Origin: Treponema sp.
GTDB taxonomy: Bacteria; Spirochaetota; Spirochaetia; Treponematales; Breznakiellaceae
Direction: 5' to 3'
Assembly (NCBI GenBank): GCA_031254315.1
Contig: JAIRUQ010000086.1
Span: forward strand, 1-48,448
Length of the DNA stretch: 48,448 nucleotides
Below are positions 1 through 48,448 of this stretch, piece by piece (position 1 is the first letter of the stretch; the number at the start of each line of letters is the position of its first letter). Under the pieces are notes generated by a model. It was not told where the DNA came from. It saw only the letters and a list, made by a program, of their open reading frames with translations, and searched no databases. A program made the position numbers and the translations under genes.

Positions 1-67
1 AACTGATAAAAACCATCGCCAGTGACACAACCAGCGCCACTACGATCCAAGAAATTTTCTTAAACAT
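1..67 (-). CDS. N-terminal fragment of a secreted or membrane-anchored protein
   Basis: Only the first 22 codons lie in the window; the gene continues past position 1. The start is the ATG at 67-65 on the minus strand, preceded by a strong Shine-Dalgarno (GAGGAGG, 71-82 region). The visible peptide has two lysines at residues 3-4 and then a long hydrophobic run (IVVALVVSLAMVF), a typical signal peptide or N-terminal anchor. No lipobox is reached before the edge. It is divergent from the serine recombinase at 194, with about 125 bp between the starts. The function cannot be told. Confidence 0.6.
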   Translation of the reverse strand, partial: MFKKISWIVVALVVSLAMVFIS

Positions 68-144
68 AACCTTTTCCTCCTCAAATTTTGCCCCCATACG
101 AGAGCTTGTTTAAAAGGGAGGATTTCCTTAAGCAAAATGTTAGG

Positions 145-161
145 CGACTATTTTTTAGTCG
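145..161. repeat. small inverted repeat upstream of the invertase
   Basis: CGACTA (145-150) and TAGTCG (156-161) form a perfect 6-bp inverted repeat around a T5 centre. It lies in the divergent region between the gene fragment at 1-67 and the recombinase start at 194. It could be an operator or a hairpin; nothing decides between them. Confidence 0.4.
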
Positions 162-193
162 ATAAGTAATGACACATATTTTTAGGAGGTGTT

Positions 194-793
194 ATGACTT
201 ACGGCTACATCAGGGTAAGTACGTGCAAGCAGACTATTGATAACCAGAGGTTTGAAATAGAACGGTTCTGTTTGAAGAATGGCATTAAAATCGAGGAATG
301 GATTGAAGAAACAATCAGCGGTAACAAATCACCGGAAAAACGGCTGTTGGGTTCTCTCCTGGCGGAGGTAAAACCGGGCGATTTGATTATTTGCTCGGAA
401 TTGTCGCGGCTTGGAAGAAGTCTCTTTATGATTATGTCGATTCTTAATCAGCTTATGCTGAACGATGTCAGAATCTGGACAATTAAGGATAATTACCGGT
501 TAGGTGATAATATCCAGTCAAAAGTTCTGGCATTCGCGTTTGGTTTATCGGCAGAAATCGAGAGAAACTTGATTTCTCAAAGAACAAAGGAGGCGCTTGC
601 CCGTAAACGCTCAGAAGGCGTAAAGCTTGGAAGACCTATCGGAAGAAAATCTTCTGTAGTGAAACTTTCGGGATGCGAACAGGAAATTAAAGCGTTGCTG
701 GCAAGGCATTTTTCGAAAACCGCTATTGGGCGAATTTACGGCGTTAACAGGATGACAGTTGACGCATTTTTGAAACAAAGGTTACTAATCTAA
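194..793 (+). CDS. Mpi-type serine site-specific DNA invertase
   Basis: This 199-residue protein has the resolvase/invertase layout: an N-terminal catalytic domain (about 1-135) with GYIRVST carrying the nucleophile Ser9, the conserved SELSRLGRS segment, the long E-helix region (VLAFAFGLSAEIERNLISQR), and a C-terminal helix-turn-helix (about 165-195). The LAFAFGLSAEIERNLISQRT wording and the GRPIG..S linker match the master DNA invertase Mpi family, known from Bacteroides as a global promoter inverter. The ATG follows a strong SD (AGGAGG). The gene is followed immediately by an array of palindromes (797-906) and 78-bp repeats (914-1147). Family membership is strong; which sites it recombines here is unknown. 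Confidence 0.9.
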   Translation: MTYGYIRVSTCKQTIDNQRFEIERFCLKNGIKIEEWIEETISGNKSPEKRLLGSLLAEVKPGDLIICSELSRLGRSLFMIMSILNQLMLNDVRIWTIKDNYRLGDNIQSKVLAFAFGLSAEIERNLISQRTKEALARKRSEGVKLGRPIGRKSSVVKLSGCEQEIKALLARHFSKTAIGRIYGVNRMTVDAFLKQRLLI

Positions 794-796
794 AAC

Positions 797-906
797 GTTA
801 GTATCCGCCATTAAAACGGCGGATACTAACACGATAAGCGACATTAAAACGTCGCTTATCGCAGCGGTTTACGACATTTCGCCTGTGGCGAAACGTCGTA
901 AACCGC
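797..906. repeat. cluster of three perfect hairpins (A, B, C)
   Basis: Three perfect palindromes follow the invertase stop codon. A: 13-bp arms 797-809/818-830. B: 11-bp arms 832-842/851-861. A and B share the identical 8-nt centre ATTAAAAC. C: 12-bp arms 864-875/895-906, enclosing a second 7-bp hairpin 877-883/887-893; its inner segment also begins ATT and ends AAAC. No T-tract follows, so these are not simple terminators. Related palindromes recur at 13012-13068. They could be recombination sites, REP-like elements or a structured RNA. Confidence 0.85.
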
Positions 907-913
907 CATATAT

Positions 914-1147
914 GTATCTGCCATTAGAACGTTGCTTATCACAACGGGTTACGACATTTCGCTTGTGATGAAACGTCGCAAATCGCCATGTGTATCTGCC
1001 ATTAGAACGTTGCTTATCACAATGGGTTACGACATTTCGCTTGTGATGAAACGTCGTAAACCGCCATGTGTATCTGCCATTAGAGCGTTGCTTATCACAA
1101 CGGGTTACGGCATTTCACTTGTGATGAAACGTCGTAAACCGCCATAA
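914..1147. repeat. three tandem 78-bp repeats with degenerate hairpins
   Basis: Three head-to-tail copies occupy 914-991, 992-1069 and 1070-1147, differing at a few positions. Each begins with the left arm of hairpin A (GTATCTGCC), then ATTAGAAC (core with one change), then a right arm like that of hairpin B (GTTGCTTATC), then a decayed version of hairpin C. The unit is therefore an A-left/B-right hybrid. Because 78 is a multiple of three, an open frame with a 26-residue repeat runs through 932-1147; I regard it as a by-product. Confidence 0.85.
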
Positions 1148-1174
1148 TAGGTGGGTGTTAAAAATTACGGACGC

Positions 1175-1203
1175 TTTATAATTTTTTTATTTTATGTTAT
1201 AAT
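1175..1203 (+). promoter_or_regulatory. promoter predicting a leaderless transcript for the MetH-like gene
   Basis: TATAAT at 1198-1203 lies exactly 6 nt before the ATG at 1210. A weak -35 (TTTATA, 1175-1180) is 17 bp upstream. A start site about 7 nt after the -10 would coincide with the ATG, and no Shine-Dalgarno is present. Confidence 0.6.
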
Positions 1204-1209
1204 TCTATC

Positions 1210-2841
1210 ATGACTGTTCGGGAACAATTAAACTCTATCGCAAAAGAGCGAATTCTTATTCTTGATGGTGCGATGGGATCTATTATTCAATCTCTCCATC
1301 TGGACGAAAAAAGTTTTCGCGGCAGTCTTTTTGCAGAGCACCCAACGCCGCTGTCCGGCTATAACGATATTCTCTGTCTTACAAGACCGGGAGCGATAGG
1401 CGCGATTCATGACACTTACCTCTCTGCGGGCGCGGACATTATCGAAACTTGCAGTTTTAATTCCACTTCAATTTCACTTTCCGATTACGGTCTGGGCAGT
1501 TTGGCTTATGAAGTCAGCGCAGAGGCGGCTAAAGTTGCGCGTAAATCCGCAGATAAGTTTTCAGCTGAGGGTAAGAGGCGTTTTGTCGCCGGAAGCATGG
1601 GACCAACCGCAAAAGGCGCGAGTCTCTACCCGGATATAAATAATCCTTCAAAGCGCAGTATTATCTGGGACGAGCTTGAAATGGCTTACTATGACAATGC
1701 GCGCGGGCTTTTAGACGGCGGCGCGGATATTCTCCTTGTAGAAACAGTTTTTGATACACTAAACGCAAAAGCGGCTTTACGCGCAATTAGCCGTCTTCTG
1801 GAAGAAAGGCAGATTGATGTGCCAATAATGATCTCAGCCGCTATTTCAAACGAAAACGGAATGCTTCTTTCCGGTCAAAATCTGTCAGCTTTTTATGCTT
1901 CTGTGCAGTATGTAAATCCGTGGTCAATCGGGCTTAATTGTTCTTTTAACGCGCCCAAACTTCTTCCCCATGTGAAGCAGTTATCCGAAATCGCGCAGTG
2001 TCTTGTCAGTGCGTATCCGAACGCAGGTATGCCCAACAAATTCGGCATTTATGAAGAAATGCCGGATGCAATGTCAGCTAACATTGAACCGTTTTTTAAA
2101 GAGGGGCTGGTTAATATCGCAGGAGGCTGTTGCGGCTCTACTCCCGCCCACATAGCGGAGATTGCCGCTAAGGCAGTCAATTACAAACCTCGTCCGCTCC
2201 CCGGCAAATCCGGTTTTAAAGGACAAAAATCAACCTGTAATTATTTTTCCGGTCTCCAGCCGTTTACTGCCGAAAACAACATCGTCCGTATAGTAAATAA
2301 TGACGGCTCAGATATTACAAAAGAATTTCAGGAATCTCTTGCAAAAGGAGATTATGAGGACGCGGCGGATATTGCGCGCGATATACTCGAAAGCGACAGT
2401 GCGATCCTCAGTATCAAAACAGAAGATGAAAAAGCTATGGGCGCTTTTCTTGATTATGCCCTTATGAATCCGTACATCGCTAAAACGCCGTTTTTTATAA
2501 ATAGCTCAAACGAGGCTGTTCTTGTCGCCGCTCTTAAACGGCTTCAGGGGCGGTGTCTTGCCGGTCCTATAAATCTTAAGGACGGGGAGATTGATTTTTT
2601 GCGCAAAATACGGGTTATAGGCAGTTTTGGCGCGTCAGCGGCAGTTACGCCTGTTGACGAAAAGGGGCAGGCGGAAACCGATGAACAAAAGATCGAAATT
2701 GCGCGGAGAATTTACAGCCTTTTACAGAGGGAAAAATATCCGGCACAGAACTGTGTTTTTTATCAATTTATAACCACAGAAGGCGATTCATTACATTCAT
2801 TTGTACGGGATAATTGCCCTGATGTCTTTATTGCGTTATAA
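1210..2841 (+). CDS. truncated MetH-like homocysteine methyltransferase
   Basis: Residues 1-330 are a complete homocysteine S-methyltransferase domain: DGAMGS near the start and zinc ligands Cys244 (GLNCSF) and Cys307/Cys308 (GGCCGS), at nearly the E. coli MetH positions. Residues about 370-543 match the start of the pterin (methyl-THF) binding domain (FFINSS, INLKDGE, DEKGQAET) but stop before its conserved GVSN-type segment. The cobalamin and SAM-reactivation domains are absent; MetH is normally about 1,200 residues. It may be a decayed MetH, one half of a split enzyme, or a methyltransferase with another methyl donor. The stop codon overlaps the -10 box of the next gene. Confidence 0.8.
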   Translation: MTVREQLNSIAKERILILDGAMGSIIQSLHLDEKSFRGSLFAEHPTPLSGYNDILCLTRPGAIGAIHDTYLSAGADIIETCSFNSTSISLSDYGLGSLAYEVSAEAAKVARKSADKFSAEGKRRFVAGSMGPTAKGASLYPDINNPSKRSIIWDELEMAYYDNARGLLDGGADILLVETVFDTLNAKAALRAISRLLEERQIDVPIMISAAISNENGMLLSGQNLSAFYASVQYVNPWSIGLNCSFNAPKLLPHVKQLSEIAQCLVSAYPNAGMPNKFGIYEEMPDAMSANIEPFFKEGLVNIAGGCCGSTPAHIAEIAAKAVNYKPRPLPGKSGFKGQKSTCNYFSGLQPFTAENNIVRIVNNDGSDITKEFQESLAKGDYEDAADIARDILESDSAILSIKTEDEKAMGAFLDYALMNPYIAKTPFFINSSNEAVLVAALKRLQGRCLAGPINLKDGEIDFLRKIRVIGSFGASAAVTPVDEKGQAETDEQKIEIARRIYSLLQREKYPAQNCVFYQFITTEGDSLHSFVRDNCPDVFIAL

Positions 2842-2842
2842 T
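2814..2842 (+). promoter_or_regulatory. promoter predicting a leaderless transcript for the outer-membrane-like gene
   Basis: TTGCCC (2814-2819), a 17-bp spacer and TATAAT (2837-2842) lie 6 nt before the ATG at 2849. The -10 overlaps the stop codon of the MetH-like gene. There is no Shine-Dalgarno. Confidence 0.65.
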
Positions 2843-2848
2843 ATATAT

Positions 2849-3583
2849 ATGTTTAAATTTCGCGTGCGCCCAAAGTTCGCGGCTGTATTGCTTGCTTTTC
2901 TCTTTTCGTTCGCTCCTCTGAACATCGTTTTTGGAGAAGTTTTTCAATGGGCGATAACGGGCAATATTCTCTATTTTCCGTCTGATGACGGCGTTCAAGC
3001 TGATCCCGCCCCGATTCTTCCTTCGCTAGGCGGCGCTGTGTCATTGCAGATTTGGGGTCCCCTGCGAGTCGAATTAACCGAAGACATTTACATTGCGAAT
3101 TATGAATACATTCCCGCGCTTGGCTATCCTACGGCTTGCAATCCGGAAAATCGCTCCTCGCTTGTAATTGGCTTTGTTACCGCTATTTTGTTTTCGGGAA
3201 ATTTTCCCATTGGCAGTGATGATATAATCTGCCGCGTATATTTTGGTCCTGCTGTAGATATTCGCGTTGTTACTCTTGCTACCGGATTAAATTCTCATTT
3301 TGATTTTGGCGGCGATATTGAAACGGACGCTCAATTACAGACAGACGCTACTTCTGAATATTTTTGGAGTAATAACCGCTGGTTTATGCCTGTAGCCGGA
3401 GTCGGGATGGACTTTAGAATAAACGATAAATTCTTGCTTGGTTTTGATTTACGCGCATGGTTTCCCATATACAAACTTTGGACAGATACAGACCTTCCGG
3501 CGATTAACGGCTGGCGTTTTGGCGTTGGATTTCGTATAACACCACTCAGTAAAAATGTTAATCAGGAAGTACAGCAGAATTAG
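2849..3583 (+). CDS. outer-membrane beta-barrel-like protein
   Basis: The likely start is the ATG at 2849 (not the in-frame ATG at 2801), because a cleavable signal peptide (MFKFRVRPKF followed by AAVLLAFLFSF, cleavage near VFG) begins there and a TATAAT sits 6 nt upstream. The mature protein of about 220 residues alternates polar and hydrophobic residues with many aromatics, and has late segments such as VAGVGMDFRINDKFLLGFD and WRFGVGFRI typical of barrel strands. No enzymatic motif is visible. It ends 6 bp before radA, so the two are probably cotranscribed. Family is unknown; a small porin-like or surface protein is the best guess. Confidence 0.65.
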   Translation: MFKFRVRPKFAAVLLAFLFSFAPLNIVFGEVFQWAITGNILYFPSDDGVQADPAPILPSLGGAVSLQIWGPLRVELTEDIYIANYEYIPALGYPTACNPENRSSLVIGFVTAILFSGNFPIGSDDIICRVYFGPAVDIRVVTLATGLNSHFDFGGDIETDAQLQTDATSEYFWSNNRWFMPVAGVGMDFRINDKFLLGFDLRAWFPIYKLWTDTDLPAINGWRFGVGFRITPLSKNVNQEVQQN

Positions 3584-3589
3584 CCTCAA

Positions 3590-4975
3590 ATGAAAAAAGA
3601 AAAAACTATAATTTACAAATGTTCCTCGTGCGGTCGTGAAGAGCCAAAATGGCTTGGGCGTTGCCCGGAATGCGGCGAATGGAATACCCTCGTAGAAACT
3701 GCCGCGAGAAATGAAAAGACAAGTCCGCTTAGGCGCAGAGAAAAAGGTCTGCCGCAGACTATTCCTCTTATCGCGGTAGACGCGGAAGAAGGAAGCCGAA
3801 TTGAAAGCGGTATCGGCGAACTTGACCGCGTACTTGGCGGCGGTATTATGAAACGCTCAGCTATTCTTGTAGGCGGAGAACCCGGCATCGGCAAATCAAC
3901 CCTACTTTTGCAAACCGCCGCCTCTGCGCTTACAAAGGGGCGCGTTTTGTACATCTCAGGCGAAGAGTCCGCCGGGCAGTTAAGGCTAAGGGCGGACAGG
4001 CTTGGAATAAGCGAGAACAAGAGCGCGATGGAACGCATTGAAATTTTCTGCTCGGGAAGCCTTGTAGAAATTGAATCTGTCCTAAACGATATTAAACCTG
4101 TTTTGGTACTAGTAGACTCCGCTCAAACGCTCTTTTCCGAAGAAGCCGGTTCCGTATCGGGCAGTGTGAATCAAATGAAGTTTTGTTCTTTTGAACTTAT
4201 CTCATGGGTAAAGGAACATGACGCGGCGTTGTTTTTAACGGCGCACGTTACAAAAGAGGGAATAATCTCCGGTCCTAAAACTCTGGAACACATGGTGGAC
4301 ACGGTTCTCTATTTTGAGCAGAACGACAAAACTTCCGGCTTAAACGACACTATCGACTGCCGTTTTTTAAGAGCGGCAAAAAACAGGTTTGGTTCTGTCG
4401 ATGAAATTGGAATTTTTACAATGGGCGAAAAAGGGCTTTCTCCCGTAGAAGATACGGGCAGGATGTTTCTGGTAAGAAGAGAAGGGGATTTGCCGCCGGG
4501 CGTGGCGATAGCGGCGGTTCTGGAAGGCTCAAGAACTATTTTGCTGGAAATTCAGGCGCTCGCTATTCCTGCCAAAAGTACGATTAGCCGTGTTTTTTCC
4601 GACAAAATTGATTCGGGCAGGGTTTCTCGTGTTTCAGCCGCTTTGGAAAAGCATCTGGGGCTTAGACTCTCGGATCAGGACTTGTATGTAAATGCCGCAG
4701 GAGGCATCCGTGTTACTGAGGTGGGGGTTGAGCTTGCGCTCGCCTGCGCCCTTTATTCGGCACGGACGGGGCTTGCCCTGCCTGCAGATTTGGCTATTGC
4801 GGGGGAACTTTCCCTTACCGGGGAAATTCGCCCTGTGCGCCGCCTTTCAGGGCGTATTAAAACCGCAGAAAACCTCGGTTTTGGCTCTTTTTTGGGTCCT
4901 TCCCCGGAACAGCCGGTTCAGGGGTTAAAATCCGCCTCAAATATAAAGGCGGCAATAAAGGCGATTTTTGGCTAA
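3590..4975 (+). CDS. radA: DNA repair ATPase RadA
   Basis: The 461-residue length fits the family. In order: an N-terminal C4 zinc finger (Cys11, Cys14, Cys25, Cys28), a RecA-like core with Walker A GGEPGIGKST near residue 95, the RadA-specific KNRFG motif (AAKNRFGSVDEIGIF), and a C-terminal Lon-protease-like domain. RadA is a branch-migration helicase that processes recombination intermediates with RecA. The gene follows the outer-membrane-like gene by 6 bp and probably shares its promoter. Confidence 0.95.
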   Translation: MKKEKTIIYKCSSCGREEPKWLGRCPECGEWNTLVETAARNEKTSPLRRREKGLPQTIPLIAVDAEEGSRIESGIGELDRVLGGGIMKRSAILVGGEPGIGKSTLLLQTAASALTKGRVLYISGEESAGQLRLRADRLGISENKSAMERIEIFCSGSLVEIESVLNDIKPVLVLVDSAQTLFSEEAGSVSGSVNQMKFCSFELISWVKEHDAALFLTAHVTKEGIISGPKTLEHMVDTVLYFEQNDKTSGLNDTIDCRFLRAAKNRFGSVDEIGIFTMGEKGLSPVEDTGRMFLVRREGDLPPGVAIAAVLEGSRTILLEIQALAIPAKSTISRVFSDKIDSGRVSRVSAALEKHLGLRLSDQDLYVNAAGGIRVTEVGVELALACALYSARTGLALPADLAIAGELSLTGEIRPVRRLSGRIKTAENLGFGSFLGPSPEQPVQGLKSASNIKAAIKAIFG

Positions 4976-4991
4976 ATTCTTTTAGGAGTAC

Positions 4992-5020
4992 TTGACATTA
5001 ATTTGCTATTAGTTTATATT
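4992..5020 (+). promoter_or_regulatory. strong promoter for the RNA-binding protein leader
   Basis: A perfect TTGACA (4992-4997), a 17-bp spacer and TATATT (5015-5020) lie just after radA. The predicted start is near 5027, about 245 nt upstream of the RRM protein ATG. Confidence 0.7.
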
Positions 5021-5026
5021 CTTATT

Positions 5027-5270
5027 AATTGGGTTTATTTTAGTTTGTGTAAAGATTGTTTTTGCGGACTTTATAAAAAGCCGCGTAGTTTAGGGGTTTT
5101 ATTCTTGTCGTTCGCCTTTCAAATTTTTTCCCTTAACAATTTTGCATCTATTTTCCCTTGTCTTTTTGACAGGAGGAATTTGATTCGTTCGCTTGTGCGG
5201 GCGTGAATACTTGGACGTAAGTCCACCGGACGCAAGTCCACATGTACATTAGTACGAAGGAATTTTCTCA
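5027..5270 (+). promoter_or_regulatory. long 5' leader of the RRM protein gene
   Basis: This stretch between the promoter and the ATG at 5271 holds no convincing gene. It is U-rich in its first half. It contains a lone AGGAGG (5171-5176) too close to a TTG to be a normal start, and two small hairpins near the end: GGAC-GTAA-GTCC (5213-5224) and GGAC-GCAA-GTCC (5228-5239), both with GNRA-type tetraloops. The real Shine-Dalgarno (GAAGGA) follows. Long leaders of this kind control cold-shock RNA-binding proteins elsewhere; a role here is inferred. Confidence 0.5.
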
Positions 5271-5555
5271 ATGGCTAAGAAACTGTATGTCGGTAATCTC
5301 TCTTACAACACTACCGAAGATGGTCTGAAAAACCTGTTTTCAGGTTTTGGCAGCGTCGCATCCGTAAAGATCATTTTTGATCGTGAAACCGGCAACTCCA
5401 AAGGATTTGGATTTATCGAAATGAGTAGCGATGAAGAAGCGACTGCGGCAATCACCGGAACCAACGGTCGCGAATTTGACGGACGTCAACTGCGCGTAAA
5501 CGAAGCGATGGATAAACCCCAGCGCCGTGAACGCTCCGGCGGCGGGAACTGGTAA
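5271..5555 (+). CDS. single-RRM RNA-binding protein
   Basis: The 94-residue protein is one RNA recognition motif with RNP2 (LYVGNL, residues 5-10) and RNP1 (KGFGFIEM, about 44-51), followed by a short basic, glycine-rich tail (RRERSGGG). This is the layout of the small bacterial RRM proteins related to cyanobacterial RbpA, which bind RNA and are often cold-induced. It is monocistronic, with its own promoter (4992-5020), a long leader and a terminator (5560-5591). RNA chaperone activity is expected from the family; targets are unknown. Confidence 0.92.
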   Translation: MAKKLYVGNLSYNTTEDGLKNLFSGFGSVASVKIIFDRETGNSKGFGFIEMSSDEEATAAITGTNGREFDGRQLRVNEAMDKPQRRERSGGGNW

Positions 5556-5559
5556 CAAA

Positions 5560-5591
5560 AATGTATGCCCGGATTTCCGGGCGTACATTTT
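5560..5591. terminator. bidirectional intrinsic terminator
   Basis: A 13-bp stem with one wobble pair (5560-5572 with 5577-5589) around ATTT is followed by Ts on the plus strand and flanked by As on the other side. It separates the convergent RRM and acyltransferase genes and can serve both. Confidence 0.8.
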
Positions 5592-5601
5592 CAAGCTGAT
5601 T

Positions 5602-6474
5602 TTACTCGAACAATTTTAATCTCTCTGCTTCTGCGGAAATGTGCATTTTTTCAAGCTCATTCATTATTGCGTCCGCAACGGCTTGCTTTTTGTCTTCCTC
5701 ATTAACCGCTGTGGCTAAAACCTTGTCGCGGAATTCATTGCAGTTTGTAACAGGGCTTACTGTAACTCGGACAATGTCTTTGCTTACAATATCATTCATC
5801 ATGTCGGTCTGTTGTACATGCAAAAGCTCTCCGTTCAGCGAGACAAAGCATAAATAGTCAAAAGAGCGGATATAAGAATCAATCTCGCGTACGCCTTTTT
5901 TTGTGTCCGGGTCCCACGCGCGGTAACGGGTTCCCGACGGGAAAACAAGGACGAGCTTCCCCTTGTATTTGTGCCTAATCAGAGATTTCATCGCGGCGCG
6001 GTTGATTGCGGCTCCACGCGCTATTTCAGCTTTGTCATCAGTTTCTTGAAGCGAACGGCTGGGATAAATCACTATCTTTGTGTAAGCTCCCGCAAAAGCC
6101 GCAACGACAGGATTGTCTTCGTTAAGTTTCATTCCTGCGATAGCGACGAGCGCGTTACTGATATCTTCGCCGCGCCCTCCGGCTTTTCGCGCCATTAGCG
6201 AAAGAATTGACAAGTCCATATTACTGTAATGTTCAACGAGGAGCAGGCAGGCTTTTCCCGATTCAGCTTTTGCCAAAAGTTCTTCAAGATGCTCCATCCC
6301 GACCAGACTGCTTTTTGGAAGCATCAAAGCCCCTACCATTTCGTCTATGACGGACATGATATAAGGGTCTCCTTCCTGATAAACATTATCTTCAGTTATA
6401 ACAGTCGCGGCTTTGGATGCTTTAACTACCCTTTTTATCTGATCGCCAAAAAAACTTGTTAATGTATCTGCCAT
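5602..6474 (-). CDS. glycerophosphate-type acyltransferase
   Basis: The 290-residue protein has the acyltransferase block I as HYSNMD (HX4D, near residue 82) and a block III variant FPSGTRYR (FPEGTR with Ser for Glu) near residue 179. These place it in the PlsB/PlsC superfamily, which acylates glycerol-3-phosphate or lysophosphatidate in membrane phospholipid synthesis. No transmembrane helix is obvious, so it may act as a soluble or peripheral enzyme. It starts just downstream of pepT (gap of 1 bp) and is probably cotranscribed with it. The exact acceptor is unknown. Confidence 0.75.
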   Translation of the reverse strand: MADTLTSFFGDQIKRVVKASKAATVITEDNVYQEGDPYIMSVIDEMVGALMLPKSSLVGMEHLEELLAKAESGKACLLLVEHYSNMDLSILSLMARKAGGRGEDISNALVAIAGMKLNEDNPVVAAFAGAYTKIVIYPSRSLQETDDKAEIARGAAINRAAMKSLIRHKYKGKLVLVFPSGTRYRAWDPDTKKGVREIDSYIRSFDYLCFVSLNGELLHVQQTDMMNDIVSKDIVRVTVSPVTNCNEFRDKVLATAVNEEDKKQAVADAIMNELEKMHISAEAERLKLFE

Positions 6475-6475
6475 A

Positions 6476-7726
6476 TCATTCTCCCCATAATCTTATTAAT
6501 TCAATTATCACCTTGCAGGCGGCGCACATTTCTTCTACGCTGACCCATTCAAGGCGGCTATGAAAATTTCTGCCGCCTGTAAATATGTTCGGCGTTGGTA
6601 TGCCAAGCTCCGTAAGCCGTGAACCGTCCGTGCCGCCGCGTATAGGTTTTTGCCGCCATTCAATGCCGGTGTTCTGCGCCGCTTTTTTAAGGCGTTCAAG
6701 AACCTCAGGATTTTTATCAATCCCGGATTTCATATTATAGTATTGAGGCTCAGTTTTAACAATTACCCTTCCGCCCGGAAATTGGGCTTCTACCGTTTTC
6801 GCGAAAGTGTCAAGCGCGGCTATTCTGCGCTCCATTCCGCTGTTTTCAAAATCACGGAGAAATACTTCCAAGGAGGCTTCTTCCAGATTGCCGGAAATTT
6901 CCATCGGGCAGTAATAGCCGTAGTAACCGTCGGTTGCCTCGGGGCTTTCAGAACGTGGAAGAAGAGTAGCGAATATTGATGCCATGAGAGCGGCGTTGGC
7001 GAGAATTCCTCTCGCATGCCCGACATGGATCACTTTGCCGTGAAACTCGATGTCCGCCTTGTAAGCGTTAAAACACTCGCTTTCTATCTCTCCTTGCGGA
7101 CCGCCGTCTACTGTGTAGCAGGCAACGGAGCGAATTTCATTCATTGGAAATTCAGGCAGTCCCTTTCCGGTTTCTTCATCAGGGGTAAAAATAATTTCGA
7201 CAGGTCCATGCTCAATTTGCGGATTGGCGATAAGGTACTCAACAGCCGCCATGATTTCTGCGATGCCTGCCTTGTTGTCCGCTCCCAAGAGCGTTGTCCC
7301 GTCGCTGTGAATAATAGCCTTTCCCTTCTGCTCAGATAAAGCCGGCTCACTTTTCGGGTCAAGAAACAATCCGCCGTCAAGTTCAATTTTTTCGCCGTTA
7401 TAATTTTGAACAAACTGCGGCTTTACGTTTTGCCCCGAAACATCCTCTGCGGTATCAAGGTGAGCCAAAAACCCGATGCACGGTTTTTCCTGCCCTGCCT
7501 CGCAAAATCGCGGACTTGGCGGCAGATAGGCAATCACATAACAATGTTTGGTAAGATTTACTTCGTTTAAGCCAAGCCCTAATAACTCATTTTGTAATGA
7601 TTTTGCCAAATCCCACTGACCCGGCGTTGTAGGTGTTTGTTCAGCGTGACGGTTGCTTTCGGTATCATAGCGCACATAGTTCAAAAAACGCTGTACCAGC
7701 AGTTTTTCAATTTCCTGATTTTTCAT
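6476..7726 (-). CDS. pepT: peptidase T (tripeptide aminopeptidase)
   Basis: The 416-residue M20-family protein matches PepT in length and motifs: the first zinc site HLDTAEDVSG, the bridging aspartate in GADNKAG, the catalytic glutamate pair in TPDEETGKG, GGTDGSRLT, and the C-terminal FHSRLEW. It is a cytoplasmic di-zinc enzyme that releases the N-terminal residue of tripeptides. The ATG has no Shine-Dalgarno; a TATAAT lies exactly 6 nt upstream (7733-7738), so the mRNA is probably leaderless. It heads an operon with the acyltransferase. Confidence 0.95.
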   Translation of the reverse strand: MKNQEIEKLLVQRFLNYVRYDTESNRHAEQTPTTPGQWDLAKSLQNELLGLGLNEVNLTKHCYVIAYLPPSPRFCEAGQEKPCIGFLAHLDTAEDVSGQNVKPQFVQNYNGEKIELDGGLFLDPKSEPALSEQKGKAIIHSDGTTLLGADNKAGIAEIMAAVEYLIANPQIEHGPVEIIFTPDEETGKGLPEFPMNEIRSVACYTVDGGPQGEIESECFNAYKADIEFHGKVIHVGHARGILANAALMASIFATLLPRSESPEATDGYYGYYCPMEISGNLEEASLEVFLRDFENSGMERRIAALDTFAKTVEAQFPGGRVIVKTEPQYYNMKSGIDKNPEVLERLKKAAQNTGIEWRQKPIRGGTDGSRLTELGIPTPNIFTGGRNFHSRLEWVSVEEMCAACKVIIELIRLWGE

Positions 7727-7732
7727 ATTGAT

Positions 7733-7761
7733 ATTATAATCGAAAAATCCGCGCTTGACAT
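7733..7761 (-). promoter_or_regulatory. promoter predicting a leaderless pepT transcript
   Basis: On the minus strand, TATAAT (7738-7733) is 6 nt before the pepT ATG, with ATGTCA (7761-7756, four of six) 17 bp upstream. Confidence 0.6.
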
Positions 7762-7812
7762 CAGGGTAATCCGTGTCTCATTTTGCTTGACGTTTTGGGA
7801 AATTAGATGTGT

Positions 7813-7840
7813 TTGACAAAATAATGTATATTACTATAAT
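7813..7840 (+). promoter_or_regulatory. near-consensus promoter for the DUF4160/DUF2442 pair
   Basis: TTGACA (7813-7818), a 16-bp spacer and TATAAT (7835-7840) lie 8 nt before the ATG at 7849. No Shine-Dalgarno fits, so the leader is at most one or two nucleotides. Confidence 0.75.
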
Positions 7841-7848
7841 ATTAAATT

Positions 7849-8109
7849 ATGCCTGAATTAAGCCGTTTCTTAGGGATTGTGGTTTTAATGTATTTTGACG
7901 ATCATAATCCCCCACATTTTCATGTGAGATATAATGATTTTAGGGCAATGATTTCCATTAACGAGCTATCGATATTGGAAGGAGGATTGCCTCCTCGCGT
8001 ATTAGGCTTGGTTATGGAATGGGCTGAATTACACAAAAAAGAATTATTGGAAAATTGGAATATGGTGAAAGAATCCGGAAAATGTTTTAAAATTGAACCG
8101 TTAGTTTAG
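7849..8109 (+). CDS. DUF4160 family protein (putative toxin-antitoxin partner)
   Basis: The 86-residue protein has the DUF4160 signature: an early MYFDDHNPPHFHVRY segment with clustered histidines, then ISILEGGLPPRVLGLVMEWAE. Such proteins are commonly encoded next to DUF2442 proteins, as here (9 bp apart), and the pair has been proposed as a toxin-antitoxin-like module. Which partner would be toxic is not settled by sequence. The region is more AT-rich than its flanks and sits just before vapBC, so it looks like an accessory island. Confidence 0.8.
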   Translation: MPELSRFLGIVVLMYFDDHNPPHFHVRYNDFRAMISINELSILEGGLPPRVLGLVMEWAELHKKELLENWNMVKESGKCFKIEPLV

Positions 8110-8118
8110 GAGGAAAAA

Positions 8119-8373
8119 ATGGTTTGGATTATAAAGGCTGAATTAAAAGGCGATTATAAAGTTTTCATGGAATTCAATGATGGTACAAATGGAATTATTG
8201 ATTTTAAGGAAAAATTGAGTAATGACCATAGACTGATTATTAGAGATTTATTGGATTTAGAGAAATTTAAAACGGTTAAAGTTGGGTTGGATACACTATG
8301 CTGGGATAATGGCGTTGACTTTGCCCCTGAGTATTTATATGAACAACTAATTATACAGAAAAAAGCCGCATAA
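8119..8373 (+). CDS. DUF2442 family protein
   Basis: The 84-residue protein resembles the DUF2442 family: an N-terminal beta-rich half (YKVFMEFNDGTNGIIDF) and a C-terminal LCWDNGVDFAPEYLYEQ, a recurring pattern in the family. It is preceded by a strong SD (AGGAGG) 9 bp after the DUF4160 gene and forms a two-gene operon with it. The biochemical role is unknown; an antitoxin or DNA/protein-binding partner role is inferred from the pairing. Confidence 0.75.
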   Translation: MVWIIKAELKGDYKVFMEFNDGTNGIIDFKEKLSNDHRLIIRDLLDLEKFKTVKVGLDTLCWDNGVDFAPEYLYEQLIIQKKAA

Positions 8374-8382
8374 AAAATTTGA

Positions 8383-8402
8383 TATATACCAAAAGATATA
8401 CC
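8383..8402. promoter_or_regulatory. possible extra VapB half-sites
   Basis: TATATACC (8383-8390) and GATATACC (8395-8402) repeat the half-site of the vapBC palindrome (8443-8464) as direct copies 12 bp apart, about 40 bp upstream. They lie just after the DUF2442 stop. Confidence 0.45.
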
Positions 8403-8423
8403 TTTTTCCCCCATCGCCTGAAC

Positions 8424-8464
8424 TTGACAATTTATTGTTAATGGTATATATTAAAGTATATACC
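8424..8464 (+). promoter_or_regulatory. vapBC promoter overlapped by a palindromic operator
   Basis: TTGACA (8424-8429), a 17-bp spacer and TATATT (8447-8452) form the promoter. A perfect inverted repeat GGTATATA-N6-TATATACC (8443-8464) covers the -10. Binding of the VapBC complex there would block transcription, the usual autoregulation of such loci. Confidence 0.75.
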
Positions 8465-8479
8465 AAACGGAGGTATGTT

Positions 8480-8713
8480 ATGGCTGAAACAGCAAAAATC
8501 TTTACCAGCGGAAGATCGCAGGCGGTAAGGCTTCCGAAGAATTTTAGGTTCACCGGGAGTGAGGTTTACATAAAAAAAGAGAAGGGTAACGTTATTCTTT
8601 CGGAAAAACCGTTTAAGACATGGAAAGAAATATTTGGTGATTTTAGAGGCGATCCCGGTTTTTCGGTTCACCGTGAACTATTAAAAGATAAACCGCGCAG
8701 AGTAAAATTATGA
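8480..8713 (+). CDS. vapB: VapB antitoxin, AbrB/SpoVT fold
   Basis: The 77-residue protein opens with the AbrB-type swapped-hairpin pattern (AKIFTSGRSQAVRLPKNF), in which the RSQAVRLP core is diagnostic of VapB/VagC antitoxins. The C-terminal half would wrap the toxin. The start at 8480 is chosen over an upstream in-frame ATG because of the GGAGGT Shine-Dalgarno at 8470-8475. The stop overlaps the vapC start as ATGA, giving translational coupling. Confidence 0.9.
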   Translation: MAETAKIFTSGRSQAVRLPKNFRFTGSEVYIKKEKGNVILSEKPFKTWKEIFGDFRGDPGFSVHRELLKDKPRRVKL

Positions 8714-9111
8714 TATTTTTACTCGATACCGATACTGTAAGCCATATAGTAAGAAAACATCCCCCAATAATAAAGAAACTTATAAAGCATGAAAATGACG
8801 AAATATGCATAAGCGCCATCACTTATGCCGAATTGTTTTATGGATTGGAAAAAAAAGGTTCCGAAAAACTTTTTAATGAAATGCGTTCCATTATTGGGAA
8901 ATGTTCAATTATTGATTTTGATACATCTCAAGCGGAACTTTACGGAAGAATTCGCTCAGAGCTTGAAAAATCGGGAACGCCGCTTGGAGATATGGATATG
9001 CTGATAGCCGCCGCCGCACTATCAACCGGCGCGATATTGGTTTCACACAATACGAGGCATTTTTCTAAAATTAAGGGCATAAAAGTTGAAGATTGGTGTT
9101 ATATAGATTAG
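8710..9111 (+). CDS. vapC: VapC toxin, PIN-domain ribonuclease
   Basis: The 133-residue PIN protein has its acidic residues in place: Asp6 (LLDTDTVSHI), Glu41 (TYAELFYGL) and Asp94/Asp96 (LGDMDMLIAA), plus the closing SHNTRHFSKIKG segment. VapC toxins are magnesium-dependent RNases that cut tRNA or rRNA and arrest growth; VapB neutralises them. It overlaps vapB by 4 bp and appears intact. Confidence 0.92.
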   Translation: MIFLLDTDTVSHIVRKHPPIIKKLIKHENDEICISAITYAELFYGLEKKGSEKLFNEMRSIIGKCSIIDFDTSQAELYGRIRSELEKSGTPLGDMDMLIAAAALSTGAILVSHNTRHFSKIKGIKVEDWCYID

Positions 9112-9153
9112 AATGTCCTGTTGAGGAAACTTGTTTTAAAGAGGAGGAATGAC

Positions 9154-9726
9154 ATGAAATCAACTTGGTATATTATTTGGACAGAACATGAAGATTATCA
9201 TCGTTATTTAGATGATGATGTATTTAGAAAACATTATTGTCAAAACCCTAAGTGTAACCGGTTATTAACTCCGTGTCCGGAGCAAAATAACTTGTCAAAA
9301 ATAAAAAAGCTAAAGGCTGATTTTGTTATATTATCATCAATGAATCTATATCTTTGTTCTGATAAGTTTTTGTCTGTAATTACTTCCTATGCGAAAGACG
9401 ATGTAAGTTTTAAGGCTGTTAATCCGAATGTAAATATATTGCAAGTTAATAGCACATGTGCACTTAGAGATGAATTAATTGATGAATCGCCGCCATGTCC
9501 GGAATGCGGAATAACGCTTTCACGCACAATCGGAAGAGCTTGTGTAGGTAATAGATTGAATATATTCAAAAATCCTGATAATGAATCATCGTTAATTTGT
9601 AGATCAAAAATAACAGTAAGAGATAGTTATTATGCACACTATTTATTTTTTGTTAGGGATGCTCTTGCTACAGAGTTAAAAAAAATTAAATGTATTGGTT
9701 TGCAGGAATGTATAAATGAAACATAA
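9154..9726 (+). CDS. Cys-rich unknown protein with two zinc-ribbon-like motifs
   Basis: The start at 9154 follows a very strong SD (GAGGAGG) about 6 nt upstream; an upstream TTG at 9121 is less likely. The 190-residue protein has no signal peptide. One cysteine group is CQNPKCNRLLTPC (about residues 29-41), the other PPCPECG (near 112-118); together they could bind one or two metal ions. I do not recognise the family. It is AT-rich like the neighbouring toxin-antitoxin genes and may belong to the same accessory segment. Similarity to immunity proteins of polymorphic toxins is possible but not shown. Confidence 0.6.
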   Translation: MKSTWYIIWTEHEDYHRYLDDDVFRKHYCQNPKCNRLLTPCPEQNNLSKIKKLKADFVILSSMNLYLCSDKFLSVITSYAKDDVSFKAVNPNVNILQVNSTCALRDELIDESPPCPECGITLSRTIGRACVGNRLNIFKNPDNESSLICRSKITVRDSYYAHYLFFVRDALATELKKIKCIGLQECINET

Positions 9727-9809
9727 AGTTGATAATATTCCTCTAAATCCTTGAAATACCGCCTTTAAGGCTCTTTCTATTTTCGTCAATATTTTATAAA
9801 CTTATAACC

Positions 9810-10316
9810 ATGCAAAAACTCTCTAAAGAGCAAGTCCTCAAAATTATGGAACGATACGGAAACGCTCCTCAACAGCTCCTCGCTATTTTGCTGGACATTC
9901 AGGAAGAGTCCGGCAATAACTGCGTAGAAAAGCAGTGGGCGGAACTTGCCTCAGAGGTTTTGAAAATCCCCCTTTCAAAGATTTACGATGTTCTTACATT
10001 TTATGCCATGTTTAACTTGGAGCCGCAAAGCGAGTACATCATCGAGATATGCAGAAGTTCGCCGTGTTTCTTTAACCGCGCTCAGGACGTTATAAATTGG
10101 TTTGAAAAAGCGACAGGGATAAAAATGGGAGAGTCTTCCGCGGACGGCATATTTTCTTTAGCTTATACAAATTGTGTGGGTGCGTGCGACATTGGACCTG
10201 TTGCGGTAATCGGGGATGATGTTTTTGGTAATTTAACAGAAGAAAAAGTAACGGCGATTGTAAAACATTGCCGCGACAGAAATAAACGGGAGCTGAGTTC
10301 ACTATGTCAAAATTAG
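9810..10316 (+). CDS. NuoE/HndA-like [2Fe-2S] subunit
   Basis: The 168-residue protein is a NuoE-type thioredoxin-fold ferredoxin with a helical N-terminal domain and the cluster cysteines CRSSPC (C-x4-C) and CVGAC (C-x3-C). In HydABC and Hnd complexes this subunit passes electrons between the NuoF-like flavin subunit and the rest. It overlaps the next gene by 13 bp, starting a three-gene operon. Weak -10-like sequence TATAAA (9795-9800) precedes the ATG; no clear Shine-Dalgarno is seen. Confidence 0.9.
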   Translation: MQKLSKEQVLKIMERYGNAPQQLLAILLDIQEESGNNCVEKQWAELASEVLKIPLSKIYDVLTFYAMFNLEPQSEYIIEICRSSPCFFNRAQDVINWFEKATGIKMGESSADGIFSLAYTNCVGACDIGPVAVIGDDVFGNLTEEKVTAIVKHCRDRNKRELSSLCQN

Positions 10317-11566
10317 TTAAAATGCTGACAGTGGGGGCGGACAGCGCCGACTCGCTTTCTGTCGCTGAGTACGAAAAAATTGGCGGCTTTAGCGCTCTTA
10401 AAAAAGCCGCCTCCTGCACTCCCGAAGAAATAATTGCCGAAGTAAAAAAAGCGAAACTTCTTGGGAGGGGCGGCGCGGCATACCCTGCAGGCAGTAAGTG
10501 GGAACATCTTCTGCACATAGAAGGCTCGCCAAAGTACATTGTCTGCAACGCCGATGAGGGAGAGCCTGGAACTTTTAAGGATCGCCTAATCATGGACAAA
10601 CTGTCGCTTAAACTGCTGGAAGGAATAATGATTGCGGGTTTGGTTTTTAGCGCGAAGTCTGCTTATATTTATGTGCGCGGCGAATACCGTAAAATTCAAA
10701 AGCGCCTGATTTCTGCGATTGAAAATGTACGCGCCGCAGGATATTTGAAAAATGGTTTTGACATTCATGTAATTTCCGGGGCAGGCGCTTATGTCTGCGG
10801 CGAAAACTCCGCTCTTTTGAACTCTACCGAAGGCAGGGTTGGAAGACCGCGAATTAAACCGCCGCATTTAGCGGAAGTGGGTCTTTTTCTGCAACCAACT
10901 TTGGTAAACAATGTTGAGTCATTCGCGAATATTCCGCTCATCATCAACATGGGCGGCGATAATTTTCTTCAGGCAGGTCATCCCGATTCGGGCGGAAGCA
11001 AATTAATCTGTCTTTCGGGACATTGTAAAAACAGAGGCGTTTTTGAAATACCGCTTGGCAAGCTGACGTTGCGCGACATAATTTACGATGCGGAAATCGG
11101 CGGCGGTATTGCGGACGGTAAGAAACTCAAGTTTTTTCACCTTGGCGGACAAAGCGGAGCTATCGGCAACGCCGATCAGCTTGATACAGTTTACAGTTAC
11201 TCCGACTTGAGAAAAGCAGGTTTATCCGTAGGATCGGGGGCTGTTGTTGTAATGGACGAAAGCGTCCCGGTTATTGAGTATGTAAAGAGCGTTACAGAAT
11301 TTTTTATTGATGAATCCTGCGGCAAGTGCGTACCATGCCGTGAGGGAAACCGTCAGCTATTAAAAATCCTACAGGAACTTTCAGAAATTGCGGCAACCAA
11401 AAAAGAGCAGTTAAAAACTTATGCCCCTAGCGTAAAAAACAAATTGTACCGCCTTATCCGCACAATGACCGACGCTTCTTTCTGCGGATTTGGTCAAACT
11501 GCCACGGCGGCATTGAGTAGCGCCGCCAAACATTTCGCCTCTGAATTTGAAGGAGAAACAAAATGA
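10304..11566 (+). CDS. NuoF/HndC-like NADH-binding flavoprotein subunit
   Basis: The 420-residue protein contains the NuoF signatures: the NADH-binding GRGGAAYPAG (near 54), the FMN region NADEGEPGTFKDR, GAGAYVCGENSALLNS with TEGRVGRPRIKPP, and the N3-type [4Fe-4S] cysteines SCGKCVPCREG with the fourth Cys in SFCGFGQ. It lacks the extra N-terminal thioredoxin-like domain and C-terminal ferredoxin domain often fused in HndC/HydB. It would oxidise or reduce NAD(H). It overlaps both neighbours (13 bp and 4 bp), so the three subunits should be made together. Confidence 0.92.
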   Translation: MSKLVKMLTVGADSADSLSVAEYEKIGGFSALKKAASCTPEEIIAEVKKAKLLGRGGAAYPAGSKWEHLLHIEGSPKYIVCNADEGEPGTFKDRLIMDKLSLKLLEGIMIAGLVFSAKSAYIYVRGEYRKIQKRLISAIENVRAAGYLKNGFDIHVISGAGAYVCGENSALLNSTEGRVGRPRIKPPHLAEVGLFLQPTLVNNVESFANIPLIINMGGDNFLQAGHPDSGGSKLICLSGHCKNRGVFEIPLGKLTLRDIIYDAEIGGGIADGKKLKFFHLGGQSGAIGNADQLDTVYSYSDLRKAGLSVGSGAVVVMDESVPVIEYVKSVTEFFIDESCGKCVPCREGNRQLLKILQELSEIAATKKEQLKTYAPSVKNKLYRLIRTMTDASFCGFGQTATAALSSAAKHFASEFEGETK

Positions 11567-12912
11567 GTCATCATGTTGATCCAAATAAAAATGTCAATTT
11601 AACGATTGATGGAATACCTGTAACAGTTCCCGAAGGAACAAAGATTTTGTCTGCCGCGAAAAAAGTAAATATCAATATACCTGTTCTTTGCGAACATCCT
11701 GAACTTTGCAAACGAGCTTTGTGCCGAATATGCGTAGTTGAGTGCGACGGGCGCGGAAAGTTGGCGACTGCCTGCTCAAATGATGTGTGGGAAGGTGTGA
11801 AAATAGTTACCAACAACAAACGCCTGTCCACAATTCGCAGAACAATCATCGAGTTGATTTTGGCAAATCATCCGCAGGATTGCCTCTCCTGCATCCGCAA
11901 CAAAAACTGCGAATTGCAATCGCTGGCGTTAAGTTACGGTATTTACAAAAACCCTTTTAACAACAATGTAGAAAGCCAGCCGCCAAAAATAGAGAGTAAA
12001 ACCATTGTCCGCGAAATGAGCAAGTGCGTAAAATGTTCCCGCTGTGTTGAAGTTTGTCAGGAAGTTCAGGCAATCAGGGCAATTAATACAGCCAACCGCA
12101 GTTCTGAGTACAGAATTACTACGCCCTACGAACACTCTCTTGAGGACTCTAACTGTGTTTTCTGCGGACAGTGCGCGAAAGTCTGTCCCGTTGGAGCAAT
12201 TTACGAACATGACCAAACTGCGGAAGTTTGGGAAAAGCTCAATAACAACGGTCTTCGCGCGATAGCGCAAGTTTCCCCCGATCTCGCGGCGGCTCTGCAA
12301 AGCGAATGCGCCGCAGAACAAACAATCACAACCGGAAAAATGATCTCTGCGATAAAGTTACTTGGCTTCGATAAAGTTTATGACGCCTCTATTGCGGCGG
12401 AGGCGGCTAATTCAGAACTGAACCGCGAACTTGAACAGCGGCAAAAAACCGGCGGTAAATTACCGCTTATATCAGGCTCCTCGGAAGGGGTTGCCCGCTT
12501 TGTCAAAAACTTTTATCCCGATTTAGCCGCTCATCTTTCGGACGGAAAAACCCCACGGCGGGTTTTTGCCGAAGATATAAAAAACGCCTATTCTGCCGCC
12601 GAAAAACTGGAAATTTCAAGCATTACGACCGTCTCTTTTGTGCCTGATCTTTCCCAAAAATACACGGCAAAAAAGGACGAAACGGACTTTGCTCTTACCG
12701 CGAAAGAATTAGCAAGAATGTTCAAATTGGCAGGAATAATGGTAGAAACCCTGCCGGAAGCGCCCTTTGATACGGTCGCCTCTGACTTGCCAAAAGCGGC
12801 AAATTCACCGCCTTCTGCGGAAATTGTCGATGGGTACGCAAAAGCGCGAGAAGTTATGGAAACAATCCATAGCGGTAAATGTGCCTCAAATAGGGTGATT
12901 ATTTTAAGCTAA
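11563..12912 (+). CDS. HydA-like iron-sulfur protein lacking the H-cluster site
   Basis: Residues 1-225 hold all electron-transfer clusters of a HydA/HndD subunit: plant-type [2Fe-2S] (Cys43, 54, 57, 71), a His-Cys3 [4Fe-4S] (His103, Cys107, 110, 116) and two [4Fe-4S] (Cys155-158-161-165 and Cys198-201-204-208). Residues 230-449 still align to the hydrogenase domain (GKMISAIKLLGFDKVYD, GKLPLIS, FVKNFYPDL, ALTAKELARMFKLAGI). But the ligand motif TSCxPGW reads SGSSEGV (Cys to Ser306), the MPC motif reads VPD (Cys to Asp362), and the terminal MACPGGC region is absent. It therefore should not make hydrogen and is probably an electron-transfer subunit. Confidence 0.88.
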   Translation: MSHHVDPNKNVNLTIDGIPVTVPEGTKILSAAKKVNINIPVLCEHPELCKRALCRICVVECDGRGKLATACSNDVWEGVKIVTNNKRLSTIRRTIIELILANHPQDCLSCIRNKNCELQSLALSYGIYKNPFNNNVESQPPKIESKTIVREMSKCVKCSRCVEVCQEVQAIRAINTANRSSEYRITTPYEHSLEDSNCVFCGQCAKVCPVGAIYEHDQTAEVWEKLNNNGLRAIAQVSPDLAAALQSECAAEQTITTGKMISAIKLLGFDKVYDASIAAEAANSELNRELEQRQKTGGKLPLISGSSEGVARFVKNFYPDLAAHLSDGKTPRRVFAEDIKNAYSAAEKLEISSITTVSFVPDLSQKYTAKKDETDFALTAKELARMFKLAGIMVETLPEAPFDTVASDLPKAANSPPSAEIVDGYAKAREVMETIHSGKCASNRVIILS

Positions 12913-13011
12913 GAGTGTCAATTTTCCTACTTTTGGGAAAAAATTAAGTTTTTACAGACGATTTTCATTGCCTCTGCCATCTGCCTTTCTTATATTAAAT
13001 TTATAAATTAG

Positions 13012-13068
13012 TATCTGCCATTAAAACGGCAGATATGTGCGATAAGCGACATTAAAACGTCGCTTATC
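13012..13068. repeat. second copy of the ATTAAAAC hairpin pair
   Basis: Two palindromes, TATCTGCC-ATTAAAAC-GGCAGATA (13012-13035) and GATAAGCGAC-ATTAAAAC-GTCGCTTATC (13041-13068), repeat hairpins A and B of 797-861; the second is identical in arms and centre to the core of B. They fill the gap between the HydA-like gene and the hemerythrin gene. The rest of this 187-bp gap shows a weak hairpin (12920-12945 region) that may end the upstream operon. Confidence 0.85.
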
Positions 13069-13099
13069 TCCGAATAAATTTAATAATTAAGGATGGAAT

Positions 13100-13567
13100 A
13101 TGAAGTACGGATCAGAACTCATTACATGGTCAAACACATTTTCGTGTGGGATAAAGCTCATTGATGATCAACACAAAGGATTGGTTGAATTGGTCAACAA
13201 CATGTTTAATCATGCTACCGGAGATGCCAAGCAAGAACATGAATATTTTAACAAAGTCATTCAGCAAGCAACAGACTATATAAAAGTCCACTTTGCTACG
13301 GAAGAAAAAATCATGCGTGCCGTGCAATATCCCGGTTATACCGCTCATAAAAGAGCACATGATAGTTTTGTTCTTGAAGTTCTTGATAATATTCGGGACT
13401 ACGAGACAGAGAAATATCATACTCTTTTTTCTTTTACAAAATTTCTTAAAAACTGGGTTTTATCCCACATAGCGGTAATGGATAAACAGTATTTTTTGTA
13501 TATAAAACAGATGATGACCCACAATACAAGCGAAAGAGTGAGAACCGCTACGGCGAAAATAGCGTAA
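13100..13567 (+). CDS. bacteriohemerythrin
   Basis: The 155-residue single-domain protein retains all seven di-iron ligands at the spacing of Methylococcus McHr: His25, His64, Glu68, His83, His87, His123 and Asp128. Hemerythrins bind O2 reversibly at a di-iron site. In an anaerobe this suits oxygen scavenging or sensing; no signalling domain is fused, so scavenging or transport is more likely. A Shine-Dalgarno-like AAGGATGG precedes the ATG. It lies directly after the oxygen-sensitive HydABC-like operon, possibly under separate control. Confidence 0.93.
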   Translation: MKYGSELITWSNTFSCGIKLIDDQHKGLVELVNNMFNHATGDAKQEHEYFNKVIQQATDYIKVHFATEEKIMRAVQYPGYTAHKRAHDSFVLEVLDNIRDYETEKYHTLFSFTKFLKNWVLSHIAVMDKQYFLYIKQMMTHNTSERVRTATAKIA

Positions 13568-13572
13568 ACCGC

Positions 13573-14010
13573 CTACGCTTCCGGTTTGCTCTGTGCTCCT
13601 GTTTTTCTGCAGTGATTACATCCAAGCACATGAATGTGATTTTTCTGGAATTGGCGCTCAAACATTCGCGCTATAAGAAAGTCATCAAGGGACATATTTG
13701 CCTTGCAGACCGGACACTTGCGGGGCAAATCATTCTCCAGACAGCTATAACAGCCTTTGATGTGCATAAGGCGATCTACGCTCCCCTCACTACCCGGAAA
13801 TACAATGGTTTTGACATCCCCTTTAAATACCACACTGGAACAAACGGGGCATTTTTGAATATCACGGGGCTTTTTTTTGGATGCGTTTTTTTTCACCCAA
13901 GGGAGATACTGGTAAAAGGGAGAATATGTGCTAAAAAATAAATAATAACCAAAGCAAAGTAAAACAATACCACAAATTATGAAAATGAGCGGTTGTACAA
14001 AATCTCCCAT
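13573..14010 (-). CDS. membrane-anchored zinc-ribbon protein
   Basis: The 145-residue protein has one N-terminal transmembrane helix (about residues 7-27, LIFIICGIVLLCFGYYLFF) and then a soluble part with four CxxC pairs: CPVC, CYSC, CPVC and CNHC, enough for two zinc sites. I do not recognise a named family; it looks like a spirochaete-type conserved membrane protein. It is divergent from rsmI; the two promoters overlap within 29 bp. Its own -10 (TAAAAT, 14024-14019) is 8 nt before the ATG. Confidence 0.7.
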   Translation of the reverse strand: MGDFVQPLIFIICGIVLLCFGYYLFFSTYSPFYQYLPWVKKNASKKKPRDIQKCPVCSSVVFKGDVKTIVFPGSEGSVDRLMHIKGCYSCLENDLPRKCPVCKANMSLDDFLIARMFERQFQKNHIHVLGCNHCRKTGAQSKPEA

Positions 14011-14018
14011 AATGTCTT

Positions 14019-14033
14019 ATTTTACGCTATAAT
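14019..14033. promoter_or_regulatory. overlapping divergent -10 boxes for rsmI and the zinc-ribbon gene
   Basis: TATAAT (14028-14033, plus strand) is exactly 6 nt before the rsmI ATG at 14040. TAAAAT (14024-14019, minus strand) is 8 nt before the ATG at 14010. With 29 bp between the start codons, each -35 region must lie within the other gene. No Shine-Dalgarno is visible for rsmI. Confidence 0.6.
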
Positions 14034-14039
14034 TAAAAA

Positions 14040-14735
14040 ATGGCAACCCTCTATATAGTTGGCACTCCAATCGGGAATTTGGGCGATATTAGCTTTCGCG
14101 CCGTAGAAATATTGAAAAATGTCGATCTTGTGGCTTGCGAAGATACCCGCCGCACCCTAAAACTGCTCTCCCATTTGGGAATTCGCGTAAAAATGCTCTC
14201 CTGCCGCTCACAAAACGAAGAATTTGCGGCGGAAAAAGTGGTTTCTGCCCTAAATGCGGGGCAAACGGTGGCTTACGCAAGCGATGCCGGCACTCCCGCC
14301 CTGAGCGATCCCGGCTCAGCGCTTGCCAGAGCGGCAGTTCAAGCCGGACATGACGTTATTCCCATCCCAGGACCGTCAGCTTTCGCCGCGCTTTTGAGTG
14401 TGGCGGGCGGCAGGGATAAAACCGTCATTTTTGAGGGGTTTTTGTCCCCAAAACCGGGTCGCAGAAGGAGCCGCCTTCGAGAACTTATGGCAATGGACGC
14501 GGCTTGCGTTCTCTACGAGTCGCCTTTTCGAGTTCTCAAGCTCTTGGAAGACATTGCCGAAATAGATAAAGAGCGTTATATTTGTCTTGGACGTGAAATG
14601 ACCAAGATTCATGAGGAGTATTTGCGTGGTACTGCGGCGGAAATACTTGAAAATTTAGCCAAAAAAAAGGAACAAATTGGCGAATTTTCTTTGTATTTAT
14701 CTGGTAATTATTTCAATAAGCTGGTAAACTTATAG
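14040..14735 (+). CDS. rsmI: 16S rRNA 2'-O-ribose methyltransferase RsmI
   Basis: The 231-residue protein shows the RsmI (YraL) signatures: LYIVGTPIGNLGDI at the N-terminus, ACEDTRRT, ASDAGTPALSDPG, and PIPGPSA, followed by FEGFLSPK and GREMTK. This tetrapyrrole-methylase-fold enzyme methylates C1402 of 16S rRNA with SAM. Family members are usually about 280 residues; the C-terminal helical extension is missing here, but the catalytic domain looks complete. The 3' end of the gene carries the sigma-28 type promoter of flgM. Confidence 0.94.
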   Translation: MATLYIVGTPIGNLGDISFRAVEILKNVDLVACEDTRRTLKLLSHLGIRVKMLSCRSQNEEFAAEKVVSALNAGQTVAYASDAGTPALSDPGSALARAAVQAGHDVIPIPGPSAFAALLSVAGGRDKTVIFEGFLSPKPGRRRSRLRELMAMDAACVLYESPFRVLKLLEDIAEIDKERYICLGREMTKIHEEYLRGTAAEILENLAKKKEQIGEFSLYLSGNYFNKLVNL

Positions 14736-14752
14736 TAGATAGTTGCCGATAA
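14725..14752 (+). promoter_or_regulatory. sigma-28 (FliA) type promoter of flgM
   Basis: TAAA (14725-14728) and a perfect GCCGATAA (14745-14752) match the flagellar sigma-28 consensus, with a 16-nt gap instead of the usual 15. It overlaps the rsmI stop codon and lies 18 bp before the flgM ATG. Confidence 0.7.
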
Positions 14753-14770
14753 TAGTGGTATAGGTAGGGT

Positions 14771-15061
14771 ATGAGTATGACAGTAAACAGGATAGGTCAT
14801 GTAGAACCCATTCTTTCCGGCAAGAAGCCAGGAAGGAGTGAACAGGTGGGGGGGAACGACAAAGCTGATACCATCAATCTGTCCGCACAAGCGACGGGAC
14901 AGGCTGAAAGATATCAGGTTTTAGAATTAATTAAATCCGCCCCGGAACTGGACGAAGCCCGGATTGCTGAACTCAGGCAGAAAATTGACGATCCGTCATA
15001 TATAAATGACAGAATTGTCAATGCTACAGCGGAGAAAATTCTTAACGCATGGTTTGCGTAG
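14771..15061 (+). CDS. flgM: anti-sigma-28 factor FlgM
   Basis: The 96-residue protein has a disordered N-terminal half and the FlgM C-terminal sigma-binding region: DTINLSAQA, then VLELIKSAPELDEARIAELR, ending IVNATAEKILNAW. FlgM holds FliA inactive until the hook-basal body is finished. The sigma-28 type promoter just upstream implies feedback, since FlgM would be made by the sigma factor it inhibits. It is followed by a strong terminator. No other flagellar gene is in the window. Confidence 0.88.
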   Translation: MSMTVNRIGHVEPILSGKKPGRSEQVGGNDKADTINLSAQATGQAERYQVLELIKSAPELDEARIAELRQKIDDPSYINDRIVNATAEKILNAWFA

Positions 15062-15082
15062 GAACTTAATTAATGTAAACTG

Positions 15083-15116
15083 AGCGTCTGACCATAACGG
15101 TCAGACGCTTTTTTTT
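15083..15116 (+). terminator. intrinsic terminator of flgM
   Basis: A perfect 11-bp GC-rich stem (15083-15093 with 15099-15109), a 5-nt loop and eight Ts (15109-15116). Confidence 0.92.
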
Positions 15117-15193
15117 GTCAATTTTTTTTGATAGAATTGAAGAAAGGCGAGGCGTTTTTAAACCCGAAGTTTTGAAAATGCCTAAGGGGAAAG

Positions 15194-16321
15194 ATGGATC
15201 TTTCATTTAGATTGAACCCGGAAATACTCATAGGAGCAGATACGCTTAGCATGGCGGGAACGGTCGCTACTCGTTATGGAAGACGGATAATGGTTGCCGC
15301 CGATCATAGGCTGGATGCGGTGTCTGTAACACGTTTAAAAGAAGTTTTGGAAGATTCAGGGCTGTCAGCGATTATCTTTGACGGGATAGAAGAAAATTCT
15401 TCCGTAGAAATGGCTGAAAATATCGTAGACCTTGCCAATGCGGCTCATTGTGACGCAATTATCGGTTTTGGCGGGCAAAAGGCTCAGGTTATAGCGAGAA
15501 TGGCGGCGATTATGTCGCCTATGAAAATAACAGCATTTGAATTGCTGGACGGCAGAAGTTTTGAAAATAAGTTTCTTCCCTTTCTTTCAATTCCCACCGA
15601 GGGAACCGGCGCTTTTTCGTTTACTGAACATTTTCTCGTTGTAGACCCCCGCACCAGATTGGTAAAATCAATTCGCTTTATTGATAATCTTCACGCCTCG
15701 GTAATTATAGACTGCAATCTGTTTAAATTTCTTGAGGACAGCAATTCTGCGGCGTTTGTTTTTGAAGGGTTCTTTTCGGCAGTAGAAGCGTACTGCTCAT
15801 CAGCCGCTAATTTTCTCTCCGACGCACTGCTGGAAAGAGCGATAAATTTTTACGCGAAATTGATAAAAGGAGCCGCAAGCGGCATAAACGCGGAAACTTT
15901 TGCGCAGGCAGGTTTTCTTACTTCACTTGGCGCTTCTGCAAGTTCTCCGGGTATCGGTTCTGCGTTAGCGGCGGCAATCAATGCCCGTTGTCCGGCAGGG
16001 AAACCTCTTTGCGCTACGGCTCTTTTTCCTGTAATTGCCGCGCGGCTGTCCGGCGCACGCCCTGAAAAAATGGCGCGTGTTGCGTCTTTTCTTAGCAACA
16101 CTAAAGCTACTTCTGTGGCGGAAGCGGCGGCAGCCTCAGTAGACGCGATCAAGAAGTCTATGGATGCGTTGAATGTTCCGTCCAGTCTTAAAGAGTATAA
16201 CCTTTCTCTGGACAAGATGGTAGCTTCCGCAGAAGCCGCGCGTAATTTGGAGATAACCGCGAATTCACCATGGACTGTTTCTGAAGAAGAAGTTTTTAAT
16301 ATTTTAAAAGAAATTCTGTAA
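15194..16321 (+). CDS. iron-containing alcohol dehydrogenase homologue lacking metal-ligand histidines
   Basis: The 375-residue length and fold pattern fit the iron-ADH family (FucO/AdhB-like): the dinucleotide region IIGFGGQKAQVIARM, the FLSIPTEGTGAF segment, and the helical C-terminal half. The metal site is not conserved. The family D-x3-H motif reads as FEGFFS (Glu and Ser), the GLGxxHxxxH motif reads GIGSALAAAI, and the PHG histidine is Ala in CPAGK. With no histidine at any of the three positions, ordinary Fe/Zn-dependent dehydrogenase activity is unlikely. It may be a pseudoenzyme or bind a different ligand. An SD-like AAGGGG precedes the ATG. Confidence 0.78.
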   Translation: MDLSFRLNPEILIGADTLSMAGTVATRYGRRIMVAADHRLDAVSVTRLKEVLEDSGLSAIIFDGIEENSSVEMAENIVDLANAAHCDAIIGFGGQKAQVIARMAAIMSPMKITAFELLDGRSFENKFLPFLSIPTEGTGAFSFTEHFLVVDPRTRLVKSIRFIDNLHASVIIDCNLFKFLEDSNSAAFVFEGFFSAVEAYCSSAANFLSDALLERAINFYAKLIKGAASGINAETFAQAGFLTSLGASASSPGIGSALAAAINARCPAGKPLCATALFPVIAARLSGARPEKMARVASFLSNTKATSVAEAAAASVDAIKKSMDALNVPSSLKEYNLSLDKMVASAEAARNLEITANSPWTVSEEEVFNILKEIL

Positions 16322-16326
16322 TAGAG

Positions 16327-16356
16327 TTGTTCGGAAACTTCAGTTTCTCGAACAAG
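16327..16356. repeat. REP-like palindrome, copy 1
   Basis: TTGTTCG (16327-16333) and GAAAC pair with GTTTC and CGAACAA (16349-16355), with a TTCA loop and one bulged T. The same palindrome occurs at 20784-20815 and, inverted, at 27843-27880. It lies between convergent genes. Confidence 0.8.
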
Positions 16357-16385
16357 TCCAATGTATATACATAATGTAGATACAA

Positions 16386-18035
16386 TCAATAACCGTCGGA
16401 CATTGCGCGGTTTTGGTCGCGCTGGTATAGTTCCTGATACACAAAACTGCGGTTTTTGAGTTTTTCTTTTACTTCTTTGGTAAAAGGCATGTGCCGCCAG
16501 AAAGTGCCTCTGACATCTTTATCGAGTTTTTGTATACCGTCCGCTTCTTTTGTCATCCACAGAATGTAATCGCGGATAAAATATTCTTTAATATCGCCTT
16601 TTAACTTTTGGGATTGGAACCACTGGTAGTAATGTCCTGTAAGACCTTCTTCCATCCAGTAAAAAGAAGCTTTTTCCTTTGCTACCTGCCAGCGTAAATC
16701 CGCGACAGCGGTAAGAAGGGCTAAATATAAATTTCTTGGGTACATGGGGACTATAATCCGTCCACGGCTTGTTGCGCGGTTGTAACGGTCAAACGGTTCC
16801 CAGCAAAAACCCATATCGCCGTAAGTGGGTATTAAAAGAACAAAAGGCGCGATGCGGTTTAATCTGTTTTTATAAATACGGCAAAAGGCTTCCGAGTCGA
16901 TACTTTCAATTCTCGCCATCATTGAAATTACGTTTTCCCGTGTACCTACTTCGTTTGGAACGCTGTGAAAATATTCGCTGGAGAGAACAGGGAAGTGGTT
17001 CCCCTGCCGCCCGATGGTCATTTTTGCCATTTGGCGGACTGTTTCACATTCGGTATCTATCGCTCCAATGTCTACTGTAACAGGACCGCCTTCGGAGGCA
17101 AGTTTGTCCGTTAAATGCTGAACGTCAGCCTCCGCGCTGATAAAATCCCTTATGTTTATTTCCATCTCATGATCGTTTTTCATCATTTGTTTAAGCAGGT
17201 TTTGAATTTCATTAATTGTCGCTTTTTGACTTTCGGAAAGGCAGTCGCTTACTTCGGTTAATTCCTGAAGAGGGGCGTGCTCAAAAACCGAGTTAAGTCT
17301 GGAGCGTATTATATTTTCAATTTCGTGCCGTTCTTTTTCTTTTGACTTTAATATCGACCTTGCGCCGTCAAATTTGCCCTGCGCTTTTTCCAGCAACTGC
17401 TGATACTTTGACTGTACGTTGCCTCTTGCGACTCGCACTTCATCCGTACTGGACGAGCGCATCTTGCCTGTTCCAATTCCATTGAACCATTCATCCAAAT
17501 AGTAAATTGACTGTTCAAGCGGATTACCGTCAACGATTTTGCTGAAAAAGTCTCTAAGGTCTGGGGTAATAAAAGTGGGGTGCAACAGCCCGAAACGGAG
17601 CAGGTATTTTTTAGGCGGCGGCAGTCTTCCCGTTGCCTTTCGGGCAATATTGAAAAGAAACTCCCAATAGGGGGAAATAAACTGCTGGCGGAAAACACTG
17701 CGATCCTTGGGGTCTTTGGCGGTAAGGTACTTTTGCAGAATACCGTGAACCCTTTGGGCAATCTCGCTTTCGTTGGAAAGGGCTGTTTTGTAATAATTGG
17801 GGTCGTTGAAAAAATTATGCCCCTTTTCTTCGAGGCGCTTGGTTACCGGCGGAAAGCCGGAAAGGGCAAGATCGACATCGCCGCCCGACGCACTTGAAAT
17901 ATCCGCGAAATCTTCTTTGTTTTTCTCGCCAAAAATATCGCTAAAATCAGGAAGAGGACCTTCACCGGAGCCAGCGGTTCCAAGCAAGGCGGCAATTTCA
18001 GGATCCATGTCCCCATGTGTAGAATTTCCAGCCAT
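16386..18035 (-). CDS. large conserved-looking cytoplasmic protein of unknown function
   Basis: The 549-residue protein has no signal peptide. Residues 1-60 are acidic and low-complexity (begins with DPEIAALLG near 11). A charged, probably coiled-coil stretch covers about 205-320. The C-terminal third is rich in Trp and Tyr (FCWEPFDRYNR, FYWMEEGLTGHYYQWFQS, IRDYILWMTKE) and is the best-ordered part. I do not recognise the family; it is probably spirochaete-specific. The promoter is clear: TTGACA-N17-TAATAT 6 nt before the ATG and no Shine-Dalgarno, so the mRNA is probably leaderless. Confidence 0.7.
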   Translation of the reverse strand: MAGNSTHGDMDPEIAALLGTAGSGEGPLPDFSDIFGEKNKEDFADISSASGGDVDLALSGFPPVTKRLEEKGHNFFNDPNYYKTALSNESEIAQRVHGILQKYLTAKDPKDRSVFRQQFISPYWEFLFNIARKATGRLPPPKKYLLRFGLLHPTFITPDLRDFFSKIVDGNPLEQSIYYLDEWFNGIGTGKMRSSSTDEVRVARGNVQSKYQQLLEKAQGKFDGARSILKSKEKERHEIENIIRSRLNSVFEHAPLQELTEVSDCLSESQKATINEIQNLLKQMMKNDHEMEINIRDFISAEADVQHLTDKLASEGGPVTVDIGAIDTECETVRQMAKMTIGRQGNHFPVLSSEYFHSVPNEVGTRENVISMMARIESIDSEAFCRIYKNRLNRIAPFVLLIPTYGDMGFCWEPFDRYNRATSRGRIIVPMYPRNLYLALLTAVADLRWQVAKEKASFYWMEEGLTGHYYQWFQSQKLKGDIKEYFIRDYILWMTKEADGIQKLDKDVRGTFWRHMPFTKEVKEKLKNRSFVYQELYQRDQNRAMSDGY

Positions 18036-18041
18036 AAATTC

Positions 18042-18070
18042 ATATTAAAATGTTTTTGCCCTATTGTCAA
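18042..18070 (-). promoter_or_regulatory. promoter predicting a leaderless transcript for the 549-residue protein
   Basis: On the minus strand, a perfect TTGACA (18070-18065), a 17-bp spacer and TAATAT (18047-18042) are followed by 6 nt and the ATG at 18035. Confidence 0.75.
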
Positions 18071-18138
18071 TGTTTATAATACAGTGTATTTTTAATTTAA
18101 GACCGCGCTACGAAACTCAACTTTTACCGGAGGATTTC

Positions 18139-18951
18139 ATGAAAAAGAAAGTTTTATTGATGGCGTTAATCGCCGGGGTATTGTTCGTTATTGCCTGTAA
18201 AAAGGACGGAAAAACACAGACAGCGGGCGATGCTTTTGCAGGCTCGGAAACGGTTGTGTCTAGTTCCATAGTAAACCCCGGTTATGCTTTGGTGATAAAT
18301 ACCGGGTTTTATGTATTGGACGGGGAAGATGACGGGGAAAAAACTACAAAAACAAAATGGGCGGCATCTTTGTCTTTGGGTGAGAGGCTGGTAACCGGAA
18401 ATATCCGGGAAATGACCTTTAGAGGGGACGGAAAAGTATACAGTTTTTTGGAAGTCCGCAGAGATAACGGAAACGAAGGGTATACTCTCACCACACAGGT
18501 GGCTGTCGGCGGACGGCTTGCGGTTGTTGTTGACGAGAAAACTTATTTGTACAGAACCGCCAGTCTTGTTGATGCAACCGGTACTGTTTTATCGAGAAAA
18601 ACCGTAGTTGTTTATTATCCTGAAACTCAAAAAGAAGGTTTTGTTGAAGTAAAAGGCTATGATACCGTACGAAAAGCTTATGTCAGTACAAATATCAGTT
18701 TTATACGTTTAAATACTCTTTCAACATCAAACTCTGATATTCAATCTGCTATATTACTGCAAACAGCATTGTCTTTAGATGTTACCCAAAGCGCTCAACA
18801 GGAGCGAAAAGCAGTTTTACTGGACTCAGCGTTAACGACTTTTTCTGATTCTGTTTTTTACATGGATATACTTGAAGAGGCGAACCCTAATACTTCAGGT
18901 GTTATTGACGCTAAAACTGAACCCAGATATGAAGCTGACCTTGAATTCTAG
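18139..18951 (+). CDS. lipoprotein with SH3-like beta repeats
   Basis: The start at 18139 is chosen for its SD (CCGGAGGA) and because the signal peptide MKKKVLLMALIAG begins there; the lipobox is VIAC, giving a lipidated Cys21. The 270-residue protein is beta-rich and shows two segments that read like bacterial SH3-type modules (YALVINTGFYVLDGEDDGE..., then AVVVDEKTYLYRTASLVDATG). The C-terminal part is helical. The function is unknown; a periplasmic or surface binding role is plausible. It is convergent with pheT, and the two genes share a CTAG in which each strand reads its own TAG stop. Confidence 0.75.
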   Translation: MKKKVLLMALIAGVLFVIACKKDGKTQTAGDAFAGSETVVSSSIVNPGYALVINTGFYVLDGEDDGEKTTKTKWAASLSLGERLVTGNIREMTFRGDGKVYSFLEVRRDNGNEGYTLTTQVAVGGRLAVVVDEKTYLYRTASLVDATGTVLSRKTVVVYYPETQKEGFVEVKGYDTVRKAYVSTNISFIRLNTLSTSNSDIQSAILLQTALSLDVTQSAQQERKAVLLDSALTTFSDSVFYMDILEEANPNTSGVIDAKTEPRYEADLEF

Positions 18952-20729
18952 TTCAGCGCGTCTAAATCAATTTCCCCTGCGGTGCATGGGACGGTAACGC
19001 CCCAGTTTTCCAGCACTTCAGGATGAAGTTCGCCGAAGACGCCTATTTCCTTTTTGTTGAAAATAATTACAGCCGCCCGCCCGGGAATAAACCGGGGGTC
19101 GGAGGATTCTTCTACATCGTACTCACGGGAGAGGTAATAAAACAGCGTTTGCAATTCCGCGGCGGCTGAGTTAAAGTTGGCGTCCGTTCCCGCGTGAAGA
19201 AATCCGGCGAATTGACGGGTGGAACTTCTGTTGTTTTCTTCGTCGTTCAAATACGCTACTTTTCCCACTTCAAAAATTTTGTGAGGATAAACAGACCTTC
19301 CTGAGATGGACTCGCTTGCCATGAGCGAAGCCACAACCGAGTCGCGTACATATTCATAATTTTCTGTCATTGGGTTGAAGATACGGATTATCTTATCGCC
19401 TTTGCCCCGCATATTTTCTACAAGGTCTTTTTTTGAGCCAAGGTAGTTATAGATCATCTCCTGATAGCCAAGTCCGATTAGCAGTTCTTTAACCTGTCTG
19501 CTAAAAAGTGTAATCGGCAACAGCCGCCCGATTGTAGAATCGGAGGGACGCTCCGGCTTAAAGGAGCCAAGAGAGCGGCCGATCATTATATCTTCGACGA
19601 CATCCGCCGCATGAAGGAAATCGTTGCGGTATTCGGGTGGATATGCCCGCACGCCTTCTGTCTCTCCTGCTTTTTCCTGACCGCGCTCGGCGGCTTTTGC
19701 CTTCTCGGCTTTTACGCCCATGCGAGAAAGAGCCTTGATACATTCATCCGCGCTTAATTTCTCTCCAAGAAATTTCTCCACCCGCGAGAGCGAACAAAAA
19801 ACAGGCTCCTGAAAATAATACGGGAAAATTATGTTTCTGCTTGTTTTGCTTTTGCCTGCGGAAGTTTGATCGAATGATGTATCAAACTCGTATTCAACTT
19901 CGACAGGTTCAATCTTAAAACCGTTATCTGCGAGATCGCAGGCGACAATAGAAGCGGCAAGTGTGACAGACGGCAAATCCGTTCCTGTAAGTTCGATAAA
20001 AACTTCGCTGTCGCCGACCTGCACTGCGCCAAGATCGTTGGAGTTAATGATGGGCGGATAGGACAAAACCGTCCCCTGCGAATCTGTCAACAGCGGATGG
20101 ATTGGCTCATGCTCCTGAATAAAAGCGTATTCTTTGCCCTTTGGGTGCTGTTTGAGGATTTCCCTTAACGTGAGCGGAACATCCCACTGGAGCGGCACAA
20201 AGGAAACGGAATCAGGGTCAACGCCTTTGTAAATAATTGGCCAGTTTACAAGCGAAATACGGTAAAGCCCCATTGATATGCTTCTCCGTTTCCGCCCGAA
20301 ATTCCAGGCAAGTTTTTCTTGTGTTTGGATCATATCTCGAAGCATTGGGTCTGATATTTTTTTGCCGCTCGCGATAAACCCCGAAAGGTACGGTCTTACG
20401 TTTTTAACACTCGCCTGTACTTTTACCTTTCTGCTTGTCTTTTTTATATCGCCGGGTCGTGAAAAAAAATCATATTGAGGGCTCTTTCCGCTGTCGTATA
20501 TCCGTAGCTGACGGGCGCATCCCGCTGTCCCCCAGAGGTCGGGGCGGTTTGTGTCATTCAACTCAATCTTGAGGGTTCTTTCCTCTTTGGGAAGGCTTTT
20601 GTCGCTGTCCTCGTCCAACTCCGCTTTGGCGCAGACAAGGGCAGATTCAAATTCGTCCCTGCTTTTCCAGCCCCCGCTGTGGTTTGCGAGTGTATAAAAA
20701 ACCTGCTCATTTACTTCGATTTTTGGCAT
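18948..20729 (-). CDS. pheT: phenylalanyl-tRNA synthetase beta chain, archaeal/eukaryotic type
   Basis: The 593-residue protein matches the short PheT of spirochaetes and archaea rather than the 800-residue bacterial form, with no N-terminal EMAP-like tRNA-binding domain. Visible parts are the B3/B4 core (IELTGTDLPSVTLAASIVACDLAD), the B5 domain (around YFQEPVFCSLSRVEKFLGE) and a catalytic-like domain (FNPMTENYEYVRDSVVASLM). It pairs with PheS to charge tRNA-Phe. The ATG at 20729 is preferred over an upstream TTG, because TATAAT lies exactly 6 nt before it. Confidence 0.93.
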   Translation of the reverse strand: MPKIEVNEQVFYTLANHSGGWKSRDEFESALVCAKAELDEDSDKSLPKEERTLKIELNDTNRPDLWGTAGCARQLRIYDSGKSPQYDFFSRPGDIKKTSRKVKVQASVKNVRPYLSGFIASGKKISDPMLRDMIQTQEKLAWNFGRKRRSISMGLYRISLVNWPIIYKGVDPDSVSFVPLQWDVPLTLREILKQHPKGKEYAFIQEHEPIHPLLTDSQGTVLSYPPIINSNDLGAVQVGDSEVFIELTGTDLPSVTLAASIVACDLADNGFKIEPVEVEYEFDTSFDQTSAGKSKTSRNIIFPYYFQEPVFCSLSRVEKFLGEKLSADECIKALSRMGVKAEKAKAAERGQEKAGETEGVRAYPPEYRNDFLHAADVVEDIMIGRSLGSFKPERPSDSTIGRLLPITLFSRQVKELLIGLGYQEMIYNYLGSKKDLVENMRGKGDKIIRIFNPMTENYEYVRDSVVASLMASESISGRSVYPHKIFEVGKVAYLNDEENNRSSTRQFAGFLHAGTDANFNSAAAELQTLFYYLSREYDVEESSDPRFIPGRAAVIIFNKKEIGVFGELHPEVLENWGVTVPCTAGEIDLDALN

Positions 20730-20735
20730 GTGCAA

Positions 20736-20764
20736 ATTATATTTATTTTTGCCGAAAGTGGCAA
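20736..20764 (-). promoter_or_regulatory. promoter predicting a leaderless pheT transcript
   Basis: On the minus strand TTGCCA (20764-20759), a 17-bp spacer and TATAAT (20741-20736) are followed by 6 nt and the ATG at 20729. Confidence 0.75.
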
Positions 20765-20783
20765 GCCTACACTTTTATATTAG

Positions 20784-20815
20784 AGTTGCTCGGAAACTTC
20801 AGTTTCTGAACAATT
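20784..20815. repeat. REP-like palindrome, copy 2
   Basis: AGTTGCTCGGAAAC pairs imperfectly with GTTTCTGAACAATT around TTCA. It has the same sequence and orientation as the copy at 16327. It lies upstream of the short Bro-N gene. Confidence 0.75.
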
Positions 20816-20894
20816 TCCTTTTTAAATGGTAATTAGGCGTTACCGCTAGATTGACATCGGGGGTTGCTTGTGAAATAGTAAAAGTAAATATCAT

Positions 20895-21365
20895 ATGTCA
20901 AACATAAGAATCTTTGAAAACAAAAAAATCCGCACAGCATGGAACGCAGACAGTGAGGAATGGCTGTTCAGCATTGTTGACGTTATCGCGGTTTTGACTG
21001 ACAGTACTCAACCGAGAAAATACTGGAGCGACTTAAAAACGAAGTTGAAAGCGGAAGGAAGTGAACTGTCCGATTTTATCGGACAGTTGAAAATGCCTGC
21101 GGAAGACGGCAAAATGCGAGAAATCGATGTACTGGATACTAAAGGTCTATTGCGCCTTATCCAAAGTGTCCCGAGCAAAAAAGCTGAACCATTCAAAATG
21201 TGGCTTGCCGAAGTCGGGAACGACAGGCTCAATGAAATAGCAAAAGAAGGCGGGGATGTTGCCGGCATAGCCAAAGCGGAATTCGAAAAACGCACCGGAA
21301 AAAGAGCTGTTTCTGCTATTAACGCAAAAAATAAAAATATGCTTGAAATTAAGGGGAAAAGGTAG
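20895..21365 (+). CDS. short Bro-N (phage antirepressor-like) protein
   Basis: The 156-residue protein is an N-terminal Bro-N/DinD-like domain (FSIVDVIAVLTDSTQPRKYW, LLRLIQSVPSKKAEPFKMWLAEVG) followed directly by a basic tail (EKRTGKRAVSAINAKN). Compared with the 283-residue relative at 34094-34945, both ends align while about 125 central residues are missing, so it looks like an internally deleted form with an intact frame. Bro-N proteins bind DNA and occur in phages and as chromosomal DNA-damage genes. A TTGACA lies at 20851-20856, but no clear -10 fits. Confidence 0.82.
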   Translation: MSNIRIFENKKIRTAWNADSEEWLFSIVDVIAVLTDSTQPRKYWSDLKTKLKAEGSELSDFIGQLKMPAEDGKMREIDVLDTKGLLRLIQSVPSKKAEPFKMWLAEVGNDRLNEIAKEGGDVAGIAKAEFEKRTGKRAVSAINAKNKNMLEIKGKR

Positions 21366-21366
21366 T

Positions 21367-22011
21367 ATGTACAAACACAGAAATAATATTTTATACATTT
21401 TTATTTTAATCTTAACAGTTTTTATGTTAAATTGTAGTGCAAAAACTTATAATTTTTCATTAAAAAACACCTTGGCTATATTTTTGTTAAATGACGGAGA
21501 GAATTATTATTTTAGCATACCTGTTCAATACATTGGTGATTATCACATTGGAGGCTTTGAATTTGACACCGGTTATATATTGATAGGCAATCATGAAATA
21601 CCGTTGAGCAGGGATGATCTTAACATAGATGTATTTGTTAATGAATTTTCTGATGAGTCAGGAAGGACAGATGGGGAGCATAATTTTATTTATTCTGAAA
21701 AAAACGGCAGAATATTAATATCAAAAATGGATGAGCCATTAACAAAAAATCATGAAGATGACAATATGTTTAATCAATATAATATTTTTATTGAAAATAT
21801 TATAAGTAATAACGATATGGAAAATATAATCAATGAATATAAAAAGGGAAATACTCAGTCCAGATTTTATTTGGAATATACCATTACCATTGATAATGAA
21901 CGAATTCCCGGATGCGGCTATTTAGACGATTTTGAGCTTTACAACGAGGCTGTTCAGAATCCCTTTTGGTTCCCGCCAAATCTTGAGTTTTTCATCAGGA
22001 CTAGATTATAG
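21367..22011 (+). CDS. lipoprotein of unknown function
   Basis: The start at 21367 lies 1 bp after the Bro-N stop. The signal peptide runs through ILYIFILILTVF with lipobox MLNC, so Cys at about residue 22 is lipidated. The remaining ~190 residues are AT-rich in coding, Asn/Asp/Glu-rich and mainly beta, with no family I recognise. The close spacing suggests translational coupling to the short Bro-N gene, but a DNA-binding protein and a lipoprotein have no obvious common job. Confidence 0.65.
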   Translation: MYKHRNNILYIFILILTVFMLNCSAKTYNFSLKNTLAIFLLNDGENYYFSIPVQYIGDYHIGGFEFDTGYILIGNHEIPLSRDDLNIDVFVNEFSDESGRTDGEHNFIYSEKNGRILISKMDEPLTKNHEDDNMFNQYNIFIENIISNNDMENIINEYKKGNTQSRFYLEYTITIDNERIPGCGYLDDFELYNEAVQNPFWFPPNLEFFIRTRL

Positions 22012-22056
22012 AAAAGTTTACTAAATAATTATTTGTGATAAAAGGAGCTTTTTATC

Positions 22057-23055
22057 ATATTAGAGCAAACCGGATTAAACCGGTGGATATTTAGATTAAT
22101 TACCGCAGGTCTTATATTGGCATCAGGAGTTTCTTTTGCCATTGCAATCATTTTAGCCGGACAGCAAGCTGAATCTCTGCCTCTCCAATCTGAAGCCGTG
22201 GAAGAAGAAGCGCCACAGCCAAGCAGGGCGGAACTGGTGATAAAAGCCTTGGCAGAGGGTTTTCCCAAGCGTATTGAAAAGATCGAAATTCGTAACGATG
22301 ATTGGGCGCTCCTGATGGATGATGTCTGGTATTACTATGCCGGAGGAAAAATGCTCCCCGAAAGCCTGCTTGAGGAGGCTGATGGCTATTCCGGTTTCGA
22401 TGGTATTTACAATTATCAGAGCGAACTGCCTCCCTGGGTAGAGCCTACGTCTGAGCAATCCGAGCGTTTCCGTAATAGGGGCAGAAGCAGAAACGACAGT
22501 AACAGAGGCAGTAGCGAAACGCCCGCAGTGCCGCGACAGCGTTCCAATCATTTTCGGGAAGCTCTTTGGCAGGCAAGTAGCCGCGCTGACTCTTCCCTGC
22601 GAGTAAAGTCTGTCGATTTTCTTGGAATGAAAACGGAGGTACATTCCGACATTGTAGAAATACTTTCTTATGTTGAAGCCCGTATCATGGCAGTTGCGGA
22701 AATCGATCCTCTGGTGCAGGAATGGGTAACCGGTATCGGTGAATTACACGGCTGGAACTGGCGGAACGTTGCCGGTAGTCAGGCGCGATCCAACCATTCT
22801 TACGGCATAGCCATTGATATTCTTCCCAAATCACTGGACGGCAAGGAAACATACTGGCAATGGGTTTCACGAAGCGGAAGAGATTGGTGGAATATACCTT
22901 ATACCGACCGCTACCATCCGCCCGATGCGGCGATCAAAGCGTTTGAAGCATACGGTTTTATATGGGGCGGCAAATGGTTTCTTTTCGATACAATGCACTT
23001 TGAATACCGTCCCGAAGTTTTCATAATGAACGGACTGGCTTTAGAAAAAATTTAA
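22057..23055 (+). CDS. M15-family peptidase (VanY/L-Ala-D-Glu endopeptidase-like), start codon unclear
   Basis: The C-terminal third carries the M15 zinc-site pattern: SNHSYGIAIDI (His and Asp ligands), a Trp-rich stretch, and WGGKWFLFDTMHFEY with the last His. Such enzymes cut peptidoglycan peptides. The N-terminus is a membrane anchor (about LITAGLILASGVSFAIAIILA), so it acts in the periplasm; a middle R/S/N-rich linker follows. The frame is open from 22042. A good SD (AAAGGAG, 22041-22047) points to a start at 22054 (ATC) or 22057 (ATA); there is no ATG, GTG or TTG until TTG 22117, which would cut the anchor. I give 22057 as a best estimate. Confidence 0.75.
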   Translation: MLEQTGLNRWIFRLITAGLILASGVSFAIAIILAGQQAESLPLQSEAVEEEAPQPSRAELVIKALAEGFPKRIEKIEIRNDDWALLMDDVWYYYAGGKMLPESLLEEADGYSGFDGIYNYQSELPPWVEPTSEQSERFRNRGRSRNDSNRGSSETPAVPRQRSNHFREALWQASSRADSSLRVKSVDFLGMKTEVHSDIVEILSYVEARIMAVAEIDPLVQEWVTGIGELHGWNWRNVAGSQARSNHSYGIAIDILPKSLDGKETYWQWVSRSGRDWWNIPYTDRYHPPDAAIKAFEAYGFIWGGKWFLFDTMHFEYRPEVFIMNGLALEKI

Positions 23056-23098
23056 TAAGGGAAAAACCGAAAAACGGTAAACCTGCCAAATTTAGGGC

Positions 23099-23128
23099 TT
23101 GCAAAAACGGCAAATATACTGCCATAAT
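23099..23128 (+). promoter_or_regulatory. promoter of the sugar-transport operon
   Basis: TTGCAA (23099-23104), an 18-bp spacer and CATAAT (23123-23128) predict a leader of about 35 nt before the binding-protein ATG at 23170, which has its own SD (GGAGG). A second TATAAT at 23152 is closer but has no -35. Confidence 0.45.
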
Positions 23129-23169
23129 AAGATGATAAATTAAATCTCATCTATAATTGGAGGAAAATT

Positions 23170-24291
23170 ATGAGGAAAATTGTAGCTATTTTGATGGTTT
23201 TATTGCTGTCCGCTTTTTTTGTGGGCAGTTGTAAAAAATCAGGCGGAACCTTAATTGGTATCGCTATGCCGGAAACCCACGTTCTTCGCTGGGTTAAAGA
23301 CGGCGCCTCTCTTCAGAAAGAAGCTGAGGGAAAGGGTTATCGCGCGGAAGTTCAGTACGGTAGTGCGGATCAGGTTGAACAGAATAAGCAGATTCAGAGC
23401 TTTCTTACTCAGGGAGCAAAGGTCTTGATAGTTGGCTGTATCAATGAAGGCGTTGCCTCTGTAATCGCCGAAGCAGGTCGTGACGGCGTAGCGGTTATCG
23501 CTTATGACCGTATCATCTCAAATTCAGCGGATTATGATTACTACATCACTTTTAACAACTTTAAAGTTGGTCAGCTTCAGGGGCAGAGTATTGTAAACGG
23601 TCTTAATTTGACTGCGGCTAGTGCATCGGCTCCTAAGTACATCACCCTGTTTGCCGGTTCCCCGACAGACGGAAACGCCTTCTTCTTCTATGACGGCGCA
23701 ATGAGCATCCTTAACCCCTATATTGACAGCGGTGTACTCAAAGTTATAGGACCCTATCCAAGAACTTCAGATGACAGGGATACTTTTATGAGGATTGCCA
23801 CTCTCGGTTGGGAAGCTGATAGAGCCAAGCAACGCATGGAAAACCTTCTGAATGGTGATGCCCGCAACGTAACACTGAACGCTATTTTGGCTCCTAATGA
23901 CACATTGGCGCGTGCTATTCTTGAAGCTTGCAGAGCCGACGCTAAATACCCAGCCGGCAGACTGCCCATAACATCCGGTCAGGACGCTGAATATGATTCA
24001 GCAGAGTCCATCAAAAGAGGAGATCAGTACAGCACAGTATTCAAAGACACAGCTATGCTTGCGCAAGCCGCGATTATTCTGGCTGACCAGATTCTTAACA
24101 ACCAGCCCATCAATATTCCGGGTGCGGTTCTTGCCACAGGCGATCTTGCGAGGATCGGCGATACCGGCATGAAAGTTGTAAATGCCTATCTGTTGGATCC
24201 TATCCTTGTTACAAGGGATAACCTCAATGTAATGATTGATGCCGGGTTCTATGACGACAGGCTAGATCGTGGGATTTTGTTGTTGAACTAG
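23170..24291 (+). CDS. sugar-binding lipoprotein of a ChvE/Mms-type ABC transporter
   Basis: The 373-residue protein has a lipoprotein signal (ILMVLLLSAFF, lipobox VGSC) and a periplasmic-binding-protein type I fold: IGIAMPETHVLRWVKDG, then VLIVGCINEGVASVIAEA, AYDRIISNSADYDYYITF and GQDAEYDSAESIKRGDQYST. The wording matches ChvE-type multiple-monosaccharide binding proteins. It delivers sugar to the MmsA/MmsB-like proteins encoded next. A terminator-like hairpin (24305-24341) between this gene and the ATPase would make the binding protein more abundant. The sugar is unknown; xylose, galactose or arabinose are family precedents. Confidence 0.9.
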   Translation: MRKIVAILMVLLLSAFFVGSCKKSGGTLIGIAMPETHVLRWVKDGASLQKEAEGKGYRAEVQYGSADQVEQNKQIQSFLTQGAKVLIVGCINEGVASVIAEAGRDGVAVIAYDRIISNSADYDYYITFNNFKVGQLQGQSIVNGLNLTAASASAPKYITLFAGSPTDGNAFFFYDGAMSILNPYIDSGVLKVIGPYPRTSDDRDTFMRIATLGWEADRAKQRMENLLNGDARNVTLNAILAPNDTLARAILEACRADAKYPAGRLPITSGQDAEYDSAESIKRGDQYSTVFKDTAMLAQAAIILADQILNNQPINIPGAVLATGDLARIGDTGMKVVNAYLLDPILVTRDNLNVMIDAGFYDDRLDRGILLLN

Positions 24292-24304
24292 TCTTTACAA
24301 AGAT

Positions 24305-24341
24305 TACCCGGTTGCAGGAACATGCGACCGGGTATTTTTTT
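24305..24341 (+). terminator. intergenic terminator/attenuator after the binding protein
   Basis: A 12-bp stem with one mismatch (24305-24316 with 24323-24334), loop GGAACA, and seven Ts (24335-24341). Partial readthrough would lower expression of the ATPase and permease genes. Confidence 0.85.
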
Positions 24342-24364
24342 ATGCCTGATTATCGTGGAATATC

Positions 24365-25888
24365 ATGAGTGAATACATACTGGAAATTGAAAATCTTACC
24401 AAAGACTTCCCCGGTGTCAGAGCGCTTGAAAATGTAAGCTTAAAAGTTAAAAAAGGTGAAATACATTCGCTGTGCGGAGAAAACGGAGCGGGCAAGTCTA
24501 CGCTAATGAGTTGTATATCCGGCGTTTATCCAACCGGCACTTACGAAGGCAAAGTTTTTTTCAAAGGACACGAAGCCAATTATCACAGTGTTAAGGACAG
24601 CGAAAAAGAGGGACTTGCGATAATTCATCAGGAGTTGGCGCTCAGTCCGTATCTGTCAATTTATGAGAATATTTTTCTGGGACACATGGAGACCCAGTTT
24701 GGAATAATAAACTGGAATAAGTATATAAAAGAATCTAAAAGTTATTTGAATACGGTAGGGCTTGCCGAGCCGCCTGAAACAATCGTCAGTAAGCTGGGCG
24801 TTGGAAAACAGCAGTTGGTAGAAATTGCGCGCGCCCTCTCTAAAAAAACAGAACTGCTTATCCTTGATGAGCCGACTTCGTCTTTGAACGATGATGAAAG
24901 TGAAAAACTCCTCAATCTGATACTTGAATTTAAACGCCAGGGTATTACCTCGGTGATAATTTCCCATAAATTAACTGAAGTTCTAAAAGTTGCCGATACG
25001 GTAACTATTTTAAGGGACGGGCAGTCGATTAATACTTATGATGTTAAGGGCGATAATCTTACTGAACAGATGATCATAAAAGACATGGTAGGGCGCAATT
25101 TAACACAGCGTTTTCCCGAACGCAAATCTGCACCGGGCGAGACTGTAATGGAAGTAAAAAACTGGAATGTCTATCACCCCGATTATCATGATATAAAAGT
25201 AGTAGATAATGTTTCTTTTTATCTTCGCAAAGGAGAGATTTTAGCTTTCTGCGGTCCGATGGGTGCAGGGCGCACAGAACTGATGATGAGTATTTTTGGC
25301 AAGTCTTATGGTTATCGCAGTGAAGGGAAATTGCGGATTAATGGGAAGGAATATAATTTCCACAACCCGCACGCGGCAATTGATTCGGGGCTTGGTTATA
25401 TTTCAGAAGATCGCAAAACTCTTGGGTTAATTCTTATTCAGGATATTAAAACTAACATAACTCATTCCCGTCTTGGAAAAATTTCGCGTTTTGGAGTTAT
25501 CAACAAGCAAGACGAAATTTTAGAAGCGGAGCATTACCGCAAAGAGCTGAATATAAGAACGCCGTCTATAAATCAGTATGTGCGAAACCTGTCCGGCGGC
25601 AACCAGCAAAAAGTTGTTGTAAGTAAAACGCTTTTTGCAGACCCGGACATTTTAATAGTTGACGAACCAACCCGCGGCATTGATGTTGGTGCGAAGACGG
25701 AAATCTACGGTATTTTGAACGATATGATTGCCGCCGGGAAGAGCATTATCATGGTCAGCTCAGAACTTCCCGAAGCTCTTGGAATGGCGGATAGAATTTA
25801 TGTTATGAACGAGGGTAAAATTAAGGGCGAGCTGTCTAAGGAAGAGGCAACCCAGGAAAAAATAATGCATTTGGCGTTAGTGGGATAA
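24365..25888 (+). CDS. sugar ABC transporter ATPase, MmsA/XylG-type
   Basis: The 507-residue protein is a tandem ATPase: the first half has Walker A GENGAGKST, signature LGVGKQQLVEIARALS and Walker B LLILDEPTSSL; the second has the degenerate GPMGAGRTEL, LSGGNQQKVVVSK and ILIVDEPTRGIDVG. This layout is typical of monosaccharide importers (RbsA/XylG/MmsA). It energises uptake through the permease encoded 10 bp downstream. Confidence 0.95.
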   Translation: MSEYILEIENLTKDFPGVRALENVSLKVKKGEIHSLCGENGAGKSTLMSCISGVYPTGTYEGKVFFKGHEANYHSVKDSEKEGLAIIHQELALSPYLSIYENIFLGHMETQFGIINWNKYIKESKSYLNTVGLAEPPETIVSKLGVGKQQLVEIARALSKKTELLILDEPTSSLNDDESEKLLNLILEFKRQGITSVIISHKLTEVLKVADTVTILRDGQSINTYDVKGDNLTEQMIIKDMVGRNLTQRFPERKSAPGETVMEVKNWNVYHPDYHDIKVVDNVSFYLRKGEILAFCGPMGAGRTELMMSIFGKSYGYRSEGKLRINGKEYNFHNPHAAIDSGLGYISEDRKTLGLILIQDIKTNITHSRLGKISRFGVINKQDEILEAEHYRKELNIRTPSINQYVRNLSGGNQQKVVVSKTLFADPDILIVDEPTRGIDVGAKTEIYGILNDMIAAGKSIIMVSSELPEALGMADRIYVMNEGKIKGELSKEEATQEKIMHLALVG

Positions 25889-25898
25889 GGAGAAAATT

Positions 25899-27095
25899 AT
25901 GAGCGGAAAAACTATTAATACTTCCGATATTAAAACTCTGATAAAAAACAATATCAGAAATTATTCAATGTTCATCATGCTGGCGTTGATTATGATAATC
26001 TTCGGTTTTCTGACCGACTGGGTGAACTGGACTCCGCGTAATTTTACCAATATATTTTTTCAGTTCAGTTATGTACTTATTCTTGCAGTTGGCATGGTAA
26101 TGGTTATCATCGTACAGGGAATAGACCTTTCTGTCGGTTCAGTCTGCGCTTTTGTAGGAGCATTAAGCGCGATGCTTTACAATACCGGCGTTGGACTGCC
26201 GGTTACGCTTTTGGGTGCGCTGGTCATGGGCGGTGTTATTGGTGCTTTTCAGGGGGTATGGGTGGCTTATGCCAGACTTCCGGCATTTATTGTTACTTTG
26301 GCAGGTATGCTTTTATTCAGGGGGCTTACCTTCTTTGTTACTAAAATGAATCCTATCAGTCTTAAAGATACAGGTTACTCTCTTATTTCTACCGGAGTTT
26401 TGGACGAAATATTGAAAGTCAATAAAATTGGTGACTACTTTCCTTTGGCTTTTGTTGCGGCGGTAACTATACTGTTGATTTTCTTTATCACAGAATTTCT
26501 TAGCCGCAAGAAAAAAATAGCCAACGGATTTGAAGTTGCTCCGTTATCTATGTTTATTGTAAAGCTGGTATTAATCAGTCTGTTAACACTTGGTCTTGCC
26601 GAGCGTTTTGCCCGCTATCGGGGTCTTCCTGTTGTCGCATTGGTTCTGGGCATAACTGTTTTTATTTTTCACTTTATCATGAATAATACTGTTTTAGGGC
26701 GTTATATCTATGCGGTTGGCGGCAATCCTCGTTCGGCAACACTTTCCGGCATTAATTCGGAGATGGTAACGTTTATCGTGTTTTGTTTCATGGGCGGAAT
26801 TACGGGGCTTGCCGCCGTTGTTTCAACAGGTTACATGAACAGCGCACTGCCTCAAGCCGGCAACCTCTTTGAACTGGACGCCATTGCCGCGTGTTACGTC
26901 GGCGGCGTTTCTGCGGGTGGCGGTATTGGTTCGGTAGTCGGGGTCATAGTTGGGGGACTTGTAATGAGTACGATTAACAACGGAATGTCTTTAAAAAACA
27001 TGGGAGCTGATTGGCAGACTGTTGTAAAAGCGTCGATCCTTCTGCTTGCGGTTTTCTACGACGTTTACACTCGCAGAAAAGCAGGATTGGCTTAA
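25899..27095 (+). CDS. sugar ABC transporter permease, MmsB/XylH-type
   Basis: The 398-residue membrane protein has around ten hydrophobic segments and the BPD_transp_2 family motifs: GIDLSVGSVCAFVGALSA, LPAFIVTLAGMLLFRG, YAVGGNPRSATLSGI, and the closing GGVSAGGGIGSVVGVIVGGL. It forms the inner-membrane channel for the sugar captured by the lipoprotein at 23170. An SD (AAGGAG) lies just upstream. It ends 8 bp from the end of a convergent gene, so no separate terminator fits between them. Confidence 0.94.
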   Translation: MSGKTINTSDIKTLIKNNIRNYSMFIMLALIMIIFGFLTDWVNWTPRNFTNIFFQFSYVLILAVGMVMVIIVQGIDLSVGSVCAFVGALSAMLYNTGVGLPVTLLGALVMGGVIGAFQGVWVAYARLPAFIVTLAGMLLFRGLTFFVTKMNPISLKDTGYSLISTGVLDEILKVNKIGDYFPLAFVAAVTILLIFFITEFLSRKKKIANGFEVAPLSMFIVKLVLISLLTLGLAERFARYRGLPVVALVLGITVFIFHFIMNNTVLGRYIYAVGGNPRSATLSGINSEMVTFIVFCFMGGITGLAAVVSTGYMNSALPQAGNLFELDAIAACYVGGVSAGGGIGSVVGVIVGGLVMSTINNGMSLKNMGADWQTVVKASILLLAVFYDVYTRRKAGLA

Positions 27096-27103
27096 CCTTA
27101 GCG

Positions 27104-27694
27104 TTAATTAGAATCTGATTTTGACGTTATCCATGCGCCCATAAAACCGATAAAAATAGCAAACAGTGGGACAAGATCAATTTTAGCGCCTATATGATAC
27201 CTGCTTTCTCCGTCAAATAAACGGTAGCCGGTTTCGATAGATAAAATATTATAATTAAATTTACCCAGATTTGCCCGAATCCCCGCCTGTAAGCCTACGG
27301 TAAATATATATTTGTCCCAAAAGAAATTTTCACCGGCAAACGCATAATTAATTGAAGTAAACGGTCCAAAATAAAAAAAATCGTCTAAGTATATTACATC
27401 CCAGTATAATTTAAAATTAATAAGTGAGAAATCAGCCCCATCTGTAGTTGCATCTGTTCCTCCCCAGCTATAAGTGGTAAAAGGACATAATTCCCATCCT
27501 ATATTTGTCCTTCTGTCTTCTATTCCGAAATTAAACAACGTTAAAAATATTCCGTCATCGTTATTATTTTTTAACGGGAAATTCCATCCGCCGCCTAAAT
27601 CCCCAAAATTAAAATTAAACATGAAATTATCATCTGAATGAACAGATGCGGTTAGACTTGCGATTATTACAAATAAAAACAGGAATCTTTTCAC
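27104..27694 (-). CDS. secreted beta-rich outer-membrane-like protein
   Basis: The start is a GTG at 27694 with SD AGGAG; the signal peptide MKRFLFLFVIIASLTASVHS precedes Asp-Asp. The 196-residue protein is rich in Phe, Tyr, Gly and Asn, with alternating patterns (FGPFTSINYAFAG, FTVGLQAGIRANLGKFNYN, LSIETGYRLF) and ends in a short hydrophobic segment. It resembles an 8-strand barrel or surface protein; the family is unknown. Confidence 0.65.
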   Translation of the reverse strand: MKRFLFLFVIIASLTASVHSDDNFMFNFNFGDLGGGWNFPLKNNNDDGIFLTLFNFGIEDRRTNIGWELCPFTTYSWGGTDATTDGADFSLINFKLYWDVIYLDDFFYFGPFTSINYAFAGENFFWDKYIFTVGLQAGIRANLGKFNYNILSIETGYRLFDGESRYHIGAKIDLVPLFAIFIGFMGAWITSKSDSN

Positions 27695-27759
27695 AACAAT
27701 GCTCCTATCAAGTATTCAGTTATTGTATCATGTTTTTTACCTGATTGGAAAGCGGACAA

Positions 27760-27793
27760 CCGCCTACACGCTCTTTAATAGCTGTGTAGGCGG
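27760..27793. terminator. long stem-loop between surface-protein genes
   Basis: A perfect 10-bp stem (27760-27769 with 27784-27793) with a 14-nt loop lies downstream of the large lipoprotein gene on the minus strand. There is no clear T-tract on either side, so its efficiency as a terminator is doubtful. Confidence 0.45.
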
Positions 27794-27842
27794 CTTTCCT
27801 GTGTTAACAATTCTGATTATGCGATAAAAATACATTTTCTAA

Positions 27843-27880
27843 AGAAGTTGTTCAGAAACTGAAGTTTCCGAACAACTTCT
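27843..27880. repeat. REP-like palindrome, copy 3 (inverted and most complete)
   Basis: An 11-bp outer stem AGAAGTTGTTC/GAACAACTTCT (27843-27853/27870-27880) encloses a 6-bp inner stem GAAACT/AGTTTC. Its reverse complement matches the copies at 16327 and 20784. It lies just downstream of the large lipoprotein gene and may double as its terminator. Confidence 0.82.
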
Positions 27881-27918
27881 ATTATTTGTTTCCGCCCCTA
27901 TTTCAAGGAGAAATAGGA

Positions 27919-29760
27919 TCATTCCTCAAATGTTCCACTGCCAATTCCGTTTACGAAATCTACTGCCACAACTCCCGCAGGGGATCCGGTGTTAAGTATA
28001 TCCCAACTAATTGTTGGTGAGTTAAGAATATATAATTCAAACTGCAGGTAGTTGTTTCCATAAAAACTGCCGGAGCCTTTGTAAGTACCGTCGTTAACCC
28101 AATCAATCAAAATAACCCAAACATTTAGAGTAACAGTCCCGTTGCTAATAAGACCTGCATTACCACCGATCATATTTATCTTAAAACTGTCGGCGGCAAT
28201 TAAATCCCACCCATTAGAGGCACAAATATATTTTCCGTTATACTCGTTTGGAATACCGGTAATAGTAAGTCTTCCGGCAGTCGGGATATTGCTGTTGGCA
28301 TCTACCTCTGTTATTGAGATTATTTTAATGTAGAATTTCCCCATTTGTGTTGCGCATCTAAATGCTAACTGTTTCGTCTCGCCTTTAGGGATAGGTCTTT
28401 CACTTACTAATGTATAGGTTGTTCGTGTGCTATTTATTATGGGAGCGCTGGTAAATGCAAAATCTTCGCCTCCGGCTTCATAATAGTATTGAATGTTCAA
28501 CTGCCTTTCACCGGTTTCTGTCCATGCCTCAAATGTATAAGCATAATACTTACCTGCCTGCGGGATATAATTATATTGAACAATAGCCTTCCAGCCTTCC
28601 CACTGTCCTGCTGGAGTACCGCCGACCGTAACTGCACACACTCCGTCATTATCAACTGAATAATCTATTGTAGCTGTTGACGATGAATCAATCCATTTCA
28701 TCCAGCTTCCAGTATTATTATTATACTCACTAGTATCCCTTATATTTAAGTTAATATTAAATTTGTCTGTATTTTTTACCGTTATTGGATTGGTCAAATA
28801 CCAAAGATTAAATAGGCTCGCGTCACCGTAATCGTTACCCCATAATGGTACAGATTTGAAACCATGAATGTAAAATATAATATTCGTGTCTTCTTCAAGA
28901 GCCTCTATCTTGATTGACCAAGGGGTGTTTGTTCTCGCATTAAAAACAGTGGTTTCGCCAAGTAAATATCTATCCTCTGCATCAGTTCGTTGGAAGGCTT
29001 GTATTACGACAGAAGGGACAGACTTCCCTTCATGGCTAATATTGATAGTTCCGTTCAGGGTAATGGTTCTTAGATTGGTCATGTTTATGGTTATACCGGT
29101 TTTATTGTTGGTGTTATCAAGCGTCATTGTATTATCTTTATCATCAATTCTGAACATCTCGATTAGATAATCCTTATCCGAAAAGGCATTTATCCGAAAA
29201 TAAATTTCTTTCCCTGTAGGCAATGTTGATTTTATTGCTTTTATCGTCCATTCGACAGGAGTGTCTGCTTCCGATAAATCAACCCTGGTCTTTTTTTCCC
29301 AGTCCCAGTCTTTATCGTGGACAACAATTTCTACATAGGGAACAGGTTGTCCGTTTTCTTTAATCGTGATGGTTCCGCTAAAGGTCATTATGTTGTTGTT
29401 GGTTCCGGTTTGTACTTCTACGGCGTCTTCAAAAACCTTAATAGCCGCTCTCAGAGCAGCCGTTGCCGCATCTACAGATGCCTGGCTTTTTGAGCGACTG
29501 TCCCTGACTCTTTCCGCTTCACTAATGGCGTTAATTAAAGCGGCTTTCTGGGACCTGGTTGCATAAGACTCACCTTCGACTATATCCGCCGCATCTTCGG
29601 CTTCATTTTCTACATCTGATCTTGCCTTGTAAGCCTCTATAATTGCCGCTGAAAGCTCAGACGTATCAGCGAGTTCTTCCGGGTCTGTACAGGCTGATAA
29701 AACTAGCAAGCTTATCAGGGCAATTGTTAGTACCCCCCCCGTTACAAAGAATCTTTTCAT
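27919..29760 (-). CDS. large modular surface lipoprotein, possibly phase-variable
   Basis: The 613-residue protein has a lipoprotein signal with lipobox LSAC (Cys23). Then come a helical FIVAR-like segment (about 35-115), two similar beta domains (about 123-215 and 230-330, each opening TFSGTITIKENGQP or TLNGTINISHEGKS), a carbohydrate-binding-module-like beta domain (about 345-500) and a C-terminal beta domain. The SD (GGAGGG) is good. A run of eight Gs falls in codons 7-10 of the signal peptide, where slippage would shift the frame. An adhesin or glycan-binding surface protein is likely; no catalytic motif is seen. Confidence 0.78.
   Translation of the reverse strand: MKRFFVTGGVLTIALISLLVLSACTDPEELADTSELSAAIIEAYKARSDVENEAEDAADIVEGESYATRSQKAALINAISEAERVRDSRSKSQASVDAATAALRAAIKVFEDAVEVQTGTNNNIMTFSGTITIKENGQPVPYVEIVVHDKDWDWEKKTRVDLSEADTPVEWTIKAIKSTLPTGKEIYFRINAFSDKDYLIEMFRIDDKDNTMTLDNTNNKTGITINMTNLRTITLNGTINISHEGKSVPSVVIQAFQRTDAEDRYLLGETTVFNARTNTPWSIKIEALEEDTNIIFYIHGFKSVPLWGNDYGDASLFNLWYLTNPITVKNTDKFNINLNIRDTSEYNNNTGSWMKWIDSSSTATIDYSVDNDGVCAVTVGGTPAGQWEGWKAIVQYNYIPQAGKYYAYTFEAWTETGERQLNIQYYYEAGGEDFAFTSAPIINSTRTTYTLVSERPIPKGETKQLAFRCATQMGKFYIKIISITEVDANSNIPTAGRLTITGIPNEYNGKYICASNGWDLIAADSFKINMIGGNAGLISNGTVTLNVWVILIDWVNDGTYKGSGSFYGNNYLQFELYILNSPTISWDILNTGSPAGVVAVDFVNGIGSGTFEE
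29733..29740 (-). repeat. G8 homopolymer in a signal-peptide coding region
   Basis: Eight Cs on the plus strand (Gs on the coding strand) span codons 7-10 of the lipoprotein at 27919-29760. Tracts of this kind cause slipped-strand phase variation in treponemes and other bacteria. Any change that is not a multiple of three would end translation early. Confidence 0.85.
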
Positions 29761-30044
29761 TTTTACCCTCCTAAAAGTAAAAAATTATTAGATAGGCTAT
29801 TTTTGTCTTATATTCTGAAAATATGGCGTATAAATGCCTTTGTTATTTACTGTATATCCAAAAATTCAGGTTCTTATTTCGCCTACCCTTATAAAAATAT
29901 AATGCCAATTTAAGAAAAAGGTTACAAGGGTTTTTGGGGAATTTTTGAAAAAAGCGGGGATAATATTTTTTTTAGGGTTTTTGACTGTTTCCATCATGAG
30001 GCGAACGTTGTTTGCCATATATCACCGGGAAAAACGGCAGATAC

Positions 30045-32222
30045 TTAAACTTTAGCAGTCAGCCGTACTTTTACTCTGTCAAACATTTCCTTAAAAACTG
30101 CACTTTCTTTTTCGACAATTTTGATAAATGGGTTTTCTTCGGGCTTTCCAAGCACTTTTTCCATCTCCGCCTTGTTACGGAATGTGGCTTCCTTAAACGA
30201 ATTTTTATAGTCCTTCGCCCTGCTTTCGTAAATTTGCTTCTCTATCCAGCGGCGGATTTCCAAAGTGGCGGCAAGCTCTTTAGCAAACACAGAAGCGTCC
30301 GGGGCTTTTTCAGTCTCTAATAAAAGCGCGAGAACCGCCCAAGCGTGGCGCGCCTTGTCCGGCGCGTATTCTTTGTCCCAAAGATCGTATACGCTGTGAA
30401 TTTCATCCCAGTTTTTTAATTTTCCTTCGCCGATATCTTTGCGAAGTTCGTCTACGCGAAAAGCAGGAACGATCTGTCCGCCTACGTTTACCCAGTCTTT
30501 AATCCGTTCTTTAGAAGAGCCAAGCAAACTACACAGACCGCTGTAATTAAGTTCCGGGCGCGAATCAAAAAACTCCACGACAGTTTTTACCGCGTAATAA
30601 CGGAGCATTTGGCGGTAGGCGGCAATCGCTTCGAGCGGCTTAACCACAATCTGTCCTCGTTTGCTTCTTTCAAAGTGGCGGCAGTAAATTTTACGCACGC
30701 CGCCACCCATTTCCGCCATATCCATTGGCGAAAAACCGGACTCGCCAAGCCAGCCGTTTAAAAGAGAAAGAGCGATAATTATTTCTTCTGCGGTGTCGGG
30801 GGCGAGATAATCTGCTTCTATTCGCTGGAGTTTTGTTTTTCGCCTGTCGCGGTTTTTTGTTTTCCATGAATTGCGTTCAAGAGCGTAGAGGTTGTGAATC
30901 CAAAAATAAGCCGGCATCACTTCAAGACGGTTTTTATTTACATTGTTGTTAATAAGCGAGAAGGGCAGGGGAATATTCAACTCCGCCGGATATTCGCCTT
31001 TTGCGATTATCACATACGAGGCGAAAACACTTGAGTGTTTAAGACTGACAGCAAGCCCTGGCCAGAAGCCGCGCTTTGCGCGGAGCTCTCCGTCATTGGC
31101 TCTGCTGTTGTGATTGCTCCCGATAGTAGCCGCCGCCGCCATATTCGACATTCCCTGAATAAGACTCGCTATCAAAAAAGAATTGTTGTGGTGCTGTTCA
31201 TGTACGGGGAAGATCAAATTGTTGATTATTTCACAGCATGACACAGTAGAATTATCACCTAACACAGAGTGAATAAGGCGCGCTCCGTACTTTAAATTAC
31301 TGTTTCTGCCCATGACAAAACGCACAGCCTTGGAACCGTAAAAAACATTGCATGCGTATCCCACAATTCCGTTTACCAACTCCACGCCCTCGCCTATCTG
31401 CGTCGGCTCTTCGGCGGATGACAAAATCGAAATATTTTTTATTTTATTCGCGCCTTTAATATATGCGCAATCTCCCACCGCCGTATCTTTAATAATCGCA
31501 CAACTTTTTATCACCGCGCCATTGCCAATTATTCCGTAACTGCCACGTAAGCCGCCGTACTGTTTCTGCGTAATCTCCGCCAATTTTTCTGTGAGCGCGG
31601 TGTCGTCACGGTATGCCGCCCAAAGGAAAGCGTCCGCTGTAATCATATCTATAAACGGAAGAACAGAGCGCCCTCCGGCTTCGTTCATCACATCGATCCA
31701 AACGCGCACTTCTTCGGCTTCGCCGTCTTTGATTACGCCGTTGCCGAACTTCGCGTGATTTGTGGTTTGCAGTTCATTAACTTCTGAAAGAATACAGTTA
31801 TTCCCGATTATGTAATGTGAAATATACGCGCAATTTTGAATTGCCGTATCATCGCCGATGTCGCATGAAATTATAACGCTGTTTCGTATACCGGCAGGGA
31901 TGTAAAAATCGTGATGTTTGAGCAGAACATTTCTCATTGTGCCAATGCGCACAAGTCCGTAAAAATAAGAGCCGGTAATTATCGAAGCGTCAAACGGATC
32001 GCAGACAAGGACATCATCCCAATTTGCACAATAATTTCTGTTATCGTTTAGTATTTTTATTTCTACCGGTTTTAGTTTTCGCCAGTCTTCCGGTTTTTTG
32101 GAAAAACGTTTAGCTTGTTGCGCGTTGCGAAGCCAGTATTCATCCATGCCGGTTGGCAAATATTCTTCAGGAATAAAATCGTAACCGTGACATTCAATCG
32201 GTAAAACTTTTTTATCATTCAT
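30045..32222 (-). CDS. DUF4954 protein with left-handed beta-helix
   Basis: The 725-residue protein has a long hexapeptide-repeat-like region (about residues 80-390; for example DASIITGSYFYGLVRIGTM, NSVIISCDIGDDTAIQNC, GNGAVIKSCAIIKDTAVGDC), indicating a left-handed parallel beta-helix as in acyl- and nucleotidyl-transferases. A helical C-terminal part of about 300 residues follows. It matches the DUF4954 pattern seen in spirochaetes and Bacteroidetes. The activity is unknown; transfer of a sugar or acyl group is a guess from the fold. It begins 3 bp after pheS on the same strand, so the two are cotranscribed. Confidence 0.82.
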   Translation of the reverse strand: MNDKKVLPIECHGYDFIPEEYLPTGMDEYWLRNAQQAKRFSKKPEDWRKLKPVEIKILNDNRNYCANWDDVLVCDPFDASIITGSYFYGLVRIGTMRNVLLKHHDFYIPAGIRNSVIISCDIGDDTAIQNCAYISHYIIGNNCILSEVNELQTTNHAKFGNGVIKDGEAEEVRVWIDVMNEAGGRSVLPFIDMITADAFLWAAYRDDTALTEKLAEITQKQYGGLRGSYGIIGNGAVIKSCAIIKDTAVGDCAYIKGANKIKNISILSSAEEPTQIGEGVELVNGIVGYACNVFYGSKAVRFVMGRNSNLKYGARLIHSVLGDNSTVSCCEIINNLIFPVHEQHHNNSFLIASLIQGMSNMAAAATIGSNHNSRANDGELRAKRGFWPGLAVSLKHSSVFASYVIIAKGEYPAELNIPLPFSLINNNVNKNRLEVMPAYFWIHNLYALERNSWKTKNRDRRKTKLQRIEADYLAPDTAEEIIIALSLLNGWLGESGFSPMDMAEMGGGVRKIYCRHFERSKRGQIVVKPLEAIAAYRQMLRYYAVKTVVEFFDSRPELNYSGLCSLLGSSKERIKDWVNVGGQIVPAFRVDELRKDIGEGKLKNWDEIHSVYDLWDKEYAPDKARHAWAVLALLLETEKAPDASVFAKELAATLEIRRWIEKQIYESRAKDYKNSFKEATFRNKAEMEKVLGKPEENPFIKIVEKESAVFKEMFDRVKVRLTAKV

Positions 32223-32225
32223 CTG

Positions 32226-33875
32226 TCAGCTTGCTTTTGCCCTTCTCAACCGCACATTTTCGATGTCATGGCTGAAAAGCTCACGGAGATCGTTCAAATC
32301 CAGCGCCATCAAAGCCATTCGGTCAATGCCGATGCCCCACGCCGCGACAGGCACATTCACGCCAAGACTCGCGGTTACTTCGGGGCGGAAAATACCGGAG
32401 CCGCCAAGCTCGAACCAGCCGAGTACCGGGTGTTTAATATGCACTTCGACCGACGGTTCCGTAAACGGAAAATAACCCGGAACATATTTTACTTCTTTTG
32501 CACCTGCGACTTCGCGGGCAAACATTTCCAACATTCCCAAGAGCGTGCGAAGGTTGACATCTTCACCTAACACAATGCCTTCAGTTTGATAAAAGTCCGG
32601 CAGGTGGGTAGCGTCTACGCGGTCATAGCGGAAACAGCGCACAATGCCGAAGTATTTGCCGGGAATTTTCGCTTTTGGCAAAGTTTTTGCGGAAAGCACA
32701 GTCCCCTGAGAGCGCAAAATGAGCCGCTTTGTAAAATCACGATCAAAACCGTAATTCCAGCCTCTGCTTCCCGTTGTTCCGCCGTTCTCGTGCGCAGACG
32801 CAACATTGGAGAGCCACGGCTCATCAATGGACTTTGCGCGCGCAATTCCGTCTTTGGAAGAATTTTCCGCACCTGCAATACTGTAAGCGTCGTGAATGTC
32901 ACGCGCGGAATGAAACTGCGGCATAAAAAGAGCGTCCGAATTCCAAAACTCGGTTTCAACTAATGGACCGTCAAATTCTTCAAAGCCCAGAGACGAAAGT
33001 TTATCTTTTACATCTTCAAGAAATTTCGCGTAAGGGTTACTGCGTCCCGGAGTAAGCCTAGTCGGCGGCGTTTTTACGTTATACGATCTGAAAGCCTTGC
33101 CTTTCCAGCTTCCGTTTTCGAGCATTTCGGGCGTAATTGTTCCGATTTCATCCCCTGTGATTCCTGCCGCTTTGAGCGCGTCTGCGGCGGCTTGCGCAGG
33201 GACAGAACCGTCCTCTGTAACGGTAAACCCAAAGACGACGGTCTCCCTGTCAACCTGACGAAACGGCGCGTCTGCGGCTCCGCGCTTTTTGGCATGATTT
33301 GCCATGATAGCTTTTTCTTCATCATTGAGCGACGCTTCGGGGAGCATTCCGTCTGTTGCCGCCACTTTTCTTAACAGCTCACGGATAGTTGTAAAACGCT
33401 TATACGCCGGATTTTTTTCAGGGTTAGAGAGATATTCAAGGGGGAACGACAAAGTTACATTTTTGTCATCGTCCATTTTAAGAACGCCCATTTTTGAGAG
33501 ACTGCCAAACGCGCTCCCGATGTCCTTATTTTCCATGTTCAAAGCCCGCGCAATATCTGGCAGGCGTTGAAACGCGGCTTTTTGTTCAAGCCCTTTGCGT
33601 ATTAATTCAAGGATTCTCTCTTCCGGGCTTCCCTTTTCCTTCCATTCGCTACCCAAGCCTGTTATCTCGTAAAAAACAGCGGCTTCCCTGCGAATCTCGC
33701 TGACAAGCCCCTTGCCTGCCAGCCAAGACAACGCCTGATTACCGTTGCCGGGTTTGAACCCCAGTTCCTGTTCAACCTTTTCGATAGTGAGTTCATCGCC
33801 CTTTTTGTAGGCAAGAAGAATTCGCACTTCCAGAGGATGCAGATTTTTTACAATGTTTTTTATATCTATTGACAT
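32226..33875 (-). CDS. pheS: phenylalanyl-tRNA synthetase alpha chain, archaeal/eukaryotic type
   Basis: The 549-residue protein has the N-terminal winged-helix repeats of archaeal/eukaryotic PheS (LHPLEVRILLAYKKGDELT, then QALSWLAGKGLV), absent from the ~340-residue bacterial form. The class II catalytic core follows, with the FDGPLVETEFWN region, motif 2 and motif 3 GIGIDRMALMALDLNDLRELFSHDIE. It matches the type of pheT at 18948-20729, which lies 11.5 kb away rather than adjacent. The ATG has a weak SD-like GGGG stretch. Confidence 0.95.
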   Translation of the reverse strand: MSIDIKNIVKNLHPLEVRILLAYKKGDELTIEKVEQELGFKPGNGNQALSWLAGKGLVSEIRREAAVFYEITGLGSEWKEKGSPEERILELIRKGLEQKAAFQRLPDIARALNMENKDIGSAFGSLSKMGVLKMDDDKNVTLSFPLEYLSNPEKNPAYKRFTTIRELLRKVAATDGMLPEASLNDEEKAIMANHAKKRGAADAPFRQVDRETVVFGFTVTEDGSVPAQAAADALKAAGITGDEIGTITPEMLENGSWKGKAFRSYNVKTPPTRLTPGRSNPYAKFLEDVKDKLSSLGFEEFDGPLVETEFWNSDALFMPQFHSARDIHDAYSIAGAENSSKDGIARAKSIDEPWLSNVASAHENGGTTGSRGWNYGFDRDFTKRLILRSQGTVLSAKTLPKAKIPGKYFGIVRCFRYDRVDATHLPDFYQTEGIVLGEDVNLRTLLGMLEMFAREVAGAKEVKYVPGYFPFTEPSVEVHIKHPVLGWFELGGSGIFRPEVTASLGVNVPVAAWGIGIDRMALMALDLNDLRELFSHDIENVRLRRAKAS

Positions 33876-34000
33876 GAAAACCCCACGAATAATTAAAGAT
33901 TAGCGGTTTTTTTGAGGCTGGTCAAGATGGTGAACGCACTATCGGCATCCTGAAGAATGTCTTGCTTTTTATTACTGTAGCGTGATAATTTTCTCGTAGA

Positions 34001-34037
34001 CACGGTTTTACCGTGCATACTTGGGTGTCTTGCACCC
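34001..34037. repeat. two small hairpins in the pheS/Bro-N intergenic region
   Basis: CACGGT-TTT-ACCGTG (34001-34015) and GGGTG-TCTTG-CACCC (34023-34037) lie between the divergent pheS and Bro-N genes. The second overlaps the -35 of the Bro-N promoter, so it could be an operator. Confidence 0.55.
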
Positions 34038-34058
34038 TACACCTTTGTATAGTATAAT
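34030..34058 (+). promoter_or_regulatory. promoter of the Bro-N gene, with -10 six nt before a leader ORF
   Basis: TATAAT (34053-34058) is followed by exactly 6 nt and an ATG at 34065. TTGCAC (34030-34035) is a weak -35 with a 17-bp spacer. The downstream Bro-N gene starts at 34094. Confidence 0.6.
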
Positions 34059-34064
34059 TATCCT

Positions 34065-34097
34065 ATGGTCTCAAATAGGGCTGAAGGACAAATATGA
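34065..34097 (+). CDS. possible 10-codon leader peptide upstream of the Bro-N gene
   Basis: The ATG predicted to be at the mRNA 5' end opens a 10-codon frame (MVSNRAEGQI) whose TGA overlaps the Bro-N ATG as ATGA. The second start has an AAGGA-like SD (34084-34088 region). This arrangement suggests leaderless initiation followed by coupled reinitiation. It may also be chance; only the promoter spacing argues for it. Confidence 0.4.
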   Translation: MVSNRAEGQI

Positions 34098-34945
34098 GCG
34101 AACCAAAAAACAAAATCAAACTATTTCAGGAAAAACAAGTTCGCGCAGTTTGGGATGAAAAAGCTGAAAAATGGTGGTTTTCAATTGTCGATATTATTGG
34201 TATTTTGACAGAACAGCCGGATTATGGAAAAGTTAAAAACTACTGGAAGTGGCTCAAGAATAAATTAAGAAATGAGGGAAGCCAGTTGGTTAGTAATACT
34301 AACCAACTGAAGATGGAAGCTGTTGATGGCAAGAAATATCTTACCGATGTTGCCGACACTGAACAAGTTCTACGCCTTGTTCAATCAATACCAAGTAAGA
34401 AAGCGGAACCGTTCAAACTATGGCTGGCAAAAGTAGGAAATGAGCGTATTGACGAAACGATTGATCCTGAACAGTCAATCGACCGTGCAATACAAAATTA
34501 CCGCCGGTTAGGCTATAGCGAGAACTGGATAAATCAACGTATTAAATCCATCGAAATTCGCAAAGCGCTGACAGACGAATGGGATAAAAGCGGCGTTAAA
34601 CAAGACAAAGAATATGCGGTTCTTACCGATTTAATGAGCAGAACATGGAGTGGTATGACTACCCATGAATATAAAAAATACAAAGGACTGAAAAAAGAAA
34701 ATCTACGCGATAATATGACCAATACGGAATTGGTGTTGAATATGCTCGCCGAAGTCGCCGCAACAGATATATCAATCGCTCGTCAGCCGGGCGGATTTGG
34801 TGAAAGTGCGGCAGTTGCCGAAGAAGGCGCGAAAGCCGCAAAAGTTGCCCGTAAACAGATTGAGAAAAGCACAGGTAAATCCGCCGTCAGTAAACTAAAT
34901 GCAAAGAATTTAGGACAGCGGCTTTTGAAAGGACGCAACGCATAG
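34094..34945 (+). CDS. Bro-N / DinD-like DNA-damage-type protein
   Basis: The 283-residue protein has an N-terminal Bro-N domain (WWFSIVDIIGILTEQ, YWKWLKNKLRNEGSQL, VLRLVQSIPSKKAEPFKLWLAKVG; about 1-125), a middle helical domain (RAIQNYRRLGYSENWINQRI, EYAVLTDLMSRTWSGMTTHEYK) and a basic tail (GKSAVSKLNAKN). This full-length layout matches the DinD/phage-antirepressor group; E. coli DinD is SOS-induced and inhibits RecA. It is a paralogue of the short protein at 20895-21365. It is monocistronic and divergent from pheS. Confidence 0.85.
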   Translation: MSEPKNKIKLFQEKQVRAVWDEKAEKWWFSIVDIIGILTEQPDYGKVKNYWKWLKNKLRNEGSQLVSNTNQLKMEAVDGKKYLTDVADTEQVLRLVQSIPSKKAEPFKLWLAKVGNERIDETIDPEQSIDRAIQNYRRLGYSENWINQRIKSIEIRKALTDEWDKSGVKQDKEYAVLTDLMSRTWSGMTTHEYKKYKGLKKENLRDNMTNTELVLNMLAEVAATDISIARQPGGFGESAAVAEEGAKAAKVARKQIEKSTGKSAVSKLNAKNLGQRLLKGRNA

Positions 34946-35032
34946 GACACTAGGCAATTTGTGTATCAACTGCCGTTGTGTGTCCTTAATTAGGGTTGTT
35001 TTCAAGCCGGATATGCGGTAAAGTTTAATAAT

Positions 35033-35911
35033 ATGAAACGATTTATTTCCCTTCTTACAGTACTACTACTTTCTGTAGGGCTATTTTTCTGTACGGCATT
35101 ACCCGCTTCTGTTCAATCCGGCTCTTCTGTGTGGAAAATCAGCAGAGATGGCAATACACTGTTTTTAGGCGGAAGCATTCATATCCTGCGAAACGAGGAT
35201 TTTCCATTACCAAAGGAATTCGATCGCGCTTTTTCACAATCGGCTCTGCTGGTTTTGGAAGCCGATACTGAACAAACTGCAGAAATCGTACAATACCTGA
35301 TGAGTCAAATGTATCTGCCCAACGGTCAAACGCTACGATCAATTTTAGATTTGGAAACATATAATTTGCTTAGAGCAGCTTTCGCTGAGTACAGAGTTCC
35401 GATAGAGGCGGTTCATAATTTTAAGCCTTCACTGGTTGTAACAATGTTGCAGATGCTTCAGTTTCAAAAACTCGGGTTTGTACAGCAGGGTGTTGACGCA
35501 TATTATTTGGATAAGGCGCATACAGAAAATAAACCTGTTGCTTTTCTTGAAACGGTCGAGATGCAGATAAATCTGTTTGTCTCAATGGGTGAAGGCTACG
35601 AAAATGATTATGTGCGGTCTTCCCTGAATGAGCTGTCAAATACCGAAAACGATCTTGAGATAAAGTTGACTGAATGGAAAACAGGCAAGATATCAAGCAT
35701 AGAAGCATCGCTTACTGAAATGAGGGAATATTGGCCAGCAATTTACAAAGCTATGGTTACAGACAGAAACGCCGCATGGATGCCGCAAATTGAAGAGTAC
35801 CTTACTGAGGGGCAGGTTGCTTTTGTCATTGTTGGATTGGCACACCTGCACGGACCAGACGGCTTACTGATCCAGCTTGAAAATTCCGGTTGTATTGTGG
35901 AGAAGTTGTAG
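35033..35911 (+). CDS. TraB/GumN (Tiki-like) family exported protein
   Basis: The 292-residue protein starts with a signal sequence (LLTVLLLSVGLFFCTALPASV; a lipobox is not clear). It then shows the TraB/GumN family marks: FLGGSIHILR (GxxH), LVLEADT, QQGVDAYYLDKA, and DRNAAWMPQI with VGLAHLHGPDGLL near the end. Animal Tiki proteins of this superfamily are metal-dependent proteases; the bacterial members are uncharacterised. It would act in the periplasm. A terminator follows at 35921. Confidence 0.87.
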   Translation: MKRFISLLTVLLLSVGLFFCTALPASVQSGSSVWKISRDGNTLFLGGSIHILRNEDFPLPKEFDRAFSQSALLVLEADTEQTAEIVQYLMSQMYLPNGQTLRSILDLETYNLLRAAFAEYRVPIEAVHNFKPSLVVTMLQMLQFQKLGFVQQGVDAYYLDKAHTENKPVAFLETVEMQINLFVSMGEGYENDYVRSSLNELSNTENDLEIKLTEWKTGKISSIEASLTEMREYWPAIYKAMVTDRNAAWMPQIEEYLTEGQVAFVIVGLAHLHGPDGLLIQLENSGCIVEKL

Positions 35912-35920
35912 TCTTACCCT

Positions 35921-35967
35921 CGGCAAAAGCTGAGAGGAATCTTGTTCAGTTCAGCCTTTGCCGCTTT
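35921..35967 (+). terminator. probable intrinsic terminator of the TraB/GumN gene
   Basis: A 13-bp stem with one mismatch (35921-35933 with 35951-35963) and a 17-nt loop is followed by CTTTT. It lies between convergent genes. Confidence 0.6.
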
Positions 35968-35974
35968 TGGTTAA

Positions 35975-36493
35975 TTAGGGTGTCGGTGGTCGTGAGGTAT
36001 TGATACCGGTACTGTATACAATGGCAAATTTGCCGGCATTAGCAACGTCGTTATCCTCAAGCTCTACACGGATGTAGATTTTATCAATTCTTTTATATGC
36101 ATCAAGATCAAATGGAAGGTTATACGGTATGGCTATTTGCCATGCGCTTTTAAACTTATTTTTAAAAATGGGGTTCCCGTTACTTCTACGGAAACTCACC
36201 TCCATGTCTCCCGTATAAGAACCGTCACCCTGTCTGTCATTCAACCAAATACGATATGTGGTTCCGTATTCAGCGATAAACGTATATTCGATACTGCCGT
36301 TCGCTTTGTTGATTGTGCCCTCTTTCCATTGGTTTTCAATAAGCGGGATGGAAACATCATCGTCATCGGGGTTCGAACAAGCCATCATGGTAAAACCGAT
36401 TAAAACAACGATTGCGATAATCAAGAGGGGAATCTTTGCCTGTCTGTGACAGGCTCGGTTGAGGTTCCCGATTGTTTCAAGTAAAGTTTTCAT
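35975..36493 (-). CDS. small beta-rich lipoprotein
   Basis: The 172-residue protein has an unusually long N-terminal region before the membrane helix (19 residues, then IPLLIIAIVVLIGFTMMAC); the lipobox is MMAC at about residue 39. The mature part is beta-rich (IEYTFIAEYGTTYRIWLNDR, KRIDKIYIRVELED) and could be a carbohydrate-binding-type sandwich. The SD (GAGGAGAG) is strong. It lies next to the GH11 xylanase gene on the same strand, 456 bp downstream of it. The function is unknown. Confidence 0.65.
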   Translation of the reverse strand: MKTLLETIGNLNRACHRQAKIPLLIIAIVVLIGFTMMACSNPDDDDVSIPLIENQWKEGTINKANGSIEYTFIAEYGTTYRIWLNDRQGDGSYTGDMEVSFRRSNGNPIFKNKFKSAWQIAIPYNLPFDLDAYKRIDKIYIRVELEDNDVANAGKFAIVYSTGINTSRPPTP

Positions 36494-36949
36494 AAACTCT
36501 CCTCATTATGAATTTGTTTATAAAAAAGCCGCCAAAAACATGGACAGCGTTTTTTGTGAGGTGAATTGATAACTTAGAACAGAGATTAATATGTAGTGGG
36601 GATGAGATATTTCTACAATTTATGAAAATAATCGTATTTTTCAAAATATCCTCTTAAACTTGTTAGACGTAAAAAACCATATGTAGCTTTTTACACTCAT
36701 TAGTATATATATCACATAAATAGACTTTTGTCAATGGGAATTTATTTTTTTGTAATTATTTTCGACACCGTAAAGCAACGGTAAGAACTGTCTAATTGCT
36801 TAGCATTCTCTGCTGACAGATAACGCTATATATAGCGTTATTTGGAAAGATTAACATTTTTTGATGGTTGGTCATATAAAGGTTCGTTTGCTTATCTGCA
36901 AAACTGATAAATGGTCTCACTAACGAGTACCGACCATTATCATCTTTAA
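36494..36949. other. AT-rich intergenic region with a 20-bp perfect palindrome
   Basis: No convincing gene lies in these 456 bp. It holds a small hairpin ACCGT-N6-ACGGT (36767-36782) and a perfect loop-less palindrome TAACGCTATA/TATAGCGTTA (36821-36840). It separates the xylanase gene from the downstream lipoprotein gene on the minus strand, so the palindrome may be an operator for the lipoprotein gene or part of a 3' structure of the xylanase mRNA. Confidence 0.6.
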
Positions 36950-37750
36950 CTACTTTATAGGCGTTCCATTAATTGAAAGTATGTTTTCAGTTATTTCTGC
37001 ACTGCCACTACTTTGATAACCTTCAACCTTAAACGCTACTTCGTACATTTTTCCCATGGTCATCCCTAAGTTTTCCCATGCCTCGAAATGCTTTGAAACA
37101 GAGATTGTTCCGCTTGTACGCTTTGTTCTGCGAACACTGAAATACTGCTGAAAAGTAGAGTTGTTGCCCTCAATGGAAGGTGCATTTGACCTTGTAACTT
37201 GATAAATATCATAAACAGCGCCGTCAATAGTAAAATTACCTTTGAGTGTTCCTGCTATTCCCGGTTTATAATTGCCGTGGCTTTCAACAATGTAAAATTC
37301 TACCAATGGGCTTTTTGTCCAGCCATAAACGCTCAGATAACTGACATCGCCGCTCGTTATATTATATACAGGCGCGTTGTATTTTATGGAGATAGTTCCG
37401 ATTTGTTGATGTGTCTGTGTCGAACCAAACTTTCTGCCTGAACGGAACAAAACATTTAAGATGCCGCTCCAACTGCACTTGAAAGTTCCGCCTCCGCCGA
37501 CCCCAATAGTCATGCTTGCGTTTCCCTGTTTGTTTTGGTTCCAAAACTCCCAATCGTAAACGCCGGATTTCCCTGTAACTTGTTCCGAACCTGGATTGGA
37601 AATGACTCGACCAGTGAAGCCCTCGAAGTCTCCGCTACTATCACCGGTGTCCCTTTCTTCGAGAGGGCAAGACACCACCAAAAACCCGATTACCAAAATA
37701 ATGGCTATTACGCAAAGCCTGCGACTCTGCTTTTTAATCGTATTTATCAT
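36950..37750 (-). CDS. GH11 endo-1,4-beta-xylanase lipoprotein
   Basis: The 266-residue protein has a lipoprotein signal (VIAIILVIGFLVV, lipobox VVSC, Cys28) and one GH11 beta-jelly-roll. The nucleophile is Glu151 in PLVEFYIVE and the acid/base is Glu243 in VEGYQSSGSA; YDWEFWNQ and YLSVYGW are also family marks. It cleaves internal xylan bonds and would be tethered to a membrane, facing outward if exported. There is no Shine-Dalgarno; the promoter predicts a leaderless mRNA. It stands near GH5 and GH39 genes (about 4 and 5.6 kb away), although the chaperone operon lies between. Confidence 0.93.
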   Translation of the reverse strand: MINTIKKQSRRLCVIAIILVIGFLVVSCPLEERDTGDSSGDFEGFTGRVISNPGSEQVTGKSGVYDWEFWNQNKQGNASMTIGVGGGGTFKCSWSGILNVLFRSGRKFGSTQTHQQIGTISIKYNAPVYNITSGDVSYLSVYGWTKSPLVEFYIVESHGNYKPGIAGTLKGNFTIDGAVYDIYQVTRSNAPSIEGNNSTFQQYFSVRRTKRTSGTISVSKHFEAWENLGMTMGKMYEVAFKVEGYQSSGSAEITENILSINGTPIK

Positions 37751-37756
37751 ATATCA

Positions 37757-37785
37757 ATAATAACTAGAAATACGGAAATTATCAA
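37757..37785 (-). promoter_or_regulatory. promoter predicting a leaderless xylanase transcript
   Basis: On the minus strand TTGATA (37785-37780), a 17-bp spacer and TATTAT (37762-37757) are followed by 6 nt and the ATG at 37750. It is back-to-back with the grpE promoter. Confidence 0.7.
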
Positions 37786-37794
37786 CTTTTATTC

Positions 37795-37823
37795 TTGACC
37801 TAAACATCAATTTTATGTATTTT
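37795..37823 (+). promoter_or_regulatory. candidate promoter of grpE-dnaK-dnaJ
   Basis: TTGACC (37795-37800), a 17-bp spacer and TATTTT (37818-37823) start a leader of about 55 nt. A TATAAT at 37860 is a second candidate without a good -35. I see no CIRCE (HrcA) operator between here and grpE. Confidence 0.45.
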
Positions 37824-37884
37824 ATAGGGTAAGGTGAGGATTTTTCCCACAAAAATTAGTATAATATTATATTGAGATGTAGAA

Positions 37885-38502
37885 ATGTCAAAACGAGATA
37901 CCCAGTCTGAAAAAACAGACCAAGAAGAGGCTCAAAAAGATGAAAACCCCGCTGAAAGCGCCGTTTTAGAGGCGCAAAACGGGTCTGCTCCGCCTGAAAA
38001 ATCTGAATCCGCCGAAGCGCCGCTCACTCCTGAAGAAAAAATCGCTAAATTGGAAGCTCAGCTTGCGGAAAACCACGATCAATTTCTGCGAAAAGCCGCA
38101 GAATTCGAAAATTTCCGCAAAAGGATGAATCAGGAGAAGCAGAGCGCGATTGAATATGCCAACCAAAGCCTGCTTTTGGACATTATTCCCATAATTGACG
38201 ATTTGGAACGGGCGATTTTAGCAGGAGAAAGCTCCACGGATATTGCGCCTTTCTTAGAAGGCGTTAAAATGATAGAAAAGAGATTGACGGGTCAGCTTGA
38301 AAGCAAATGGGGATTGCATCGTTTCAATTCAGCAGGAGAGCCTTTTGACCCAAATCTGCACGAAGCCCTGATGATGGAAAGATCAGCGGATGCAAAGGAG
38401 GCTGTAGTGCAGGAAGACCTTTTTAAGGGGTATATGTTGAAAGAAAGAGTGATAAGACCGGCAAAGGTAAAAGTGCTTATGCCGGAAGAAAATAAAGTAT
38501 AA
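37885..38502 (+). CDS. grpE: nucleotide exchange factor GrpE
   Basis: The 205-residue protein has an acidic, Ala/Glu/Pro-rich N-terminus (1-50), a long coiled-coil ([36 protein letters not shown]) and the C-terminal beta domain ending with the GrpE signature ([16 protein letters not shown]). It exchanges ADP on DnaK. It is 25 bp upstream of dnaK in the same operon. Unlike many bacteria, hrcA is not in front. Confidence 0.95.
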
Positions 38503-38527
38503 TTTATTATGGAAAGGAGATAAAAAC

Positions 38528-40462
38528 ATGGGAAAAATTATTGGTATCGACTTGGGAACCACCAATTCGTGCGTATCCGTTCTTGAGGGCGGAGAACCCA
38601 TAGTCATTCAAAGTTCCGAAGGGGGAAGAACTACTCCCTCAATCGTTGGTTTCACAAGCAAGGGCGAAAGGATTGTAGGCGCGCCTGCGAAAAACCAGAT
38701 GATCACCAATCCGGAAAATACTGTTTATTCTATCAAGCGTTTCATGGGACGCCGCTACTCGGAAGTTGCCAACGAAATGAAACTTGTTCCGTATCACATA
38801 ACGGAACAGGGCAGTGATGTGCGTGTGGACATTGACGGGAAAAAATACTCGCCGCAGGAAATTTCCGCGTTCGTTCTTCAAAAAATGAAAAAGACCGCAG
38901 AGGACTATCTTGGCGAAACTGTAACAGAAGCGGTCATCACCGTCCCTGCTTATTTTAATGACGCGCAGAGACAGGCGACCAAAGACGCGGGAAAAATCGC
39001 AGGGCTTGAAGTAAAGCGCATCATCAATGAACCGACCGCCGCTTCTCTTGCGTTTGGTTTTAATAAGGACTCAAAGAAAGACAAGATAATCGCCGTTTAC
39101 GATCTTGGCGGCGGCACTTTCGATATTTCTATTCTTGAACTTGGCGAAGGCGTTTTTGAGGTTAAATCCACAAACGGCGATACCCACCTTGGCGGCGATG
39201 ATTTTGATCGCCGTGTCATGGAATGGTTAATCGCGGAATTCAAAAAAGATTCAGGGATCGATCTGGGTCAGGATCGCATGGCTCTCCAGCGTCTCCGTGA
39301 AGCGGCTGAAAAGGCAAAAATAGAACTGTCTTCGATGCAGTCAACCGAAGTTAATTTGCCGTTTATTACCGCCGACCAGAGCGGTCCAAAGCATCTGCAA
39401 AAATCCCTTACACGTGCAAAGTTTGAACAGATGGTGGAAGACCTTCTTGAACGTTCCAAAGAACCATGCAAAAAAGCGCTTTCGGACGCGGGACTTAACG
39501 CCGATCAAATTGACGAGGTTATTCTTGTCGGCGGTTCAACGCGAATTCCTGCTGTTCAGCAGATTGTCAAAGAGATGTTCAAAAAAGAGCCGAACAAGGG
39601 CGTAAACCCCGATGAAGCTGTCGCGGTAGGCGCGGCTATTCAGGGCGGTATTTTAGGTGGCGACGTAAAAGACGTATTGCTTCTTGATGTTACTCCTCTT
39701 TCACTCGGTATTGAAACACTTGGCAGTGTTATGACAAAACTCATTACGCGCAACACGACAATTCCCACACGCAAGAGCCAGATTTTCTCCACCGCCGCAG
39801 ATGGTCAGAACGCTGTTTCTATTCATGTCTTGCAGGGCGAACGTGAAATGGCGAATCAGAACCGTACCCTTGGACGTTTTGATCTTGTCGGCATACCTCC
39901 CGCTCCGCGCGGAGTTCCGCAGATCGAAGTAACTTTCGACATTGACGCTAACGGCATTGTTCATGTCAGCGCGAAAGATTTGGGCACGGGTAAGGAACAA
40001 AAAATCCGCATTGAAAGTTCCAGCGGTTTAAGCGATTCGGATATTGACCGCATGGTAAAAGAAGCGGAACTCCACGCAGAAGAAGATAAAAAAGAGCGCG
40101 AAAAAGCCGAAGTGCGAAATGAAGCCGACTCGATGATCTACTCCACCGAAAAGAACATCAAAGATCTGGGCGATAAAGTAAACGCGGCTGATAAAGCCAA
40201 AGCCGAAGAAGCCACTGCCGATTTGCGCAAAGCTCTTGAAAGCGGCGACATTCAGTCTATCAAGGATAAAACCGAGGCGCTCAAACAGGTGTCCTACAAA
40301 ATCGCCGAGGAAATTTACAAACAGCAGGGCGCACAGGGCGGTAATCAGGGGGCCGGTCCCGACATGGGCGGTTTCAATCCCAATTCCGGCTCCTCAGGCG
40401 GCGGCGGTGATAACACCAAAGGCGCCGAAGACGCAGACTACGAAGTAGTAGACGACAAGTAA
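38528..40462 (+). CDS. dnaK: molecular chaperone DnaK (Hsp70)
   Basis: The 644-residue protein is a full Hsp70: [11 protein letters not shown] at the start, the [13 protein letters not shown] and [12 protein letters not shown] phosphate motifs, [10 protein letters not shown], the linker [15 protein letters not shown], the substrate-binding domain, and a Gly-rich tail ending DYEVVDDK. The strong SD (AAAGGAG) fits high expression. It works with the GrpE and DnaJ encoded on either side. Confidence 0.98.
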
Positions 40463-41587
40463 ATGGCAAAACGGGATTATTACGAGGTTCTTGGAGTTGA
40501 GAAAAGCGCCTCGAAAGATGATATAAAAAAGGCGTATCGCAAACTCGCTATTCAATACCACCCTGACAAGAATCCCGGTAACAAACAAGCCGAGGAAAAA
40601 TTTAAGGAAGCAACCGAAGCTTACGAGATTCTCGGTGATGATCAGAAAAAAGCGGCCTACGATCAGTATGGTTTTGCCGGTGTTGAAGGCATGGCAGGAC
40701 AGGGAGATTTCTCAAGCGTTTTCCGCGGCTTTGAAGACATCTTCGGCGATGGAGGCTTTAGCAGTATTTTTGAAAGTTTCTTCGGCGGCAGCGGCGGTTT
40801 TCGCAGGAGTTCTTCAGGCGGCGTAAGACAAGGAGCCAATCTCCGCTACGATATCGAGATTCCGTTTAAAGACGCTGTCTTCGGCACAAAAGTTGAAATT
40901 CAATATTCACATAACGAATCCTGCGAAACCTGCAAAGGTTCCGGGTCGGCGGACGGAGCAAGTAAAAAGCTCTGCCCAACCTGCCGGGGCTCCGGTCAAG
41001 TGCGGCACAGTCAGGGATTTTTCTCGGTAGCTACACCCTGCCACAGCTGTAACGGGGAAGGCTATATTGTTGAAAAACCCTGTAATGACTGCGGCGGCTC
41101 CGGCACTCAAAAAAAACGTCAAAAAATAATGGTTACCATCCCGGCCGGCGTTGAGAACGGAAAACGCGTAGTCATTCCCAGACAGGGAGACACAGGTCCA
41201 AACGGCGGACCGCCCGGTGATTTGTACGTATTTATCAGAATTAAACGCCATGAGTATTTTGAACGGCAGGGACTTGATCTTTACTGCGCCGTTCCCATTT
41301 CGATCAGCCAGGCAGCCCTCGGTGCGGATATTCGCGTAACGTCACTCGACAATAAAACAATAAAGGTTAAAGTGCCAGTCGGCATTCAGAACGGAAAAAT
41401 GCTCCGTATCCGCGATGAAGGAGTCCCCTCAGGAAGCCAGCGCGGCAGTCTTTATATAAAACTCATGGTACAGATACCGGAAAAACTTTCCCGCAGGGGA
41501 AAAGAACTTCTCGAAGAACTGGCAAAAACCGAAGGACAAAACGACAGCCCAAAACCAATCCCGCTCTCTCAGCTTTCTGATGTGTAA
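40463..41587 (+). CDS. dnaJ: co-chaperone DnaJ (Hsp40)
   Basis: The 374-residue type I DnaJ starts directly after the dnaK stop with no gap. It has a J domain ([23 protein letters not shown] near residue 33), a G/F-rich region (about 75-115), four zinc-finger repeats ([32 protein letters not shown]) and two C-terminal substrate domains. It stimulates DnaK ATPase and delivers clients. Confidence 0.98.
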
Positions 41588-41615
41588 GTGAAATAAAGAA
41601 TTATTTTGCTTTTAA

Positions 41616-41645
41616 TTGACAGATCAAAAAGATATCTCTCATACT
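41616..41645 (+). promoter_or_regulatory. candidate promoter of the GH5 gene
   Basis: A perfect TTGACA (41616-41621), an 18-bp spacer and CATACT (41640-41645) are followed by 6 nt and the ATG at 41652. No Shine-Dalgarno is seen. Confidence 0.5.
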
Positions 41646-41651
41646 ATATAA

Positions 41652-43307
41652 ATGAATAGAATATTACTTTTCCTTATTACAACAATTACCTTGATGACTA
41701 CCTGCACTTCGGTAAATTATTATATATATGGAGATCCGGTTGATTCGCCGCTTCCTTTTTCCCGGGGAGTAAATTTTTCCGCCTGGTTTGATGCGTCTTC
41801 TCCGCGTACAATACCTTTCACAAGATACTCAGAACAGGACTTTATAGACGTAAAAAGCATTGGCGTCGATGTGATTCGATTACCAATTTATATGCACAAT
41901 ATGACAAGAGGAGATCCCTATTATACGCTTGACCCGCTTTTTTTGGGATTTCTGGATCAAGTTGTAGATTGGGCGGAAAAACACAGGATATATATAATTT
42001 TGGATAATCATTCATTTGACCCTGTGGCTCCTACCGAGCCCGATATTGATAAAATCATAATCCCAGTCTGGACGCAGATGGCTCAACGTTATAAAAACCG
42101 AAGCAGTTATGTGCTATATGAGATTCTAAACGAACCGCATGATATTGATGCGAAATTATGGGGCAGCATTCAAGGCAGAGTAATCGAAGCAATTCGCGCC
42201 GCCGGTGACAGACACAGTATTATTGTCGGAGGAGTTTGGTATAATTCCATTGATGAACTCTTTAATTTACCGTCATATCCTTATAATAATATTATATATA
42301 CCTTTCATTTTTATGATCCGTATCTCTTTACCCATCAGGGAGAAACATGGGGAGCCCCGCCGAATTTAAGAACGCTTAAAGGTATGCCCTTCCCTTATAA
42401 CGCTAAAAGGATGCCGGCAGTTCCGGCGGATCTAAGGGGAACATGGATAGAAAGTTCAATTAGAGATTCTTACAGGAATGACGCAACAGTTGAAGCTCTG
42501 GCAAGACAGCTTGATAAGGCTGTACAGTTTTCGCAGGAACGCGGCGGCGTTCCGCTCTTTTGCGGTGAATTCGGCGTTTTTATTCCCAACAGCCTGCATG
42601 AAGACCGGTTACGCTGGTATGAGGCTGTTACAAAATTGCTTGCCGAGCGTGGTATTGCCCGCACAAGCTGGGATTATTTTGGCGGATTTGGCGTTTTTAA
42701 AAATGGAATAAGCGGTTCCTTTAACAGTGACCTTGACATTGACATTATTAAAGCTATGGGACTCTCGCCGTCTCCGCAAAAACCGGCGGAAAAGATTCGT
42801 GAAGCTTTTGCCATATTTGATAATTACCCGTCATCGTTAGCGGAATTTGGGCAATATGGCTGTGATATTGATTTGTATTATCAAAACGGGAGAAAATACG
42901 CAATAAGTTATGGAAACGCAAATCTATATGGCGCTTTTTTCTTTAACTTCAGACGTGATATTGATTGGGAATTTTTTCAATCCAATGGTTATGCTCTTAC
43001 TTTTTCGGTAAAGGCTGATAAACCCGCGCATTTTGACGTGCGGTTTGTCAACCATGAAGACGCTGCTACAATTCCCTGGCGAATATTTACGCCTGTAGAT
43101 ATTGAGGCGGACGGACAATGGCACACATTGCGGATTCCGTTGGCATCGATGAGGGAACAGGGCGCATGGATCAGCATGACCGAGAAGTGGCTCAACCCTG
43201 AAGGAAAATTCTCATGGGATAATGTTGTTTCTCTTGTCTTTGTAGCCGAAGCGCATGATCTCAACGGAATAACCATACTATTCGATACCATCAAAATTGA
43301 ACATTAA
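41652..43307 (+). CDS. GH5-type glycanase lipoprotein with C-terminal beta domain
   Basis: The 551-residue protein has a lipoprotein signal (lipobox MTTC, Cys18). The (beta/alpha)8 GH5 domain spans about 35-375, with RGVNFSAWFD, IRLPIYMH, DNHS, the acid/base Glu161 in YEILNEPHD, HFYDPYLFTHQG, and the nucleophile Glu306 in FCGEFG. A C-terminal beta domain (about 385-551) resembles a carbohydrate-binding module. GH5 enzymes cut cellulose, mannan or mixed-linkage glucans; the exact substrate is unknown. It is probably surface-anchored and precedes the GH39 gene by 44 bp. Confidence 0.9.
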   Translation: MNRILLFLITTITLMTTCTSVNYYIYGDPVDSPLPFSRGVNFSAWFDASSPRTIPFTRYSEQDFIDVKSIGVDVIRLPIYMHNMTRGDPYYTLDPLFLGFLDQVVDWAEKHRIYIILDNHSFDPVAPTEPDIDKIIIPVWTQMAQRYKNRSSYVLYEILNEPHDIDAKLWGSIQGRVIEAIRAAGDRHSIIVGGVWYNSIDELFNLPSYPYNNIIYTFHFYDPYLFTHQGETWGAPPNLRTLKGMPFPYNAKRMPAVPADLRGTWIESSIRDSYRNDATVEALARQLDKAVQFSQERGGVPLFCGEFGVFIPNSLHEDRLRWYEAVTKLLAERGIARTSWDYFGGFGVFKNGISGSFNSDLDIDIIKAMGLSPSPQKPAEKIREAFAIFDNYPSSLAEFGQYGCDIDLYYQNGRKYAISYGNANLYGAFFFNFRRDIDWEFFQSNGYALTFSVKADKPAHFDVRFVNHEDAATIPWRIFTPVDIEADGQWHTLRIPLASMREQGAWISMTEKWLNPEGKFSWDNVVSLVFVAEAHDLNGITILFDTIKIEH

Positions 43308-43339
43308 CCGGATAAAAACATTTACTTCATTCTATATGA

Positions 43340-43345
43340 TATAAT
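43340..43345 (+). promoter_or_regulatory. -10 box predicting a leaderless GH39 transcript
   Basis: TATAAT lies exactly 6 nt before the ATG at 43352. No good -35 is at 16-18 bp, and no Shine-Dalgarno is present. Confidence 0.55.
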
Positions 43346-43351
43346 CCTTCC

Positions 43352-44887
43352 ATGCAGAAAAAAACATACGCATTAACAGACGGCGTTAGCATACCATTCA
43401 ACAATAACACCTGCGTTTGTATTGGTACCGGAAGAATGGGGCTTGCGCTGCACAAGGAATATTTTGAACAGCTTAAATTAGTACAGGAGCAGATTGGTTT
43501 TCGCTGGATACGCGGGCATGGTCTCTTTAACGAAGACATGGCTATTTATCAGGAGTATAAAACACCAAACGGCGAAATTGTACCGGAGTATAATTTTACA
43601 TATTTGGATTTTGTGATGGACAGTTATCTGTCACTTGGCATACGCCCGTTTATTGAACTGGGATTTATGCCATGGGCAATAGCGTCGGGAGAAAAGTCTG
43701 TATTTTACTGGCGTGGAAATGTTACACCGCCAAAAGATCACACGCAGTGGAACGCGCTTGTCAGGGCGACGCTCACGCACCTGATTGAAAGATACGGTGC
43801 GCAAGAAGTTACGTCATGGCCGATCGAAGTCTGGAATGAACCGAATTTGAATTCTTTTTGGGCAGGAGCAAACAGAGAAGCATACTTTAAACTTTTCCAC
43901 GAAACAATTCTTGCGGTAAAATCGGTGGATGACCGCTTCCGTGTCGGAGGACCGGCAATTTGCGGTGTAGACGATGTGTCATGGCTTAAGGATTTCCTCA
44001 ATTTCTGCCGTGATGAAAAACTGCCACTTGATTTTGTTACGCGCCATTTGTACGATATTTCAACTCCTGAAACTGACGGGCGGTACGGCTATCCAAAACT
44101 CAACCCGATTTCCCGCGCTTGTGCGGAAACAGAAAGGTCGCGAAAAATAATCGATTCTTATCAAGAGTTCCGCGGCATGGAAATGCACGTAACGGAGTTC
44201 AACACATCTTATTCGCCGCATACGCCAATTCATGACACAAACTTAAATGCCGCGTATATCGCATACCTGCTTTCACGGCTTGGAGACGACTGTGTGTCAT
44301 ACTCATACTGGACGTTTGGCGACATATTTGAAGAAACAGGCGTGCCGTTTACGCCGTTTCATGGCGGATTTGGATTAATCGCCAACGGAAAAATACGTAA
44401 ACCGACATTCTGGGCGTTTAAATTTTTCAAGGATCTCGGAGAGGGCGTATGCGTTCATCGTTCTGATGAAGCGATTGTTCTCAAAAAAGACAATGGCTCA
44501 TACTGCGGTGTCGCATGGAATATCGCGACTTTCGAATCCGGTGATGAATTATCACTGAGCTTTACCCTTCCTGATAACGCTTTTAGCGGACGGGAATATT
44601 GCGTCATCATCAAGACTGTTGATGAAACTGTTTGTAATCCGTTAAAAAACTGGCATGATATGGGAGAACCCGCGAATCCGTCTCGCAAACAAATAGACTT
44701 GTTACGCTCTGCCGCACAGCCGCTCGTTACCACAAAACGGGGAACGGGCTCGCCTGAAATAGTACTTACTCTTGCGCATAACGCCGTAGTATATTTTGAA
44801 GCGTTTCCCGCTGAAATTAACAGCGACAGAGGATTTAGCTACGAGCGCGCGGTAAACGTGGAGTTTGCGGATGAAAAGGTTTTATAA
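43352..44887 (+). CDS. GH39 beta-xylosidase-like enzyme
   Basis: The 511-residue protein has no signal peptide, so it is cytoplasmic. It matches GH39 beta-xylosidases: RWIRGHGLFNEDM, IELGFMPWAIASG, the acid/base Glu163 in EVWNEPNLNSFW and the nucleophile Glu282 in VTEFNTSYSP, at nearly the positions of the Thermoanaerobacterium enzyme (160 and 277). It removes xylose from short xylo-oligosaccharides, which fits imported products of the GH11 xylanase. The gene has its own TATAAT 6 nt before the ATG. Confidence 0.92.
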   Translation: MQKKTYALTDGVSIPFNNNTCVCIGTGRMGLALHKEYFEQLKLVQEQIGFRWIRGHGLFNEDMAIYQEYKTPNGEIVPEYNFTYLDFVMDSYLSLGIRPFIELGFMPWAIASGEKSVFYWRGNVTPPKDHTQWNALVRATLTHLIERYGAQEVTSWPIEVWNEPNLNSFWAGANREAYFKLFHETILAVKSVDDRFRVGGPAICGVDDVSWLKDFLNFCRDEKLPLDFVTRHLYDISTPETDGRYGYPKLNPISRACAETERSRKIIDSYQEFRGMEMHVTEFNTSYSPHTPIHDTNLNAAYIAYLLSRLGDDCVSYSYWTFGDIFEETGVPFTPFHGGFGLIANGKIRKPTFWAFKFFKDLGEGVCVHRSDEAIVLKKDNGSYCGVAWNIATFESGDELSLSFTLPDNAFSGREYCVIIKTVDETVCNPLKNWHDMGEPANPSRKQIDLLRSAAQPLVTTKRGTGSPEIVLTLAHNAVVYFEAFPAEINSDRGFSYERAVNVEFADEKVL

Positions 44888-44895
44888 TTTCATCT

Positions 44896-45309
44896 TTATT
44901 CTTTTCTTATAATTAATGTTATTCTATCACCCAGTATAATTGGAAGAAGTGAATAGGCATTTCCTGGCTGAAAATCAAAACTTAGTTCAATTCCATCTGC
45001 TCTGCTAATTCGAGTATAAGTACCAAGATTAGTTCTTTGAAGATAATTTACAATTAACTTATGTTCCCCCGCAGGTATCTTTACAGTCGCTACTTTCTTT
45101 TTTTGTGTTATATTCAATCCCCAAACGCTGGTTTTCCATTTAACGTTTTTGCCATCAAATTTAACTACTGTAAAATCATCCGGTATTTTTAATAAACATA
45201 TACTTTCCTCTCCTATAGATCGATCATAAACAAAATTATTGCTGGCACATCCTCCCATGAATAGTCCAATAAAAAGAACAAAGCTTACAAAAAAAAGACG
45301 GCCTTTCAT
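44896..45309 (-). CDS. small lipoprotein
   Basis: The 137-residue protein has a clear lipoprotein signal (FFVSFVLFIGLF, lipobox MGGC, Cys21) and a short beta domain in which VATVKIPAGEHKLIVNY recalls PEGA/DUF2846-type folds. The SD (AAGGAG) is good. It is convergent with the GH39 gene, 8 bp apart. No specific role can be assigned. Confidence 0.7.
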   Translation of the reverse strand: MKGRLFFVSFVLFIGLFMGGCASNNFVYDRSIGEESICLLKIPDDFTVVKFDGKNVKWKTSVWGLNITQKKKVATVKIPAGEHKLIVNYLQRTNLGTYTRISRADGIELSFDFQPGNAYSLLPIILGDRITLIIRKE

Positions 45310-45353
45310 AAATTCTCCTTAAATAATGATTTTGATAGTATTTTACTACCAAT

Positions 45354-45370
45354 TACGGTTAATAACCGTA
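45354..45370. repeat. 17-bp palindrome in the divergent lipoprotein intergenic region
   Basis: TACGGTTA-A-TAACCGTA is a perfect inverted repeat with a single central base. It lies between the divergent lipoprotein genes (44896-45309 and 45547-46119) in a 237-bp AT-rich gap that otherwise holds no gene. An operator role is possible. Confidence 0.5.
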
Positions 45371-45511
45371 TAATTTGCCCATATTAATAAAAATACGATA
45401 TTTTTTTATCAAGTCAAGTAAAATATGGTATATGTTTTTATTTCTAATTAAGATCATTCCAGCAATAAATTGCACATAATTAATAGATCAGCAAACTTAA
45501 CCACAAATATA

Positions 45512-45540
45512 TTGAGAAAAGTCAGAAGAAAAGTTAAAAT
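45512..45540 (+). promoter_or_regulatory. promoter predicting a leaderless lipoprotein transcript
   Basis: TTGAGA (45512-45517), a 17-bp spacer and TAAAAT (45535-45540) are followed by 6 nt and the ATG at 45547. Confidence 0.7.
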
Positions 45541-45546
45541 AAAAAC

Positions 45547-46119
45547 ATGAAGAGAATATACTTAACCTGCGCTGTTATATTGATTTTTACAAGCTGTTCT
45601 CCCAAAAAAAACAATGTCGCGACCGGATATGAAGACTACTATTTTGGAATGACTATTAATCAGATTTATGAGAAACAGCCTTTTTTAAGAATTGTTGACG
45701 AAATAAATGTTGATGACGATTATATCGATCTAGGGATAAATGGAAACCAATTTTACGCTATGACCCAATTTCTATACGATGAAGAGTTAGTACCTGAAAT
45801 AAAACACCCCGCTATAGCATTACAAAAAAACATTACCGTTTATCTTGGAGACAGATGGCCAGGATTTTTTATACAAAACAGTAAATTAATTGGTATAGGC
45901 TTTGCCAGAGAAGGAGAAGTACTGCAAGAATTAATAAATGTGTATGGGGAAGGCTTTTTATACGGAGAACAAATAGTTTGGAACGACAGCGGCAGACTCA
46001 TAGTATGGTTAAAAATGGAGAGCAACCCTATAGAAATGGTGTTTTATTTTGATGAGCAATGGGTCAGGGATATCTCAAATGAGATAATGAAAAAACACAG
46101 AGAAGCCCGTTCGCCCTAA
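45547..46119 (+). CDS. lipoprotein of unknown function
   Basis: The 190-residue protein has a short lipoprotein signal (YLTCAVILIF, lipobox FTSC, Cys17). The mature part begins GYEDYYFGMTINQIYEKQPFL, a pattern seen in proteins with a PASTA/BamE-like start, and is otherwise mixed alpha/beta with acidic patches. I do not recognise a family. There is no Shine-Dalgarno, consistent with the leaderless promoter. Confidence 0.65.
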   Translation: MKRIYLTCAVILIFTSCSPKKNNVATGYEDYYFGMTINQIYEKQPFLRIVDEINVDDDYIDLGINGNQFYAMTQFLYDEELVPEIKHPAIALQKNITVYLGDRWPGFFIQNSKLIGIGFAREGEVLQELINVYGEGFLYGEQIVWNDSGRLIVWLKMESNPIEMVFYFDEQWVRDISNEIMKKHREARSP

Positions 46120-46146
46120 CCGTTTACTCCACTATTTTTAGGAACG

Positions 46147-47847
46147 TTAATTGAAACTAAACTCCAGCGGCAAAATCGGCATTACCTGCCCGTTCTTTTC
46201 CAGCCTGTACCGGATGTCATTATTCGACAGAAGTAAATCCGTAATAAATGAAGCGGCGCTGTTTTGGCTTTTCTTGAAAAAAATCGAAGCCAGCGGAACA
46301 CGACTCAACAATTTGTCCAAAAATTTTGGTTCGGGATATTCTCTATATAGAATTTTCGCGTCTCCCTTAATTTCAGCTAATTGCCGCGCTGTTTTTAACG
46401 CGTCGGATAAACTGCCGACACTGTCTATAAGCCCGGCTTCCAGCGCCCTTGTTCCGGAAAAAATTCTTCCCTGCGCGACTGCTTCAACTTTCGAAAGCTC
46501 CATATTCCTGCTTGCCGCGACTCTCTCTGTAAAAACTCCGTAAATGTCAAGAATATATGTCTTATAACGTTCTTCTTCCTGCGGGGTTAAATCCCGCTGA
46601 GGGATTAAAAAACCTGTTAATAAATCCGAATGCGCGCCACGCTGGATTGTATCAATACTGACGCCAAGTTTGCCGTACATTCCGTTATCATAAAACCAGT
46701 TTCCTATTACACCGATAGAACCTGTAATCGAGTACGGTGTGGCAGTAATGTGGCTTGCGCTCATTGAGGCCCAATAACCACCTGAAGCCGCCACTTGACC
46801 CATGCTCACCACAACAGGTTTCTTTTGTTTCGCATAACGTACCGCTTCATCTAAATAATCGGCGGCTTCCGCGCTTCCGCCGGGAGAATCCATCCGGATC
46901 ACGAGGGCTTTAACACGGTTGTTATCCGCCAATTCCTTTATTGTCCGCGAAAGGCTTAACGCCGCCATTCCCCGCTCCATATCCGTTTGCCCATTTGCGT
47001 AAACAACGGCAATTACCGGAGGCCTTGAAAAAAGACCTCCTGCCCTGGGAGGACTATACCTGTTCATTGTACCTGTCAAACTTGATGAAGAAGCGCCGTA
47101 TAACGTAAAATGTTTTATTTCAGTTCCTTCAATTTCTTTTATCGCTTCCATGACCGCTTCTTTCCTGCCAGTACGATCGACAAGATTGCGGCTCAACGCG
47201 CTTTTTGCCGAGTAGAGAAATTCCCGATTTAAAATCGTGTCGTATTCTTCGCCTGTCCAGCCGCGGGAAGTTATCAATGTATTGCGAGTTAGATTGAAAA
47301 TATCATCAAGATAATCGGTGTATTGCTTTCGATCAGCTTCCGACATGGAATCTCTTGTAAATGTTTCAGCTGCGGATTTGTATTCCAGATAGCGCAGTTC
47401 CCTGACTCCAATTCCAAGTTTTTCCAGAGCCTGTTTCGCGTAACCTCTTCCCACCGAATAGCCAAGCATACTCAAGGTTCCCATTTCATCCATCACGATT
47501 TTATCCGCGACTGACGCTAAATTGTAAATGTCGATATCCGCGTTACTGATAAAAGCGCATATTTTTTTGCCTTCCGCTTTGAATTGCTCCAGCGCGCTTC
47601 TCAATTCCCATAGATGATCCCTGCTGTAGTAAACAGAGCCTATATTGAGAATTATTCCCCGTATTCTATCGTCTTGCGCCGCTTTATCAATTACCCTGAA
47701 AATTTCAAGCGGTGTCTTTTGTATTGCGAGAGGATTCCCTGAGAATCTGTTGTTCAGGTTCAGTTCAAGATAAAAATTTTGAGAAAAAAGCGGAAAAGAA
47801 ACAAGACAGTACATACCCAGCGCCAGATATTTGCAGCTAACGCTCAT
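46147..47847 (-). CDS. sppA: signal peptide peptidase SppA, 67K (double-domain) type
   Basis: The 566-residue protein has an N-terminal signal or anchor (LALGMYCLVSFPLF) and two tandem S49 domains. The catalytic dyad is Lys157 (LEYKSAAE) in the first domain and Ser355 (QVAASGGYWAS) in the second, 198 residues apart, as in E. coli SppA (209 and 409). Supporting motifs are MDSPGG and SITGSIGVIG. It degrades leftover signal peptides in the membrane, relevant to the many lipoproteins here. Its start overlaps the stop of the upstream Lys/Ala-rich protein by 4 bp (ATGA). Confidence 0.93.
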   Translation of the reverse strand: MSVSCKYLALGMYCLVSFPLFSQNFYLELNLNNRFSGNPLAIQKTPLEIFRVIDKAAQDDRIRGIILNIGSVYYSRDHLWELRSALEQFKAEGKKICAFISNADIDIYNLASVADKIVMDEMGTLSMLGYSVGRGYAKQALEKLGIGVRELRYLEYKSAAETFTRDSMSEADRKQYTDYLDDIFNLTRNTLITSRGWTGEEYDTILNREFLYSAKSALSRNLVDRTGRKEAVMEAIKEIEGTEIKHFTLYGASSSSLTGTMNRYSPPRAGGLFSRPPVIAVVYANGQTDMERGMAALSLSRTIKELADNNRVKALVIRMDSPGGSAEAADYLDEAVRYAKQKKPVVVSMGQVAASGGYWASMSASHITATPYSITGSIGVIGNWFYDNGMYGKLGVSIDTIQRGAHSDLLTGFLIPQRDLTPQEEERYKTYILDIYGVFTERVAASRNMELSKVEAVAQGRIFSGTRALEAGLIDSVGSLSDALKTARQLAEIKGDAKILYREYPEPKFLDKLLSRVPLASIFFKKSQNSAASFITDLLLSNNDIRYRLEKNGQVMPILPLEFSFN

Positions 47848-48448
47848 TTTTTCTTGCCCTTGGGTTTCGCCGCCGGTTTTTTATAGAGCCTTGCTTTAGG
47901 TGTTGCTTTCGCTTTTGTTGCAGGTTTGAGTTTTGCTGCTTTCGCTTTTGCCGCAGGCGTGGACTTCACAACAGGTTTCTTCTGCTTTATTGCAGGTTTT
48001 GTTTTAGCAGGTTTCTTTGGTTTTGCCGCCGACTTTGTCTTCGGTTTTGTTGTTGCTTTTTTTGATATCGTTTTAGATTTCAAAACAGTTTTCGATTTTG
48101 AGGCTGGCTTTACCGCAGTCTTAGTCGTTGCTTTTGGTTTCGCCACAGGCTTTACTTTGGATTTCACAGCTGGTTTCTTATTCTTTGTTGTTTCAGCTTT
48201 TTTACTTACTGGCTTCGCGGCTGTCACTTCTTTTTTTACCGTTACATTAGCTTTAGTTTTTTCTATTACTTTAGCTTTTGACTTTGCGTCAACTTTTTCA
48301 ACTGTCTTCGCCTTGGTTTTTGAAATTAAACTGTCGAGAAGATAATCAAACCGATAACCGGACTTCTTCTCCGCTTTGCTCAATATATCGTAAATTTTGA
48401 AAACACGATCGATTCTTTCTTCTATTGGTATTTCTACAGAATTTTCTA
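47844..48448 (-). CDS. histone-H1-like Lys/Ala/Pro-rich protein (5' partial)
   Basis: The frame stays open to the window edge, so the start lies beyond 48448; a TTG at 48383 is not a needed start. The visible N-terminal part (residues reading PIEERIDRVFKIYDIL, then SKAEKKSGYRFDYLLDSL) is a small helical domain. The remaining ~160 residues are repeats of Lys, Ala, Pro, Thr and Val (for example KPKTKSAAKPKKPAKTKP). Such tails resemble eukaryote-like H1 proteins of bacteria and probably bind DNA or RNA. Translation is coupled to sppA by an ATGA overlap. Confidence 0.82.
   Translation of the reverse strand, partial: ENSVEIPIEERIDRVFKIYDILSKAEKKSGYRFDYLLDSLISKTKAKTVEKVDAKSKAKVIEKTKANVTVKKEVTAAKPVSKKAETTKNKKPAVKSKVKPVAKPKATTKTAVKPASKSKTVLKSKTISKKATTKPKTKSAAKPKKPAKTKPAIKQKKPVVKSTPAAKAKAAKLKPATKAKATPKARLYKKPAAKPKGKKK

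Follow-up and report, generated by a model that had tools for sequence, protein, structure and literature searches.

Leaderless-type promoters, in which a TATAAT-like -10 box stands 6 nt before the start codon, are very probably real in the genome analysed here (we put the probability at about 0.85, judging by sequence) and would be a minority mode, serving some 6-7% of the genes. That several starts with leaderless transcripts exist had been proposed in an initial annotation of the window, the whole stretch of 48,448 nucleotides that was analysed. The proposal is well supported by a spike of boxes at 6 nt, the near-exclusion of Shine-Dalgarno (SD) motifs, accompanying -35 and TGn elements, a promoter-proximal position and conservation in orthologues; it went too far in calling such starts widespread and in counting as a gene start the ATG at 34065. 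From the promoter elements, their spacing, the lack of SDs and the conservation, all visible in the DNA, we infer where transcription starts and how ribosomes engage. RNA polymerase would bind the -35 and -10 boxes, the latter sometimes TGn-extended, of housekeeping-type promoters set so that transcription, beginning 7 nt after the -10, has the first base of the start codon (A in ATG, G in GTG) as its +1. The 5' end of the mRNA would then be the start codon itself, presumably translated without an SD, and this mode would operate mostly in promoter-proximal genes, beside SD-based initiation in the same genome.

Genome and gene sample

The window is contig C76 of an assembly of 3.10 Mb in 127 contigs, and the genome belongs to a family that we take to be one of termite-gut treponemes. 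Among the matches listed, the nearest relatives of the window DnaK (85-89% identity) come from MAGs assigned to Treponema sp. or Spirochaetaceae. The genome was sampled in the window and in twenty further stretches of 20 kb each, 448 kb in all, with genes called by codon usage alone, promoter and SD terms being excluded; 279 of the called genes had 60 nt of upstream sequence. A near-consensus -10 box was defined as TA, at most one inner mismatch, and T, and the background as the mean over distances 12-44. The gene at 37750 went uncalled, and this site therefore lies outside every gene-centred count. No exact match to the anti-SD of the 16S rRNA 3' end, GGATCACCTCCTT, is present in the assembly, in which the 16S end may be missing.

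A spike of -10 boxes at 6 nt

A strict TATAAT lies 6 nt before 6 of the 34 called window genes, where 0.09 would be expected (P = 4e-10). The initial annotation had anticipated a spike at this distance genome-wide, and the 448-kb sample contains it: 22 of the 279 genes have a near-consensus box at 6 nt (3.3 expected, P = 1e-11), as against 4 at 5 nt and 2 at 7 nt, and strict TATAAT occurs there 13 times against 0.73 expected. The spike persists outside the window (15 of 249 genes, 2.97 expected, P = 6e-7), the window being richer than the remaining sample (7/34 versus 15/245 genes, P = 0.0096). A leave-one-out matrix compared with decoy distances puts the excess at 15.8-19.5 of the 279 genes, or about 6-7%. 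Given this excess and the local enrichment of the window, leaderless-type starts would not be the dominant mode. They seem tied to ATG, since ATG candidates have the box at 6 nt in 23 of 345 cases (3.79 expected), while GTG and TTG starts of this genome in general show no spike (0 of 67 GTG candidates, 0.58 expected, and 1 of 162 TTG candidates).

Without gene context, TATAATN6ATG occurs 122 times in the whole genome, against 45 for the reversed pattern and an average of 68.7 for each of the distances 7-16. The reversed-pattern control inflates the excess relative to the neighbouring distances, and such raw counts, diluted by intragenic occurrences of TATAAT followed by ATG, serve as background only.

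The boxes have the character of promoters. Boxed genes have a better -35 match than others (3.64 versus 2.93 of 6, P = 0.001), more often a TGn before the box (7/22 versus 22/257, P = 0.004), and G enriched at -14. An additional TAnnnT peak at 11 nt was discounted as in part a product of the extended -10 TATGnTATAAT. SD 4-mers precede 2 of the 22 boxed genes versus 113 of the 257 others (P = 0.001), an exclusion that is partly mechanical, as a box at -12 to -7 takes up part of the SD window. Boxes are also placed as befits first genes of transcription units, being found in 9 of 56 divergent genes versus 1 of the 89 that follow a same-strand gene at less than 30 nt (by coordinates the ambiguous 2849, see below).

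Conservation in orthologues

Orthologues are the strongest support for these putative leaderless starts. Five window genes were searched in 58 genomes of the same family (matches in 53, 49, 49, 49 and 44 genomes), counts resting on the best 30 loci per gene, including the window's own. For rsmI, 24 of the best 30 loci have TAnnnT at 5-7 nt (16 at 6 nt, 4 at 5 and 4 at 7), with a decoy level of about 0.5 per distance. In a second family of the order (60 genomes searched, 57 with a match, best 30 loci used) 29 of the 30 loci have the box at 5-7 nt, 25 of them at exactly 6 nt, SD-like 4-mers being present too in 5 of the 29 boxed loci. When these 29 rows are aligned by their -10 alone, a TTG emerges 17 bp upstream (28, 27 and 26 rows for its three letters); the -35 of the first family is weak (19, 11 and 9 of 24). 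Orthologues of the metH-like gene at 1210 have TAnnnT at 5-7 nt in 23 of 29 cases, none of the 23 with an SD. Those of the M20 peptidase (7726) do so in 4 of 27; a broader pattern, nATA[AC]T or TA[TC]nAT, stands precisely 6 nt before the start in 17 of 27 (decoy 0.11). As this broader pattern was chosen after CATACT had been noticed there, the M20 support depends on that choice. Box distance is poorly kept among orthologues of the 18035 gene (6/30 at 5-7 nt). The control, dnaK, has a box in none and an SD in all of 28 loci (the spirochaete loci among 80 listed). Several boxed starts being thus kept in relatives, the pattern looks real.

The pheT gene of the window lies about 11 kb from pheS. 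Its 29 usable orthologues (a further locus, L150, cut off at a contig end, was dropped) comprise 13 with a box and no SD, 13 with an SD and no box, and 3 with neither, these last having a TAGNAT box farther away, at 9 nt from ATG. All 6 orthologues in which pheS ends 10-29 nt upstream have an SD, and both of those with spacings of 45 and 57 nt have a box; several other flanks are too short to place pheS. In these sequences pheT looks as if it had repeatedly switched between SD-led and leaderless starts as its operon context changed; comparing such genes would then allow tests of what leaderless starts cost and what they are used for.

The same orthologues bear on a different reading, namely that some genes have very short leaders, their transcription beginning 1-4 nt ahead of the start codon. 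The spread of box distances over 5-9 nt, seen in first-family rsmI and in the three TAGNAT-bearing pheT genes, is in its favour; the peak of the sample, by contrast, falls exactly at 6 nt, as do most second-family rsmI boxes. We consider such short leaders possible but on balance unlikely, and prefer transcription from the start codon itself.

The spike in other spirochaetes

Gene calling and box counting were repeated in the same way for other genomes, for groups of which we use the labels Treponemataceae, Borrelia-like and Brachyspira-like as our own presumed assignments. The 6-nt spike is strongest in the window's genome, weaker in its relatives and unseen in the Borrelia-like sample. Other genomes of the same family have the box at 6 nt in 12 of 384 genes (2.8 expected, P = 3e-5) and the second family in 13 of 367 (5.2 expected, P = 0.003); the single genome G019 has no significant spike (5 versus 2.67, P = 0.13). 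The Borrelia-like sample yielded 0 of 146 genes (2.4 expected), that of family f15 2 of 97 (3.6 expected), and f11 and G056 0 of 32 each, from 40-kb samples that are too small. Presumed Leptospira-like sequence, intended as a positive control, amounted to 40 kb of G029 and one 3,993-base contig of G040, of which the contig was left out. Counted without gene context, some same-family genomes lack an excess (for example 27 versus 30.5 per distance in G192, 20 versus 26.3 in G237).

These samples also weigh on the idea that the boxes are by-products of A/T-rich translation starts, with promoters further upstream and SD-independent initiation. Box and SD 4-mer are both absent from 144 of the 279 sample genes; this requires either weak SDs or a further SD-independent mode, and lends the idea some colour. 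A/T richness does not, however, explain a spike at one distance, the TGn and -35 elements or a -35 conserved at 17 bp, and the Borrelia-like and f15 samples are more A/T-rich yet without a spike. We think this very improbable, and retain the view that the boxes are promoters of leaderless-type starts.

Candidate starts in the window

Table 1. Candidate leaderless-type starts in the window, and pheS
Feature	Coordinates	Strand	Gene or remark
TATAAT-N6-ATG, ATG 1210	1198..1212	+	543-aa protein, homocysteine S-methyltransferase domain
TATAAT-N6-ATG, ATG 2849	2837..2851	+	244-aa protein without Pfam match; ambiguous
TATAAT-N6-ATG, ATG 7726	7724..7738	-	M20-type peptidase
TATAAT-N6-ATG, ATG 14040	14028..14042	+	RsmI-like methyltransferase (TP_methylase)
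TTGACA-N17-TAATAT-N6-ATG, ATG 18035	18033..18070	-	549-aa protein without Pfam match
TTGCCA-N17-TATAAT-N6-ATG, ATG 20729	20727..20764	-	pheT, detached from pheS
pheS	32226..33875	-	Pfam tRNA-synt_2d; apart from pheT
TATAAT-N6-ATG, ATG 34065	34053..34096	+	10-codon frame overlapping BRO-N start 34094
TTGATA-N17-TATTAT-N6-ATG, ATG 37750	37748..37785	-	GH11 family protein; missed by gene caller
TTGACA-N18-CATACT-N6-ATG, ATG 41652	41616..41654	+	GH5 family protein; probable
TATAAT-N6-ATG, ATG 43352	43340..43354	+	GH39 family protein; weak -35
TTGAGA-N17-TAAAAT-N6-ATG, ATG 45547	45512..45549	+	190-aa protein without Pfam match

The initial annotation had listed ten starts with TATAAT or a variant 6 nt before ATG and no SD, and an eleventh as probable. 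The motifs stand as described (Table 1): TATAAT is exact at -12 to -7 in seven (1210, 2849, 7726, 14040, 20729, 34065 and 43352), three deviate from it at one or two positions (37750, 45547 and 18035), and at 41652 the hexamer is CATACT, preceded at 18 bp by a perfect -35, CATACT at 6 nt being found also in several M20 orthologues. A scan of -20 to -4 turned up no SD-like 4-mer at any of the eleven. The four -35 boxes claimed at 17 bp, those of 18035, 20729, 37750 and 45547, are likewise present.

As gene starts, two of the eleven fare less well. The start at 2849 is ambiguous, for it lies 7 nt past the previous gene and has further in-frame starts (TTG, ATG and TTG) 6, 9 and 16 codons upstream. 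The ATG at 34065 cannot count as a normal start of a gene: the frame behind it is 10 codons long and ends in a stop that overlaps the ATG of the BRO-N gene at 34094, which has an SD-like GAAGGAC of its own. The box before 34065 is more likely a promoter giving the BRO-N gene a 29-nt leader. The mini-frame has matches in 3 of 58 genomes only (the own genome, G153 and G256), and TATAAT-N6-ATG is not visible in the G153 and G256 matches, the G256 homologue having TATACT-N6-ATG at its own start instead.

What holds for 34065, that the ATG after an ordinary promoter is there by chance and the real start lies downstream at an SD, is most unlikely elsewhere, as rsmI would lose the conserved LYI..TPIGNL motif that its start directly precedes, and 24 of its 50 GTG-start orthologues have no further in-frame ATG, GTG or TTG back to the upstream stop. 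Besides 34065, the listed sites have upstream in-frame alternatives only at 2849 and 20729, 7-8 of the ten being without; at 14040 a stop lies two codons upstream and an alternative start is absent. The reading of the remaining boxes as promoters of leaderless-type starts is the one we carry forward.

Relation to known leaderless systems

Leaderless genes elsewhere have been recognized by a TANNNT, read as a -10, whose first T lies about 12 bp upstream of the start codon (PMC3160421). Actinobacteria and Deinococcus-Thermus, with survey means of 19.2% and 39.4% leaderless genes, share the placement seen here, at a proportion well above our 6-7%, and the near-TATAAT form of the box matches what that survey describes for medium- and low-GC groups (PMC3160421). 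The same survey covers 18 Spirochaetes genomes and predicts leaderless genes for 6 of them (mean 3.9%), a signal of similar kind and size; the orthologue conservation and apparent SD switching seen here do not occur in the portions of that survey on which we draw.

In Leptospira interrogans, of the same phylum, dRNA-seq identified about 440 leaderless mRNAs, whose transcription begins at the start codon or no more than 10 nt from it (PMC5243855), measured there and read from DNA here. No general promoter motif was found in that study, unlike the clear TATAAT-type box of the present genome. For Borrelia, a ribosome paper calls leaderless transcripts frequent (PMC10618245).

Our literature search for leaderless mRNA in treponemes, with most subscription journals outside its reach, found no paper, in keeping with the initial annotation's remark that they are not a recognized general feature there. 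The remark needs narrowing at the level of the phylum, with reports for Leptospira and Borrelia and predictions for Spirochaetes genomes: other members of the phylum are already known to make leaderless messages, and the Treponema-related group would be an addition. The group around Treponema would thereby be added to those bacteria in which a substantial set of genes is leaderless. In gene annotation, starts in the window's genome could be called from their -10 boxes.

The start codon of rsmI

The rsmI orthologues of both families favour GTG as start codon (22/30 and 28/30, in total 50/60), while called GTG starts make up 0-12.5% of genes per group with a caller that disfavours non-ATG starts. 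We advance, as an improbable though specific suggestion from these alignments, that a leaderless GTG has been kept in the two families and that RsmI acts in an autoregulatory loop, C1402 methylation setting initiation at its own GUG. This would resemble the initiation factor IF3, which is autoregulated through its own AUU start.

The target of both RsmI and RsmH is C1402 of 16S rRNA, at the P site, and its methylation has been linked to the selection of start codons (PMC5053481). Loss of C1402 methylation is described as raising initiation at AUU (PMC13317604) and at non-canonical starts (PMC7600485), and an RsmH mutant as impaired in GUG and UUG initiation (PMC13317604). Since the literature disagrees on the direction of the effect, autoregulation of rsmI is a proposal only. 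A conserved, apparently leaderless GTG at a gene acting on start-codon choice would offer a concrete test of feedback through ribosome modification. In the window, in a same-genus relative and in E. coli, rsmI starts with ATG.

Gene content and start codons

A -10-like hexamer lies 6 nt before the ATG in all three of the glycoside hydrolase genes, whose close clustering suggests plant-fibre use. The start codon of rsmI is GTG in 50 of 60 orthologues (the best 30 loci from each of two families, L106-L135 and L338-L367).

Features of the window
Feature	Position	Strand	Remark
Homocysteine S-methyltransferase-domain protein	1210-2841	+	543 aa
pheT	18948-20729	-	
BRO-N-type gene	20895-21365		related to 34094-34945
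pheS	32226-33875	-	
BRO-N-type gene	34094-34945	+	Pfam Bro-N
GH11, GH5 and GH39 family genes	36950-44887		clustered

The two BRO-N-type genes share 52% over 116 residues in sequence comparison; a homologue in a relative's genome (G256) has its own start preceded by TATACT, as TATACT-N6-ATG. Many of the relatives' best matches to the methyltransferase-domain protein lie within open frames of ~1,200-1,500 aa, a size like that of full MetH. About 11 kb separates pheT from pheS, after which comes a gene for a DUF4954 protein.
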